Shown: positions 1-64,000 of the stretch, piece by piece
How positions within the stretch are numbered: the first letter of the stretch is position 1
Layout of the letters: every line of letters begins with the position of its first letter
Program-made: the position numbers and the translations under genes
Notes under the pieces: model-generated
What the model was told of the DNA's origin: nothing
Databases searched by the model: none
What the model saw: only the letters and a program-made list of their open reading frames with translations
NCBI RefSeq assembly: GCF_001625215.2
Contig: NC_030385.2
Location: 28,359,598 to 28,423,597, forward strand
Source of the DNA: Daucus carota subsp. sativus
Lineage: Eukaryota > Streptophyta > Magnoliopsida > Apiales > Apiaceae
Reading direction: 5' to 3'
Length of the DNA stretch: 64,000 bases

Positions 1-1204
1 GAAATGGGATTAGAAACTGACCTTAACAGCAGCCCACTAATCAATCAGAGTTCCAGCCACAACAACTTCGCAACCACCCTGTAAATCTTTCAGCAAGCAT
101 GTAAAATCCCAGGTTGCAAGAAACCTTAAAATCCTGTGAAAACGTATAATATACAAAATCGAGATGAACATTTGGTAAAATTACAAAAAGAAAGAGCAGG
201 AATCTGGAAAAATAACATCGGAAGAAGATTGACGACTAAGCTAGAGATGAAGAAGAGAACGCCCACCGGAAGAACAGCGCCGTTGCAGCAATCGTTATAG
301 CAAAGCCAGCCCAACAAAGGGGTCCAATAGTGTGTGTGAAGCTAATTTTCGAGAAAGAAATAACCAAGCGAAAAGAAACGATTGCCGAAGGGTCATTTAT
401 AACAACTGCCCGAGGAGATGATGAGGCTTCAGTTATGAAACTGATCAGTCAGGCATAAAAAAATAGAAATTAAATAAGAAGAAAAGAGGCCGCGGAATAA
501 TTGAGATATGTTGGGAAGCCTGGGAGGAAAGGATTCATTCTAAAAGCGACGAGGAAAGAGCCACGTAAGCCGCCCGGGATTTTCCTTTATATATATATAA
601 GATATAAGATGTTCATAGAACTTGAATCACACGTAATAATAACAATTGTTTTAATCTTTATATTTATATAAAGGAGGTTCCTGCCACGCTGACGTGGCAG
701 GCCCCTGCAGCCTTTTTCTCAAATTCTGTAATTTTCTGAATTTTTACTTTTTTATAATAACAATTTTTTTAAAAGTTAGCTCATGAAGAGTTACCAATCG
801 GTGTCTTTTTAGTATCCCGTGTATCAAACGCCTTTAGAATTTAGAACCCCGCAGCATAAAAAACCCATTCTCCCAATTCAGCTCAATCTCTCTCAAAAGT
901 CTTCCTCGCTATCTTTTTCATCGATCGCGTCTTATAAATCCAATCATCAATCCATCAGTCCATAAAGCTTTGTGATGAATAGTTTTTTTTAAAATGTAAT
1001 TGAGCCTTTTAGAGGACAGGATGATCTGTTTGAATCTTCCTTTGTTGAGAAATGTTGTAAGTGTATTTGTATGTTTTGAAAGATATTAAATTGTGATTAC
1101 TCGGATGTTGTTGATTTTGTCTAATCATTTTTAGAGTTTCTAGAGTTTACTATCTGATTATGAAACTGTGTTGAGTCTCGGTGGATTTTCATGTGTAGGC
1201 AATC
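1..1204. other. Non-coding left edge
   Basis: No convincing coding exon is visible on either strand. Positions 860-1000 are rich in CT and resemble a transcribed leader for the RING fragment that follows. Read on the minus strand, 1-340 could be the 5' leader of a gene lying off the left edge, but no conserved peptide supports this. A perfect palindrome at 680-701 is listed separately. Confidence 0.4.
680..701. repeat. Perfect 9-bp palindrome with TGACGTGG core
   Basis: CCTGCCACG, a 4-nt loop CTGA, then CGTGGCAGG form a perfect inverted repeat. The loop and right arm together contain TGACGTGGCA, a hybrid C-box/G-box of the kind bound by plant bZIP factors. It lies about 500 bp upstream of the RING-gene fragment, so it may be a promoter element; binding is inferred. 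A transposon-end hairpin is the alternative, but no CTRR end follows it. Confidence 0.45.
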
Positions 1205-1323
1205 ATGAGCGACGAGGGAGAAAAGACTTGCCCTCTTTGTGCTGAAGAGATGGATTTGACTGATCAGCAGTTGAAGCCGTGCAAGAACAGTTTCTTCAAC
1301 GGAGAAATCCTCATGAAGATGTA
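1205..1323 (+). pseudogene. Fragment of CNOT4-like RING E3 gene (first coding exon)
   Basis: The first 27 codons from the ATG at 1205 read as the start of plant CCR4-NOT subunit 4-like RING proteins: an acidic start, the first zinc-binding pair CPLC, then EEMDLTDQQLKPCK. In the family the sequence continues with CGYE and the remaining RING cysteines. Here it changes after KPCK into unrelated residues and reaches a possible donor near 1321. The rest of the RING, the RRM and the CCCH finger are absent from the next 3.5 kb. CNOT4 proteins are ubiquitin ligases linked to mRNA decay; this piece cannot make one. It has a leader-like CT-rich stretch upstream and may be a captured or truncated duplicate. 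Confidence 0.6.
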
Positions 1324-4300
1324 TGTGCACTTCCTTATCTTTGTCAATTTTTCTGTCCGTGTACTTGAACTTTTGTTTGTGTTTTATTAGGGTTTTGATG
1401 TTCAATTTGTCGGGGATTTTGATTTTTTTTTATTGTTGATGATCAGAATAAAGTCTTAGATTTGTGTAGAATGTCGCAAGGAAAGGTAAGGAAAATCCAA
1501 CTGTGAGTTAAATAAAAAGAACCCTCCAGCGCCGGTGGAAACTGTTTTAGGTAACTGCTCCTCAACTGCGGTTTACCAACCTAAGCCCAAGAGCTGTCGT
1601 TACAATCCGCAAGTGGTAATTTAGTTTGATTGACTTGAAATTTTGTTTTTATATTATGTTTCGTGTATGTGCCTTATGTCTTCAGTTAATGTGAATTTTG
1701 CTGTTCTGGCTTGAAAAAAGGTATATCGAATATTGACTTTGTTTTCACACCATTATTCTTGCAGTGTCATTGTGGAAACCTTGAAGGTGGATAGCCTGCA
1801 GAAGCTTTGTTCATCTTTGGAACCCATCCTTCGTTGAGTTGTAAGACACATCCTCCGTAGAGTTATTAATTAATATATATTGCTCTCGTAACATGAGTTC
1901 TCCTGAAAACAAAAAAGAGTCGAAGTGGTTTTTCTTCTCTTTTAGTGGAAGTTTACTCTCTTATTACATAACCTTGGTATATATGTACTGTATTAGCTAT
2001 TAAACACTGAAGAATATTTGTTGCCTGGGTAAAGGTTCCGAGGCCACGAAATTCCAGGTTCAGCTAATGCAAAGTGCTCTGGTGCTTTTTAATGTAATAC
2101 GTTTCTTAATTGTAGTTTTAGTTAATAGTCAGTATGGTACATACTTATTAAACTGGATTTTTGTCAGTAGCTACTCACACTAGCATGTTTAAATGGTCGA
2201 AATTCTATATTATCTTCCAGAGTTGAATGGAGTGGTCTGTTAATAGATTACCCGAAGCCAAGGCTGTAATGCAGACATCCGAGAAAACATTAGGTGCTCC
2301 GGTTCTTCTGGATGATTACTACTTGAATTATTAGGCTGCGGCAGTAGCAAGCAGATAGCCAGTGGAGGAAATGATAATCTCCTTCACATATAGGATAGAT
2401 CCACCACTTCTTCAAATTCTCCAACACATTGGCTTTTCTGACTCGAAGATTATACAGCTGTTGTGAAAGCTCTAGCTTGGTGTCCGTTTCAGGCAAATCT
2501 GCTTGCATCTGGAGGAGGTCGTTGTGATAGGTGCACCAGATTTTTTCACTCAGGCTCACAGGTTTGCAGTCTGTAGGCTGTGGCCATATCTCTTTGTAGA
2601 TGTAAAGGTCGTGCTTGGTATCCAGTTGATAGACATTTCAGTTAAATCCAGTAGCAAATTAATTAAGTAGTCGGTGTAGAATGGAAGAACAAGACAAAAC
2701 TCTAAAGATCTCGCCATGAATTGAGCAGAAGCTTTATAGATACATGATATTATAGTTCAATCTGTCTGAAACTACTTGGATACAGCTAATTAAAAATATA
2801 AGAAACCTAAATTGGAATTTAAGTCTAGGAGAAAATAGGTTTATAGCAACCCTTACATTTTTTTTTGTCCACTGAATAGGTTCTATGTACGGCCAATCTT
2901 ATTCTTGATTTAGATTCTAATCCATTACTTATAGTGCTTTACTTCCCCCAGATCTATATGCACACTTGATTTAGATTATAATCCATTACTTATAATGCTT
3001 TACTTCCACCTAATTTATATGCACCCCAGACTCATCAGCATAGAACATAGTTTCTCCATTGGAGATCCAAGGACAAGACAGAGTAGTTACAGTTTACAAG
3101 CACATGAATTCAGAGCCCTTGAGCAAGTAGTTCAAATGAATAAAAGTATATTTGATAAGGCACACAAAAAATCACTTATTAACATCAACACAATGAGACT
3201 TTTCTTGGTCCTGCGTTGCTTTCTTTATCAGTTGTGTATTATTTGGCCTTGAGCTAAAACGGCTGACTTAGAAATGATATGCTTGAACCTTATAGATTTT
3301 GTTTGCAAGTTCTGCTTTGCGCATAATTTACTGCTCTGGAGATTTAAATTTATTCATCCTGATCTTGAAAGGCCCTGCTCTCAACCAGGTCATAGTCAGT
3401 TAAGTCTCGTAAGTATATAAATTTTGGTGTGTTAATGTTTGTTTGCCTAATCTGTTTATGTTCAAAGGTGGAGATGAACCCGACTTGCGAATAAAGGAAG
3501 TTGCGAGAGTTCTGTCAGGAACACAAAATCACGATAGCTGCTCTAATGGAAATTGAAAAGTCGAAAGGGAAATCTTCTTAACGGTATCGGTTTCTTAGCA
3601 GTTATAAAGTTGTCTCTTTGTACTACAGATACTTGGCTAATCCTGACGCTTGTCTTGCTTCTCATTCACGACGCTTGCTTAGATTATCTGTTATCCTTCT
3701 ACTAAGCATTTGTGTTCCGCCTTCCATGAATAAGACAGTTTTAGCACTTCTAGCTGGCAACTTGTAGAAGTCAATTTATCTAATTTTTTCTCTGATACTT
3801 TGTTCTGTTTAGCTTTACATATGTACATCATTCCACAATTACTTATTATCTTATTGTAAGTTGTGACCTCAGGTAGAAATTTGACTATTTTATATTATAT
3901 GTTTCAGAATGGGTCTATTGATGAACTTGGAGAAAAATGTTGTTCTTTGATGAGAACCTTAGTCTAATGATACTTATAGTTCTTATTGTGTGGCAGCAGG
4001 ATATTTTAGGATGGTGTGAAGTGGATACATACTCGCTTGGCCTGGATGCTGAAGATGCTTGTAGTGCCAAAGCTACTTCTTGTGCTTGTGATTCTCACTT
4101 TTAGACTATTATTCAATCTTTTCTTATATGCAAGCTTAAAATTTAATTAACTTGAACATCATTGTATCTATTTCGAGTGATTTGCTATATAGTATAGCGA
4201 ATTTATAGGTATTGTTTAATGTTTTCTTAGGTTTTATTCTCATATTATATTGATCTCTTCTCTATTTGAAATATTTTTACTTTTCTTCTTTTCCATTCAT

Positions 4301-4769
4301 AGTGCCGGTATGCTTAATAGTTTGATGAACTGGCCATTTCTCATCTTACCAACCTGAAAATGAAATGATGCATTGCCCCTTTTTTAGTGACACCGCATGA
4401 GCTTGTAGTTCTATTGTACGTTTAACAAATAAATCAGGGATGATCTTACTAGAAAGAAATGAATGAGAATAGAACTTCTTTTTATGAATTTCTTTCAAAA
4501 AAGAAAATATGATATAAATATTCACAGTATCCTAAATCTAAATTATATCAATATTTGCCGGATGATGGCTAATTTCTTACAATTAGAAATTTGAGTTAAA
4601 TTTGAAAAATAGAACATAAATGAAGAATTTCATGTAGCTCAATACTAGAATAAAAGATTAAATACAAGAATTTTTATAATTAATAACATTTTTTATTTTA
4701 ATTACAAAAAGCCTTAAAAATTGTAAATCATATAGGTCTCTTAAAATATTTTACATTCAATGATTTTCT
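1324..4769. other. No recognised gene; possible captured exon pieces
   Basis: No gene is recognised. On the minus strand, 2640 down to 2290 stays open for about 110 codons (start of one open stretch at 2559) and encodes a Trp- and Leu-containing peptide with the look of a real exon, ending in TAG or TAA context near 2290. On the plus strand, 1505-1615 is open for about 35 codons and is Pro- and Cys-containing. Neither matches a family I can name. With the RING fragment upstream and a Helitron-type tail at 4799, the stretch may be a mosaic of captured gene pieces; that is inference. Confidence 0.3.
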
Positions 4770-4773
4770 CACT

Positions 4774-4799
4774 CGCGCGGAGCGCGTTTTCCTCTCTAG
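4774..4799 (+). mobile_element. Possible Helitron 3' terminus
   Basis: CGCGC (4774-4778), a GGA loop, GCGCG (4782-4786), then nine bases and CTAG (4796-4799) followed by T. This is the plant Helitron 3' layout: a short GC-rich hairpin about ten bases before CTRR, inserted before a T. The stem is only 5 bp. No convincing 5' TC end was found; 577-600, TC followed by an AT-rich run, is a weak candidate. Confidence 0.4.
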
Positions 4800-5257
4800 T
4801 TTTGATATATTAAAAAACAGTGTGGAGTAATTTATTTGAAACATTTTTACAAATAATGAAACGTTGTCGTTGCAAGAATAGATGAGTTGGTTGGTGGAGA
4901 AGCAAACACGTGGTGCAATAAGGGATAAATAGAAGTATATCCACAACAAAGGGCCGGCATAGAGAGTGGGCTACCAAACCAACGGTGGCGATATAATAAC
5001 CTCCTCTCGCTTCATCTCAGTCGTCTCCTCCTCCCTCACCTCTTCTCCGTCGTCCGATCTATCGTCCCGCCCTTTTTTCAATTCTCCACCACCAGTAAGC
5101 TCACACACACTTATAATAACTCACAATTTAAGCCCCTCACACGCGCACACACAACTCATGTTTATGTTTTTTTTAATTAGGGTTTCTAATTTTTCTAATT
5201 GTGGAGTATGATGATGAATGATTTGTTTTGTCTGTTTTGTGTTTGAGCTAGGGTTTT

Positions 5258-8200
5258 ATGGCGGAGGCACCCGCGAGTCCGTGTGTTGCGAGTCCAGAGA
5301 GCGGGGGCGATTTTCGACACGAAAGCGGGGGAGATCAGAGCCCCAGGTCGTTTCGTGAGCAGGATAGGTTTCTGCCAATAGCTAATATCAGTCGAATTAT
5401 GAAGAAAGGCCTTCCTGCTAATGGAAAAATTGCTAAAGATGCTAAAGAGACTGTGCAGGAATGCGTCTCCGAGTTCATTAGTTTCATCACTAGCGAGTAT
5501 GCCTCTATTTTCCAACCTCCTCTTTATTTATGTGAGTTAGTGTGTTTGCATCTGTGTTGATATATGAATTTGTGATTACTATGCTTGTTTTCGATAGAGG
5601 TGGTCTTTTCGGGGTTAAGTTGATTGGAAATTAATTTGTACAAGTTCGTCTTTGCGTAAGGACAGTTGGTTTGCCTGATTCTTGATATCCTGGTTCAATT
5701 GATGTAAAATACCAGCTATGAATCATTAAAAAAGTTGGCAGCCGAGGTCTTTAAGTTATAGATTTATGTTTTGAGTTTTGTTACATATATTTTTGTTGAG
5801 TTATGAATGATGTGTTTGTGTTTGAATCACTTAAGGACAGTTGATTTGCTGTTTTTATATTTGGAGTAAAAAAATGGTGCCAAACTTCTGTCTCGTCAAT
5901 AAAATAGACTCTCGCTAACTGCCGTTAACTCCCACAAAGTTTTTTGCCATGAACTTTTAATTTTTTACATCGGTAGGGGTATTTTTAGAGAAATGACTAT
6001 ACATATAGATATACACTACAGACATACTATATATCTCAATTTCAGCCTTCCATATCAATCTGAAAACCTAATTAATTTTTTTCCCATCGGCCGGAGAAAA
6101 GTAAAGTAAAGTAGATAGTTTTACAACACTGTTCATGATTAAACTAATTGCGGTGATTTGGTTATTGTCAAATGAAAAGAATTTAGGACTTAAACTAGCC
6201 GGAGGAGAAATAATCAATGAAATAAACCTCTCATCTTTAGATTTTATGGCTCATAATATTTTATTTATCCAGTCACAGTTGAGCCTTTCAAAGAGTAAAA
6301 ATCATTATCATTCTTTTTGTTGAAGGACTGTACTCTGAAAGTCTTGTTGTTAGGGTTGTTGAAAACTGAGTTTGATTGGTGGTACTGGCTGCAAGTCTTG
6401 TGCTTTCATTTTTCCGGAAGGGTCATAGTTGTTTTACTGAATATTGGTGGATGATGTAATATTGTTGGTACAAGTCAGTGAGATTGCCTAAATACTGAAA
6501 TTACAACATAATTAGCAGCAATGACGACAGTAATAAAGATGAGTATATTGGTGAGGGGTTTGGGAGGTGACGGGTGTGTTGAGAATAAAAGGGAGTTATT
6601 CAGCTGGAGTAGAAGGGGTGATCAGATGATTATGTGGTTTTGATGGTGGTGATGGTAATGGTAAGTTAATAAAAAAGATATAATCATATTAGGTTATCAC
6701 GGCGCCAAGTCGAGCCTCGATGCCCGGATACCTTGGAATCAACTAGTCGACAAGTCGCCCGACTAGTCGTAAAAAGTCGACAAGTCATTCATATACATAT
6801 TTTTACTGGATTTAATAAATAAAATATAGTTGAACACACATCAGTTTGTAGTTCAAATCAAAAGTAAAATATAATAAGCAACAATGAAATGTACAGGATA
6901 TAGCAGATTGTTAGTTCACATGTAAAGTGAAACCATAAAGTAATGATAGGAAGGAAATAATAATGTGAAGTTGAAATGATATAAAGATTAGGGATATACT
7001 GATATATTGAAAATGATACAAAGATTACATAGCCTAAAGCAAAAAAGTAGTGACAGGAAGGAAATAATAACGTGAAGCTGAAATGATACAAAGATAGATT
7101 AGGGATATTACTGATATGTTGAAAATGATACAAAGATTACGTAGCCGGAGCAGGTAATCAGTGCCTACACACCGATGACAAGTCTATTAGTCGGACTTGA
7201 TGTAGCTGCCCAAAGCGTTATCTTTCTTTTCTGAACAAAATCACATAAGATGTTGCTTGAAAAACCCTTACTTCTGAAGTTTCTGGTCAGACCAGGTACC
7301 GTGTCGGGTAAAACTCATAAGTCGCCAGACTAAATAAGTTGTTGCTTGACGTTTTCCATAAAACGACTTGTCGACTAGTCGACGACTAGTCGTCGACTTG
7401 ATAACAATATTCATATAAATATAATTTCTCCATCTGCTCTTGATATCAATTCTTTTTTTTATATGACGTGTTGTTATATATTTAAAGTAGAAAACCCAAC
7501 TTTCTCTCTCTCTGCCTTAGTGAGGAGTATAGGCGAAAAGCAGAACAAAAGTTTAGCTATTATTCTGAGAATCCTAAAATTCCTCTTTTGCTACACGGAG
7601 TTAACTGCAACCACCACTATGTAATTAGTTCACTCTAAATGTCGAGCTACCAGTATCATTTTTAATTGTTGTTTCTCATTGTACGATAATTAGAATATTG
7701 GTGTTGTAATTGCTGGTTTCGTTGAGTTTGCATAAATTCATTTTGTAAAATTGTGTATATCGGAAGCAATTGAATGTTTTGTTGGTTGACTATGAAGAGC
7801 TAGCGATAAGTGTCAGAGAGAGAAGAGGAAAACAATAAATGGTGATGATTTATTGTGGGCTATGGCCACTCTTGGATTTGAAGATTATATTGAGCCTCTA
7901 AAAGTTTACCTGGCAAGATACAGAGAGGTAAAGTATTCATCTTTGCCTAATTCTGTTCTCAACAGCTTATGACTACTGTATTGACTGATGTCTTGTGTGA
8001 TCTTTTCCGATGTTCTGGATTTTGTTGAACCATGGCAGATGGAGGTATGCAAATGTTATCATTGGTTCTACAATTTATATTTGTTACTGAATTGCTCCTA
8101 TTATCATACTTCTTCTTACATTTGAATTAATGAGCATTGATATGTAGGGTGACACAAAAGGGTCAGGAAAAGGTGCCGAAGGATCCAGTAGAAAAGAAGG

Positions 8201-10816
8201 TGTACAACCGGTTCATCAGGGACAGGTACATATTTGCTCAAAGCCTCTCAAGTATGTGGAATAATGCTAGCCATGGTAAAAAAATAATTTTTGATAAGGA
8301 GTTAAAATCTTCTTGTGTAATTGATGGTGGACAACTTTAGAAGAGATCTAATTATTGAATGAAAAAATAAATTAATCAACTTGGGTGGATCAACCGCATC
8401 CACTATCTTAACACTATGTTCAAAGTTCAAGAAAGAAGAGAAAAGAATGGAAAAATGGTTATTTTCTTTTCTCTCCAAATCGTTCCAAAAGTGAGGAGAA
8501 ATATTTTTGGATAAATATACAAGAGATTTTCCAAATCTCCAGCTTTCTTTTCATTTCTTTCTCAAAATTTCAATCAAGAACACGTTAAAGATTTTAAATC
8601 GTTCACTTTTTTTTCTTTTCTGTTATAAAAAAACTCGGGAACACAGCATAAGGGTTGCCTGAGGTCGCAAGGGATAAAAAATGGCTGTTCAAGAACAGAC
8701 TTAATTCAATAATTGAATATTATTTTTAATAATCAAATAATATAATATTTTGGGGTGGGGTGAGGGGAAGGGGGGAATGTACTTACTTCTATAGACAATA
8801 GAAACCCTAAAGTATAGCCTATTGGACTAAGGCTCCTAAGAATAACTGGTTTATAATAAATGAACCCCAAATACACCATCTATTTCTACATTAGAAAAAA
8901 TTAACTTAAAAACAACAAATATATCAATACTTCTATTCCCATCAGTACTTGGTATCTGCATATATATCTTGTTTCCGGCATGCAGTTGGTAATTCTGCCA
9001 AATGTTTGTTGTTACAGCTTGTTCATCAAGGTTCATATCCACAGGGTGTGATCTATGGTAACTCTCAGGTACACTACCTTTCCCTCTCTTGTTCTCTTCT
9101 ATACACATTGTGTCTGTCTTTGTAACAAGTAGGTACCCTTACTGTCATATGCTGTTGCTTTTAGAGTAGGTGACTACAAGTACCATGGGAAATATGTAGA
9201 AAATGGAATTGGAAAGGTCATTTTTCTCTAATACTAATTAAGCACATTGCGTGTTTTCAATTCATATTAGGAATTAAGATCTTACTAGCACATATATTAT
9301 TGTAAATTAATTATGTCTTTATTAGATGTAATTGTTTCATGGACATACCAAACCATAATGAACTATAATGACTTTTAACGTTAATATACAAAATTCTTAT
9401 TTTATTAGTTTTACTTGCAAGTCATATAAAGAACATACAAAAGTTTGCTTTTCTGTGACTTGGAAGTTAATAGTTTAGCTACTCCGGCAGTGAACATGCA
9501 GGGTTTAAGGTTGCTATTGATTATTTGTTGCCAGAACTCCATTCATGCTAGCTAAGAATTATGCAGTTAATTTCAAATTAGATGATTGTATCTTATTATT
9601 ATGTATGATTTATTATTCACGCTAGATCAAGCTTTCCTGGAAAACATAGTTGATATTATGGAGCTAATTTTGAACAAGCTGATCATATCTGTTAACATGC
9701 ATGCTTAACTCTTTTAGAAGAGTTGTTTATAAGCCGTGTATCTTTCTACATTTTAGTCTTATTTTGTTGTGCTACTTAAATTTGCTCATGAGTATATGGA
9801 ATAAACCACAGTGTTGATCAATATTCTTAGCAAGTGGAGGTGCAACTATGGCAGTCAGCAGGTGTTGGAGGTTCTAATGTATCACTTTAATATCCATTAG
9901 GCTTCGTACTCGACAGCAGTAGTGATTTCTTTTAAGTTGTTAGTGGCGGGTCATAAGAACAACTTAAGTTTTGTGTACATCATACTTGGATGAATTAATA
10001 TGTAAGTTAATTTGCTTTTTTTCCCGTGTTGTGTAAGTTTATGTTTAAACCGTTTCTGTGAAAGCATAATGGACAAATTAAATTGTAGAAAAAGGACATT
10101 CAATGGTGTGACGTGTAACTATTTGTGCTCTAATATTAAAACTTAAATATACCTATGAGTATTTGTAGATGTGTTTTTCTAGCTGTATTATGTTTCTGAA
10201 TTTTTTGAACATTACTGCTTGATCACATAACAAGCCATATTTGGAAACAATGAGAGCCCTCAGTACGTATCCTGTTCTAGTAAAGCCTTTGAGATGAACC
10301 ATGCACCTCCATTACCATGTAAAACTGCTATCTTGTATAGTGATATCCAGTTATAGGGACACGTGTTTGGGTATTTTTGATCATGGGGGTGAATATATGA
10401 TTGTAATAATTTACTGAAACCTGAGTATTCTTGTTGTTATGTATGTAATGTTTAGAGCCTTAATCTCGACAGCGGGTGCGTGTATGACACTAGTATATTT
10501 AAAAGGAGAGAATGGAGAGAAAAGTATAGTGCAGTGTATCTGTTGTAGGAACTACTGTGTACTCAGTTGTGGTTAAATCTTTTGTGTTATTTGGTTGTGG
10601 TTGAATCTTATCTTTGATTATTTGCTTTATATCTTTTCGTTGGCATAATGGTTTCCTAGAGGACAAGTATATCAAATGTATTTAAAATAGTGTTGATGAT
10701 ACCATATCTGATTTTTACAGTTTCTGTTAACTTTTGATTACTGATTTTAACTTTTTTTGTGATATTTTCAGCAACAAACTCAACACATGATGGTTCCCAT
10801 GCAAGGGCCGCAATAG
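5258..10816 (+). CDS. NF-YB: NF-YB subunit (CCAAT-binding factor, NF-YB8/10-like)
   Basis: This is the histone-fold B subunit of the trimeric NF-Y factor; it pairs with NF-YC, then NF-YA, and binds CCAAT promoters in the nucleus. Exons: 5258-5496, 7798-7927, 8039-8044, 8148-8225, 9018-9068, 10772-10816, giving 182 aa. The conserved core starts at [18 protein letters not shown] (about residues 33-50) and runs through [20 protein letters not shown] to YLARYRE (about residue 123). The Gly/Ser and Gln-rich tail ends [10 protein letters not shown], as in the NF-YB8/10 group. Exon 3 is only ATGGAG (Met-Glu); without it the conserved REMEGDTKG junction is lost. A leader intron probably runs from about 5096 to 5250. 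Intron 1 (2.3 kb) carries a hAT-like repeat. No defects seen. Confidence 0.93.
6693..7405. mobile_element. hAT-like non-autonomous element in NF-YB intron 1
   Basis: The ends are imperfect inverted repeats: GTTATCA at 6693 and its complement TGATAAC ending at 7405, followed inward by CAAGTCG-type sequence. Both subterminal zones are packed with copies of CGACTAGTCG and GTCGACAAGTCG (6740-6786 and 7363-7400). Short motifs repeated near both ends are typical of hAT elements. No coding capacity is seen. A clear 8-bp target duplication is not visible, so family assignment is tentative. Confidence 0.55.
6937..7146. repeat. Two-copy tandem repeat, about 100 bp
   Basis: Copies at 6937-7034 and 7044-7146 share the order AGGAAGGAAATAATAA, GTGAAG(T/C)TGAAATGATA, then GAAAATGATACAAAGATTAC. 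They differ by scattered substitutions and small indels. The repeat lies inside the hAT-like element of the NF-YB intron and looks like a local duplication within it. Confidence 0.75.
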
Positions 10817-11234
10817 AGATCTGTGCTAATCGTCGATCAACTTCATCTTTCGATGTCCATCTCATTCGTAGAAAAAATTTCGTGAAAGCTCATCAGCACC
10901 TGTTATTTGTGTTCTTATAATTGCCTGTGATATTCTAGTATTTAATGTGTTACTCCTTAATATCGCAAGACGATAAATCGCGAAGTATGTGGACGAGTCT
11001 TTTTTAAAGCAGATTTACAGGATTATATGTTCTCATCTATGCCTAGTCTAGGCAGGTCAAGCCTCTGGGACTGCTTCCTGCTTTCTGGTGTAGAGGGATC
11101 TTATATAATACTGCTATTTAGAGGACTTCACAATTTACATGGTTGGGGTTAAAAGCATTTTGCTTAGGTGGTTTGCTAGGATTACAATTTTTTAACTAAT
11201 CAGTATTTTTTATCATTTGATAAATTTATGAATA

Positions 11235-11895
11235 TAGCCTTTAACCCCGTGCAAAGCACGGGCGGGTATATGATTCGTAATTTATTAATTATAATTTAAT
11301 TCTTAAACCATTTTATTAATATTTTATTATTAATGAATTGGATTTTAGTTAAATTATATTAACCAACTCGTTATATCTTCTAACGGAAATTTAGCTTTCA
11401 CAATTTATTATCTATCTATAAATATTTTTCTATATTAATATGTGACAGTTTATTATTCAATTTAAATCAAATTTTTCATATTTCATATATCTTCATATGT
11501 TACGTAATGGCTCGTGTTTGTAATGAAATAGAATACGTAAGTGTTAAATTTCGAGTAGAATACGTTATAATTAAAAAGCAGCGTCTTTAATTATTTATAT
11601 GTATTTTAGACAAAAGATATTCAAAATTGTATATTTATAATTAGTTATACGTTTATCAATAAGTAATTTTTAATATTAATATATGTTATTAACAGTAGTT
11701 TCACCTTTTTTTTAACTAATTATAAATTATATTTAAAAAGATATTAATATACATAAGGATTGTTTTTAGTATATGAAACTGTTTAATAGATATCTACTTG
11801 TAGACTTTTAGTTTTAGAGGAGAGTACCAAACCAAAATTTTGTACGACTACAAATTATACCTATGTTGGCTTTTTATAGTATAGTATAGATTAGA
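11235..11895 (-). mobile_element. Short Helitron-like element, minus orientation
   Basis: On the minus strand the element begins TCTAATCTATACTATACTAT (just below 11895), a typical plant Helitron 5' end. It closes near 11246-11262 with a perfect 7-bp hairpin, CCCGTGC-TTT-GCACGGG when read on that strand. The expected CTRR end reads CTAT here, one base off consensus. It is about 660 bp, AT-rich and non-coding, so non-autonomous. The hairpin sequence resembles the one at the end of the large Helitron at 60.6 kb. Confidence 0.5.
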
Positions 11896-11982
11896 CCCTA
11901 TTAAAGTAACTGAAAATGAATTGTGTTTACACTGCTTCTCTCGCGACCCTATTGAAGTAACTGAAAGAAAATTGTGTTTACT
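11893..11982. repeat. Tandem repeat of about 50 bp, two copies
   Basis: GACCCTATTAAAGTAACTGA at 11893 recurs as GACCCTATTGAAGTAACTGA at about 11944; each copy continues into AATTGTGTTTAC. The repeat abuts the outer end of the small Helitron-like element. Confidence 0.7.
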
Positions 11983-12123
11983 TCTCGTTGATGCTCCGAA
12001 GAGCGCGTTAAGCGGCGTTCGGAATTGGGTCTGGAGCTGAAGTAAATAAGCTGTGGAATAGGTGGTCAATATATTTTTGATTTGCTAATTTTTTAATGTT
12101 CAAATATGAACCTTAATAATGTA

Positions 12124-12679
12124 CTCCCTCCGTCTCCTTTTACATGTCTACTTTGAAAAAAAAAATTTGTCTCAAATTACTTGTCCACTTTTTTTTTCAA
12201 AGTAATTTTTTGTATGTTTTTTCAAAAAGTAACAACTTCCAATGTTTGATTAGCATATATATATATACAGGGTAGCACTTTATAGCATACCCTCTTATAT
12301 GGAGTTACGTAGCACATCATTATAAATATATACATAATATATATTCTGTTATATTTTTTATGAAATATAATTACAAATTTTGATTATTAAACTGAAAACG
12401 AAGTTATACAATTTTTTTATTCCAAAGATCATCTAAAATTATGCAATATTTCAACATGATTCTATAACAGAATAATAATCTCTGTTGTAGAATCAGTTTC
12501 GAAAATATACTTTTTTTAATCAAATTTTAAGTGTTAAATTACTTAAAATAGATTTATTTTATAGTATTCTATATTAGAATCACGTTTTATATGTATTCTA
12601 TAACAGAATTTATAATAAAATTGATCATTTATAGTGGCGCATTATGTAACTCCATATAAGGAGTCCTCCCTGGAATATT

Positions 12680-12723
<44 letters not shown>

Positions 12724-12848
12724 TATACACAAGTCTATCTAATTAATTACATTTATTAGAGATATGTATGAAAACAAAATATCCAACTAATATTTTTTTA
12801 AAATACGTTATTTTTTCAAAAGGAACAAGTAAAAGGGGACGGAGGGAG
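12124..12848. mobile_element. Stowaway-type MITE with nested insertion
   Basis: The terminal inverted repeats are CTCCCTCCGTC at 12124 and the complement GACGGAGGGAG ending at 12848. Both are flanked by TA (12122-12123 and 12849-12850), the target of Tc1/mariner-derived Stowaway elements. At 725 bp it is longer than usual because another element sits inside it. No open frame. It lies in the region upstream of UPL4. Confidence 0.8.
12269..12674. mobile_element. Unclassified MITE nested in the Stowaway
   Basis: Long inverted arms face each other. The left arm has CTTATATGGAGTTACGTAGC near 12283; the right arm has its near-complement, GTAACTCCATATAAGGAG, near 12647-12664. The outer tips begin CAGGG and end CCCTGG. 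The interior is AT-rich and non-coding. Flanks are (TA)n, so the target duplication cannot be read; superfamily unknown. Confidence 0.6.
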
Positions 12849-12961
12849 TACCATAATAATAATTATGAATGATTGGGGTTTGATCGTAATAAATTCGCAA
12901 TTTAAAGGCGGAGATTTGCCATATTTATCCGAAACTTTACTAATTCAGCACCAATATACTA

Positions 12962-13267
12962 CTCCCTCCGTCCCTTTTTATCTATCCATTTTGAAAAAAA
13001 AAAAACAGATACCAAAGAATAATTGATTGTATAAACTTTTTCATTAAATACCTCTAATTAATATCTTGAAAATGATGGAATACCCCTACTTTATGTCTTG
13101 AAAACATGAATTCAACCAAGTTTTAAATAAGTCAAGCCTTGAAAATTGAAATTATGGAGATATATTTGAAAAACTACCATTAAATTAGTTTTGAAAGTAT
13201 AAATGGACAGATAAATAGGGACAAATTTTTACTTCCAAAGTGGACAGATAAATAGGGACGGAGGGAG
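12962..13267. mobile_element. Stowaway-type MITE
   Basis: This is a 306-bp element with inverted ends CTCCCTCCGTCCC and GGGACGGAGGGAG, flanked on both sides by TA (12960-12961 and 13268-13269). Next to the ends, the internal bases also pair (TTTTTATCTATCCA against TGGACAGATAAATA). This size is normal for the family. It is the second such element within about 110 bp. Confidence 0.85.
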
Positions 13268-13912
13268 TAGTAAATATACAAGAATCTTTGAAATACATAA
13301 TTAAGAATATTAAGATGATTCTTTTTAATAACAACGGCAATAAATTCTGTCTAATCAAATTTAGCAATAAATAACATGATTCTTGTTAACAATAAATCTT
13401 CATCTAATCAAAATAATCAATAGATTAGCAAATATTCCCATTAGGTTAGCAAAGTAAAATGACCCAAGTGATACGATAATTGTACCCTACGGCCAATAAT
13501 TGGAGGCCCTAAAGTCCACTATCCTGCCCCTTTAGAAACTCAAACTATAATAATTAATAAACGTTTATTGTTATTAAATTCAAGTTCAATACCATCATTG
13601 TAAAAAAAAAAAGAATCATATTTAATCGGTAAAATTACGGAATAAGAATTAATTATGAATTATGAATTAATGGAATGAATCAGGAATTAATATGATGATT
13701 AAATGAATAATTGAATATTTCATCAATTCGACGAGTTTATGTTATAAAAAATAAAAAAAATTTGACGAATTTCGGAAAAAAATTAATCACCATCAATTCC
13801 TGATGTTTATAACATAGAATATGACAAGGGAAAAGCAAATAAAATAATCTAATTGCCGTGTAAACAAACGTATTGGGGGTACTCTGTGGCATCATCACAC
13901 GCCACTGTGTGT

Positions 13913-14568
13913 GTATATATACATCCTTTTGTTTTTTCTCTATGTATAGCTTCTTCATCATATCACAAGTATTAAACATCGTATCATCAAAAACCCTAGC
14001 TTCTCACTGCAACAATATCAACAGGTCCTTTTCTCTCTACATATTCATGTAAAGATCAAAATTTTATCGACTTTTTTATTAATTTTGTGTTTTATAATTC
14101 AATTCGCTGCTGTGAATTTGTTAATTATCAAAGATGACTTCTTTTTGGTTGTTTTAATTTTTGATCGTCTGTTTTGCCTTGTTGGTGTGTGATGATTGTG
14201 TGTGTGTGTTAATGTTTTTTGGATTGTAACTGTTTGTTGATGCGTGTTTATTCAGTTACATGTTTTATCATTATTTTTGTGTGGTTAATTTTTAGTGGTT
14301 TGTTTATATCTGTGTTTGTACATGTTTTGATGATTTTGGATATGGCATATAGTTTTGAACTGTTTGGTGGAATTGTTAGTGTGATTGCTATGTGATCAAC
14401 ATTGATCGTCGGACTGAGTGAATATGGCGAGTTTATTGTGGTTTCTGTGGGGATGATTAGTTCTTTAGTTTCTGATTATGTTGTGGGTTTTGGATATGTG
14501 GTTCTGATTCTGACTTTTGATGGTTTTGATGTAAATTATCAGTATTTGTGGAAGAGGTTTGTTTTTAA
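13913..14568 (+). promoter_or_regulatory. UPL4 core promoter and leader
   Basis: A TATATATA box at about 13913-13921 is followed by a CT-rich leader. The leader contains AAACCCTA (13991-13998), a telo-box-like motif common in plant 5' regions. A leader intron is likely, with a donor near 14026 (CAACAG before GTCC) and an acceptor somewhere before the ATG at 14569, for example after ATTATCAG near 14541. Start sites are inferred only. Confidence 0.45.
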
Positions 14569-17500
14569 ATGGGAAATCGAGGTCAGAAAAGAGCAGAAAC
14601 GGATGAAGAATTGCCGGCTGATAAGCGACCATGTAGTTCACTGGATAACAGAGCAAGCACGTCTGGCACATCTGCACAAATTCCAGTGATCTCCACTAAT
14701 TTATTGCAGGAGGGGGATATGGATACATCATCTTCGAACTCTGATTCTCACCATTCAGATGAAGAAAAGGACTCTGCCTATGGTTCTTGTGATTCAGATG
14801 AAATGGCTGACATAGACCAGAGGCAGGAGATGTATCGTGGTTATCAGCACCGAAGAACTTCAGATGATCATTCTAGACTAAAGGCAGTTTTGTTAAGTTT
14901 GAGCAATGAGGTTGAAGAATCTGCTTTATTAGCTGCACTTACAGAGCTCTGCGAGTTGTTGCCTTTCTGTACTGAGGACTCTTTATCAAGTTTGCTGGTC
15001 CAGTCGTTGTCACCAATCATCGTAAAATTATCTAAACATGAGAGCAATCCGGATGTACTGCTTTTGTCTATTAGAGCTATGACTTATTTATGTGATGTCC
15101 ATACACGAGCCTGCAGTTATCTTGTCAAATATGATGCAGTACCTGCAATTTGTCAAAGACTGCTGAACATTGAGTACTTGGATGTAGCTGAACAAGTATA
15201 AAGACACTTAATTGCTTACATTTTCCTTGATGAAGATATTGTATGATATATAAGTGTGTTTTTAGTTGTGTAATAAATAATAACATATATGCATGCTTTA
15301 ATCCATGTAGTGTTTGCAAGCATTAGAGAAAATATCACGTGAGAAACCGCTTCCTTGTTTACAAGCTGGGGCGATATTGGCTGTTCTGAAATATATTGAT
15401 TTTTTCTCAACAAGTGTGCAGGTAAGGTCGACACTCATTTGTATCATTAAGAACGATCAGACCATTGCTTTAGCGTTTGTTTGAGGACTAATATCTATAT
15501 TTTTTTGTTTAATTTTAATGATGAAGAGGGTCGCACTTAATACTGCAGTGAACATATGTAAGGAACTTCCTGCTGATTGTCCTCCATCTTTAATGGAAGC
15601 AGTCCCATTATTGTGTAACCTTCTGCAGTACGAGGATAGGCAGGTGGGGTTTTGTTTCTCTAGGCTTAAGTCTTTTATTGAAGTTGTTCTGAAATTTGTT
15701 TCGCCGTCACTTTTGACAGCATGGCAATAGTTTTTCTTAACCTTTCTGCTTCTATGTCATCAATGTTTTGACAGTGTCCTAATAGTTCTTTATCACCTTT
15801 CAGCTTGTTGAGAATGTAGCTATTTGCTTGATAAAAATAGCCAAGCAAGTTTGTCACTCTTCTGAGAAGTTAGATGAGCTTTGCAAGCATGGTTTGATTC
15901 ATCAGGCCACACATCTTATTGACTTGAGTAGTCAAACTACTTTATCTCCATCAGTTCAGAGTGTATGTCGATCTTTTTATATGTTCCCTTTGGACTGTCA
16001 TTCTATGATTATACCTTTTCTGACACTAAATTCTGATTTTCCCTCTTATTGATCTATAGGGTTTGATAGGAATACTTGTCAAACTTGCTTCAGGTTCTGT
16101 TTCAGCTGTCAGAACTTTGTTCGAGCTTAATATAAGCAACATACTAAAGGACATCTTGTCTGCTTATGGCCGTTCACACGGAACACCTTCGCTTATTATG
16201 GTCGATAGCACTTGTGAGGTTAAGTCTCTCTCCCTCCCTCCCTCTCCCTCTCTCTCTCTCCCCCCCCCCCCCCCCCCCCCTTTCTGTCTCTCTCTCTGTC
16301 AATGGATTGATTAATGTCACTCTTTGTACACTCTATATTCATACCCCCTTGTTCTTGCTTTTTTAGGTACATGTCCTGTCAAAAGGGCTTGATGGTCAAT
16401 GAATGCTATTGTAATGTTATTATAAATTAAATATTTCGATAGTCAATGCTTTCTTGGAATGAAGAGATTATGAATTGTTATATAAATCAGTGCTCAGCGG
16501 GAGCTACCAAACACTGTTGTATTCTGATGTCCAAGAGAGCGGAGGGCCTAGTATAAAGATCCACTTTTTCCTAGTTGCATTGTTTGTCTAGTGACTATTT
16601 TGATTCCTTTTAGTAAATAATATAGATGTTTACACTGTTCTCTGCTCTTCCCACGAGTTTAATTATCTTAAGGAGCACTTGCAACTTGAGTATCAATTGT
16701 TAATATGACTTCTTTGACCGGTTAAGACAATTTGCGTTTATAACTATAATCTTTACTTTGTGATTAACTTTTTCAGGTTCATGAAGTGTTCAAGCTAATA
16801 AATGAGCTGCTTCCTTCTGTATCCCAAGATCAAGAGTCGGATATAAACAGAGACAAGAAAATCTTTTTGCTAAATCAACCAGATCATCTGGAGAGGTTTT
16901 CTATGGATTTACTGCCTGTCCTAATCCAGGTTGGTATTCCAGCAATGTAGTAGATGAACTTTATCTTACGTCGTCTCCAAAGCTGTATTGATTCCCCTCA
17001 TGTGGCAGGTGGTTAATTCGGGTGGTAATGTTTATGGTTGTTTTTGCTGTCTATCTGTTGTCAACAAGTTGGTTTATATCAGTAACTCAGACATGCTCCT
17101 TAAATTGCTCCAGTCTTCCAACATTTCAAGGTGAAGCCTTGTAAATTCATATTTTGTTCTTTTGTATTATGTTTTAATCTCATAGTGGTAATGTATATAT
17201 CAAGTGGAAGTCATTTTCTGGCTTTGTTCACAGCTTCTTGGCTGGTGTATTTACTCGGAAGGATCATCATGTGTTGATGTTAGCACTTCAGATTGTTGAA
17301 AATATCTTGCAAAAGCATTCAGATGTGCTCTTAAGTTCCTTTGTAAAGGAAGGTGTCCTGTTTGCTGTGGACACACTTGTGGCACCAAATAGGGGTTCAC
17401 AGTATCTGTTTCAAATGTTTAATGGTATTCAATTATCAAGCGATCAACATCAGAAATCTGCTGCAAAGAATGAACCAAATTGCTTATGCTATGCTTTTGA

Positions 17501-20500
17501 AACTACTCTATCTTCATCAACTTCAGAAGCACGGACTTGCAAGTTGGAAAAAGATTCTGTTTATAACCTAGCGGAGCGTATAAGGAAAATTTACTTTGCC
17601 ACTGAGTTGTCAAACTCAAAGGAAAGAACGAGCGACATTTTTCAAGATCTTAAAGCGATATCTGCGTCGTTGACAGATATGGTGAACTTGTCCGTGAGTA
17701 GTGGCGCTTCAGCTCTCAAAGAAGCAGACTTTGATGATATTTTGCGTAAAATTATGTCGCAGCTTAGTGGAAGGGAACCTATTTCAACTTTTGAGTTCTT
17801 GGGGAGTGGAATCATAAAGTCTTTACTCGGTTATCTATCAGTAGGTCATTGCATCCGTGGAAAACCAGATAAAAATGGTGGATCTAGTTGCGATATTTAC
17901 ACAGTAGAGAAAAGATTTGAGGTGCTTGGGCGACTTCTTTTTCCATCGTCTGACATGGTGTTAGACCCTTATTTAACTGAACTGATTCATAAATTGCAAA
18001 GTGCACTATCATCTGTAGAAAATTTACCTGTCATGTTGAACCATGGATCCAAGCAGAGGAAACAGTACGCTTGTGTTCCATATGGTCGCTATATTTCTCA
18101 TCCTTGTATGAAAGTGCAGTTTGTGAGAGGAGAGGGAGAGTTAAACCTTGATGATTATTCTGGACAAGTTCTCACTGTTGATCCCTTCGCATCTTTGGAT
18201 GCAATAGAAGGATACTTGTGGCGCAAGGTTACTGGAAAGAGAACCAAGGGCACCAGTCCTGCAACGTCTCCATCAGCATCTGGTTCGCCTCAACGAGGAA
18301 GTTCAGAATACACTGATTCTGAAAGCATGTCTCAGGATTTGCAAGATATGCAGGTTTATTTCTAATTTCTTCAGTTAATTTTATTGTATTTGGTTCTCAT
18401 TTTTCATTCTTCACGAGTTATGTACGTATTTTATCAATATTCTGTTTACTTATGTGGTTTTAGAGGATTTGGTTTAGTCTAGATATGGGTCGTTTTTAAT
18501 TGCAGGAAGACAAACCTAACTTAAAACAAGCAGAATCTGGAGAACATGGCAAGTTAAGACAGACCACTTCTGAAGTCCATACTGTAAGTTTGTTTATCTG
18601 AAATCATATGTACATACTTAAAAAGCAATCATATGTACATACTTTCTGAAAGTTGCCACAGGGGCACTTTACCCCCACTGAGCTTGCAATTATGTTTACA
18701 TTCAAGTATGTTACAATTAAATAACTTTGAATGGACTTCATTTAAAATGCTGCTCCTACTTGGTTAGTTAGTAATATTATAATTAGTAATATTATAATTT
18801 TAACATATTTAAGCTTTGACCAATTTCTTGCCACAGCCCTGAACGCCATAATAGGTGACCCCATCTGCCTCTGTGACCTGCATATATTACTTGTATTTTA
18901 TTTAGATGTAGTCTGCAACTGTTATAATATGATCTTCTGGGAATTTCATCACTGTGAAGTCGCGTCTTTGTGTTACTGATTTCATAAATCGTGCTTTGAT
19001 ATGACAGTGCCATAAAAGAGATCTGTTTAGTTGGTCCACTTTCATGATTTAACTTTATGGAGCTCTGTGGTCAAAGTTCGAAATGCTTTTTTAATTTGCA
19101 GCAGTCTTTTTGTTTGTAACTGCTTTTTCCCTTACAAAAGTTTGATGTGCTTCTCAGGAATCTGGGGAGCAAAAGCAACATGTTTGTTTTGTACAAGAAG
19201 ATAGTAACTTGATTTCAGTGTGTCCTGAATCCTGCAACTGCGGAGATGCTTCGTCAAACCTAATATTTTACCTAAACGAGCAACATCTTGACCACACATT
19301 GACACTATACCAGGCTATTCTGCAGCACCACACAAAAGCAGAACAAGAGAATATTACTAGTGCGTCATTGTGGAGTCGAACATATGAATTGACTTACAGA
19401 AGAGTTCTGAAATGTAAACAAGGCTGTTCAGGACTTCAGCACCAACAGGCTCCTTGTTCACAAGCATTAGAGAAAAATTTGGCATATCCGAAGTACACTT
19501 CATTTTTTTCTGACATGTTTGTTTCTGATCTTGCTTCTGACATTGAAAAGTCAACTCCAGCATATGACATTTTATTATTGCTCAAAGTTTTGGAAAGCAT
19601 GAATAGGTTTAGGTTTCATCTGATATCTCGGGAAAGGGTATGCTCTTTTGCGGAAGGAAGAATTCATAAGTTGGATGATTTAAAAGTTTCTGTGGCTTAT
19701 GTTACCCAAAATGAATTTGTCAACTGTAGATTGACAGAAAAACTAGAACAGCAGATGTGGGATCCGCTATCTGTGTCCATTGGTAGCATGCCTGCATGGT
19801 GTAGCCAATTAATGTCCTCATGCCCATTTTTATTTAGTTTTGAGGTAAGATGTAGGTATTTCCAGTTAGCAGCTTTTGGTCAGCGGCAACATCAACCCCA
19901 TCTATCATCTAATAACGCAGGAGGCTCCAATAGCAGGCAGCATCACATTAGTGGCCTGCCTCGTAAAAAGTTTCTAGTTCATCGAGATCAAATTCTTGAA
20001 TCAGCAACTCGTATGATGAACCTTCACGCCAGTCAAAAAGTTGTTCTTGAAGCAGAATTTGAAGATGAAGTTGGTACTGGTCTTGGTCCGACATTGGAGT
20101 TCTATACATTGGTCAGTTATGAGTTTCAGAAATCTGGATTGGGCATGTGGAGAGGAGACAATATGTCATTTAAGGCCTCGAAAAGCTTCCAGGCAGAGGA
20201 CGCATCAGGGTTATCTACTCTTTTTGGACTTTTTCCTCGCCCGTGGTCTTCCCAGGAGAGTAATGGGGTAGAATTTACTGAAGTTATCAAAAAGTATACA
20301 CTTTTAGGACAGGTGGTGGCAAGAGCTCTCCAAGATGGTAGGATATTGGATCTTCCCTTGTCCAAAGCATTTTATAAACTTATACTTGGGCAGGTATGTT
20401 CTCAGTCTGGTGGAGCTTATTCATTTACTTATTTTACTTTGCATACTTCTGGTGTTACAATTGGACAACCGTTTTGCAGGATCTCACCTTGTATGATATT

Positions 20501-22300
20501 CAGTCGTTTGATCCTGGACTGGGCACTACTCTTGTAGAGTTCCAAGCAATTGTTGAAAGAAATAAATATATGAAATACGTCTCTGGTAATATATCAACTT
20601 GCGGAACTGAGTCTTGCTTCCGAAATACGAGAATTGAAGATATTTGCCTTGATTTTTCTATTCCCGGGTATCCTGACTTTGTTACTTCTGTTAGTAATTC
20701 AAAGATGGTTAGTCATTCATTCCTTGTAACATCAGCTTATTCCTTTTTGATTAAGTTTTTTTTTTTTCTAATAATGAATGCTGGAAGTGTGTTCGTTCAT
20801 TCTCGCCTTTGTAGGTTAATATGAATAATTTGGAGGAATATGTTTCACTCCTCGTTGATGCAACTATACATTCTGGGATTTCCAGACAAGTGGAAGCTTT
20901 CAAGCTGGGGTTTAATCAAGTTAGTGCTACCAACATTTTATTTAGTGATTTCTCTTAAGTGCAAGTCATGAAAGCAGTATATTATGCCAAGTACAGCGTC
21001 AAGGACCTCAAGAGAGAATTGTTTTGTGTTGCCCAGTAGAGCCTCAATGGAGGAATTACCATGTTCTCTAGCTTTATCCGTTTGTCCTTTCTACAAGAAA
21101 CTACTAGTTACTTGCTGATGACAAAATATCAATATGAGGTCACTTGTGACTATTGTCCCTTAAATTTTAGAAGATGGGGAATGGGGGCTTCTGTGAATTA
21201 TATATAATAGTATTTAGTATCCCCAAATGTGCTAAAATTCAGAACTAGACTACCACCTTTAAGATTTTTTACGTAGGAAATTACTCTGTTCATTTCCTTA
21301 GATAACCAATCTTCGTTACTGTTTATGTGTCTTATTTTTTTGGTAGCTGCTCAATCAATTCTATCTAAAGAGTTTTCTGCTATATTTAAGAAGAGTTTGT
21401 TATTTTATATTCAAGTTGGTATAATTAATTTTGTATAACATCGTCGATATATATGGTCTTTCAGGTGTTCCCTGTCAAAAATCTGCAGATCCTTACTGAA
21501 GAGGAACTGGAGCATTTGTTATGTGGAGAATGTGAAGTATGGAATGTATGTGCAACTGTCAAGTATCCAATTACATTGTTAGTATGTCGATGCTTCAAAT
21601 TTGTGATATATATTATTCTTTTGGCAGATGAATGAGCTTTTGGATCACATCAAGTTTGATCATGGATACACCGCTAGCAGTCCTCCTGTTGTGAATGTCA
21701 GTAGAATTTATAGTTTTTTAATATTATAGCTCTAAGTTTTATGAAGTTGCTAATGTTATATACATTTCAGTTGGGTGCTTTTGTTTATAGATATTATTGT
21801 TTACTCATGAAAATACTAATGTTATATGTGAATTCAGATGCTAAGTATCATACGGGAGTTTGATCGTCAGCAGCAGAAAGCATTTCTGAGGTTTGTAACA
21901 GGTGCACCGAGGCTCCCTCATGGAGGTCTGGCTTCACTAAATCCAAAGTTGACAATCGTACGGAAGGTCTGTAATAACGATGCACCTTTATTCTTTCGGG
22001 CAAACCCCCTCATATACTGCTCTTCTTTCATAATCATTACCGTACCTTTTCTGTTTTCCCAGCATTGTAGCGGATCTGCAGACAATGACCTTCCCAGCGC
22101 GATGACTTGTGCCAACTTTTTGAAGCTACCGCCTTACTCCTCAAAAGTTGGTTATTTGTTCCCTTTTTCTGTGTAAATTTTCTGAAATAATTGGTATAAC
22201 AAAAGATAATCTGTTCTACTCTGCATTTTTGCAGGAGAAGATGAAAGAAAAGCTTATGTATGCTATAACAGAAGGGCAAGGGTCTTTCGACCTTTCATAG
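14569..22300 (+). CDS. UPL4: HECT-type E3 ubiquitin ligase UPL4
   Basis: It transfers ubiquitin from an E2 to substrates through a thioester on its HECT cysteine. Exons: 14569-15195, 15311-15421, 15527-15643, 15804-15962, 16060-16218, 16777-16929, 17009-17130, 17234-18353, 18506-18583, 19158-20393, 20480-20707, 20815-20919, 21465-21545, 21628-21696, 21838-21966, 22063-22146, 22235-22300. All join in frame to about 1547 aa, close to the family's roughly 1500. The start [20 protein letters not shown], an acidic Ser-rich segment and armadillo-like repeats (about residues 100-420) match plant UPL3/UPL4; the N-terminus favours UPL4. The HECT domain covers about the last 370 residues. The catalytic Cys is in [10 protein letters not shown] (codon 22108-22110, about residue 1514), 33 residues from the end. 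No defects seen. Confidence 0.95.
16223..16281. repeat. CT-rich microsatellite and poly-C run in UPL4 intron 5
   Basis: (CTCC/CT)n is followed by about 20 consecutive C residues, a few bases after the donor of UPL4 intron 5. Such runs mutate easily and are prone to assembly length error. Confidence 0.9.
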
Positions 22301-23027
22301 GATTACCAAGTTTAAGTCTACAGGGTATATAAGATGTGAATATGTAATTATCAGAATAGTTGGTGGTAGTGGCACAGAGTAACACGAGTAAGCAGTTTAG
22401 TGGTGGAAGGGATTGTACAGAAATATAATATGCATAATATTAAGATGGTTAAGTTTTCTCCACCGTTTTTTCTCTTATGTTCGATTTTCAAATTGCCAGT
22501 GCATTGGATGTTAGAATTTTATATCTAGATCAAGTTACTCTTTATTGTGCTGATTAGTTATCAACTTATCAATAATGGCGTAAGTACAACTGATGAAACT
22601 AGAGCCTCATGCAAAAACTTAGGGTTACGGAGTAGCTAAAACTGGATGGCAACGGGTTGGATCGGTTCATATATCTATTATATCCAAATTCAAATCTAAA
22701 TTATTTTTAAAATTCAAATTCAATTGTATCAAATCCAAATGCAAATTCACGGGTTTTAGATCTGGTTCGGGTTTATCCAAAACCCGAATCCCAAATTGTA
22801 AGTAGTATTGTAAAAATATTATTTTTGATTTTTTCGCCCTTAAATTTCACTATATTTGAAATTAAACTACACTAATAATAAAGTATTACATATTAATAAA
22901 ATCTCGAACCGTATTTAATAATTTGTAAACACAAATTTTCACTATATGGAGTATGAAATTTTAAAGTAATTTATTAGTCAAACAAAAAAAGATACTATAA
23001 CCCAAGAATATACACATTCACACTTTA

Positions 23028-23063
<36 letters not shown>

Positions 23064-23134
23064 ACAAAATTTAGTATATTTAAAATTAAAAAAAATTATA
23101 TTAGTATACTCTATGCATATATGTATACATACAT

Positions 23135-23187
<53 letters not shown>

Positions 23188-24069
23188 GATATTGGATTTA
23201 TTTTTGGGTTTCGGGTTCGGATTGGATTCAAATTTCGGGTCGGGTTTCGATACGGAATACCTAATATCCAAATCCAAATTTAAACTTGTTCAGGTTTAAA
23301 ATTCGAATCTAAAATATCGAGTTCGGTAAGAACCGGTCGAGTATCCATTCGGATCGAATTTTTCATTCATCCTTACCTAAAACGGGGCATTACTTTTTAT
23401 TAAATATATGTTTAAAGTTTAAACAACTTTTTCTTATACCTAATTAAAAAGTTACTGTTGACAATTATATGGGTGATAGGGCAATATAATTACTTCTTTA
23501 TTCTTCTATGTAAAATTTTAAAGTTAATTATATTTTTGAATAAATTTTGATTCTAAAGTAGAAGAATAACTATAATTATACATAAAATGCACAAAATATT
23601 TAACACATACAATCTAAACATAAAATTTGATTTTTTAAATTTGGTTCAACTTGAACCACACAGAACCCATTTGTATATTATGATTAATTTTTAATATTTT
23701 TTTGAACAGAAATGATGAAATTTTATATTTTGATTTATGAATAATATATTTGATAAATAATGATTATATGTATATAACATAATTTTCTTTCAAAAGTTTC
23801 GTTACAAAAATGGGATGAAATTGAAAACAGGCATCCAGGTGCTTTCTCTTCTAAAAAAGCCTGGCCTAACAAATAAATAGGATACATTAATGAATTTTTC
23901 ATAACATATTACTCAAAAAGTAAAAAAGAAAAAGAAGCTCGTGACTTTACATGTGTTAACGAGTTCAAAAAACAGACCGTTGCGTTCTCCCTGCATCTGA
24001 TTCACACCCAACATCAACCACTTTCTCCAAACACAAAAATCTCACGGCGAATTGATAAATTAGGTTTCG
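22301..24069. other. Intergenic, AT-rich, with a repeat block
   Basis: No gene is seen. The region holds a degenerate inverted-repeat block (22640-23372) with microsatellites inside it. From 23380 to the next gene the sequence is AT-rich and featureless. The final 100 bases are CA-rich and suit a leader for the downstream gene. Confidence 0.5.
22640..23372. repeat. Degenerate inverted-repeat element (GGGTTCGG-rich)
   Basis: The left arm (about 22640-22800) has CCAAATTCAAATC and CGGGTTT-type words. The right arm (about 23185-23372) repeats them in reverse complement (GGGTTTCGGGTTCGGATTGG and similar). Between the arms lie (TA)n at 23029-23058 and (AC)n/(TA)n at 23136-23182. It looks like an old MITE or foldback element; no family or target duplication can be fixed. 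Confidence 0.4.
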
Positions 24070-27000
24070 ATGGAAGCGAGTTCCGACTTCAATCTGATCG
24101 ACGTGTCATCGGAGAACGACTCTCTTATCGCCGCCGTTGGTGATCACGATCCCTCTTCTGCACTCCCTTCTCATTCTCCAGGTTCACCCCCACTCTCTTC
24201 TCCTATATTATATTGTAAAGATTAGATTTTTATCGATGTTTCAATATCAAGTTTCGATTTTTCCTGTATATACGATACTCTCGATTCACACTCGATGCCT
24301 TTCTCTACGGATAGTAGTATAGTGTTACTGTTATATTATATCATATAATCTAGAGGGTATTTAATTAGTTCGGTTTCAATTGTGTCCTCGTAAGTATTTG
24401 TGTTTTGGCATACTATTGTAGAGTATGTAGATCATTTTAATTCAAGTGTGTGTGTGTGTGTATTGTTCGATTATGCTGAGTATTTTGTGACTTTAGTGTA
24501 ATTCAGTTGTTTTCTTATTTTCGTTGTTACTTAGAAGCATATATTTCTGAACCAATAGGAAATATAGGTGAAAATGGAGGAGATGGCGGGGAACTTGGTA
24601 ATGGATCGGCTGAAAAATTTTCACAGCCATTTGAAATAACAGAACCTGAATCCATTAAGAAATCTGGCAAGTATAATTTGCGTAAGAGCTTGGCGTGGGA
24701 CAGTGCCTTCTTCGAGAGTCCAGGTTTGATTTTAAATTATAATTGTGCTGCACTAATGTATAATCGTTTTAACTTAGTTAATTATGATTGTTCCAGCTTT
24801 AGTTGAAGTATTAAAGAGCACTCTTCTTGATCAACTTAGGTTTTCTGGACGCTGAGGATATATCAACCATGATTGATGGAGCTCAGAAGGCTAAGCAACA
24901 TCTTTTACCTGGAATTGATGAGGATATAAGCAGATCTACCGAGTCGATCTCAACATTACTAAGTGAGAATTTGACTCTAGAAAGCCTTGAGTCTGAATTG
25001 TTTGAGGACATCAGAGCTTCAATTCAGAAATCTAGCAAGGCCTCTGGCATATCAAAGTCAAGCTTAAAGGCAGCAGCAGAGGAGACAGATAAACCGATTG
25101 GGTCTTGTAAGTAACTAAATGTTTAATATTCTGGCATGATATATCAGTTTATGCAAAGTAACTTGGGGAATCATTGTTTCATTTAATGGGAAATCAAGTT
25201 ACAAGTATTTACTTAATACCTCTACCTCAAGTCAGCATAATTGATACCTCAATTTGGTCCAATCTAAATTTTCGACAAATTACACAACAATTACCATCAC
25301 CATTGAATTCCCGGATCCAGAATTACTAATATCAAATTTGTATGTTTCTCTAACTATTGTAAATTTATTTCCGCTTAGGACATTACAGGAATAACAAACT
25401 ACTAATAATGTTTAGTATACTTAAGTTAAAGTTTTAAAGTTGGCAGGGCTAAAGAAAATATAGTTTATTAGAATATAGCTATTTATTGATAGAATTTATG
25501 TTTTGAACTTTGACTGTTTGACATTGAATTATTCACTCTGGCTGGAAAAATAATGTATAAAATGAAGCTTTGGAAGTTTGTATTTTCGTAGTTTGTACTT
25601 TATCCTTATGTATTTAGCACACATATGGTATTGTACCGCAAACCGAAAGATACACAACTATCTGCAGAGAACACATTTGGTTCCATTTTTTAACACACAT
25701 TTCCATCAATTGGTGTCAATTAGTATGTACTGCATTATTGTCTTTGGGGATTATTTATGTTTGCATGGATTACGTAACTGATGGATCACATTTTGAGGTG
25801 TGCTAAATCCATTTGTGACATTAATAATTGACACGACATGCTGGCAGAGTAGAGCTAACATTGTTACCGGCTGTCCTGAAATTTTTGCCCTAATTTGCAA
25901 TTCGTAACCGAATTTGCTCCTTTATGAAGACCCTCTAGGTTAAGATGGATTATTTATATATAAAAAAGGATGGATTATCTGGGAAATTTTGCACATTTTA
26001 TTAGCCTTTTAGTTCCTGCAATTTATATTAATGCAGTTCTTTGTTTACAGCTGTAAAAAAGGTGGACACCACTCCGCGAAACAGGGTAAGCTAAGTTACT
26101 TTAGTAGAAGGTGCCATATGCATATCAGCTGACTAGGCTGAATTATTTGCTTTAAAATTTTTAGATTGCAGCAAATAAGGCTTTGACGATGCAAAGTGGT
26201 GGAATGCAAGGATCTGGAAGGATTTTGAAGAAAGATTCCAATTTTCCACCACCTACACAGGTATAACCTATAGCCTAGAGGTGATAGGTCACGAGAAAAA
26301 AATAATATACCTTGTCTTATGTGCAAATGGGATGTGGCAAGACCTAGATGTAGTCAATTATTCCATTTAGGTCAGGCACTTGATAAATTCTTATCCATAT
26401 ATATATTTCGGTGATTTAAGTTTTAGGACTGTCACTTGACATGGAAGTTTTCTGCTCCCAATTGCTACTATTGAAAGAGGCTTTATTTTGTTGTTGCAAG
26501 TTATTGTGTAGCTTCTACTAACAGAATCATCATTTCTTGGTTTAATTAAGCCTGATTTGCGAAAGGGTAAGTCTGCTTCATCACTTTCTCAACCGTCGAA
26601 GGTCATCACCAAGCCGGGAACTGTGGTGGCAATTACAGCCAAAAGGGCTTCCATAGGTGTCAATCGTACCAGAGATGAAATTAACAACTCCAAAGGTATA
26701 TCTGGATCTCAACATAGTGGATTTTCTTACTCTGATAATCTGTTGCTGACACGAAGCGAATAAACGTGGCAGCTGGGGTTAAAGGAATACAAGTTCCCAA
26801 AGCAGCAGGGTTGACTGGTCCCCGGAGGAATGTGCCTAAGCCTGCGTCATTTCTTGAAGCATCAAATTCGGTGTCTTCTGGTGCTTCTAATATGGATGTC
26901 GGAAGATCTTCTTCCTCTAGCAACAATGGTGGTAAGAGTACTTTTACCAAGAAGGTTCACAAAATTGCATCAACTTCTTTAAGTACAAAAACGGAAGTCA

Positions 27001-28262
27001 AACCTGTTATCAAAGCTTCATCTTCAATACCTAAATCTTCATCAAAGGTTCCATTGAGGAAAAAGCCATCTGGTAAATCTGGTCTACCCTCTTCCTTGAT
27101 GTCATCTAAGATAACTTCCAGCATGTCACCTTCAAGTTCAGTGAGTGAATGGTCCTCGGCTTCATCATCGACCTCTACTGCCAACCAAAGGTTCATGTCA
27201 AGGACAAGCATTGATGCCAACACTCTGTGCTCTACTGATAATCAAAAGTTTTCTGCAAGGATGAGCTTCGATACCAATAGTTCCTTAAGGTCCATGGACA
27301 GTGACACCCTTTCTATTCTGAGTTCTGATGTCCAGTCAAATGGTGATATGTCAGATGGGAATTTGAACCACTTCAAAGAATATGTTAGTCAGGATGCGAA
27401 GAAATCTTTTGGGCAAAGTAGTGTGCTTTCTAGATCTGCTTTAACAAAACCCTCTGGACTTAGAATGCCGTCTCCGAAAATTGGGTTCTTCGATGGAGTA
27501 AGTCAACCTTAATTATAATTTATGATTAATTATACAAGTGACAATTATATATGATTAATTAGTAGAATCCAAATAAAATAGAATAAAATTTGTTTCTTTG
27601 TAAGTTTAGCTTCTGGTGAATGCTGCTTTTATAACTTTATCATAACATGGCAGAACATACTGTCTGGAGCACTGCAAATCTGCAATAAAAGCTAATATAT
27701 TTTTCATGTCATGCAGGCCAAATCTGTGGTTCGTACTCCAAGTGGATGTAGGCAGTCTCAACCACTTTTACCAACTGGTTTGCCTAAAGTCGGAGTTGCA
27801 ATCCGTAGCCCAGTTGGGAGCTTGAAGAAAGCTGAAGAAACGATTCCACTTAAAAAAAAGGCAGCTGCAGGTGCAATTACAGTGTTGGAGACTTTAAAAT
27901 CTGCTTCTCCTAAACTATCTCAAGAACCATTAATGGCCCCTATGGAAGTCCACAGTGCTAACACGAATAATCTATCAAGTCCTGATTTATCTTCTGAGAT
28001 GAAAAGTTCAAACAAGACAAGTGGAAAGCAACAGCCTGAAAGGACTAGTACAAACCTTGAGCTTGAAGGTCCAAACTTTGCTTCTTCGAAACCATCTCAA
28101 GAGCGTGTTCCTAGTGTTTCTCCAGATGTTCATTATGAAATAGATGGATCAAACTGCCTCAAGACTGAGTATGTGAAATCCGGAAAACCTGATAGTGCTA
28201 AACAAGCTATAGCTGATGCTCCCGAACCAGAGAATGATGAAAACCTGCTTATTAATATATAA
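24070..28262 (+). CDS. Ser/Lys-rich plant protein, possibly GTSE1-N-like
   Basis: Exons: 24070-24181, 24535-24723, 24840-25106, 26051-26085, 26165-26260, 26551-26695, 26773-27497, 27717-28262. They join in frame to about 704 aa. The first 170 residues are acidic and include LRKSLAWDSAFFESPGFLD, then a helical stretch (EDISTMIDGAQ). The rest is basic, Ser-rich and probably disordered, with many SSS and KK runs and the motif SGLRMPSPKIGFFDG near the exon 7/8 junction. I recall plant homologues with this two-motif layout annotated as GTSE1 N-terminal-like or microtubule-associated, but I am not sure of that name and assign no function. No signal peptide or membrane segment. The 77-bp intron 26696-26772 is among the shortest here. 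No defects seen. Confidence 0.82.
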
Positions 28263-30264
28263 TATTGGTTTCTTCGTGTTTCTGTTTTAAGATTAATTAT
28301 TAATAATTTAATTAGCTTGTAAGTTGTAATTCTACTCTGAAAGTGGAAGCTCATAGTATCTATTTTGTCTAAAGTTATGATTTTAGCTTACAGTTCTACT
28401 TCTCTACCTTCAAATTTATCTAAGATCAGGCAAAACGGAATCCTATTTGAGCATCTTCAATAGAGGTTGTAATAGAGGTTGTCGAGAAGTTGACAAATCA
28501 CTTGTGACGTGGCAATTTTGGTCGACAATTTATTAAAGTTGCATGATCAAAAGGTTGTCGATCAAAGTTTGTCAAAACTGGTTAAAATACATGTGTAAGT
28601 GCAAACGTATACATTAATACTTGGGTGTTTGGCGGATCCACTTACGTGCTTAAAAGTCGTAGAATATGTGGGTGTTTGGCGAATCCACTTATGGGCTTAA
28701 AAGCTGTAGAAATGGGCTTCTGTTTAATACATGTTCCCTTGGCTATTTTTGAGAAGTGTTTAATTGAAATTTGAAGGTTCAACCTCCCAAAAAAAAAAAA
28801 GCTAGCAAACCTAGCTCAATACTTTATTAATTTATGGTCATTTACAATTTAATTCAGAAACCACATGAGCAACTTTCAAAAATTGCTAACTATCAAAGTA
28901 GGAATATCATTTGCAATTTAATTCGGGACCACGGGCACAATTTTCAAAGGTTTCTAATTATTGGAGTGGAATGTTGCTATATATGATTTGGCAAGTTCTG
29001 ACAACTATTTTGGCAATCTCTTGACGGAGACGCTCCAATGCTCTGCAGAATTCCTGCACAGTGTGTTTTCATACACATTCTGGAGCTGCTGAAGGCAATC
29101 AGTATTCAGGTAGTTCCTCAACCAGTATAACACCTGAAGCATTTATAACAGGCTATTTAGTTTGCCCTGGCTTGAAGTGTTCAGCTTAACTTGAAAACTT
29201 AAACATAATCCATATCAACTCAAAGTCTCAAACCAATCACTAGATCCCCCCTTCCTGCACACCTCTTTGCAAACAAACCATTGCAATACTTCATAGCTTT
29301 TACATAAAATACAAAAGTTCCGGTCCTCTCAGACTATTAGCATATGACCATCCAGGCTTTCTGGCTGCTCAAAATGACAAAGTGTCAATCTATAATTTTG
29401 CAACTTGATTGTTTCAGTGCACTTTTTTGGTGAAGCCAAACTAGAGCTAACAAAGATTTGCCACAAGGCCCACAACACTCTGAACATGCTGATAATCCTT
29501 CATATACTTATGCACTATATAGACATTTATTTTCTACCTAGTAATATTGTGGTGCTCGGTTGGGGATAAAAGAATGAAATCGAACAGATCAAATAAAAAT
29601 AAAGGGTAATACTGGAAGAGGTAGGGGGGAAGATTAAAAATAAAATGAGGACAAAACTTCTTTAATGAGATTTGACAAAAAAAAAAGGTAGGAGAGAATG
29701 GTTCATTCCTTCCCAACTTTGGGACCTTAAACCCAGTCTTAATTTATAATGACCAGAAGTAATAATTTTTCTGAACATTTAGCTATAATAATGCAATTCA
29801 AATATCATTATGTTCCTTCCGACTTCATTCGCCACAAAAAAAACAACATATCAACAATCCAACCCGTTCATAATAATTAGTAAATGGGGAAACAATCATT
29901 TTCTGCATATAACAGAAACTATTTACTATCCCATTCATAGTAATTAGTTAAAATACATATGACCCTATATAACCAAATTAACCAAACATATCCACCAAGA
30001 TTTAAACTCTTCCAAAGATAATGTAATTTTATATTTCTATTGAGCAAGGGGTTGGTCTAAACTGCAAGTGACCAGGTAACATTGACCCAAAGATGAAAAA
30101 CAACATAAACCATATATCAAATGTATGTATCAAAAATTGTAGCCCAATCACTAGGAAAAACAAATAGATTACTAAAAAATCCACTTAAACAGGTACATTG
30201 ATCCGTACTTGAGAAAACAGTCAATCCACTGCCGAACAAGTAAAAGATGAACTACATTGCCAAA
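28263..30264. other. Intergenic, one MITE-like element
   Basis: Apart from the element at 28449-29043 I see no gene or RNA. The stretch 29044-30264 is AT-rich unique-looking sequence that includes the 3' flank of the convergent RPS23 gene. Confidence 0.5.
28449..29043. mobile_element. MITE-like element with GAGCAT ends
   Basis: It starts GAGCATCTTCAATAGAGG and ends CGGAGACGCTCCAATGCTC, so the tips GAGCAT/ATGCTC are inverted. GAGCATC-type ends occur in many plant MITEs near PIF/Harbinger or hAT. A TWA target duplication is not visible. Internally there are two degenerate direct repeats: GGGTGTTTGGCG(G/A)ATCCACTTA at about 28622 and 28670, and TTACAATTTAATTC/TTGCAATTTAATTC at about 28841 and 28911. 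Confidence 0.5.
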
Positions 30265-31425
<1,161 letters not shown>

Positions 31426-31506
31426 AATTTGAAGGTGGTGGCGAGAGAGATAGGCTAGAGTTCTAGAGAGAGAGAAAAGGAAGACGAAGATGCAGCCGCA
31501 GAACAA

Positions 31507-31614
31507 AAACCCTAGCTCAATTTTTATATAAACAAGGCAGGGTTCTCGAACTTGGGCTTAAGTGTTACTTAGGGCTATGGGCCTAGTACATGTTTCAGAT
31601 CCGATATTTGGGCT
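31507..31614 (-). promoter_or_regulatory. RPS23 promoter: TATA, telo-box, three site II motifs
   Basis: Upstream of the minus-strand gene lie AAACCCTA (telo-box, 31507-31514), TATATAAA on the minus strand (31523-31530), and three TGGGCY site II elements read on the plus strand (31553-31558, 31578-31583, 31609-31614). Telo-box plus site II is the well-known combination driving growth-linked expression of plant ribosomal protein genes. The order and short spacing fit a compact promoter. Confidence 0.75.
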
Positions 31615-31619
31615 TATAC

Positions 31620-32502
31620 AAATGAATTTTCCGAAAGCAAATTAGGCATTTCGCAATCTGTCGCTAGATTATCAAATAAATAATTAAATACCATATGCTC
31701 CTCCAATATTATTTGTTTTACTTAAGGGATTATAATTCATATTTTTTAATTTTAAATAAAATTATATCATTACGTTCTAAAAAAATTATGAGTTTTGACT
31801 TTTGAGTATCTAGAGTAGTCTATATATATAATGTTTTTAATATGTTTACCGATAACAATTTTTCCAACTGAAAGTATAATGTTTTTAGTATGTTTCACGT
31901 TGACGCTTTTTTCAGCTGAAAATATAATGTTTTTAGTATGTTGAGCGGTTAAAAAACGTCGAACAACTATAATGGCTTTTCAACACTTTTTAACCGCTCA
32001 ATATGTTAAAATCATTTTACTCATCCAGCAATGAAAAAACAGTTTGATACTAGATGTTCCAACAATTAAGAAGCGCTGAATGTGAAAAAAAAAAATTACA
32101 ATCCTGATGATCATGTATTTATCCAACATGCAAAATATAAGTATTATATTAGAAGTCAAAGCATGAGCATGCACATGCCAAAAAATAATGTCATATAAAA
32201 GGTCCCAACACGAGCATACACATGCTTGGGAGTTGGGACCAGGAAGATTACCCTTCCCCCTTACAGAGAAAATGTGCTTCTCAAGTTGATACAGTAGGAT
32301 CATTTTTCAAAAATTCCACAAATAAATATCACAAGATTAATTATTATACCATCCATATAAAGCTGCAACATAGGCCAACTTTCGTTTTTGTTACACCAAT
32401 AATATATCTCCAACTCTCGCAAATCAGCTTCTCCACAAAAAAGAATCTCATAATATAGTAGTTCACCATCATAAATAATCTTTAATTAAGATTATCCCGA
32501 CA
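31620..32502. other. Intergenic with short repeats and a hairpin
   Basis: Three direct repeats of ATAATGTTTTTA(A/G)TATGTT occur near 31828, 31878 and 31924. The third runs into an imperfect hairpin at 31941-32003 whose arms are TTGAGCGGTTAAAAAACGTC and the near-complement ending ACCGCTCAA. No coding sequence is recognised. The part below 32503 is the TIM14 3' flank. Confidence 0.55.
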
Positions 32503-35175
32503 TCAAAATGCAGATCCACCACCCTGGGTTTTTCTAAGCATCATATCTTTTGCTTCATTGATTTTAGAGGCAAGATAATGGCTACCACCTGCATCAGGAT
32601 GATTTGCAACCATCACCCTTCTATGAGCTTCTCTGACCTTCTCCATTGCAGTACTTTCTCTGTCAATTTAAACACAGAATGTTAATATCAGGTAACTCAA
32701 GGAGAAGAGTGAGAAAACATTACAAAGAAATATAAAACGCTACTGTATTCAAGAAGCTGAATACGGAGAAAGATTTGAGAAAGTAAGTTAATTATTTCTT
32801 TGTTTATGACACATACAAATTACAATTTACACAGAAAGGATTCGAGATTTTAGCTTTCAGTCCACATTACTAGATTCAATTTCAATGCTCCAAGAAAGCT
32901 ACCTTTGAATCAGTATGGCACAACTTCTACACCGAGATTTTGCTCTAAATAACATTTGAATTTCCTACAGGATGGACTGACAAGTGACAACGGAGCTACA
33001 CCCCAGCACCAAACAGGTGCAGAAGTACCAACACATATTTTAAAAAGAATTGTTCGTAAAATATATAATGGTGTTCAATTACTGGAGACGAAAGTTTTAC
33101 CACAGATTCCACATGACTATTAAATAGATGCAGATATCACATCAACATTTGTTTTCTCAAATAAGGTAGTTCATACTTCATAAACCGCTTGCAAGGCGGC
33201 TAAATAGCTATTTTGATTAATAGAAGATTAATTTCTAATACTTTCTTCTGCCTTTCACCTAGAAGTAAGAATTGTAGACATTACTATTGCCAGCAAACTT
33301 GACTAAAATTTTACCCTATAACAGAATATTATTATGAACACGTATGATATATGAGAATACATTAACATATTGCTTTGATAAACAAACCTGTCAGTATATT
33401 CATCATGCTATATTCACAGAACTTAGAAAGAGGGATAACGTCACAGTTTGCCAAACTTAGGTTAAATATCTCAAATTAAAGGTCCGGGAAATAAAGTGGT
33501 AATACCATCATCTGATTCTTTTCCCTTCCCTGATCAATTTTAACGGAAAAAACTAGAAAAGTGACCTTCTTCCCCTCTTCCTATAATTAAGATCTGAATC
33601 TATCTGATTCAGAAGGGAAGAACTGGCATCAGTATCTCAATTTCAATTCAAACATGGGTTTGATTCACACTCCATGTTCTGAGAAATATACACCATCCGA
33701 AAAGAGGAAAAACCAGAGTCTTTTTCTAAAGAAATACGTTTTTCTAGAGTTCATGCATCAAATCAAAGTTCCGCTAATTTATACCTGACTCCAAGAATAA
33801 GACTTGCTTCTCTTCTTGTCATAGTAGGTTGGAAACCCCCCTCATAAAATTTGCGCAATCGAACTGTGGCTGGTCTTGCTTTAAAAGCATTCCATGCCTG
33901 GATGCTGTATTTTCCAGCATATGCAACGGTGGCAACTGCAAGACCTGTAATCAATGGTGTAGCCTGATGCAAGTTTTAGATCCACAAATTGTAAATAGTA
34001 CTATGTAAGGAGAGTTAAAAGCAACTAAGCATATCAAGATCTAGTATTACAACAAATAGTAATGTGCACAAAAGAAGAATATATATCATTATATCAGGCT
34101 CCATGGGTCAAACTCAAACATGTAATGTAGGAGGAATTGAAGACAACTATTTATTAGAAAAAACCGAGAATGCAAGAGCAGTGAACTCACTATAATTCCA
34201 ATATCTAACTGCAAATGAGAAAATATAATGTATCCATTCGATGATCAAATTTTCCAAGACCAGTATTAATAATTTACTGAATATTCAGAGATTAGGTAAC
34301 TACTTATAAATAATGGAAGCCTGATTTTACTAATAAAGGACGAGCCATTAAAAAAGTTAAAAGTGAAGTGAACCAAGAACTTTTAGAAACCATGTTTTAC
34401 CAATTCCATTACCAGCTTTTCTTTTCACTCAGTAATGATAAGCTGATAACTTAAGACCGGATCTTGAACATAATATATACAGAGATGTATTAATATTTTT
34501 AACCAAAGGATTCCTGATTGCTAAACATATAATAGACAATCTAGAAACATAGTAGAAGTATAAACTAGGTATGTATAGTTTTACCAAATACTCTACATAT
34601 GTTACCAAACCCACAGATACAAAAATCACATTTATTCCACCTTTTAAAATCCCAGCTGTGAACAATTAAACTTTGTAAAGAAGCAAAATCCAAACTGAAC
34701 GGTCCGACAACCTGATACATTTATTAATCATCTACTAGACTCAAACCTCACCATCGAGACCACATAGAGAACAAGAAAGGAGCAAGCTTTCACCATATTT
34801 TATATAGCTACAGCACAGAGGTTAATTCTCTAATCCCCAAACACGAGAGCTTATATAATTTCATAACGAATTTTAATTGCTAAGATATAACTTTCTATAA
34901 CAACTATACTAGGAAAAACATCAAGTTCAAAGCCCTAAGAACATAATCTTTGATTTAGCAACTAAGACAAAAAAATAAATAAATAAAAATTCAATCTTTT
35001 GTGAATTGTGTCCAAGAATAACATAATACAGGAACATCTAATAGAACCCAACATAAAGATGAACCAAGCAACAACAAAAGCCCAAATAAAAGCCCTCATA
35101 TGGAAGGAAAAAAAGCAGATAAAATAGGGTAGACATATGCAAACAAGTGATTAATGAATTATGAGGACTTACCAT
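32503..35175 (-). CDS. TIM14: TIM14/PAM18 J-protein of the mitochondrial import motor
   Basis: This inner-membrane J-protein stimulates mtHsp70 at the TIM23 channel to pull preproteins into the matrix. Minus-strand exons: 35175-35173, 33963-33785, 32659-32503, giving 112 aa, the usual plant length. It reads [20 protein letters not shown] (N-terminal membrane segment), then [20 protein letters not shown] and the J-domain with the HPD signature in [11 protein letters not shown], which is needed to activate Hsp70. The first coding exon holds only the ATG, directly before a GTAAG donor. The two introns are each about 1.1-1.2 kb. A minus-strand TATA box lies at about 35220-35228. It is transcribed in the same direction as RPS23, its neighbour. 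No defects seen. Confidence 0.95.
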
Positions 35176-35274
35176 GCGTTGTGTACCTCAGAAGATATGT
35201 GGGTTTGTGTTTGTGGTGCTTTATATAAGCCGCGCTTTTACTTCTTGCACAAGAAAATAGCAGGGGGTTTGGGT

Positions 35275-36207
35275 TAGGGCTGCTCATGGGTTGTCCAACC
35301 CGTTCAAACCAACCCAACCCAACCTTGAACTAGGCCGACTAACCCGACCCATTCCAAACCGTGGGTTAATTGGGTTGATTTTTGGTTGAGCCGTTTATAA
35401 TGGGTTGGGTCGAAATATGACTTTTAAAAACCCTAAACCAACCCAACCCGGTCAAAATATATCTTTAACACTCCCTCCGTTTCTTTATTCTTTTCTCGTT
35501 TTATATGTCGGGACTGTTCATAACATGAGACTAATTATTAATTTACGTTTAATCTATAAGACTAAATATAGTCGTGAGTGATTTTGTTGGATTCGTATTT
35601 ACGAGTACTTTAATACAATAAAGTTTTTATATTTAACACTAATACAAAATTAATGATATTAAGGATCAAAAGTGTGTATTGGCAAACGTGCTAGAGAGAA
35701 ACAGGAAAAGTAATAAGAGACGGAGGGAGTAGAATATTTTTGGTTGCTTACGGAACTATATTTACTTATTTGATGATAGAATGTGCAGTGAGTGTAGTGC
35801 AGTGTGCAGAAACAATTAGAAATAAAGCTAGTTCTTATGATTATATATCATGGCGGAAACATGATTTTTAATAGTTATTAGTGTATTAAGATTCAGTTGT
35901 CCACCTTAGTATGTCGAGAATATCTGTACTCTAAAAGCACCTGATATTTTGTATCGGTGCAATGTCCTATGTTATTGCTAATTATATACAACAAAATGGT
36001 GCAAAACATATTTTGGATTATGCTTATCTTGCAAATTTTTCAACCCGATCAACCCTACCCTAACCAACCCAACCCGTCATACAATTAGTAGGGTTGGGTT
36101 TCTAATTCTTTTTATGATTAATGGGTTAAATTTTTCTAACCCGTACTACATGGGTTGGGTAGCTTGAATGGCCGAAACCGGCCCAACCCAGCCCATGTGC
36201 AGCCCTA
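35275..36207. mobile_element. hAT non-autonomous element with perfect 8-bp TSD
   Basis: The element starts TAGGGCTGCTCATGGG and ends CCCATGTGCAGCCCTA, good inverted repeats of the plant hAT type. It is flanked by identical 8-bp sequences GTTTGGGT (35267-35274 and 36208-36215), the duplication length of hAT insertion. Subterminal zones are full of AACCC/GGGTT words. It is 933 bp, of which 259 bp is a nested Stowaway, and it has no transposase. It lies between the TIM14 promoter and the large Helitron. Confidence 0.9.
35471..35729. mobile_element. Stowaway-type MITE nested in the hAT element
   Basis: Inverted ends CTCCCTCCGTTTC and AGACGGAGGGAG enclose 259 bp of AT-rich DNA. TA follows on the right (35730-35731); the left dinucleotide reads CA, so one copy of the TA target has mutated. 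Its insertion postdates the hAT element that holds it. Confidence 0.8.
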
Positions 36208-36440
36208 GTTTGGGTTGTGTGTTCCTCCTCTTACAAAGGTGTGCGGAATCAACCGACCCAAGGTTTTACAATTTCCGGCTGCGTGCTCAATTGTTTATTA
36301 AACCCTGTATGACTGTATCTATTTATTTTGACTTTTTATTAGAGACATATGCCTATCAAAATTTTAATATGCCAAAAAGAAGCTGATAGTTGTTTTTGAG
36401 AATAAAAAAAAATAAAAAGATAATTTAATTTCTAAAATCA

Positions 36441-36638
36441 TCAATATACTTATATAAAGAAGAAGCGAGTGGCGTGTAGGTGGCGCCTCTCACATCGCTT
36501 CGTTCTATTTTTCTAATTTTCTAGATTTTTTGGATGAAATCAATATACTTATATAAAGAAGAAGCGAGGGGCGTGTAGGTGGCGCCTCTCACATCGTTTC
36601 GTTCTATTTTTCTAATTTTCTGGATTTTTTGGATGAAA
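36441..36638 (+). repeat. Tandem duplication of the Helitron 5' end (2 x 99 bp)
   Basis: Copies at 36441-36539 and 36540-36638 are nearly identical. Each starts TCAATATACTTATATAAAG and ends TTTTTTGGATGAAA. Either TC could serve as the 5' terminus. This suggests slippage or re-insertion at the element's own end. Confidence 0.9.
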
Positions 36639-36681
36639 AATATCAAAAATTAGAACTACCTTTTTAAGTGGGTATATTAGA

Positions 36682-36890
36682 AGTAAGTTTCAGAATCTGA
36701 TTTGGTTTCAAATTATTTATGGAATATAGTAGCTTGAAAGTTTTAATCTGATTTTGTTTCATAATATTTAATTATGGGAAAAGATAGATTATTTATAGGA
36801 TACAGTAGCTTGAAAGTTTTAATCTGATTTTGTTTCAGATTATTTAATTATGGGAAAGTTAGCACACAAGTCTCTCTATACCTATAAATA
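36682..36890 (+). promoter_or_regulatory. Helitron promoter: short repeats and TATA box
   Basis: Partial direct repeats of TAGCTTGAAAGTTTTAATCTG with GATTTTGTTTCA occur near 36730 and 36808, with a weaker copy near 36690. They are followed by TATAAATA at 36883-36890 and a CT-rich, transcript-like leader. This fits the promoter of the Rep-helicase gene about 1.5 kb before its first probable codon. Confidence 0.55.
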
Positions 36891-38394
36891 CCCCTGTAGA
36901 TTGTAGGATTTTGGATCATCTAAACAAAACCTCCTCTCTCTCAATACCACAACCCTACCTCTCTCCGGTGATAGTTCTCTTGCTCGATTTCTAACTCGGA
37001 GGTGCTGTTCTTCTTCAACGATAAGTGCAGGCTGTTTATACAGTATTAAAAAAATAAAGGTTGTTGCAAGCAAACGTAATTTTAGACCGTTATATTAGAG
37101 TCGACAAATCCAAACACGGGAAAAGAATATAGTCTTGACATGATATTGATGGTTGATATCAATAAATTAACTATTAGTGATGTATGTTTGTTGGTTATTT
37201 TTTTATAATATTTGTTTTGTTCATCGGACATATTTGTTGTTGTTAATTTTTATATGATTTACTTTGTATACAGGAAAATATTATTCATGCATTATCTGTT
37301 TGCTCCGTTCAAGCAACTTTTAAGAGGGTAGTTATAGACCGTTATCTCACAGATTTAAGTTAGATATTTTTGTACACAATCAATCCAAAAAAATTGGAGG
37401 AAGATGACAATGTAAAAACATGATTACTTTTCAAAAAAAACAAATAAAATTAAGATTCGTCATGCTTTAAATTGTTAATAACGTGTATAAATTTATTTTC
37501 ATTTTTCACCATGAATTATAGTCCAATTTTGCAATTTTATATATTAGTATTGGTATTACGTCAAGATTTTTATAATATAAATTTATTTTATCTTACAAAT
37601 ATTAATTTTGAAACATTAATATACTTTTTATAGACAGTCACAAAATTATTTTATTCTGCAAATATTAATATTGAATCATCCCTTAAATCATAAATCCTGA
37701 TTCCCATTTCAATGCCATTTTACACCCCCTGTCCTCAAAGTTGATACTTATTTACAAAAATTGCCATCATACTTTCCTAAAACTGACTGCAATCTTGGAC
37801 TTCAAAAAATTACATCCCATGTGCTCTTTCTAATTTTGTCAACTGGGAAAGTTTACACCTGTGAATAAAGTATAATTTTTAACAACTCATCACGTGCTGC
37901 TGTCTCACCAAATTTCAAAGTTTCTATTCATCCATCTCTTTCAGTCCATCTCTTTCATGTGTGTTGTTTTGGCAAGCAGACAATTCCGATTCCTCTTATG
38001 TGCTCTGGATAGGTGGTTTTCATTCTTTCCAATGTGATTTTCAAATCACACTGAACAAAACTTCTCTGCTGTCGTTCTAAAAGGCAATCGGACAAATCTT
38101 CCATACTTTGAAAACTGTACTCGACCTGAATTCCATTCCGCTTCTGTGCTTCTTTGTAGCTGTTTTTCCGTTTTTTGAATTCGATTTTCAAATCAAAAGC
38201 ACAAAACTTATCTGTTGTGGATTTTTTTGGCATTCGGACAAATCTTCCCTTCACTGTAATCTTGGACCGATGTCTACTTCTTTCCTCATCTGTACTTCTT
38301 TGCAGCAAAGTCTTCATTTGACCACCAATTTGTCCACGCAATGCCATCTGGTTTCATTTTCGATTCACCACAGGAATAGGATTTTCAAGCCTCC
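36891..38394 (+). other. Rep-helicase leader region with degenerate repeat
   Basis: No conserved protein is found. The first 120 bases look like a leader, followed by AT-rich probable intron. At about 37990-38105 and 38140-38255 there is a degenerate direct repeat; both copies contain GATTTTCAAATCA and ATTCGGACAAATCTTCC-like words. On the minus strand this repeat is open for 130 codons (38347 to 37955) and encodes a Lys-rich peptide with two related halves; its reality as a gene is doubtful. Confidence 0.4.
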
Positions 38395-41300
38395 ATGAAA
38401 GAGGTATACACTTGAAGAGTATTTCACAAGTTTTGCACATTATCGAAGCTTCTTCTTTGTTATTTCATATTTCACTGATAATCTATTAATTTACAGGCTA
38501 ATTATAATCATCTCAGGCTTGACAATTTCCCTACTTTAAGGAGTGATGGTTCTGGTGAGTTAATGGCCCTCTTTTTGATTAAGTAACTCTGATACTCTGT
38601 TTAGTAAGGTCCTAACAAGTTGTTTGATGTATCATAGGTTCTACATCGAAAAGAAGAAGGCAGGTGTTTCATAGCAATAGAGAAAAAACACTGCGAGATG
38701 AAGGTGAACATCAAGTACTGCTGATGGTTTTCTCTATAACACTTCTGCTGATATAGTTTTCGACAAAAATATATTTGGTTTATAGGTGCTGTTATTGAGG
38801 CGGATGCACAAGCAACTCCAAGTCAACGACCTCCACTCTCAAATTTGACCAATCAAAGCTATAGACAATCTGGTATAAATTATGTATTTCCATTCATTTG
38901 TGATTTGTTTAGTCATGTCAAAAGTACAAATAATCAAAGGTATCTTGAGTTTTGTGTTTGTTAACTCCATTGAACTCTTGCCATGGATTTCCAGTTGGAA
39001 GAATTGAAGAATTGTGTCATTAGATTAGTTAACATAGTTTCTATATTTGTCTCTTTTTTATGTTAGGTTCTGGATTTACCGCTTCTACTGAAAAAACTCC
39101 ACTTGCAAACAATAGAAAATACAGCTTACTCACACCTGGTATTCCTCCCTGCTTTTATGCATGTGTTATTTTTGGGTGTTATCAAAACTATGTTAAGGAT
39201 TTGCTTCACTTTAATTATAGGGTCTGTGTTGAACATGAATGCACCAGTCAGTTCTCATGATCAATCTCCTCTGTCCAATGTCACAAGCAATCATAATGGT
39301 AAAGCTTCTGTTTGTCCTGAATATCATCTTGCCATGGATTCCCAGTTGGAAGAATTGAAGAATTGTGTCATAAGATTAGTTAACATAGTTTTAATGTTTG
39401 TCTCTTTTTTATGTTAGGTTCTGGATTTATAGCTTCTACTGAAAAAACTCCACTTGCAAACAATGGAAAACACAGCTTACTCACACCTGGTATTCCTCCC
39501 TACTTTGATGCATGTGTTATTTTTTGGTGTTATCAAACTATGTTAAGGATTTGCTTCACTTTAATTATAGGGTCTGTGTTGAACATGAATGCACCAGTCA
39601 GTTCTCATGATCAAACTCCTCTGTCCAATGTCACAAGCAATCATAATGGTAAAGCTTCTGTTTGTCCTGGATATCATCTAGAATGTTTCAATTTCACAGT
39701 CTAATATAATTAGAAACACTGTTATAGTATGGATCATTTTTTTGGTCGCTAGGTTCCTCCTCTACTGGTATTTTTTGTCCATTGGATAGAAGTGTTGGGA
39801 GATTACCTCTTGCACAGACAAACAGAAAAAGAGATAAAAGAGGTATTTCAGAATTTTGCACTATAAGAAATCCAAACTTCCGATTCCTTTTAATTTTGTG
39901 TTTTTTGGGTAATAACAACTTATTAACTGAAATAATGTGAGTGTTTTTTGGTTCTTAGCAACTGTGTTCAACAGCAGTGGACAAACAGGTTCAAGTACAA
40001 GGCATCCGCTTTCAAACATAACAAACCAGATACCACTGTCACCTGGTATTTCACGGAGCTTTAATTGATGTTCAAATATTATGGTGTCATAAAAATTAAA
40101 GAATAATTTTTTAATGTCATTTTATGTCTAGGTTCTGTGTTGAACATTAATGGATCAATGTTGGTCCAAACTTTCGATTCCTTTAAACTTTGTGTTTTTT
40201 GTTTTATTAAAAATTTTTAACTGAAATAATGTGACTGTTTTTTGGTTCTTAGGAACTGTATTCAACAGCAGTGGACAAACAGGTTCAAGTACAAGGCATC
40301 CACTTTCAAACATAACAAACCAGATACCACTGTCACCTGGTATTTCACCTAGCTTTAATTGATGTTCAAATATTACGGTGTCATAAAAATTAAAGAATAA
40401 TTTTTTATGTCATTTTATGTCTAGGTTCTGTGTTGAACATGAATGGATCAATGATTGATAATGATAAACCTCCGCTGTCCAATGTAACAATTCAGCATCA
40501 TGGTAAAGCTCATATTTCTCCTTATTTTCCTGGAAATTAAGACATGAGGTATCTTTTTCTTACAAAATAAGTCAGTTTACAATCTTCTTCTTCTTCTTAT
40601 GTAGTTAAATCCCAAAAAAACTTAAAAAAAACAAAAGACCAGTTGTAGAATCACAGACAACTTCACAAAGGAAACTTAAAAGGATTGGAACAGCGGATCA
40701 AGGCTTGCCGATCAGTAGGTTATTTCCTGATGATACTGATGCTTTAGATGGTATCGCTGATAGTCATGATACTACTCCAGATCAGCCTGATAAATTGGTC
40801 GAGGACGATGATATTCTTTATGATGGTGGTAAAATTCTATTATCTTTTTTCCATTTTTCTTTGGAAGGACATTTCAACATGTTATAGTCTTCCTATACCA
40901 TAATTATTTTCCTCTTTTCATTATTTAACATTGGATGCTGCAGAGCTATTATATGGAACTGATAGTGATGTAGATGATGTAACGGATGCAGAAGCTGTTG
41001 TTTCAACCATGGAAGGTATGATCCTTTTTAAAAATTTGAAATTCTTTACGAATTTCTTTTTGGTTACCCCAATCACTTCTTGAACGACATTCAGGATATT
41101 GTAGTCTTGGGGCTCCAAGTGTGAAATGTATCCACTGTAGTGCAGTCATGTGGAAGGAAGAACGCGTCAACAAGAATGTGACAAAGGGAACCCCTGAATT
41201 CTCACTCTGCTGCTGCCGGGGTCAGATTAATTTGCCTAAAGTTCCACCTACCCCATCTTACCTCTGGCAGCTGTACAATGATCCAGAAAAGGGAAATAGT

Positions 41301-44300
41301 TTCAAGAGGAATGTACGCTTATACAACACGATGTTCGCTTTTACGTCCATGGGTGGCAAGGTTGACAATTCAATTAATACTGGTAGAGCCCCCTATATTT
41401 ACAGACTTAATGGGCAGAACCATCATGTTTTTGGCACCCTTATACCTAATGATGGAAAAGATCCCAAGTTTTGTCAGTTATATATCTACGACACTGAATA
41501 TGAAGTTGAAAATAGAATGAAATAGGTCAAGGTCAATAATGGGGAACCGGTTGAGGCTGCAGTGGTTCGGGGTTTGTTAGACATGTTGGATTCGACAAAT
41601 GAGTTGGTTCCATTCTTTTGTATGGCTCGCGACAGGTTCAAAGAAGATGCTGTTCAAGATTTGAAAATTGTGATGAAAATATCACGAGCCGACAGTGGTC
41701 GTGAGAATTTTATTGGTCCGTCCAATGAAGTGGGAGCTATTATGGTTGGCGATCTGGAAGACACATGTGGGGATATGGATATTGTCATTCACAGTATTAA
41801 GGATGGACTACAACGTATAAGTGATATTCATTCTAAGTTAATGGCATTACAATACCCTTTGCTGTTTCCAAGAGGCGAGGATGGATATTCCGATGATATT
41901 CCTTATGTCAAGACCAAAAACAATGCTCATAAGAGACGCCAAAGAATCACCATGAAGGAGTATTACTCTTATCGACTACAAGTCCGTCATAATGAAGGTG
42001 CTTTACTTACTCTTTCTCTCATCCAATTTTTTTGCTTATTCTACGTTTATCAATTTAACTACTATTCTATCAAAAAATATATTTATGTTAGTTACTTGGA
42101 TTTGAACAATTAGGAAATACTCCGAGGCTTGGTTGTAGACTATTTCAACAATATATTGTTGACTCTTTTTCGGCTATTGAGCAAGCCCGTTTGTGGTGGT
42201 ATCGTACTCATCAAACCACCCTTCGGAATGACCTGTACACAAATAAAAAAAAAAGTCTAAGCATGGGTGAGGGCAGCACATCAAATGTTGGAAAAGGATT
42301 TGTTCTGCCTGCCAGTTTTCTTGGATCTCGAAGATACATGCAACAATGTTTTCAAGATGCCCTGGCTGTATGTCGCCATATTGGGCATCCCGATATTTTC
42401 TTGACCATGACTACTAATCCCATGTGGGAGGAAATCACTGAGATGATGAAAAACATGCAAGGGTGCCTACCTGTTGATTCTCCTGATGTCATTGCACGTG
42501 TTTTCAAGCTCAAGCTTGATCAGATTGTTGATGATATAAAGAACAAGGGCTACTTTGGAACCTGTGCTGCAAGTATGTTCGAAATCAAATACAATCAGCT
42601 CAATATGTCATTGCTTGCTGTTAAAAAATGTTATTTCATTTATCTCTTCATTACTTGCTTTTATAATTGGACATTAATTTTTCTCTTGCTTATTGCATTT
42701 TTTGATATTATTTTTTTGAATGAAACAGTCATGTATGTTGTTGAGTTTCAAAAGCGGGGTTTGCCGCATGTCCATATGCTCATCTGGCTGGATTCTCAAT
42801 CAAAGAAAAAACTTAATTCAAATGTTGATAGTTTTGTATCCGCTGAAATACCTGATCCCGATGAAGACCCTGTTGGATATCAAGTTGTAGCTAGACACAT
42901 GATCCACGGTCCTTGTGGATTGCTCAATACCAAGTCTCCTTGCATGAAGGATATGAAGTGCACTAAACACTTCCCTAAAAAGTATGTTTATCATGGAGAT
43001 AATATAATATTCTACAGCTTTTTAATTTGAGACAAACATTCATGCAATTCATCTTTAAATTTTTGTTTTAACAAACTACAGTGCTCATCTGTTTTACTGT
43101 TGACATATTATAGGTATTCATCTCAAACTATGTTTGATCAGTCGGGGTTTCCTATTTACAAACGCCGCAATACAGGTATCTCTGTGAAAAAAGGGAATCA
43201 ACAACTTGACAATCAGTATGTAGTTCCATACAACCGTGACTTGCTGGTGAAGTATCAATGTCACATGAACGTGGAGATTTGCTGTCATGCACGTAGCCTC
43301 AAATATCTATTCAAATACTGCCTTAAAGGTTCTGACCGTGCTACTGTTGAGATTACAAACAAAAACACTGTCTCTAATTCCACATCTCCTGATGCCCCCA
43401 AAGATGAAATCCAAGCATTTTTTGATGGTCGTTACATATGCGGTTGTGAGGCTGCCTATCGAATTTTTGGATTTGACATCCATTACCGATCCATCTATGT
43501 TCTTCGTCTATCATTTCGCTTACCTGGCAAAAGGAACTGTACATTTAGAGAAGATGAAGAACTTCACAAGGTTGTTCAACGGGAGAAATTTAAACAAAGT
43601 CAGCTTGAGGCTTTCTTCCAACTGAACCAGAAGGACACCAACGCCCAAAAGTTAACTTATGATGAAATTCCAAGGTACTATGTTTGGAATGAGTCTGAAT
43701 CAGTTTGGACAGTTCGTAAGAAAGGGACACGAATAAGTAGGCTTTTGTTTACTCACCATACTTCTGGGGAGATATGGTACTTGCGGTTATTACTCACAAA
43801 GGTTAGGGGACCAACCTCATTTAACCATTTTAAGACTGTTAATGGTGTCTTTTGCAATACATTCAAAGAGGCATGTCAGAAATATGGTTTCCTGGAGGAT
43901 GATAATGAATGGAATGAGGTTCTTGATGAATGTTCAAAATGTGGTTTTCCAGGGCAGATTCGCGAGCTTTTTGTCCATATAATGGTGAACTGCCAAGTCA
44001 CTGATTTGTCTTCACTTTGGAAAAAGTATTGGAAACCAATGAGTGATGACATTGTCATGCGAATTCAAAAAGATGCTTTGAATGCTGATTACTCTATCAG
44101 CGACAAACAACTACAATTTTACATTCTAGCAGGTCCACTCATTTCCTTATTCTTTTTCTTTATTTTACAGCACAACAAACATTTAATAAATACATTTCCA
44201 CTCAAAGAACTATTAAGCAAAGCAGTTTATTTTCTAATTTTAATTTTATGACATTACCTCTGTTGTTTTTGTGTACTGCAGAGATTGACAAATTACTCAG

Positions 44301-45921
44301 ATCTATTGGCAAATCACTACAGCAGTTTGCACAGTTGCCGCATCCTCCAGCTTCGTTTCTTCAGCGTGGAGCGGATAATTTGATAAAGGATGAGACAAGC
44401 TATGATGTTGAAAAAATGGAAGAAGAATTCAACAAGCTATTCCCCAATTGTAATGCTGAGCAGCTGGAGGTTTATAATGCAGTATACAATTCAGTTCAAA
44501 ATGGCGAAGGTCGTTTGTTTTTTGTTTATAAAAGTGGAGGCTGTGGAAAGACCTACATGTGGAAAACTCTAATATATAAACTTAGATCAATGGGGAAAAT
44601 TGTGTTGCCTGTGGCATCTTCTGGGATTGCTGCTACTTTGATGCCTGGTGGCCGGACTGCCCATTCTAGATTCAAGATTCCAATTATTTTAGATGAAGAT
44701 TCATGTTGCTCAATATCTCACAATTCTGATATTGCGGAGCTTATAAAGAATACCAGCCTTATCATATGGGACGAGGCTCCAATGCAGCACATGTATGCTT
44801 TTGAATGCCTAGACCGATCATTTAGAGATATTATGAAATCGGTAAGTCCTGAAAGAGGCCAGATGGTTTTCGGAGGCATTACAATTTTGTTAGGTGAAGA
44901 TTTCAGGCAGATACTTCCTGTAATCAACCTTGCTTCTAGGGGTGAAATTGTATCTGCATGTATCACACGATCTAGATTATGGGCCGCTGCTAAAATCTTC
45001 CTTCTAAAACAGAACATGCGACTAAACCAGGGAGAGTCTGAAGCTGACCGAGAGAATTTAAGAATTTTTGCAGAGTGGGTACTTAAAATTGGGGACGGTA
45101 AGATTTCTCCCCCAAACACTATTGACGCAAACCAAAATGAAGATGATATTGAAATTCCAGCTCAATTCTGTGACACCACTGTTGCAAACAGTGTGGACAA
45201 TATGATCAACTGGACTTTTCCTGATTTTCCAAGTTGTTTTCAAAATCCAAAATATTTGAGTGAGAGAGCAATTCTCACTCCAACAAACCAAACAGTTGGT
45301 CATTTGAACTCTGTCATTGTTGATACTATCCCAGGAGACATAAAATCATACTACAGCGTGGATAAAGCAGAAGATTTTGGTGGCACTGCTTCAGATTTGA
45401 ATTTTGCATTTCCTCCTGAATATTTGAATTCATACAATATTCCTGGACTACCACCCCATCAAATGGATTTCAAGGTTGGTGTTGCTGTAATGCTGATGCG
45501 AAATTTGAACCAAACTTTGGGGCTTTGCAATGGAACAAGGATGATGGTGACTAAATTAATGAAACAGTGCGTTGAATGCGAAGTAATTTGTGGTGCTTTT
45601 GTTGGGAGTAGACACTTTATTCCCAGGATGGAGCTTTATCCCACTGAGACAAAACTCCCTTTTAAGCTTATCAGAAAACAAATGCCTTTGTAAATCTGCT
45701 ACTCAATGACCATTAACAAGTCTCAAGGTCAATCTCTTGAACGAGTTGGATTATTTCTGCCAAAGCCGGCCTTCACACATGGTCAAATTTACGTAGCTGT
45801 TAGTAGGGTGACATCTCCTGCTGGGTTGAGAATTTTTATTGATGCAAACACAGGAGCACCAACCAATATAACGCAAAATATAGTATACAAAGAGGTCTTT
45901 TACAACCTGCCCAAAGTCTAA
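38395..45921 (+). pseudogene. Helitron Rep-helicase (RepHel)
   Basis: This is the transposase that nicks, copies and unwinds Helitron DNA. Exons start with 38395-38403, 38497-38554, 38638-38703, 38786-38872, then an array to 40502, then 40605-40828, 40944-41015, 41095-41997, 42114-42572, 42729-42981, 43114-44132, 44282-45921. The Helitron N domain spans about 41.1-43.6 kb. The HUH motif is GLPHVHMLIWL (about 42760-42790), and the two catalytic Tyr lie in SLKYLFKYCLKG (about 43300). The PIF1 helicase has Walker A SGGCGKT (44531-44560), Walker B IIWDEAP, DFRQILPV (with GE where GG is usual) and the closing MTINKSQGQSL and YVAVSRV. It is broken by TAG at 41523, TAA at 45691, and a shifted frame in an A-run near 40615-40635. 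All core motifs survive, so the decay is recent. Confidence 0.9.
39067..40502 (+). repeat. Array of duplicated phase-1 exons encoding PLSN-T motifs
   Basis: In the N-terminal part of RepHel, small exons (about 70-95 bp) begin and end in phase 1, so any of them can be copied or skipped without a frame change: 39067-39138, 39221-39298, 39418-39489, 39571-39648, 39753-39842, 39959-40045, 40253-40339, 40425-40502. Many encode PLSN(V/I)T, as does 38786-38872 upstream (PLSNLT). Two duplications are obvious at DNA level: a unit of about 351 bp (38995-39345 against 39346-39697) and one of about 293 bp (about 39870-40125 against 40165-40424). One exon copy near 40131-40165 is truncated into intron sequence. 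Confidence 0.85.
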
Positions 45922-46462
45922 GTTTGGATGCTAATGTTTTTGAGTTACTATGCTTTCAGATATTGGCTGTCAGCAATCCTTAATGTTAGATTTTGTCTAC
46001 TGTAATTACAAATGGATTTTGGATGTAACTAATGTTTTTTTTGGTACTATTATCAATTGGCAGAACTTTTATGGTCTAAGTTGTTTAAGTATTCCAATGA
46101 AAGTAAAATTTCCTGCTAAAGTTCTTAACAATTATTGTCTACTTTTAATATGGAGTACATTCAATTGTTATCATACATTAGACAGCCATACTGATTCTAA
46201 ACTTGAAACTCATTGGTGTTTTCTACCGTGTGAATACTAAATTTTTAGTGTTGAGTTCGATAATTTGTACAATGGCCAGGCTTTATCAAACAAATCAGTA
46301 AACAAAAAATTAATAGCAAGCTGAAAACTGTACAACATTGATTCATATTGTGAAAAGAAAGATGCTGATGCTTATAATAGGTTTAAAAAGTCAATACTCC
46401 TGCAATAAGCCTAGCAGTACAAATGTCTTGCCCAATTTCAAATAACCAGTTTACCAAGTACA

Positions 46463-47961
46463 TTAAACATGATTCTTCACCACTCTCAAACTGAAATGGT
46501 CAAGTGAGTGCTCTGGACACTGAAAAACAAGTTTATCTCCTACATTCAGCTTCAAACAATCTCGCATAATTTGCCATCCATCTACAATTGTAGAACAATA
46601 ATAGTCATCACGCTTGCGAACATCAAGCATCCAACGTCCATCTCCATGATAAACATTGATTGTTTGGAATTTCTCCCACGTGTTACACAGCTTTCTAAAT
46701 TTGTTTGAGATTTCCTGCATTAAAAATTTTACAATTTCAGACTTCCAAAGTTATTAATACCCACACATTATTGTAACCTAATTACTCACAACAATGTAAC
46801 AGTCCGTTGACATGTGCTTCTGTTCAACAACAATTTCAAAACAACTGAACCCTCTCTGTTCTGACTCTCTGTTCTCTCCTGCAAAACACTATCACATTTA
46901 GTTTGTAACATAAACAGTAATAGTCACTCTGTCATGCAAATATTATGATCAATAATTATTTAAATAAAATTCATATACCATCTGATAGTGGTGTCCCAGG
47001 AAAATTAATTTCATAAAGATTTTAATCAAAAACAGATACTTCAATTGTTTTCTTCCCATCAAATGCGAACAATAACATATGCACCGAATCTAAAACATAA
47101 GCTTCGGCCATATGAAACATAGCAACCAAACCACTGAATTTCTTCGATGACCGTGAATAATTGCCTTCAAATTTCTTCCCATTACTGATAAGATATGTTA
47201 TATTGTCTGGGAGAAACCTCCCACAGCGTTCCAAGAATGCCGGTGGTGGATCCTATAAAATTGTTATACAAACATCAGTTTTCATTTACAAAAAATTAAA
47301 AATTCTAACTCATTTGTCTTCTTATACTTACAATTTCATCACAAGCACTTATTGTCTTATCAAAGAAGCAAATAAACCTCCAACCTCCATTCCCAACGGT
47401 TACTACAAGGAAAATGTATGTGAGACAAGTAAAAAATGGATTGCTTCACCTTTTAATATAATTTAATCACCACTATTATTTAAAAACAGAGCTACTTACC
47501 TAACTGCGGGATATACTCTTGGAATGGATCAATGATATCAGGATAATTAAATTCCGAGAAATTGGTACTCATTATATAGACATTGATGTTATACCCCCCC
47601 AAAGTACTCAAACAATAGCAACTCACCCCCTTTAAGTTCTAAATACTGGAAAAGGTTTGAAACACCATTCAACAGTCCTTTGCTCCTATCAAATTCCACA
47701 GTTAACAAACAACCATTTCTCAATTGCAGATTGACGGTGCTATGCAGAAGATGACCATATTTAAGGCAGAATTCACGAGGAAGAGTCTGTCACATAACAA
47801 AAATATAATGACCTCAACTGAAATTCAAATATACAGATTTGAAAATATAGAGAAAGTCTAAGTCTAAGTGTGTTTAGTGTGATTACCAGCTCATTTGGTA
47901 CTGTGTCTGCGTATTTCAATATATGGCAAAACTTCTCTGCAACAAGTCCTGCTGATTCCAT
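46463..47961 (-). pseudogene. B3a: three-domain B3-like gene, Helitron cargo copy 1
   Basis: Minus-strand exons: 47961-47887, 47786-47500, 47402-47332, 47252-46979, 46878-46790, 46714-46463, about 349 codons. Three B3-like DNA-binding domains can be seen. The first has LPREFCLKYGHLL and LKGGELLLFEYFGG. The second is FLERCGRFLPDNITYLISNG to VFD-NLYEINFPGTPLSD. The third runs from FSCFEIVVEQKHM to LNVGDKLVFQCPEHSLDHFS. This layout resembles the plant REM/VRN1 branch of B3 transcription factors. Two breaks: a frame shift at a run of seven C (plus strand, about 47594-47600) and a TAA at 47024-47022. It is divergent from RPA-a. Exon lengths match B3b almost exactly. A role in binding Helitron or host DNA is speculation. 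Confidence 0.75.
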
Positions 47962-49921
47962 GGATGCAAGTATCAGAGCTTTCCGAATATTACAAAGAGA
48001 GAATGTAAGCTGTGATAGTCCTCTAAAAATGAAACAATAGTTGTTTTAAGCACACAAAGAGTTCCAAATGTTTTTAATGAGGATGTTCATGTTTGATACT
48101 TATTAGTTCAGTCTAAACTATTTTTTTCAATTATAATATACTCACCCCAAGTCAAAAAAAAACATAATCCTTCTCTAAATCTAATAATTAAGTTGCAACT
48201 TTTTGCAAAAAAAGTTCAAGAATAAAGTTAATAGAAAATAATAATTAATTCACGCATGTCTATGAAATTTTATAATAATATAAATAACTATTTTTAAATA
48301 TAGAACATAATTACCTCAATTAAAAAAAATGTCATAAAGTTACAGCTTCTAAACATGGCTTAATCCTTATTCGTTTCATCAAATTATACTTTTTTCATTA
48401 AAGATTATAGGGCATTTACAAAAATTTGATTCTAAGCAAAGTTAAGGATAATTTGAAATTATAATGTTCTTTTTTAGTTCAATATCCTTAGGACTAAATA
48501 TATAGTTTGAAATTAAATTTAAAAATAGACACCAAAACTTACTGGATTTCAGTTTAATTCATTTTAGTCGAAACAATCTTCTTACGAAGATTAGATCGTT
48601 CCCAACAACATAATTTATATGATTTTGCTTACCAGGTTCCATTTTTTTGAAATTTATTATTAAAAAAAAATGTACTATTCAAGAACTAAAATGTTCTGCA
48701 TTGAGTCCAATGTCCTTGGTAGGAAATATATAGTTAAATTTTTTTAAAAAATATACGCCACAACTTAGCGGATTTAAGTTTAAAACAATCTTCTTACTGA
48801 GATTAGATTGTTCCCAAAAACATAAATTATATGATTTTGCTGACCAGATTCAAATTCTATTTAAAATTGATTATTCATATAGATTAATGTATTATTGAAG
48901 AACTTATATCTTCTTTTTGATTTCAATGTCCTTATCAGGAAATATATAGTTTAAAATTTGTTTTCAAATATACACCAGAGCTTACCGGATTTCAGTTTTA
49001 AACTTATCATTTTAGTTGAAACAATCTTCTTACTTATATTAGATCGTTCCCAACAACATATTTTATATGCTTTTGCTCACCGGGTTCCATTTTCTTGAAA
49101 ATTGATTAATGCAGGTTTGAAAAAATAAATTCTTCTTTCTGAGTTCAATGTCCTTAGGAGGAAATATATAGTTTAAAATATCTTTTAAAATATACGCCAT
49201 AGCTAACCGAATTTCAGTTTTAAACTTATCATTTTAGTCGAAACAATCTACTTACTAAGATTAGATCGTTCCCAGAAACTTAGTTTATATGACTTTGCTC
49301 AATGGGTTCCATTTTTTTTAAAATTGATTAGTCACCAGTTTGTGTCAGTATATAAGAAAAAAATAAATTATTAAGTGAAAATAATTTTAAATTACATATG
49401 AGTTAAAAATATATCAAAGCAAAATAAGTTATGCTTACTCCAAATTATTATTTACAGAATTAGTTCATTGATAAAGAAATAGAAAACTTTATTAAATTTA
49501 TTTTCGACCAATGTCTACAATGTTTTATAATTCAAATTGATTTTGTTTAGAATCATTATCTTTTTTTGGATTCCACATCTATTGGTTCACTAAAACTGAT
49601 AAAAATTCAAAAGAGATTGTATTATTGTCCTATAACTCCTATTTAAGAAGATTCCTGTGGAATATTCTTTTATGTAATAAAATACTCTCATTCATGTCTA
49701 ACATCGGATTCCCTCTGACCATTATACACCACACATTTCTCTTGACCATTCCACACATTTGTGTTGACTGCTATCTTATATTCAAACTGTGCATTATTGA
49801 TGTTCTAGATCTGAAGCCAACACCTACCAGCTCTACTACTAGCAAAGTAAGTTGCTCTCTCTACCAATTTCTTTCAATCAATTTAATACAACCTTATTTA
49901 CGAGTTTCTGACTTTGACAGG
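47962..49921. other. Spacer between divergent B3a and RPA-a genes
   Basis: This is the intergenic spacer between two genes transcribed away from each other, so it should contain both promoters. It is very AT-rich and dominated by the four-copy repeat listed separately. From about 49620 the sequence becomes transcript-like, and a probable leader intron ends at 49920 just before the RPA-a start. Confidence 0.5.
48477..49330. repeat. Four-copy tandem repeat of about 220 bp
   Basis: Copies start near 48477, 48704, 48921 and 49141 with TCAAT(A/G)TCCTTAGGA-like sequence. Each contains AAATATATAGTTT, GTTTTAAACTTATCATTTTAG, GAAACAATCTTCTTAC, TTAGATCGTTCCCA and CAT-TTTATATGATTTTGCT in the same order. 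Copies differ by roughly 10-20 percent by eye. The array lies in the bidirectional spacer of the Helitron. Confidence 0.85.
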
Positions 49922-52525
49922 ATGCAAGAGATGTCATTCTTCAACAAATATGATAAGGTGCAGCAGCTTCATAGCGAAAGAACTGAGTGGACCTTGCGTG
50001 TTCGAGCTCAGGCTATCTGGAAAATTGTAAACAGAGTAACCCAAGAATTCCGAGGCTTAAATGTTATCTTCGTGGATGATTCAGTAACAGATCTGTTATT
50101 AATATTATCATTAAATGTGTTTGGTCTGTGCACTGTACTTCATCGTTGTGTATTTATTTGTTTCTTAGAACTGGAGGATTCATGCTTTTGTCAGTTCAAA
50201 AATCTGTGTTTTCTTTGATGATATTCTAAAAGAAGGGCTCATCTACACTCTGTCAAACTTCCATGTAAGAGACTACGGGAATGAGGATAATAATAGAGCT
50301 GTGAGATTTGGAAAACACATTTATTTTGCAAATCACACACAGTTGATTCCAGAGGCTGAAAATATAACCAATATTGCACCCTACGCTTTTGATTTGTTTG
50401 CACTAAACGAGGCCAGAAGTTTGCTTGCTGATATTCGGTTCTTATTTGGTAAATTTACAATTCCTACAGTATAGCTTCTTTTTCAAATAACTCTTGCTAC
50501 AACATACACAACTTTAACTGAATTTACATAATTTTATTAGATACTGTTGGTATACTAGAAGACAAGAACATCCAACCTGTTCAGTCCAAAGAGGATGAGA
50601 AGAAAATTCATATTCGATTTAAGATTTCTGATGGCAGGTGATAGTTGTTAAAATTTTCAAACAATGAATAATTTCTGCATATTTATGATAATTACTTAAA
50701 AAACTAAAGATTAAATCTTCAATATTCTTCATATAGGTCATCCATGAATGTCACCTTCTTTGGTGATCTGGCTGTTGAATTTGCAAACTCTGTCAAAGCA
50801 ATAAAAGATGATACCATTACAGTAATAATTGCAAGTGCAAAAGTGAATGAGTACGAAGGTATTATTTTTGTTTTAGAACTGTTTAAGGCGTTGCTTTTAT
50901 CACAACTGTGTTTCAATCTTAAGGCCATTATTTTTATTACAACTGTCTTTCATACAAGTTTATGTGTCACCTTCAGGAATAATATGCTTGAACAATTATC
51001 CTGCGACGAGGTTCTATCTTAACGCAAAACATCCCAGTGTCAAAAAACTAAAACTGAGGTATTAACTCTTGAATTATTTTTGTTTGCTTAAAACAAAAAT
51101 GAAAATAAAAACATTTCATGTAGTTGATGAATTTGCTTCGTTATTTAGGATGTCTGATCCTGCCTACTGTGCCAATAATCTTGAGCCTTTGCCGGAGCAA
51201 ACTCCACCACTATTCTCAGTTGAAGATATCAAAAAACTACCAAAAGAATTTATCGAGGTCTGTTTGCTCAGAATTTATGAAACTACATAATTAGTACAAA
51301 TTATTTGTCAAACTTCATAACTTATATAAACTTAACATGGAACTGCAGAAAAAAGTGAGGTGCCAAATTACTGTGAAGAAGGTTGATGAAAAGAGCAACT
51401 GGTATGACAATGTTTGTACTACATGTCAAGCTGAGGTAACCACCGTCGAGGGAAGGTATCGATGCATCATTTGTTCAAGGAATGTACCTTTTCTAGATAA
51501 AAGGTAATCTTCTGCCTAAACTAACCTTTACTCAAATGTTTGCAATACAAATTTCTTTAGTATGGAAAATGTCGTATTGTCTAAGTTTTCAAAATTGTTT
51601 TCAATATAATCGGAAGTTCAGTTGTTTCCAAGCCAATGTCATTTATAGTTCAAATAACCTTTTAACACAGGATACTCCTAAAACTGTATTTTTTTATTAA
51701 AAAATTAGGTTCAGGATTGCTACACTCTGCAATGATACCACTGGCCTCATTGCCATAATCTTCCCTGATGACGAAATTCAACGAATCATAGGAAAGAATG
51801 CTTTTGAAGTGGAGGATGAAGTAAGATTTCATTTTTACTTTTAAACGAATCAAATGTGGGTTCCAATCATATTTTAAAGATCTGCACTTTTGAAAATTTT
51901 GGCTGACTTATTCATTTTACAGCTGGGGGATGAGAATAAATTTCCCTCTTGCTCAAAATTTTTGAGAAGAAGGACTACGTGATCACTTTAACTATAAATG
52001 AGAGGAATGTTAACAAAACCATCAACATATACAGAGCTACAGATATATCTGATCTCATTGAAGTGTTAGGGAATCATAGTCCCCCAAACTTGGCTGCTGT
52101 TAGTCTAACCAAGGAACCGTTGGTGACCCCTGCAAAGCCTCCAGTCCATAATCCCGCAAAGGCACCCATTGTCGAGAACACGAACAATGCCACTGCCACT
52201 GTAAAACATCCCTTAAACTTCATAATCAATTTTATTTTATGAGCTTTTAAAGTCTCGAGAAAACTGATTGTTTTTTTTAAATGTAAGATATTCAATGCAG
52301 CATTGCCACAGAGACCAGCCCACCTACAGCAAACTCAACCAACAAAGCGAGGAACCGAGTGAAGAAGAATGATGTTCGATATGAAATGGAGGATGATGTC
52401 CCACTTGGCAAATTCAAAATCCTGAAAAAAAACAAGGTGGTAATTGATAACTGCATTAATTTTTTTTCTTATTGACCTCATAATACCTATTTTCTTCTAA
52501 TGAAATTTCTCACACTTAGGTTTGA
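49922..52525 (+). pseudogene. RPA-a: RPA70-like single-strand DNA-binding protein
   Basis: It is homologous to the large subunit of replication protein A, which coats single-stranded DNA; plant Helitrons commonly carry such genes. Exons: 49922-50083, 50169-50448, 50541-50637, 50737-50858, 50977-51058, 51149-51257, 51349-51503, 51709-51820, about 51923-52200, about 52301-52435, with a possible last piece GTT-TGA at 52520-52525. OB-fold segments include NWRIHAFV and SSMNVTFFGDLA, and a zinc ribbon CTTC...CIIC lies in exon 7. One frame shift lies near 51945 in exon 9, where FPSLLKIF-type sequence changes frame, so only the C-terminal tail is affected. The start ATG is chosen because it opens the exon after a clear acceptor. 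Confidence 0.8.
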
Positions 52526-53012
52526 TTGTGTTGCTGTATTTCAATGGTGGAATTGTGGAACTTGATTTTCTTTTGGTAGTTGGCAATTCTTCTTTTGGAA
52601 ACTATCTTTTGCTGGGCTGTCCTTTTTCTATTTTGTTGGTCAATGGAGATGCTTTGGAAGATTTACATTCCCTTTTGATGAAACAGTGCCACAGAACTCA
52701 TTAATGTAGATGCATTCTGGTGACATTATTAAGATACTGCTGACAGTATTAAGTTGTAATATTCCTTTCTTGGCAATTACTGTCAGGGCTCTTGCTGCTG
52801 TGTTGTAGCTATCATAAACGCTGTTTTTGAAAAACAAACTTGGTTGGTATGAACTCAGTAAAAGCAAATGTTTTCTTTATTTTTTTATATTATTTGTCAA
52901 GAATCTGTATTTATGTGTTATCTTGAATGGTTCTACAAATAAAACTTCTATATATAGACAAACCAATTCATAAGTTGAATCCTCTAAATTTGTTGGCTTT
53001 GCAAACAAAAAT
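52526..53012. other. Spacer between the two RPA genes
   Basis: About 490 bp of T-rich sequence follow the probable RPA-a stop. A TATATATA run at about 52950-52957 lies about 60 bp before the RPA-b ATG and may be its TATA box. Nothing else is recognised. Confidence 0.45.
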
Positions 53013-55211
53013 ATGGCAACTAAAAAGTATGATAGCTTCAGTGCTTTAACCAAAACAAATACCTACTTCATTGTCCCAACAAGAGTTTTGAACCTGTGGA
53101 GAGGTTATCGAAGAACCGGAGAACCTTTCAAAGGCTTCAATCTTTTGCTGCTTGATCACAAAGTAAGTTTAAAACACTGTACACTTTTATTAAACTAATA
53201 TTCCCAGCCAGTTGTGTTTCTCTAATTAATTTGTAAATTATTTATCAGCGAGCGAGGATCCATGCTTTTGTTCCTTACAACCTAGCAGAGGAGTTTGAGC
53301 CTATGATTAGAATTGGAAACCTCTATTTGTTGGAGAATTTCACTATTCAACATTACAAAGTTGATGAGAAGTTCCGTTGTCTCCGAATGGATTTTCAAAT
53401 TGTTTTCAACGAGGAAACGGAGATGAACCCGCGGGAAGAAAATTTGGTCAACGTAGAGAACTGCTGGTTCGATTTCTTTGACATTGCTGAACTGCCAACT
53501 CTGTCCAAGCAGAATACATACTTAACTGGTAGATCAAAACTTATAAATCAGTAGTACAACAACCTAAACAAGTACAGATTACCCTTTTTTTATTATTTTG
53601 TTGGTTGTGCAGATGTGGTAGGAATCATGGAGGAGCATGATCATATTCGGAGAATCAAGAATTGCAACGGGGTCATACAGTCACAGCTGATTTTTGAAAT
53701 AACGGATGACAGGTACATGAAAACAAAAACATCTTCTTTTATATGTAACACTCAACAAAAAAAAATTACTGAAATGATAAATGACCCCTATATATATATT
53801 ATTCCCTTCAAGATCAAGTGTCAGAGTTACTTTATGGGATGACTTTGCGAGGCACTTTGCTGAAAGCTTGAAAGAAGCTCAAGAATTTCCAGTCATCCTT
53901 ATTCTTGGTTGTGCTAGGGTCACCACATGGTCAGGTATGTCTACTTGGAATAGATAAGATTGGAATGTTTTCAGTAACATTGATTATAAGATTTTTTCCT
54001 AATGTGGTTTACCAGAGCAAGTAATTTTGACTCATGTTGGGGCTACAAATTTCTATATCAACTGCAATCACCGTAGCGTGAATGAGCTGAGGAAACTGTA
54101 AGTAGCTTAGTATTCTATCTTTCATTAATAATTAGACCAGTAAATGCAAAAAGAAATTGAAATTCATTACATTAAGCAAACATGTTAACCTCCTTTTGTT
54201 TACAGTCTAGCACAGAAGAAGATCTCAACAAAGAGTGTTTGCAATGAAAACAGACGAGCAATGAAATATTATAAGCTGGATAACATACCAACACTAGGAG
54301 TTGACCACGCTGAGGTAAAAAAAAATATAAAGACTATCACTTTTCTCAAAACTTAATGTAAACTGCACTAAATTCTCAACAAGGTTGGTTCATAATTTTT
54401 CAGAGGCAAATCTTCTGCAAAGTCAAACTGACTGCTTTCCAGCAAGTTAAGTCATGGTTCCAACCTACATGCACCTCATGCTATGCTAAAACTGTCAAAG
54501 TAGAAGGCCAGGACACATGCACAGTTTGTCAAAGGGTTGTTCTTTATGCAGATAACATGTAAGTGTACAGACAGCTCTATCATAATTTACTAAACTGTTT
54601 ATAAACATAGCATGGGTGAAAAAATTTTGTGATGCAGGTTTGAGTTGTATGCAATTGCATCTGATGAAACTGGATCTATGATGATTATACTTGAAGAGCG
54701 TGAAGTTAAGAAATTGATTGCCAAAACAGTCTCTGACATTACGGATGAGGTGATTAGTCAATAATAAACTCCCCCTATTTTGTATATAATTTCAACTTAA
54801 ACTAATGCAAATCGATTATACACTAACTTATTCTATTTTTTTCAGGGAAACAACGATGACAGTTTTCCCACAATTCTAAATACTATCATTTGCAAGGAGT
54901 ACACACTAAAAGTCAGAGTCCAGATGGATAACATTCTTAAAAAATCAGAATTCTATTTGGTTACTGATATTATGCCAGGAATTCTTACTGAAGGACACCA
55001 ACAACCTCAGCTCTCCATCCCCCATCCCATTGAAAGCATTGATGCACAGGCAAGCAAATCCACTATCATTCTTATTATCACAGTCAATGTACTTAAACAC
55101 TTATTATCTCAGTCAATGTACTTATACAGTATATTCACTTTCTTACAATTACAGCCATCATCCTCAGCCTGCACTAATGGTATCATATCAACTATCAATC
55201 TCAATTCCTAA
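53013..55211 (+). CDS. RPA-b: RPA70-like single-strand DNA-binding protein, intact
   Basis: Exons: 53013-53162, 53249-53528, 53613-53712, 53813-53934, 54016-54097, 54206-54314, 54404-54558, 54638-54749, 54846-55049, 55155-55211, giving about 456 aa. If the last intron (GC-AG type, 55050-55154) is retained the frame stays open and gives 491 aa. It starts MATKKYDSFSALTK. OB-fold segments include RARIHAFVPYNLAEEF and SSVRVTLWDDFARHF. The zinc ribbon CTSC...CTVC is in exon 7. Exons 2 and 4-8 have the same lengths as those of RPA-a (280, 122, 82, 109, 155, 112), so the two are duplicates. It is shorter than host RPA70 (about 600 aa or more) because the N-terminal protein-interaction domain is absent. 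No break seen. Confidence 0.87.
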
Positions 55212-55973
55212 ATATCTGGCACACTACATGGCAGCAACAGATCTGAGAAAGTTCGTCTAAGTTATCTATTATCAGTTCTATTAGTTAAATCAAATATCAC
55301 ATCTGTTTGTGATTTAATATTTTCCTAAGCAATATGTACTTTACATTCTCATACATGAATGAATGCTTATCTATATTTGGAAAATTAGTGCCCTAAATTT
55401 GGTAGAGCCATAAAACTATTAACTATATATGATGAGTTATCATAACAACAGAGTCTTTGCAAAGACATTAATTAAGTTTTAAAAGTACCAAAGAATACAA
55501 ATGGTGCATTTTATAATATACCTGCAACAAAATACCAGTTTGCAGAGGCTTTCCCACCATCATCACTTGCCTTGGTGCATTATTCAAAAGTAATGAAGTC
55601 TCTAACCTGCAAAATTTTAATACTGTACTGCAAGGAGGAATTGACATAAATTATTGACACTACTTTCATAACAACTTAAAAAAACAGTACTTGCTGACAT
55701 ATGATCTAAAACTATAATAGTTGAATTAAAAATCTAATACCAACTTCCAAATTTAACACTCAAATTCATAACATCATATTGATAGTCAGGCCAGCTCAAT
55801 GTTAGAAAGTTTCACAAAAGTGCGGCAGTAGTAAGCAACATTCTCACAGAATTCTGAACCATTACTAACAATTTCAAAGATAACTACTTCAACATAACGC
55901 AGACACATAATTGCAGAACAGTACTTTTTCATTTTGTCAACTACAATTTAAACAAGCAAGACATAACATGGTT
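55212..55973. other. Spacer between convergent RPA-b and B3b
   Basis: About 760 bp of AT-rich sequence lie between the 3' ends of two genes that face each other. No coding sequence or clear repeat is seen; it should contain both transcript ends. Confidence 0.45.
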
Positions 55974-57516
55974 CTATGCACCATGATTCCTGAGCACTTG
56001 AAGAGCAAAATGCTGAATAGAGTTCCTTGCACATTTCAGCACAACCACGTCTCCCAAATGCAAGCCCAGGTCATCTCTGAATTGGATCCACCCATCGTGG
56101 ATTGTGGTACGGTTGCTCTTCCCACCACGATTCCCCACCTGCAACTTCCAACCTTTCTCCTCTGAGTAGATGCTGATATAGTCTTTTTTCTTCCACAAAC
56201 CAGTGATAGCAATGTAATCAGTTGAAATATCCTACATTAACAGAGGTAACATACAGTAAAAGTAAAAAATCTTAACCACAAAACTACAGTACAGAAGCAT
56301 ATTTCAACCACATAATAGAAAAATTAATTTCTTAACCACAGATATCCAGTACAAATATAAGATTGGTCAATATACAACAACATATTAATTTCTTACCACT
56401 CCATACACATATTTGTACAAGTGGTGAGGCTGGACAATGATCTCAATACGTCCAAAGACAGGAAGTGCATGCGAGTTTAACCCTATAATAGAAATTCAAG
56501 TGTAAAATCAGTACTTTCAAAGATGATAAAATTAAAGCAAAACACAATTAAGAGTACACATTGTCTACCACTAGACAGAGGAGTTCCAGGAAATATGTAC
56601 TCCACAAAGTCGTAGTCGAAAAAGGAAATAGTTGTTACACCAGGCTCCTCATAACTAAACAACACCAAGTTAAAGGAACTGAAATCTTGAATTCCCTCCA
56701 TTGACCAGAATTTGTTGAGACCACAAAATCTCCCAACATCATGTTTGTACACACCCTCAGTTCACTTCCCATTGCTAAAAATAAAGTTCTGATACCCGGG
56801 CAAAAGGTGGAAAGCTTTCTTAAATGAGCGAGGGTGCTCCTGTGAAAACAAAATTTTACATACCAAGCATTTCAAAAAGTCTATATAATCTTATATTTTA
56901 AAATGGAAAAATGAGGAGCTTACAAATTCATCAAACATTGTCTCCTCCTCTTTCAAGAATTTGATAAACTTCAAACCACCAGATTTAACATTCACTAAAA
57001 ACATATAAACAATAATAAATCAGTACAATATCAAGGGCCTAAACAACAGAATGAAATAAGTGTTTGAGTTGAAAGCAAAAGACATACCATTTCGAGGACG
57101 ACCCTTTTGCGTTTCATGAACCAAAAGGGGATACTCAATCTCCACAAGGTTCTTCCCAATAACATAAACATTAAAACCAGATTGCCCATCATATTCAAAC
57201 ACAAGAAGTTGCCCAGGTTCCATTTCAAAATCCTCATACAAGCTAGACATGTCATAAATCAAGCCTCCCTCTTGGTAATTGAAAACATGAATTTCATAAC
57301 CATTTCGAAATTTCAACATAAAAGAATTCGCCAGCTTATTACCATATTTGCTGAGAATCTTTTCCGGCAACATCTAAAAAAAAACCAAAAATGAGTAAAG
57401 GAACAAATTTCTTTCACCACTACAAAATAGGGGTAACTAACCATTTCTTCCGACATTAAGTCCGCATCTGTTAGGAATTTGATGAACTTCTCAACAATGA
57501 TCCCCGATGTCTCCAT
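55974..57516 (-). pseudogene. B3b: three-domain B3-like gene, Helitron cargo copy 2
   Basis: Minus-strand exons: 57516-57442, 57373-57088, 56994-56924, 56839-56569, 56482-56397, 56231-55974, exactly 349 codons, the same total as B3a. The first B3 domain reads LPEKILSKYGNKLANSFMLK to MEPGQLLVFEYDGQSGFNV, very close to REM/VRN1 B3 domains. The second is HPRSFKKAFHLLPGYQNF to YDFVEYIFPGTPLSSG. The third runs from DISTDYIAITGLWKKKD to LHLGDVVVLKCARNSIQHF. A single TGA at 56764-56762, where B3 domains often have Trp, interrupts the second domain. MET at 57516 aligns with the start of B3a; an in-frame ATG 12 bp upstream is possible. It converges on RPA-b. A host B3 gene is less likely, given the paired copy. 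Confidence 0.78.
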
Positions 57517-60500
57517 AACCCTAATCAATACCCTTTATTAATAAGCGAAACCACATTTCGGTGGAACATCGGTACCAAAAGTACCAAAATTTGGTCACTT
57601 TCCTATTGATTAGGATTTTATAAACATTATTATACTATTATCAAAAGACTTCTATATCGAATAGAATTTTATTATTAAAGACTTCAATATTCATTAGCAC
57701 AATGAAATACTTCTGTATTGATTAGAATTTTACTCCTGTTAAAGACTTCAATATTGATTAGGACAATGTCATTTAATTTTTTTTATTTAATAAAAATAAT
57801 TATTATAGAATTATGAAAAGTTTTTCGTATTGTTAGAATTTTATAGTTGTTATTATAACAATTATTAATATTATACAATTATGAAAAGACTTCTATGTTG
57901 ATTCAGATTTTATTATTAAAAATTTCAATATTGATTAAGATTTTATAATTATTAGTGTTTAGGATTTTGTTATGTAACATTTATCACACAGTTAAATCGC
58001 TAACAATTTAACTTATGAAACAGTATTCATATCAAAATTTGGGTATCATCACATTATTTTTTAATTTAAACTTTCATATTGATTAGGATTTTATAACCAT
58101 TATTATACTATTATCAAAAGACATCTATATTGAATAAAATTTTATTATCAGAGATTTCGATATTCATTAGGACAATGAAAGACTTTGTATTGATTAGAAT
58201 TTTACTCCTGTTAAACACTTCAATATTGATTAGGATAATGTCATATAATTTTTTTATATAATAACAATAATTATTATAGAATTATGAAAAGTTTTTCGTA
58301 TTGTTAGGATTTTATAGTTGTTATTATACATTGTTAGGATTTTATAATTATTATTATACAATTATGAAAAGACTTCTATGTTGATTCAGATTTTATTATT
58401 AAAAATTTCAATACTGGTTAAGATTTTATAATTATTAGTGTTTAGGATTTTGTTATGTAACATTTATCGCGCAGTTAAATCGCTAACAATTTAACTTATG
58501 AAACATTATTTATATCAAAATTTGGCTATCATCACATTATTTTTTATTTAACAATTATTACTATTATCAAAAAATTTCTATATTTGTCATGATTTTGTAT
58601 TATAACAATTATCTCACTAATAAAAATATATTCCCAACAAAATTATTTGTTTTAATTTCTAAAACTCAATAATTTAATATACGGAACAACTCTGTAAATC
58701 TTTTATCATACTTCAGATTTCAAATAAATAAGAAGTTCATATTGATATTAATATAATATCCATATATAATTTTTATCAATAAGCCGAATCAATATCATCA
58801 AAATACTAAATATCAAAATGCCAAAATTTTATTATTATCATATAATTTTTAATAATAATAATAATTATTATTATTATCATATAACTATGAGAATACTTCC
58901 ATTTATGATCAGAATATTTGTAATATATAATGATTATCACACTAACAAAATTACGGTCAACAAAGCTACTCATTTTAAATTTTAAAACTCAAATAATTTA
59001 TTTTATCAAATAACTTTAATTTGGTTATCATCATATAATTTTTTTTATTCAGCAGTAATAATAATTATACTATTATAGATTTTATAGTGAAATAATGTCC
59101 TACCAATAGAATAATAATGTCAACGAAATTATTGGTTTTAATTTCTAAAACTCATAAAATTTAATTTACGAAACAAATATATAAAATTTCTATCATATTT
59201 GAGAATTAAAATAAACAAGATTCAATATTGATACTAAAGTACCAAAAAACTTGGTCATATATTTTTTAATAATAATAATAATAATCATTCAGTGCTCTTC
59301 AGAAGATTGCGATAAAGACGAATAAGACGGTGGTAACACTGACTTGACAATGAAAACGTTTTCAAAGAGAATGAAGCTATTGTCCAGAAGATTGCGATAA
59401 AGACGAATAAGGCGGTGGTAACACTGACTTGACAATGAAAACTCAAAGAGAATGAGGCCATTGTCCATATTGCAACATATAACAAAATAACTAAAACACA
59501 AGACATAAGTCAAAAAATTTGATATCAAATTAGTTTTGGAAAGTTAATTAATTTTGTCAAACTACAATATTAGTTTATCAAACTCCAACTAGAATTATAT
59601 ATGATGTTTGCCTATTAGATGAATAAAATAACAACAATAATTTCAATAAGTATATCAAAAATATGTTTTGTCCAATAAATAATAAATTTGAAAAAATATA
59701 TAATCCCGTGCTTGGCACAGAGACCCATATTGTTATGAAATAAATTTAAAATAGGATCAAATTTTAATATATAAAAAACGTCATATTAAATAGAAATATA
59801 TGAGAATACTTCCATGTATGATCAGAATTTTTGTAATATAATGATTAACACACCAACAAAATTTCAGTCAACAAAGCCATTCAATTTAAATTTTAAAACT
59901 CAAATAATTTATTTTATAAAATAACTTTAATTTGATTATCATCATATATTTTTTTATTCGGCAGTAATAATAATTACACTAATATAGATTTTATAATAAA
60001 ATAATATACTACTAATAGATTACTAATGTCAACGAAATTATTCGTTTTAATTTTTAAAACTCATACAATTTAATTTACAAAAAAATTTTATAAAATTTCT
60101 ATCATATTTCAGAATTAAAAAAAAAAACAAGATTCAATATTGATACAAAAGTACCAAAAAAATTGGTCATATTTTTTTTTAATAATAATGATTATTACCA
60201 TTCAGTGCTCTTCAGAAAATTGCGATAAAGACGAATAAGGCGATGGTAACACTAACTTGACAAATAGAAACTCAAACAGAATGAAGTCATTGTCCATATT
60301 GCAACATATCATAAAAGAACCGAAACACAAGACATACGTCAAAATATTTGATATCAAATTAGTTTTGAAAAGTTAATTAAATTTGTCAAACTACAATATT
60401 AGTTTATCAAACAACTATAACACCGTTGTTAGATCTACAAAAGCTCCAACTATAATTATATATAATGTTTGCCTATTAGATGAATAAAATAATTGCGACT

Positions 60501-60636
60501 AGAAAGTCGTATATTAAATAACAATAATTTAAATATCATTTAAAATAATAATTTAAATAGATATAATAAAATATGATAATGTAATTAAAAAAGACATTAT
60601 TCTTCCAATAAATAACAAATTTTAAAATTTTATTTA
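57517..60636. other. AT-rich 3' zone of the Helitron
   Basis: Three kilobases with no conserved coding sequence. It should include the B3b promoter and contains the two tandem duplications listed separately (57604-58565 and 58885-60660). Base composition is extreme, with long AT stretches and ATTATT microsatellite runs near 58855 and 59270. Confidence 0.6.
57604..58565. repeat. Tandem duplication, period about 473 bp
   Basis: TATTGATTAGGATTTTATAA at 57604 recurs at 58077. The two copies stay alignable through ACTTCAATATTGATTAGGA, GAAAAGTTTTTCGTATTGTT and AGTTAAATCGCTAACAATTT. The second copy has an extra partial repeat near 58320-58345. Confidence 0.85.
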
Positions 60637-60660
60637 AACCCGTGCTTGGCACGGGTTATC
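58885..60660. repeat. Tandem duplication of the Helitron 3' end, about 0.87 kb
   Basis: The first copy covers about 58885-59730 and the second about 59798-60660. Shared marks include GAGAATACTTCCAT(T/G)TATGATC, TTCAGTGCTCTTCAGAA, TTGCGATAAAGACGAATAAG and CCATTGTCCATATTGCAACA. The first copy ends CCCGTGCTTGGCAC followed by AGAGACCC, a decayed terminal hairpin; the second ends with the perfect hairpin and CTAG. The first copy also has an internal 70-bp duplication (about 59296-59440). Confidence 0.85.
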
Positions 60661-61558
60661 AGCTAGTATAATTAAAACACTAAACCCATAAATAGCTGCA
60701 TGCAATCACTGTAATGATAAATAAAACTTGAAAAAACGAAATAAAACCAAACCTCTTAAGCAGCTGAGTAGTACAAACAATGGAGAGTTGTAGAAGACGA
60801 TGACTTAGTACCGGGCTTTGAAAAATTTAGAAATGCTGTAATGAAATATTACTGCTTTAATGTATCCGTTACCCACATCTTAGTGTTAAGACAATTTAAT
60901 TAAGTGAAAATTCAAATACTTTAAGTTAGGTAGGGAGTTACCTCAAATTAATGCAGATACCTTTTACTAATATCAATGGAACAAAGCATGCTCATCCTTT
61001 TTCGATATTTTTATTAAAATAATTTGTTTTTGTTCTTTTTACTTGAGAAAAACCCAAATTACTTCAATTTTTATTAAAAGGATGTTTTTTTAAAGGAGTA
61101 TAATTGTTGATTACTAAAATGATAATCAAATATTTAGTAATTTTAGAGAAACACAAAATTCTAAAAGAAGTTCTTTTTGAACATCAACTCAAACCAAACA
61201 AATATTATATTTTACAAACTTTGATAATTTTAAAAATGGTGTGATTATCGTTTAAAATTATTGAACATCAAAGCTTATTCCCAAGAAGATGAATTATATT
61301 TTTTTTTTATAGAATATAATGTCTTAAAGGAATATAAACTTTGATTTTACGTATAGTATAATTCTTTTCTTCACACAAAACATTATGTAGTTATCTATAT
61401 AATACTTATTTTCTCAATTCATCATTGATTCAGTTTATTCTCATCCAACTTATAAAGATAGTGAAATGTTCTACGGATAATATTGTACATATAATATTAT
61501 GCTTTATCATTTCTTCGTGAAATTTAACAACTGTTTCATTGCAAAAATTGATTTATAT

Positions 61559-61587
61559 GCCCATGCGTAGCGGGCAAAAATTACTAG
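61559..61587 (+). mobile_element. Helitron-type 3' terminus
   Basis: GCCC (61559-61562) and GGGC (61572-61575) flank ATGCGTAGC, then eight bases and CTAG (61584-61587) followed by T. The stem is imperfect but the spacing fits a Helitron end. Its element probably extends to the left; no boundary is seen. Confidence 0.55.
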
Positions 61588-61605
61588 TTAAAATAATTTT
61601 TATAT

Positions 61606-61634
61606 GCCGCCGCAACGCGCGGCTTCTCAACTAG
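61606..61634 (+). mobile_element. Helitron-type 3' terminus
   Basis: GCCGC (61606-61610) and GCGGC (61619-61623) form a stem around CGCAACGC, followed by TTCTCAA and CTAG (61631-61634), then T. It lies 47 bp beyond the previous terminus, as expected if one Helitron inserted just before the tail of another. Confidence 0.55.
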
Positions 61635-61800
61635 TTGTATTAAAAACAACAACAACAACAAATATTTGTAAAAAAATTCAAAATAATTATTATTCGATCA
61701 TTTCAAAATATTTTATTCACTTTAGTGAAAAATTGCTTTAAAATATTAAAATTTGGAGATAAAAGAACTCAGTACCCTCGACCTCTTTTGTTTTTTCTAG

Positions 61801-62840
61801 CTGTCGTCCAGGCTTCCATCGGTTTTCACCGGTGGAAAGCCCAAATCAGCTATTTTTTTTTGCTTTATTCATATTTTTCAATAATACTCCTCTCCGACAA
61901 GGGTTTTAATTGTTCAAGATTGTATTTTTATTTAATAAAATCTTTGTTGTGTGAGATTTGTTCCCAATTTATTTGTGTTTTGTTTATTCTCTCCTTGTGA
62001 GAGCTTGGTTTGTTTTTTTAGTGTGTTTTGGTGTGATTCGATGTCCGAGACGTTAAATCTGCTGGATTTTCAGAGGTTTGATTCAGTGATTTATATGAAA
62101 TAGTGATTACGAGCGATTGATCACACTGATTTTGGCGAAGGAGATACATGTGTATATATCAATTTCAACAAATCACTTGATTACTGATAAAGATCTCATC
62201 TTCCCCTCTTCCTCTCTAAACCCTAGCCTCCATTAAAGATTTTTGAGGGGGTTTCAATCGGTTTAAACCGGTGGAAAGCCCCAATTCTTTTTTTTTCTAT
62301 TTTCCTGTTTTGCAATCTTATTTTCCATTCAATAAGTTTCCAATATATTTGGGTTTTGTTAGTCTCTCCTTGTGAGAGTTGATTTGTTTTGTTTTGGTGT
62401 TCTTCATGACCTGGGTTATAGATCGACATAATTTTTATGGGTTTGATTCAGGCTTGAAGGTTATTATGGAATCGCATTTATGGTCGATTGTTCAAAACAG
62501 TCAGGTGAAAACCAATCAGATGGAAACAATGAAACAAGTGTATATATTCATCATCTTCAAATCACTCAGTTGCCTCTCCAAGAAGGAAGGATTCAACATC
62601 GATATTCTTCAGCGTCAGTCCAATTTCGATTATATTTGTAGATGCCGTACTGCTTTTAATTAATGAATTGATTCCTTTTTATAAAAAAAAAAATCACTTG
62701 ATTGTGTCTTCATAAAGACTACATTAATCAGCGATATGATCTATTTTATATTTGTTCGACTATATTGTTGTTGTAGATGCCGCATGATTTTTTATTATTG
62801 AATTAATTCTTATTTTTTCAAAAAAAAAAAAAAACCAAGC
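61801..62840. repeat. Degenerate duplicated repeat with A-rich tails
   Basis: About 61810-62090 and 62240-62460 share CATCGGTTTTCACCGGTGGA (second copy AATCGGTTTAAACCGGTGGA), then TCTCTCCTTGTGAGAG and GGTTTGATTCAG. At 62636-62690 and 62772-62834, GTAGATGCCG(T/C)A, a short T-rich stretch and a run of A recur. The A-tails suggest non-LTR retroposon debris; no open frame or target duplication supports a family name. Confidence 0.5.
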
Positions 62841-63101
62841 ACCCCAAATCAAAATCAGATTTCTATTCATTTAATGACTCGATTTCAAAATCGTTATTAC
62901 TGATAATTAAGTATTAAACATAGAAATGAAACGAATCTATTAAAAAAATTAATGTGATTGTCAACCGGTTTCCAATTTTAAAAGTACATCGTAAAATTGA
63001 GACCTCGGAACAAAAGCAGCAGAAGTGTCACTGCTTCAAACAAAACCCTCTCAACTCCCTCAATCAAAAGCCCTGAACCCTAGCTCCACTAACTGAATAC
63101 A
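62841..63101 (+). promoter_or_regulatory. Upstream region of the F-box gene
   Basis: A probable promoter and leader, becoming CT/CA-rich from about 63040, with ACCCTAGCTCC close to the ATG at 63102. No definite TATA box; ATTAAAC and TTTTAAA runs are the only candidates. Confidence 0.35.
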
Positions 63102-64000
63102 ATGGTGAAGAATGCAAAAACAAAGAGAAGAAATCATAAACACCCAAGACCCTCAAACCCCCCAGCAATTGAGGACAAGAAACCCACCATTGTAAAGACT
63201 CTCCCAGCAAGTCTTATTCTTGAAATTCTTTGCAGAACCCCTGTAAAATCTCTGGTAAGATTTAAGTGTGTTTCGAAATCTTGGCTTGCTCTGCTTAATC
63301 ACCCCACTTTTATCCACATGCATCTTCGTTTCAATACTATTTCAAGAGACACACGGCTTATATGCAATTGTAATCATTTCATTGCTTTGTTAAGCTTCAG
63401 TCAGCCCCCCATTCCTGTCCTAAACATCAATAGGAACTTCACTACTAGGCCTAATTACCCTAGGAGAATTAACTTCCCTGATTTCTCCAAGAATATGGTA
63501 CTTGCTGGTTCGATTAATGGGGTAGTGTGTCTGACTCATTATAAAGAAATGTTGGGGCGTTATGTGGCATTGTGGAACCCGGCTATAAATCAGTGGAATC
63601 CGATTGAGCTTGGTCGATCCAGGTCATGGCAAAATGTGTCGGTTGGTTTTGGGTTTGATGCAGTGACTTGTGATTACAAGATTATTTGCATTGTTCCGGA
63701 TTATTACACTGTTCCTGTTAGTGCTGTTTCTTTTGATATGTTCATTGGATGGTCTTCGGTTGAGATTTACTCTGCAAACCTGGGTTCTTGGGTAAATGTT
63801 CCTAGAAGGAGAACGATTCCTTTCTCTCCCTATGCTTATTCACAACATTGTAATTTTATTGTTAGAGGTGTTCCATATTGGGCAGGGATAGATGCAGGGG
63901 AGTCAGCGACTCCTCGTCCGCTGGAGGTTTTGGGGAGAATTGATCCCTGCACTGGTTCATATATGAAGGTATTGTATCCCCAGCATATCAAGAATATGAG
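63102..64000 (+). CDS. F-box protein, partial (runs off the right edge)
   Basis: F-box proteins link substrates to the SKP1-CUL1 ubiquitin ligase. From the ATG at 63102 the frame is open for 299 codons to the window end without an intron. A basic Lys/Arg-rich start (about 30 residues) precedes the F-box TLPASLILEILCRTPVKSLV, RFKCVSKSWLALL (about residues 37-70). Family-typical blocks follow: GSINGVVCL, ALWNPAINQW and VGFGFDAVTCDYKII, as in the F-box associated interaction domain (FBA type). Length and blocks suggest about 80-120 residues are missing beyond the edge. The start is chosen as the first ATG in an Ala/Lys-rich plant-like N-terminus. The target is unknown. Confidence 0.9.
   Translation, partial: MVKNAKTKRRNHKHPRPSNPPAIEDKKPTIVKTLPASLILEILCRTPVKSLVRFKCVSKSWLALLNHPTFIHMHLRFNTISRDTRLICNCNHFIALLSFSQPPIPVLNINRNFTTRPNYPRRINFPDFSKNMVLAGSINGVVCLTHYKEMLGRYVALWNPAINQWNPIELGRSRSWQNVSVGFGFDAVTCDYKIICIVPDYYTVPVSAVSFDMFIGWSSVEIYSANLGSWVNVPRRRTIPFSPYAYSQHCNFIVRGVPYWAGIDAGESATPRPLEVLGRIDPCTGSYMKVLYPQHIKNM

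What the first reader, a model, noticed from the sequence alone, without database searches (positions are those of the whole stretch)
36441..60666. A 24-kb Helitron that carries two B3 DNA-binding genes besides Rep-helicase and RPA
Seen: between a 5' TC end and a 3' hairpin-CTAG end lie RepHel, two RPA70-like genes and, on the other strand, two genes each with three B3-like domains. Known: plant Helitrons often carry RPA70-like genes. I do not recall B3 genes as regular Helitron cargo. Inference: because the B3 gene is present in two copies flanking the RPA pair, it seems a stable part of this lineage, perhaps a factor that binds the element's ends or controls its promoters.
Basis: partly seen in the sequence, partly recalled or inferred. 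Interest (0 to 1): 0.85.

Follow-up and report, generated by a model that had tools for sequence, protein, structure and literature searches.

The report
Carrot Helitrons carrying B3 DNA-binding genes
A lineage of rolling-circle jumping genes in carrot carries, besides its replication genes, its own copies of a plant-type DNA-binding protein (B3) that selection appears to keep working, so these transposons may bring a regulator of their own; the piece first described is really three such elements nested in one another.

Summary
The window is most likely carrot chromosome 5. The parts described are real, but the ends are not one element's. 36441 is the 5' end of an outer short Helitron; 60666 is the 3' end of a nested 3142-bp Helitron (57525-60666) just upstream of the second B3 gene. 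The B3-bearing Helitron is 37679-61587, placed to the base by empty sites. It holds RepHel, two RPA70-like genes and two triple-B3 genes on the opposite strand; both B3 copies here carry stop codons. B3 is not accidental cargo. Exact ends gave 12 pairs: two composites of tandem units, four short pairs without listed RepHel or B3 hits, and six elements of 16-24 kb with RepHel, all six with B3, three of them near-copies. 30 of 70 B3 loci lie 5-30 kb downstream of a listed RepHel on the opposite strand (random 0.36), mostly RepHels close to this one (8 of 8 at 80% identity or more). B3 exons show purifying selection (median dN/dS 0.26, ten pairs). Named homologues are Apiaceae only. No listing or passage seen links autonomous Helitrons with B3. 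B3's target is unknown; self-regulation seems likeliest.

The parts
36441..37678 (+). left part of the outer non-autonomous Helitron (5' TCAATATACTTATA, two tandem 99-bp copies of the end)
   Evidence: 54 matches; four of four fetched copies unfilled at the same place
61588..61634 (+). right part of the outer Helitron, 3' end GCCGCCGCAACGCGCGGCTTCTCAACTAG
37679..61587 (+). the B3-bearing Helitron, 5' TCCCTTAAATCATAAATCCTG, 3' CTAG, inserted between A and T
61558..61587 (+). 3' terminal hairpin TGCCC..GGGCA and CTAG; the exact pattern CCATGCGTAGCGGGCAN{1,8}ACTAG occurs 43 times in the genome (read backwards: 0)
38976..40533 (+). direct repeats spaced about 350 and 294 bp in the 5' non-coding region
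40609..45921 (+). RepHel gene (start and exons uncertain): HUH 42758-42790, two-Tyr motif 43301-43336, Pif1 helicase 44452-45558
46466..47961 (-). B3 gene, A type, three B3-like units, broken by a TAA and a frame shift
48473..49330 (+). about four copies of a 222-bp repeat between the divergent B3-A and RPA-1 genes
49967..51507 (+). RPA-like gene 1 (limits by eye; zinc-ribbon exon near 51415-51474)
   Evidence: no RPA hit in PDB for two exons
53013..53842 (+). RPA-like gene 2 (limits by eye)
55977..57516 (-). B3 gene, B type, six exons, one TGA in exon 4
57525..60666 (+). nested 3142-bp non-autonomous Helitron, inserted 8 bases upstream of the B3-B start codon
60667..61557 (-). upstream region of B3-B, cut off by the nested Helitron; homologous to the relative at C6:31.8 Mb

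Best explanation
A lineage of autonomous Helitrons in carrot, with relatives of its B3 protein in other Apiaceae, carries triple-B3 DNA-binding protein genes as regular, selected genes, beside RepHel and RPA. The genes lie on the strand opposite to RepHel; where I found the 3' end (13 of 25 loci), exon 2 of the outer gene begins 0.6-1.1 kb from it and the gene reads inward. Shown: membership in the element, recurrence, B3 fold of the last domain, low dN/dS. Inferred: the protein binds the element's own DNA and raises its transcription or lifts silencing, so copies that keep it leave more daughters (my weight for this role about 0.4). The window copy is probably old or dying: both its B3 genes are broken, and a smaller Helitron separates one from its upstream region.
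Against: 31 of 70 B3 loci had no listed RepHel within 1-45 kb, and eight of 18 RepHels of 70-79% identity had no B3 hit in range; only the best candidates were scored, so these may be limits of the search, truncated copies or true absences. Three recent pairs have dN/dS of 0.39, 0.43 and 0.95, as expected of dead copies but no sign of selection. Many deeper pairs are saturated in dS. RepHel and B3 distances over six elements do not correlate (rho 0.17, p 0.54): modules may have been exchanged. No shared binding word found.
Confidence: 0.8

Rival explanations
1. Captured cargo: one ancestral element took up a host REM-type B3 gene, and it has been copied passively since, without a role.
For: Helitrons often capture host genes (passages of PMC13317346); both window copies are broken; four short derivatives keep the ends and have no listed B3 hit.
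Against: dN/dS well under 1 at large divergence and no stop in the three exons of 19 of 23 genes; conserved exon layout.
Confidence: 0.1
2. B3 recognises the element's ends and helps RepHel start or stop, its target being in the block next to the 3' hairpin.
For: The exact pattern with CCATGCGTAGCGGGCA occurs 43 times, read backwards 0 times, across subfamilies (an exact search cannot show how often the block varies); it holds CATGC, the core of the RY site of some B3 proteins (recalled).
Against: The block may be read by RepHel itself; the 5' ends hold no such word; two B3 elements have a variant, CCATGCGGAGCGGGCA.
Confidence: 0.2
3. B3 acts on host genes, for example to open a cell state in which the element is expressed.
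For: B3 proteins are host regulators of development (general knowledge); no call bears on it.
Against: No evidence either way here.
Confidence: 0.15
4. Ordinary host B3 genes that happen to lie in a Helitron-rich region.
For: Annotated in carrot as hypothetical or uncharacterised proteins.
Against: Fixed side and strand, exact ends, different flanks.
Confidence: 0.02

Closest known systems
Plant Helitrons with RepHel and RPA-like genes (for example the nine rice sequences of 8.1-15.5 kb in PMC4683698)
   Same: RepHel, RPA-like genes, Helitron ends, A/T insertion, non-autonomous derivatives with the same ends
   Different: 16-24 kb and triple-B3 genes on the opposite strand; 'B3 domain' occurs 0 times in that paper (passages only seen)
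VANDAL elements with VANC anti-silencing proteins (passages of PMC5735166 and PMC13317346)
   Same: a transposon-borne gene for a sequence-specific DNA-binding protein (shown for VANC, presumed here)
   Different: a non-TIR MULE; VANC has DUF1985 (recalled), not found here; VANC motifs accumulate in tandem repeats, no shared word found here
REM/VRN1-type plant B3 proteins
   Same: several B3 domains in one chain (recalled for REM); closest solved structures by sequence are VRN1 (E 0.003) and At1g16640 (E 0.12)
   Different: multi-copy, inside Helitrons; named homologues only from Daucus, Heracleum and Apium

Membership tests
Helitron | 5' TC and 3' CTRR with a hairpin just before | tested here: met
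   (hairpin -4.5 kcal/mol, z -1.04, 27 of 200 shuffles as good: weak)
Helitron | insertion between A and T without target duplication | tested here: met
   empty sites and flanks
Helitron | Rep with HUH and two tyrosines fused to a Pif1-type helicase | tested here: met
   meaning of the motifs recalled; one fused spliced protein was not modelled
plant Helitron with RPA | RPA70-like gene in the element | tested here: met
   second gene; first gene only weak
B3 domain proteins | B3 fold | tested here: met
   C-terminal domain of P0002; Pfam B3 35.3 bits for gene B, 28.6 (cut-off 30.1) for gene A; first and middle domains not tested alone
B3 domain proteins | sequence-specific double-stranded DNA binding | not testable with these tools
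   no assay
VANC anti-silencing proteins | DUF1985 domain (recalled) | tested here: not met
   Pfam scans of two gene models and four homologues list only B3
VANC anti-silencing proteins | short motif repeated in the element's non-coding regions | tested here: inconclusive
   127 shared 8-mers against a mean of 151 in shuffles

The most novel reading that the evidence does not exclude
Helitrons of the carrot family depend on a self-encoded triple-B3 protein that binds their own DNA and counters silencing or drives their expression: a third gene class for autonomous plant Helitrons, and a parallel to VANC in an unrelated transposon order.
Probability: 0.4. Interest if true: 0.82.

Novelty: new variant of a known kind. 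Interest (0 to 1): 0.62.

Why it matters
The passages that I read, and my own knowledge, give plant Helitrons RepHel and RPA-like genes. A further gene kept by selection across a lineage, and of a kind that binds DNA, would be a lead to how Helitrons control or protect their own expression. Six carrot proteins annotated as hypothetical or uncharacterised (P0001, P0002, P0003, P0004, P0007, P0013) match, at 98.9-100%, exons of loci that lie beside a RepHel or an exact 3' end of this family, so counts of carrot B3 genes may include transposon genes.

Tried and rejected
Led nowhere: shared words in non-coding regions; promoter words among nine upstream regions gave the 3' end block and CCGTTAC in 6 of 9, which common descent may explain; RY-, RAV- and ARF-type sites recalled from memory showed no clear pattern in those regions; RepHel-B3 congruence over six elements gave rho 0.17. 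The search for B3 genes of the A type (P0019) did not complete, so how many elements hold both types is not known.

Papers: searches (listings seen, in part cut: for example 15 of 27 papers). [quoted passage not shown] No passage seen tells of B3 in an autonomous Helitron; subscription papers and Repbase were not searchable.

Full report
Place. The window lies in a 441-Mb genome whose C5 contig has the length, 47,556,597, of the contig given for a carrot protein, DCAR_0520333. I take the genome to be Daucus carota; the tool does not name it.

Three nested Helitrons. (1) The outer one begins at 36441 (TCAATATACTTATA, two tandem 99-bp copies) and ends at 61634. The four relatives that I fetched, of 54 matches, have both ends 1.4-1.7 kb apart, and at the place where the window holds the B3 element they read on without it (ATTGAATCA|TTAATATAATTTTTATAG; L034 with small differences). 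(2) The B3 element is 37679-61587. A relative on C6 (L030, L031) has the same ends in other flanks. (3) A 3142-bp Helitron, 57525-60666, lies 8 bases upstream of the B3-B start codon. It is present at three other C5 places at 99.9-100%, each with its own flanks, and the C6 relative lacks it.

Contents. RepHel, two RPA-like genes and two triple-B3 genes, as listed in parts. The B3 genes share an exon layout with relatives. The two window copies are deep paralogues: A groups with the young subfamily (5 rows, 100/99), B with 16 other rows (100/99). In the young subfamily the gene whose exon 2 lies 989 bases from the 3' end is A-like, and the inner one is nearest to P0007, a B-type protein (47-48%), so the genes have been rearranged between subfamilies.

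Recurrence. One search found 144 exon matches (117 of 463 candidates scored), which I collapsed to 70 loci. Against the 150 RepHel places listed (of 168 matches), 30 loci lie 5-30 kb downstream on the opposite strand, 1 on the same strand, 6 upstream opposite, 0 upstream same; random placing gives a mean of 0.36. With a range of 1-45 kb and the RepHels, 39 of 70 loci are linked and 33 of 150 RepHels have a B3 gene; the share falls with RepHel distance, and the widest links (38-43 kb) may be to a neighbour's gene. Of 43 exact 3' ends, 16 have a B3 exon within 3 kb inward on the opposite strand. Of 28 exact 5' ends (backward control 5), 12 pair with a 3' end within 60 kb: two are composites of tandem units, four are short (3.8-5.4 kb, no listed RepHel or B3 hit), six hold one RepHel and B3. 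Of these six, C2:36.2, C6:36.9 and C7:39.2 belong to one young subfamily; the others are the window, its relative C6:31.8 and C7:41.3. Ends that differ by one base from the patterns were not counted.

Selection. I fetched 18 B3 loci and used 25 in all, with the window's two and five fetched earlier; two were dropped for lacking full exons. Exons 2, 4 and 6 (273 codon columns) gave dN/dS 0.20-0.47, median 0.26, for the ten pairs with dS 0.15-1.2. Many deeper pairs are saturated. Three recent pairs (dS 0.02-0.13) lie at 0.39-0.95; five pairs of near-copies (dS under 0.02) lie at 0.09-0.13 on very few changes, and two pairs are identical. In six elements, RepHel ratios where computable are 0.03-0.36 and B3 ratios 0.11-0.43. 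RepHel and B3 disagree on kinship: C7:41.3 has RepHel 89% and B3 51% identical to the window. Exchange of modules or older B3 duplication would both explain this.

Mechanism. Shown: the genes belong to the element and are copied with it; the low dN/dS says that they are kept by selection. Inferred: the protein binds DNA. Most likely it acts on the element's own transcription or silencing, since a gene useful only to the host would hardly be kept in so many copies in one place of one transposon lineage, and other plant Helitrons are described with RepHel and RPA alone in the passages that I read. End recognition is the main rival. No test here separates them.

Noticed in passing
C2:36199293-36237054 and C6:30075057-30120555 (G000): Head-to-tail units of the young B3 Helitron, the first unit lacking an exact 3' end, as if the 3' stop had been read through, or by later loss.
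   Followed up: partly
C2:41783280-41787084, C3:50928794-50933393, C4:44094058-44099472, C5:41983302-41988114 (G000): Four short elements of 3.8-5.4 kb with both exact ends but no listed RepHel or B3 hit: likely non-autonomous derivatives.
   Followed up: partly
window 57525-60666: The nested 3142-bp Helitron is 99.9-100% identical at three other places within 1.3 Mb on C5, each with different flanks: recent, local spread.
   Followed up: partly
just right of the window, C5:28425816-28458353: Two further B3 gene copies and two RepHel hits in the opposite orientation; the nearer copy is of the P0004 type.
   Followed up: partly
C7:41289696-41308959 (G000) against the window: RepHel 89% but B3 51% identical to the window element: the two modules seem to have different histories.
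   Followed up: partly
P0006 (DCAR_0519990), C5:20.58 Mb: Gene model joining an RNase-H-like domain (PF13456) to a B3 protein of this family; fusion or annotation error. This B3 locus had no listed RepHel in range.
   Followed up: no
window 14569-28262: Several long open frames outside the finding, not examined.
   Followed up: no
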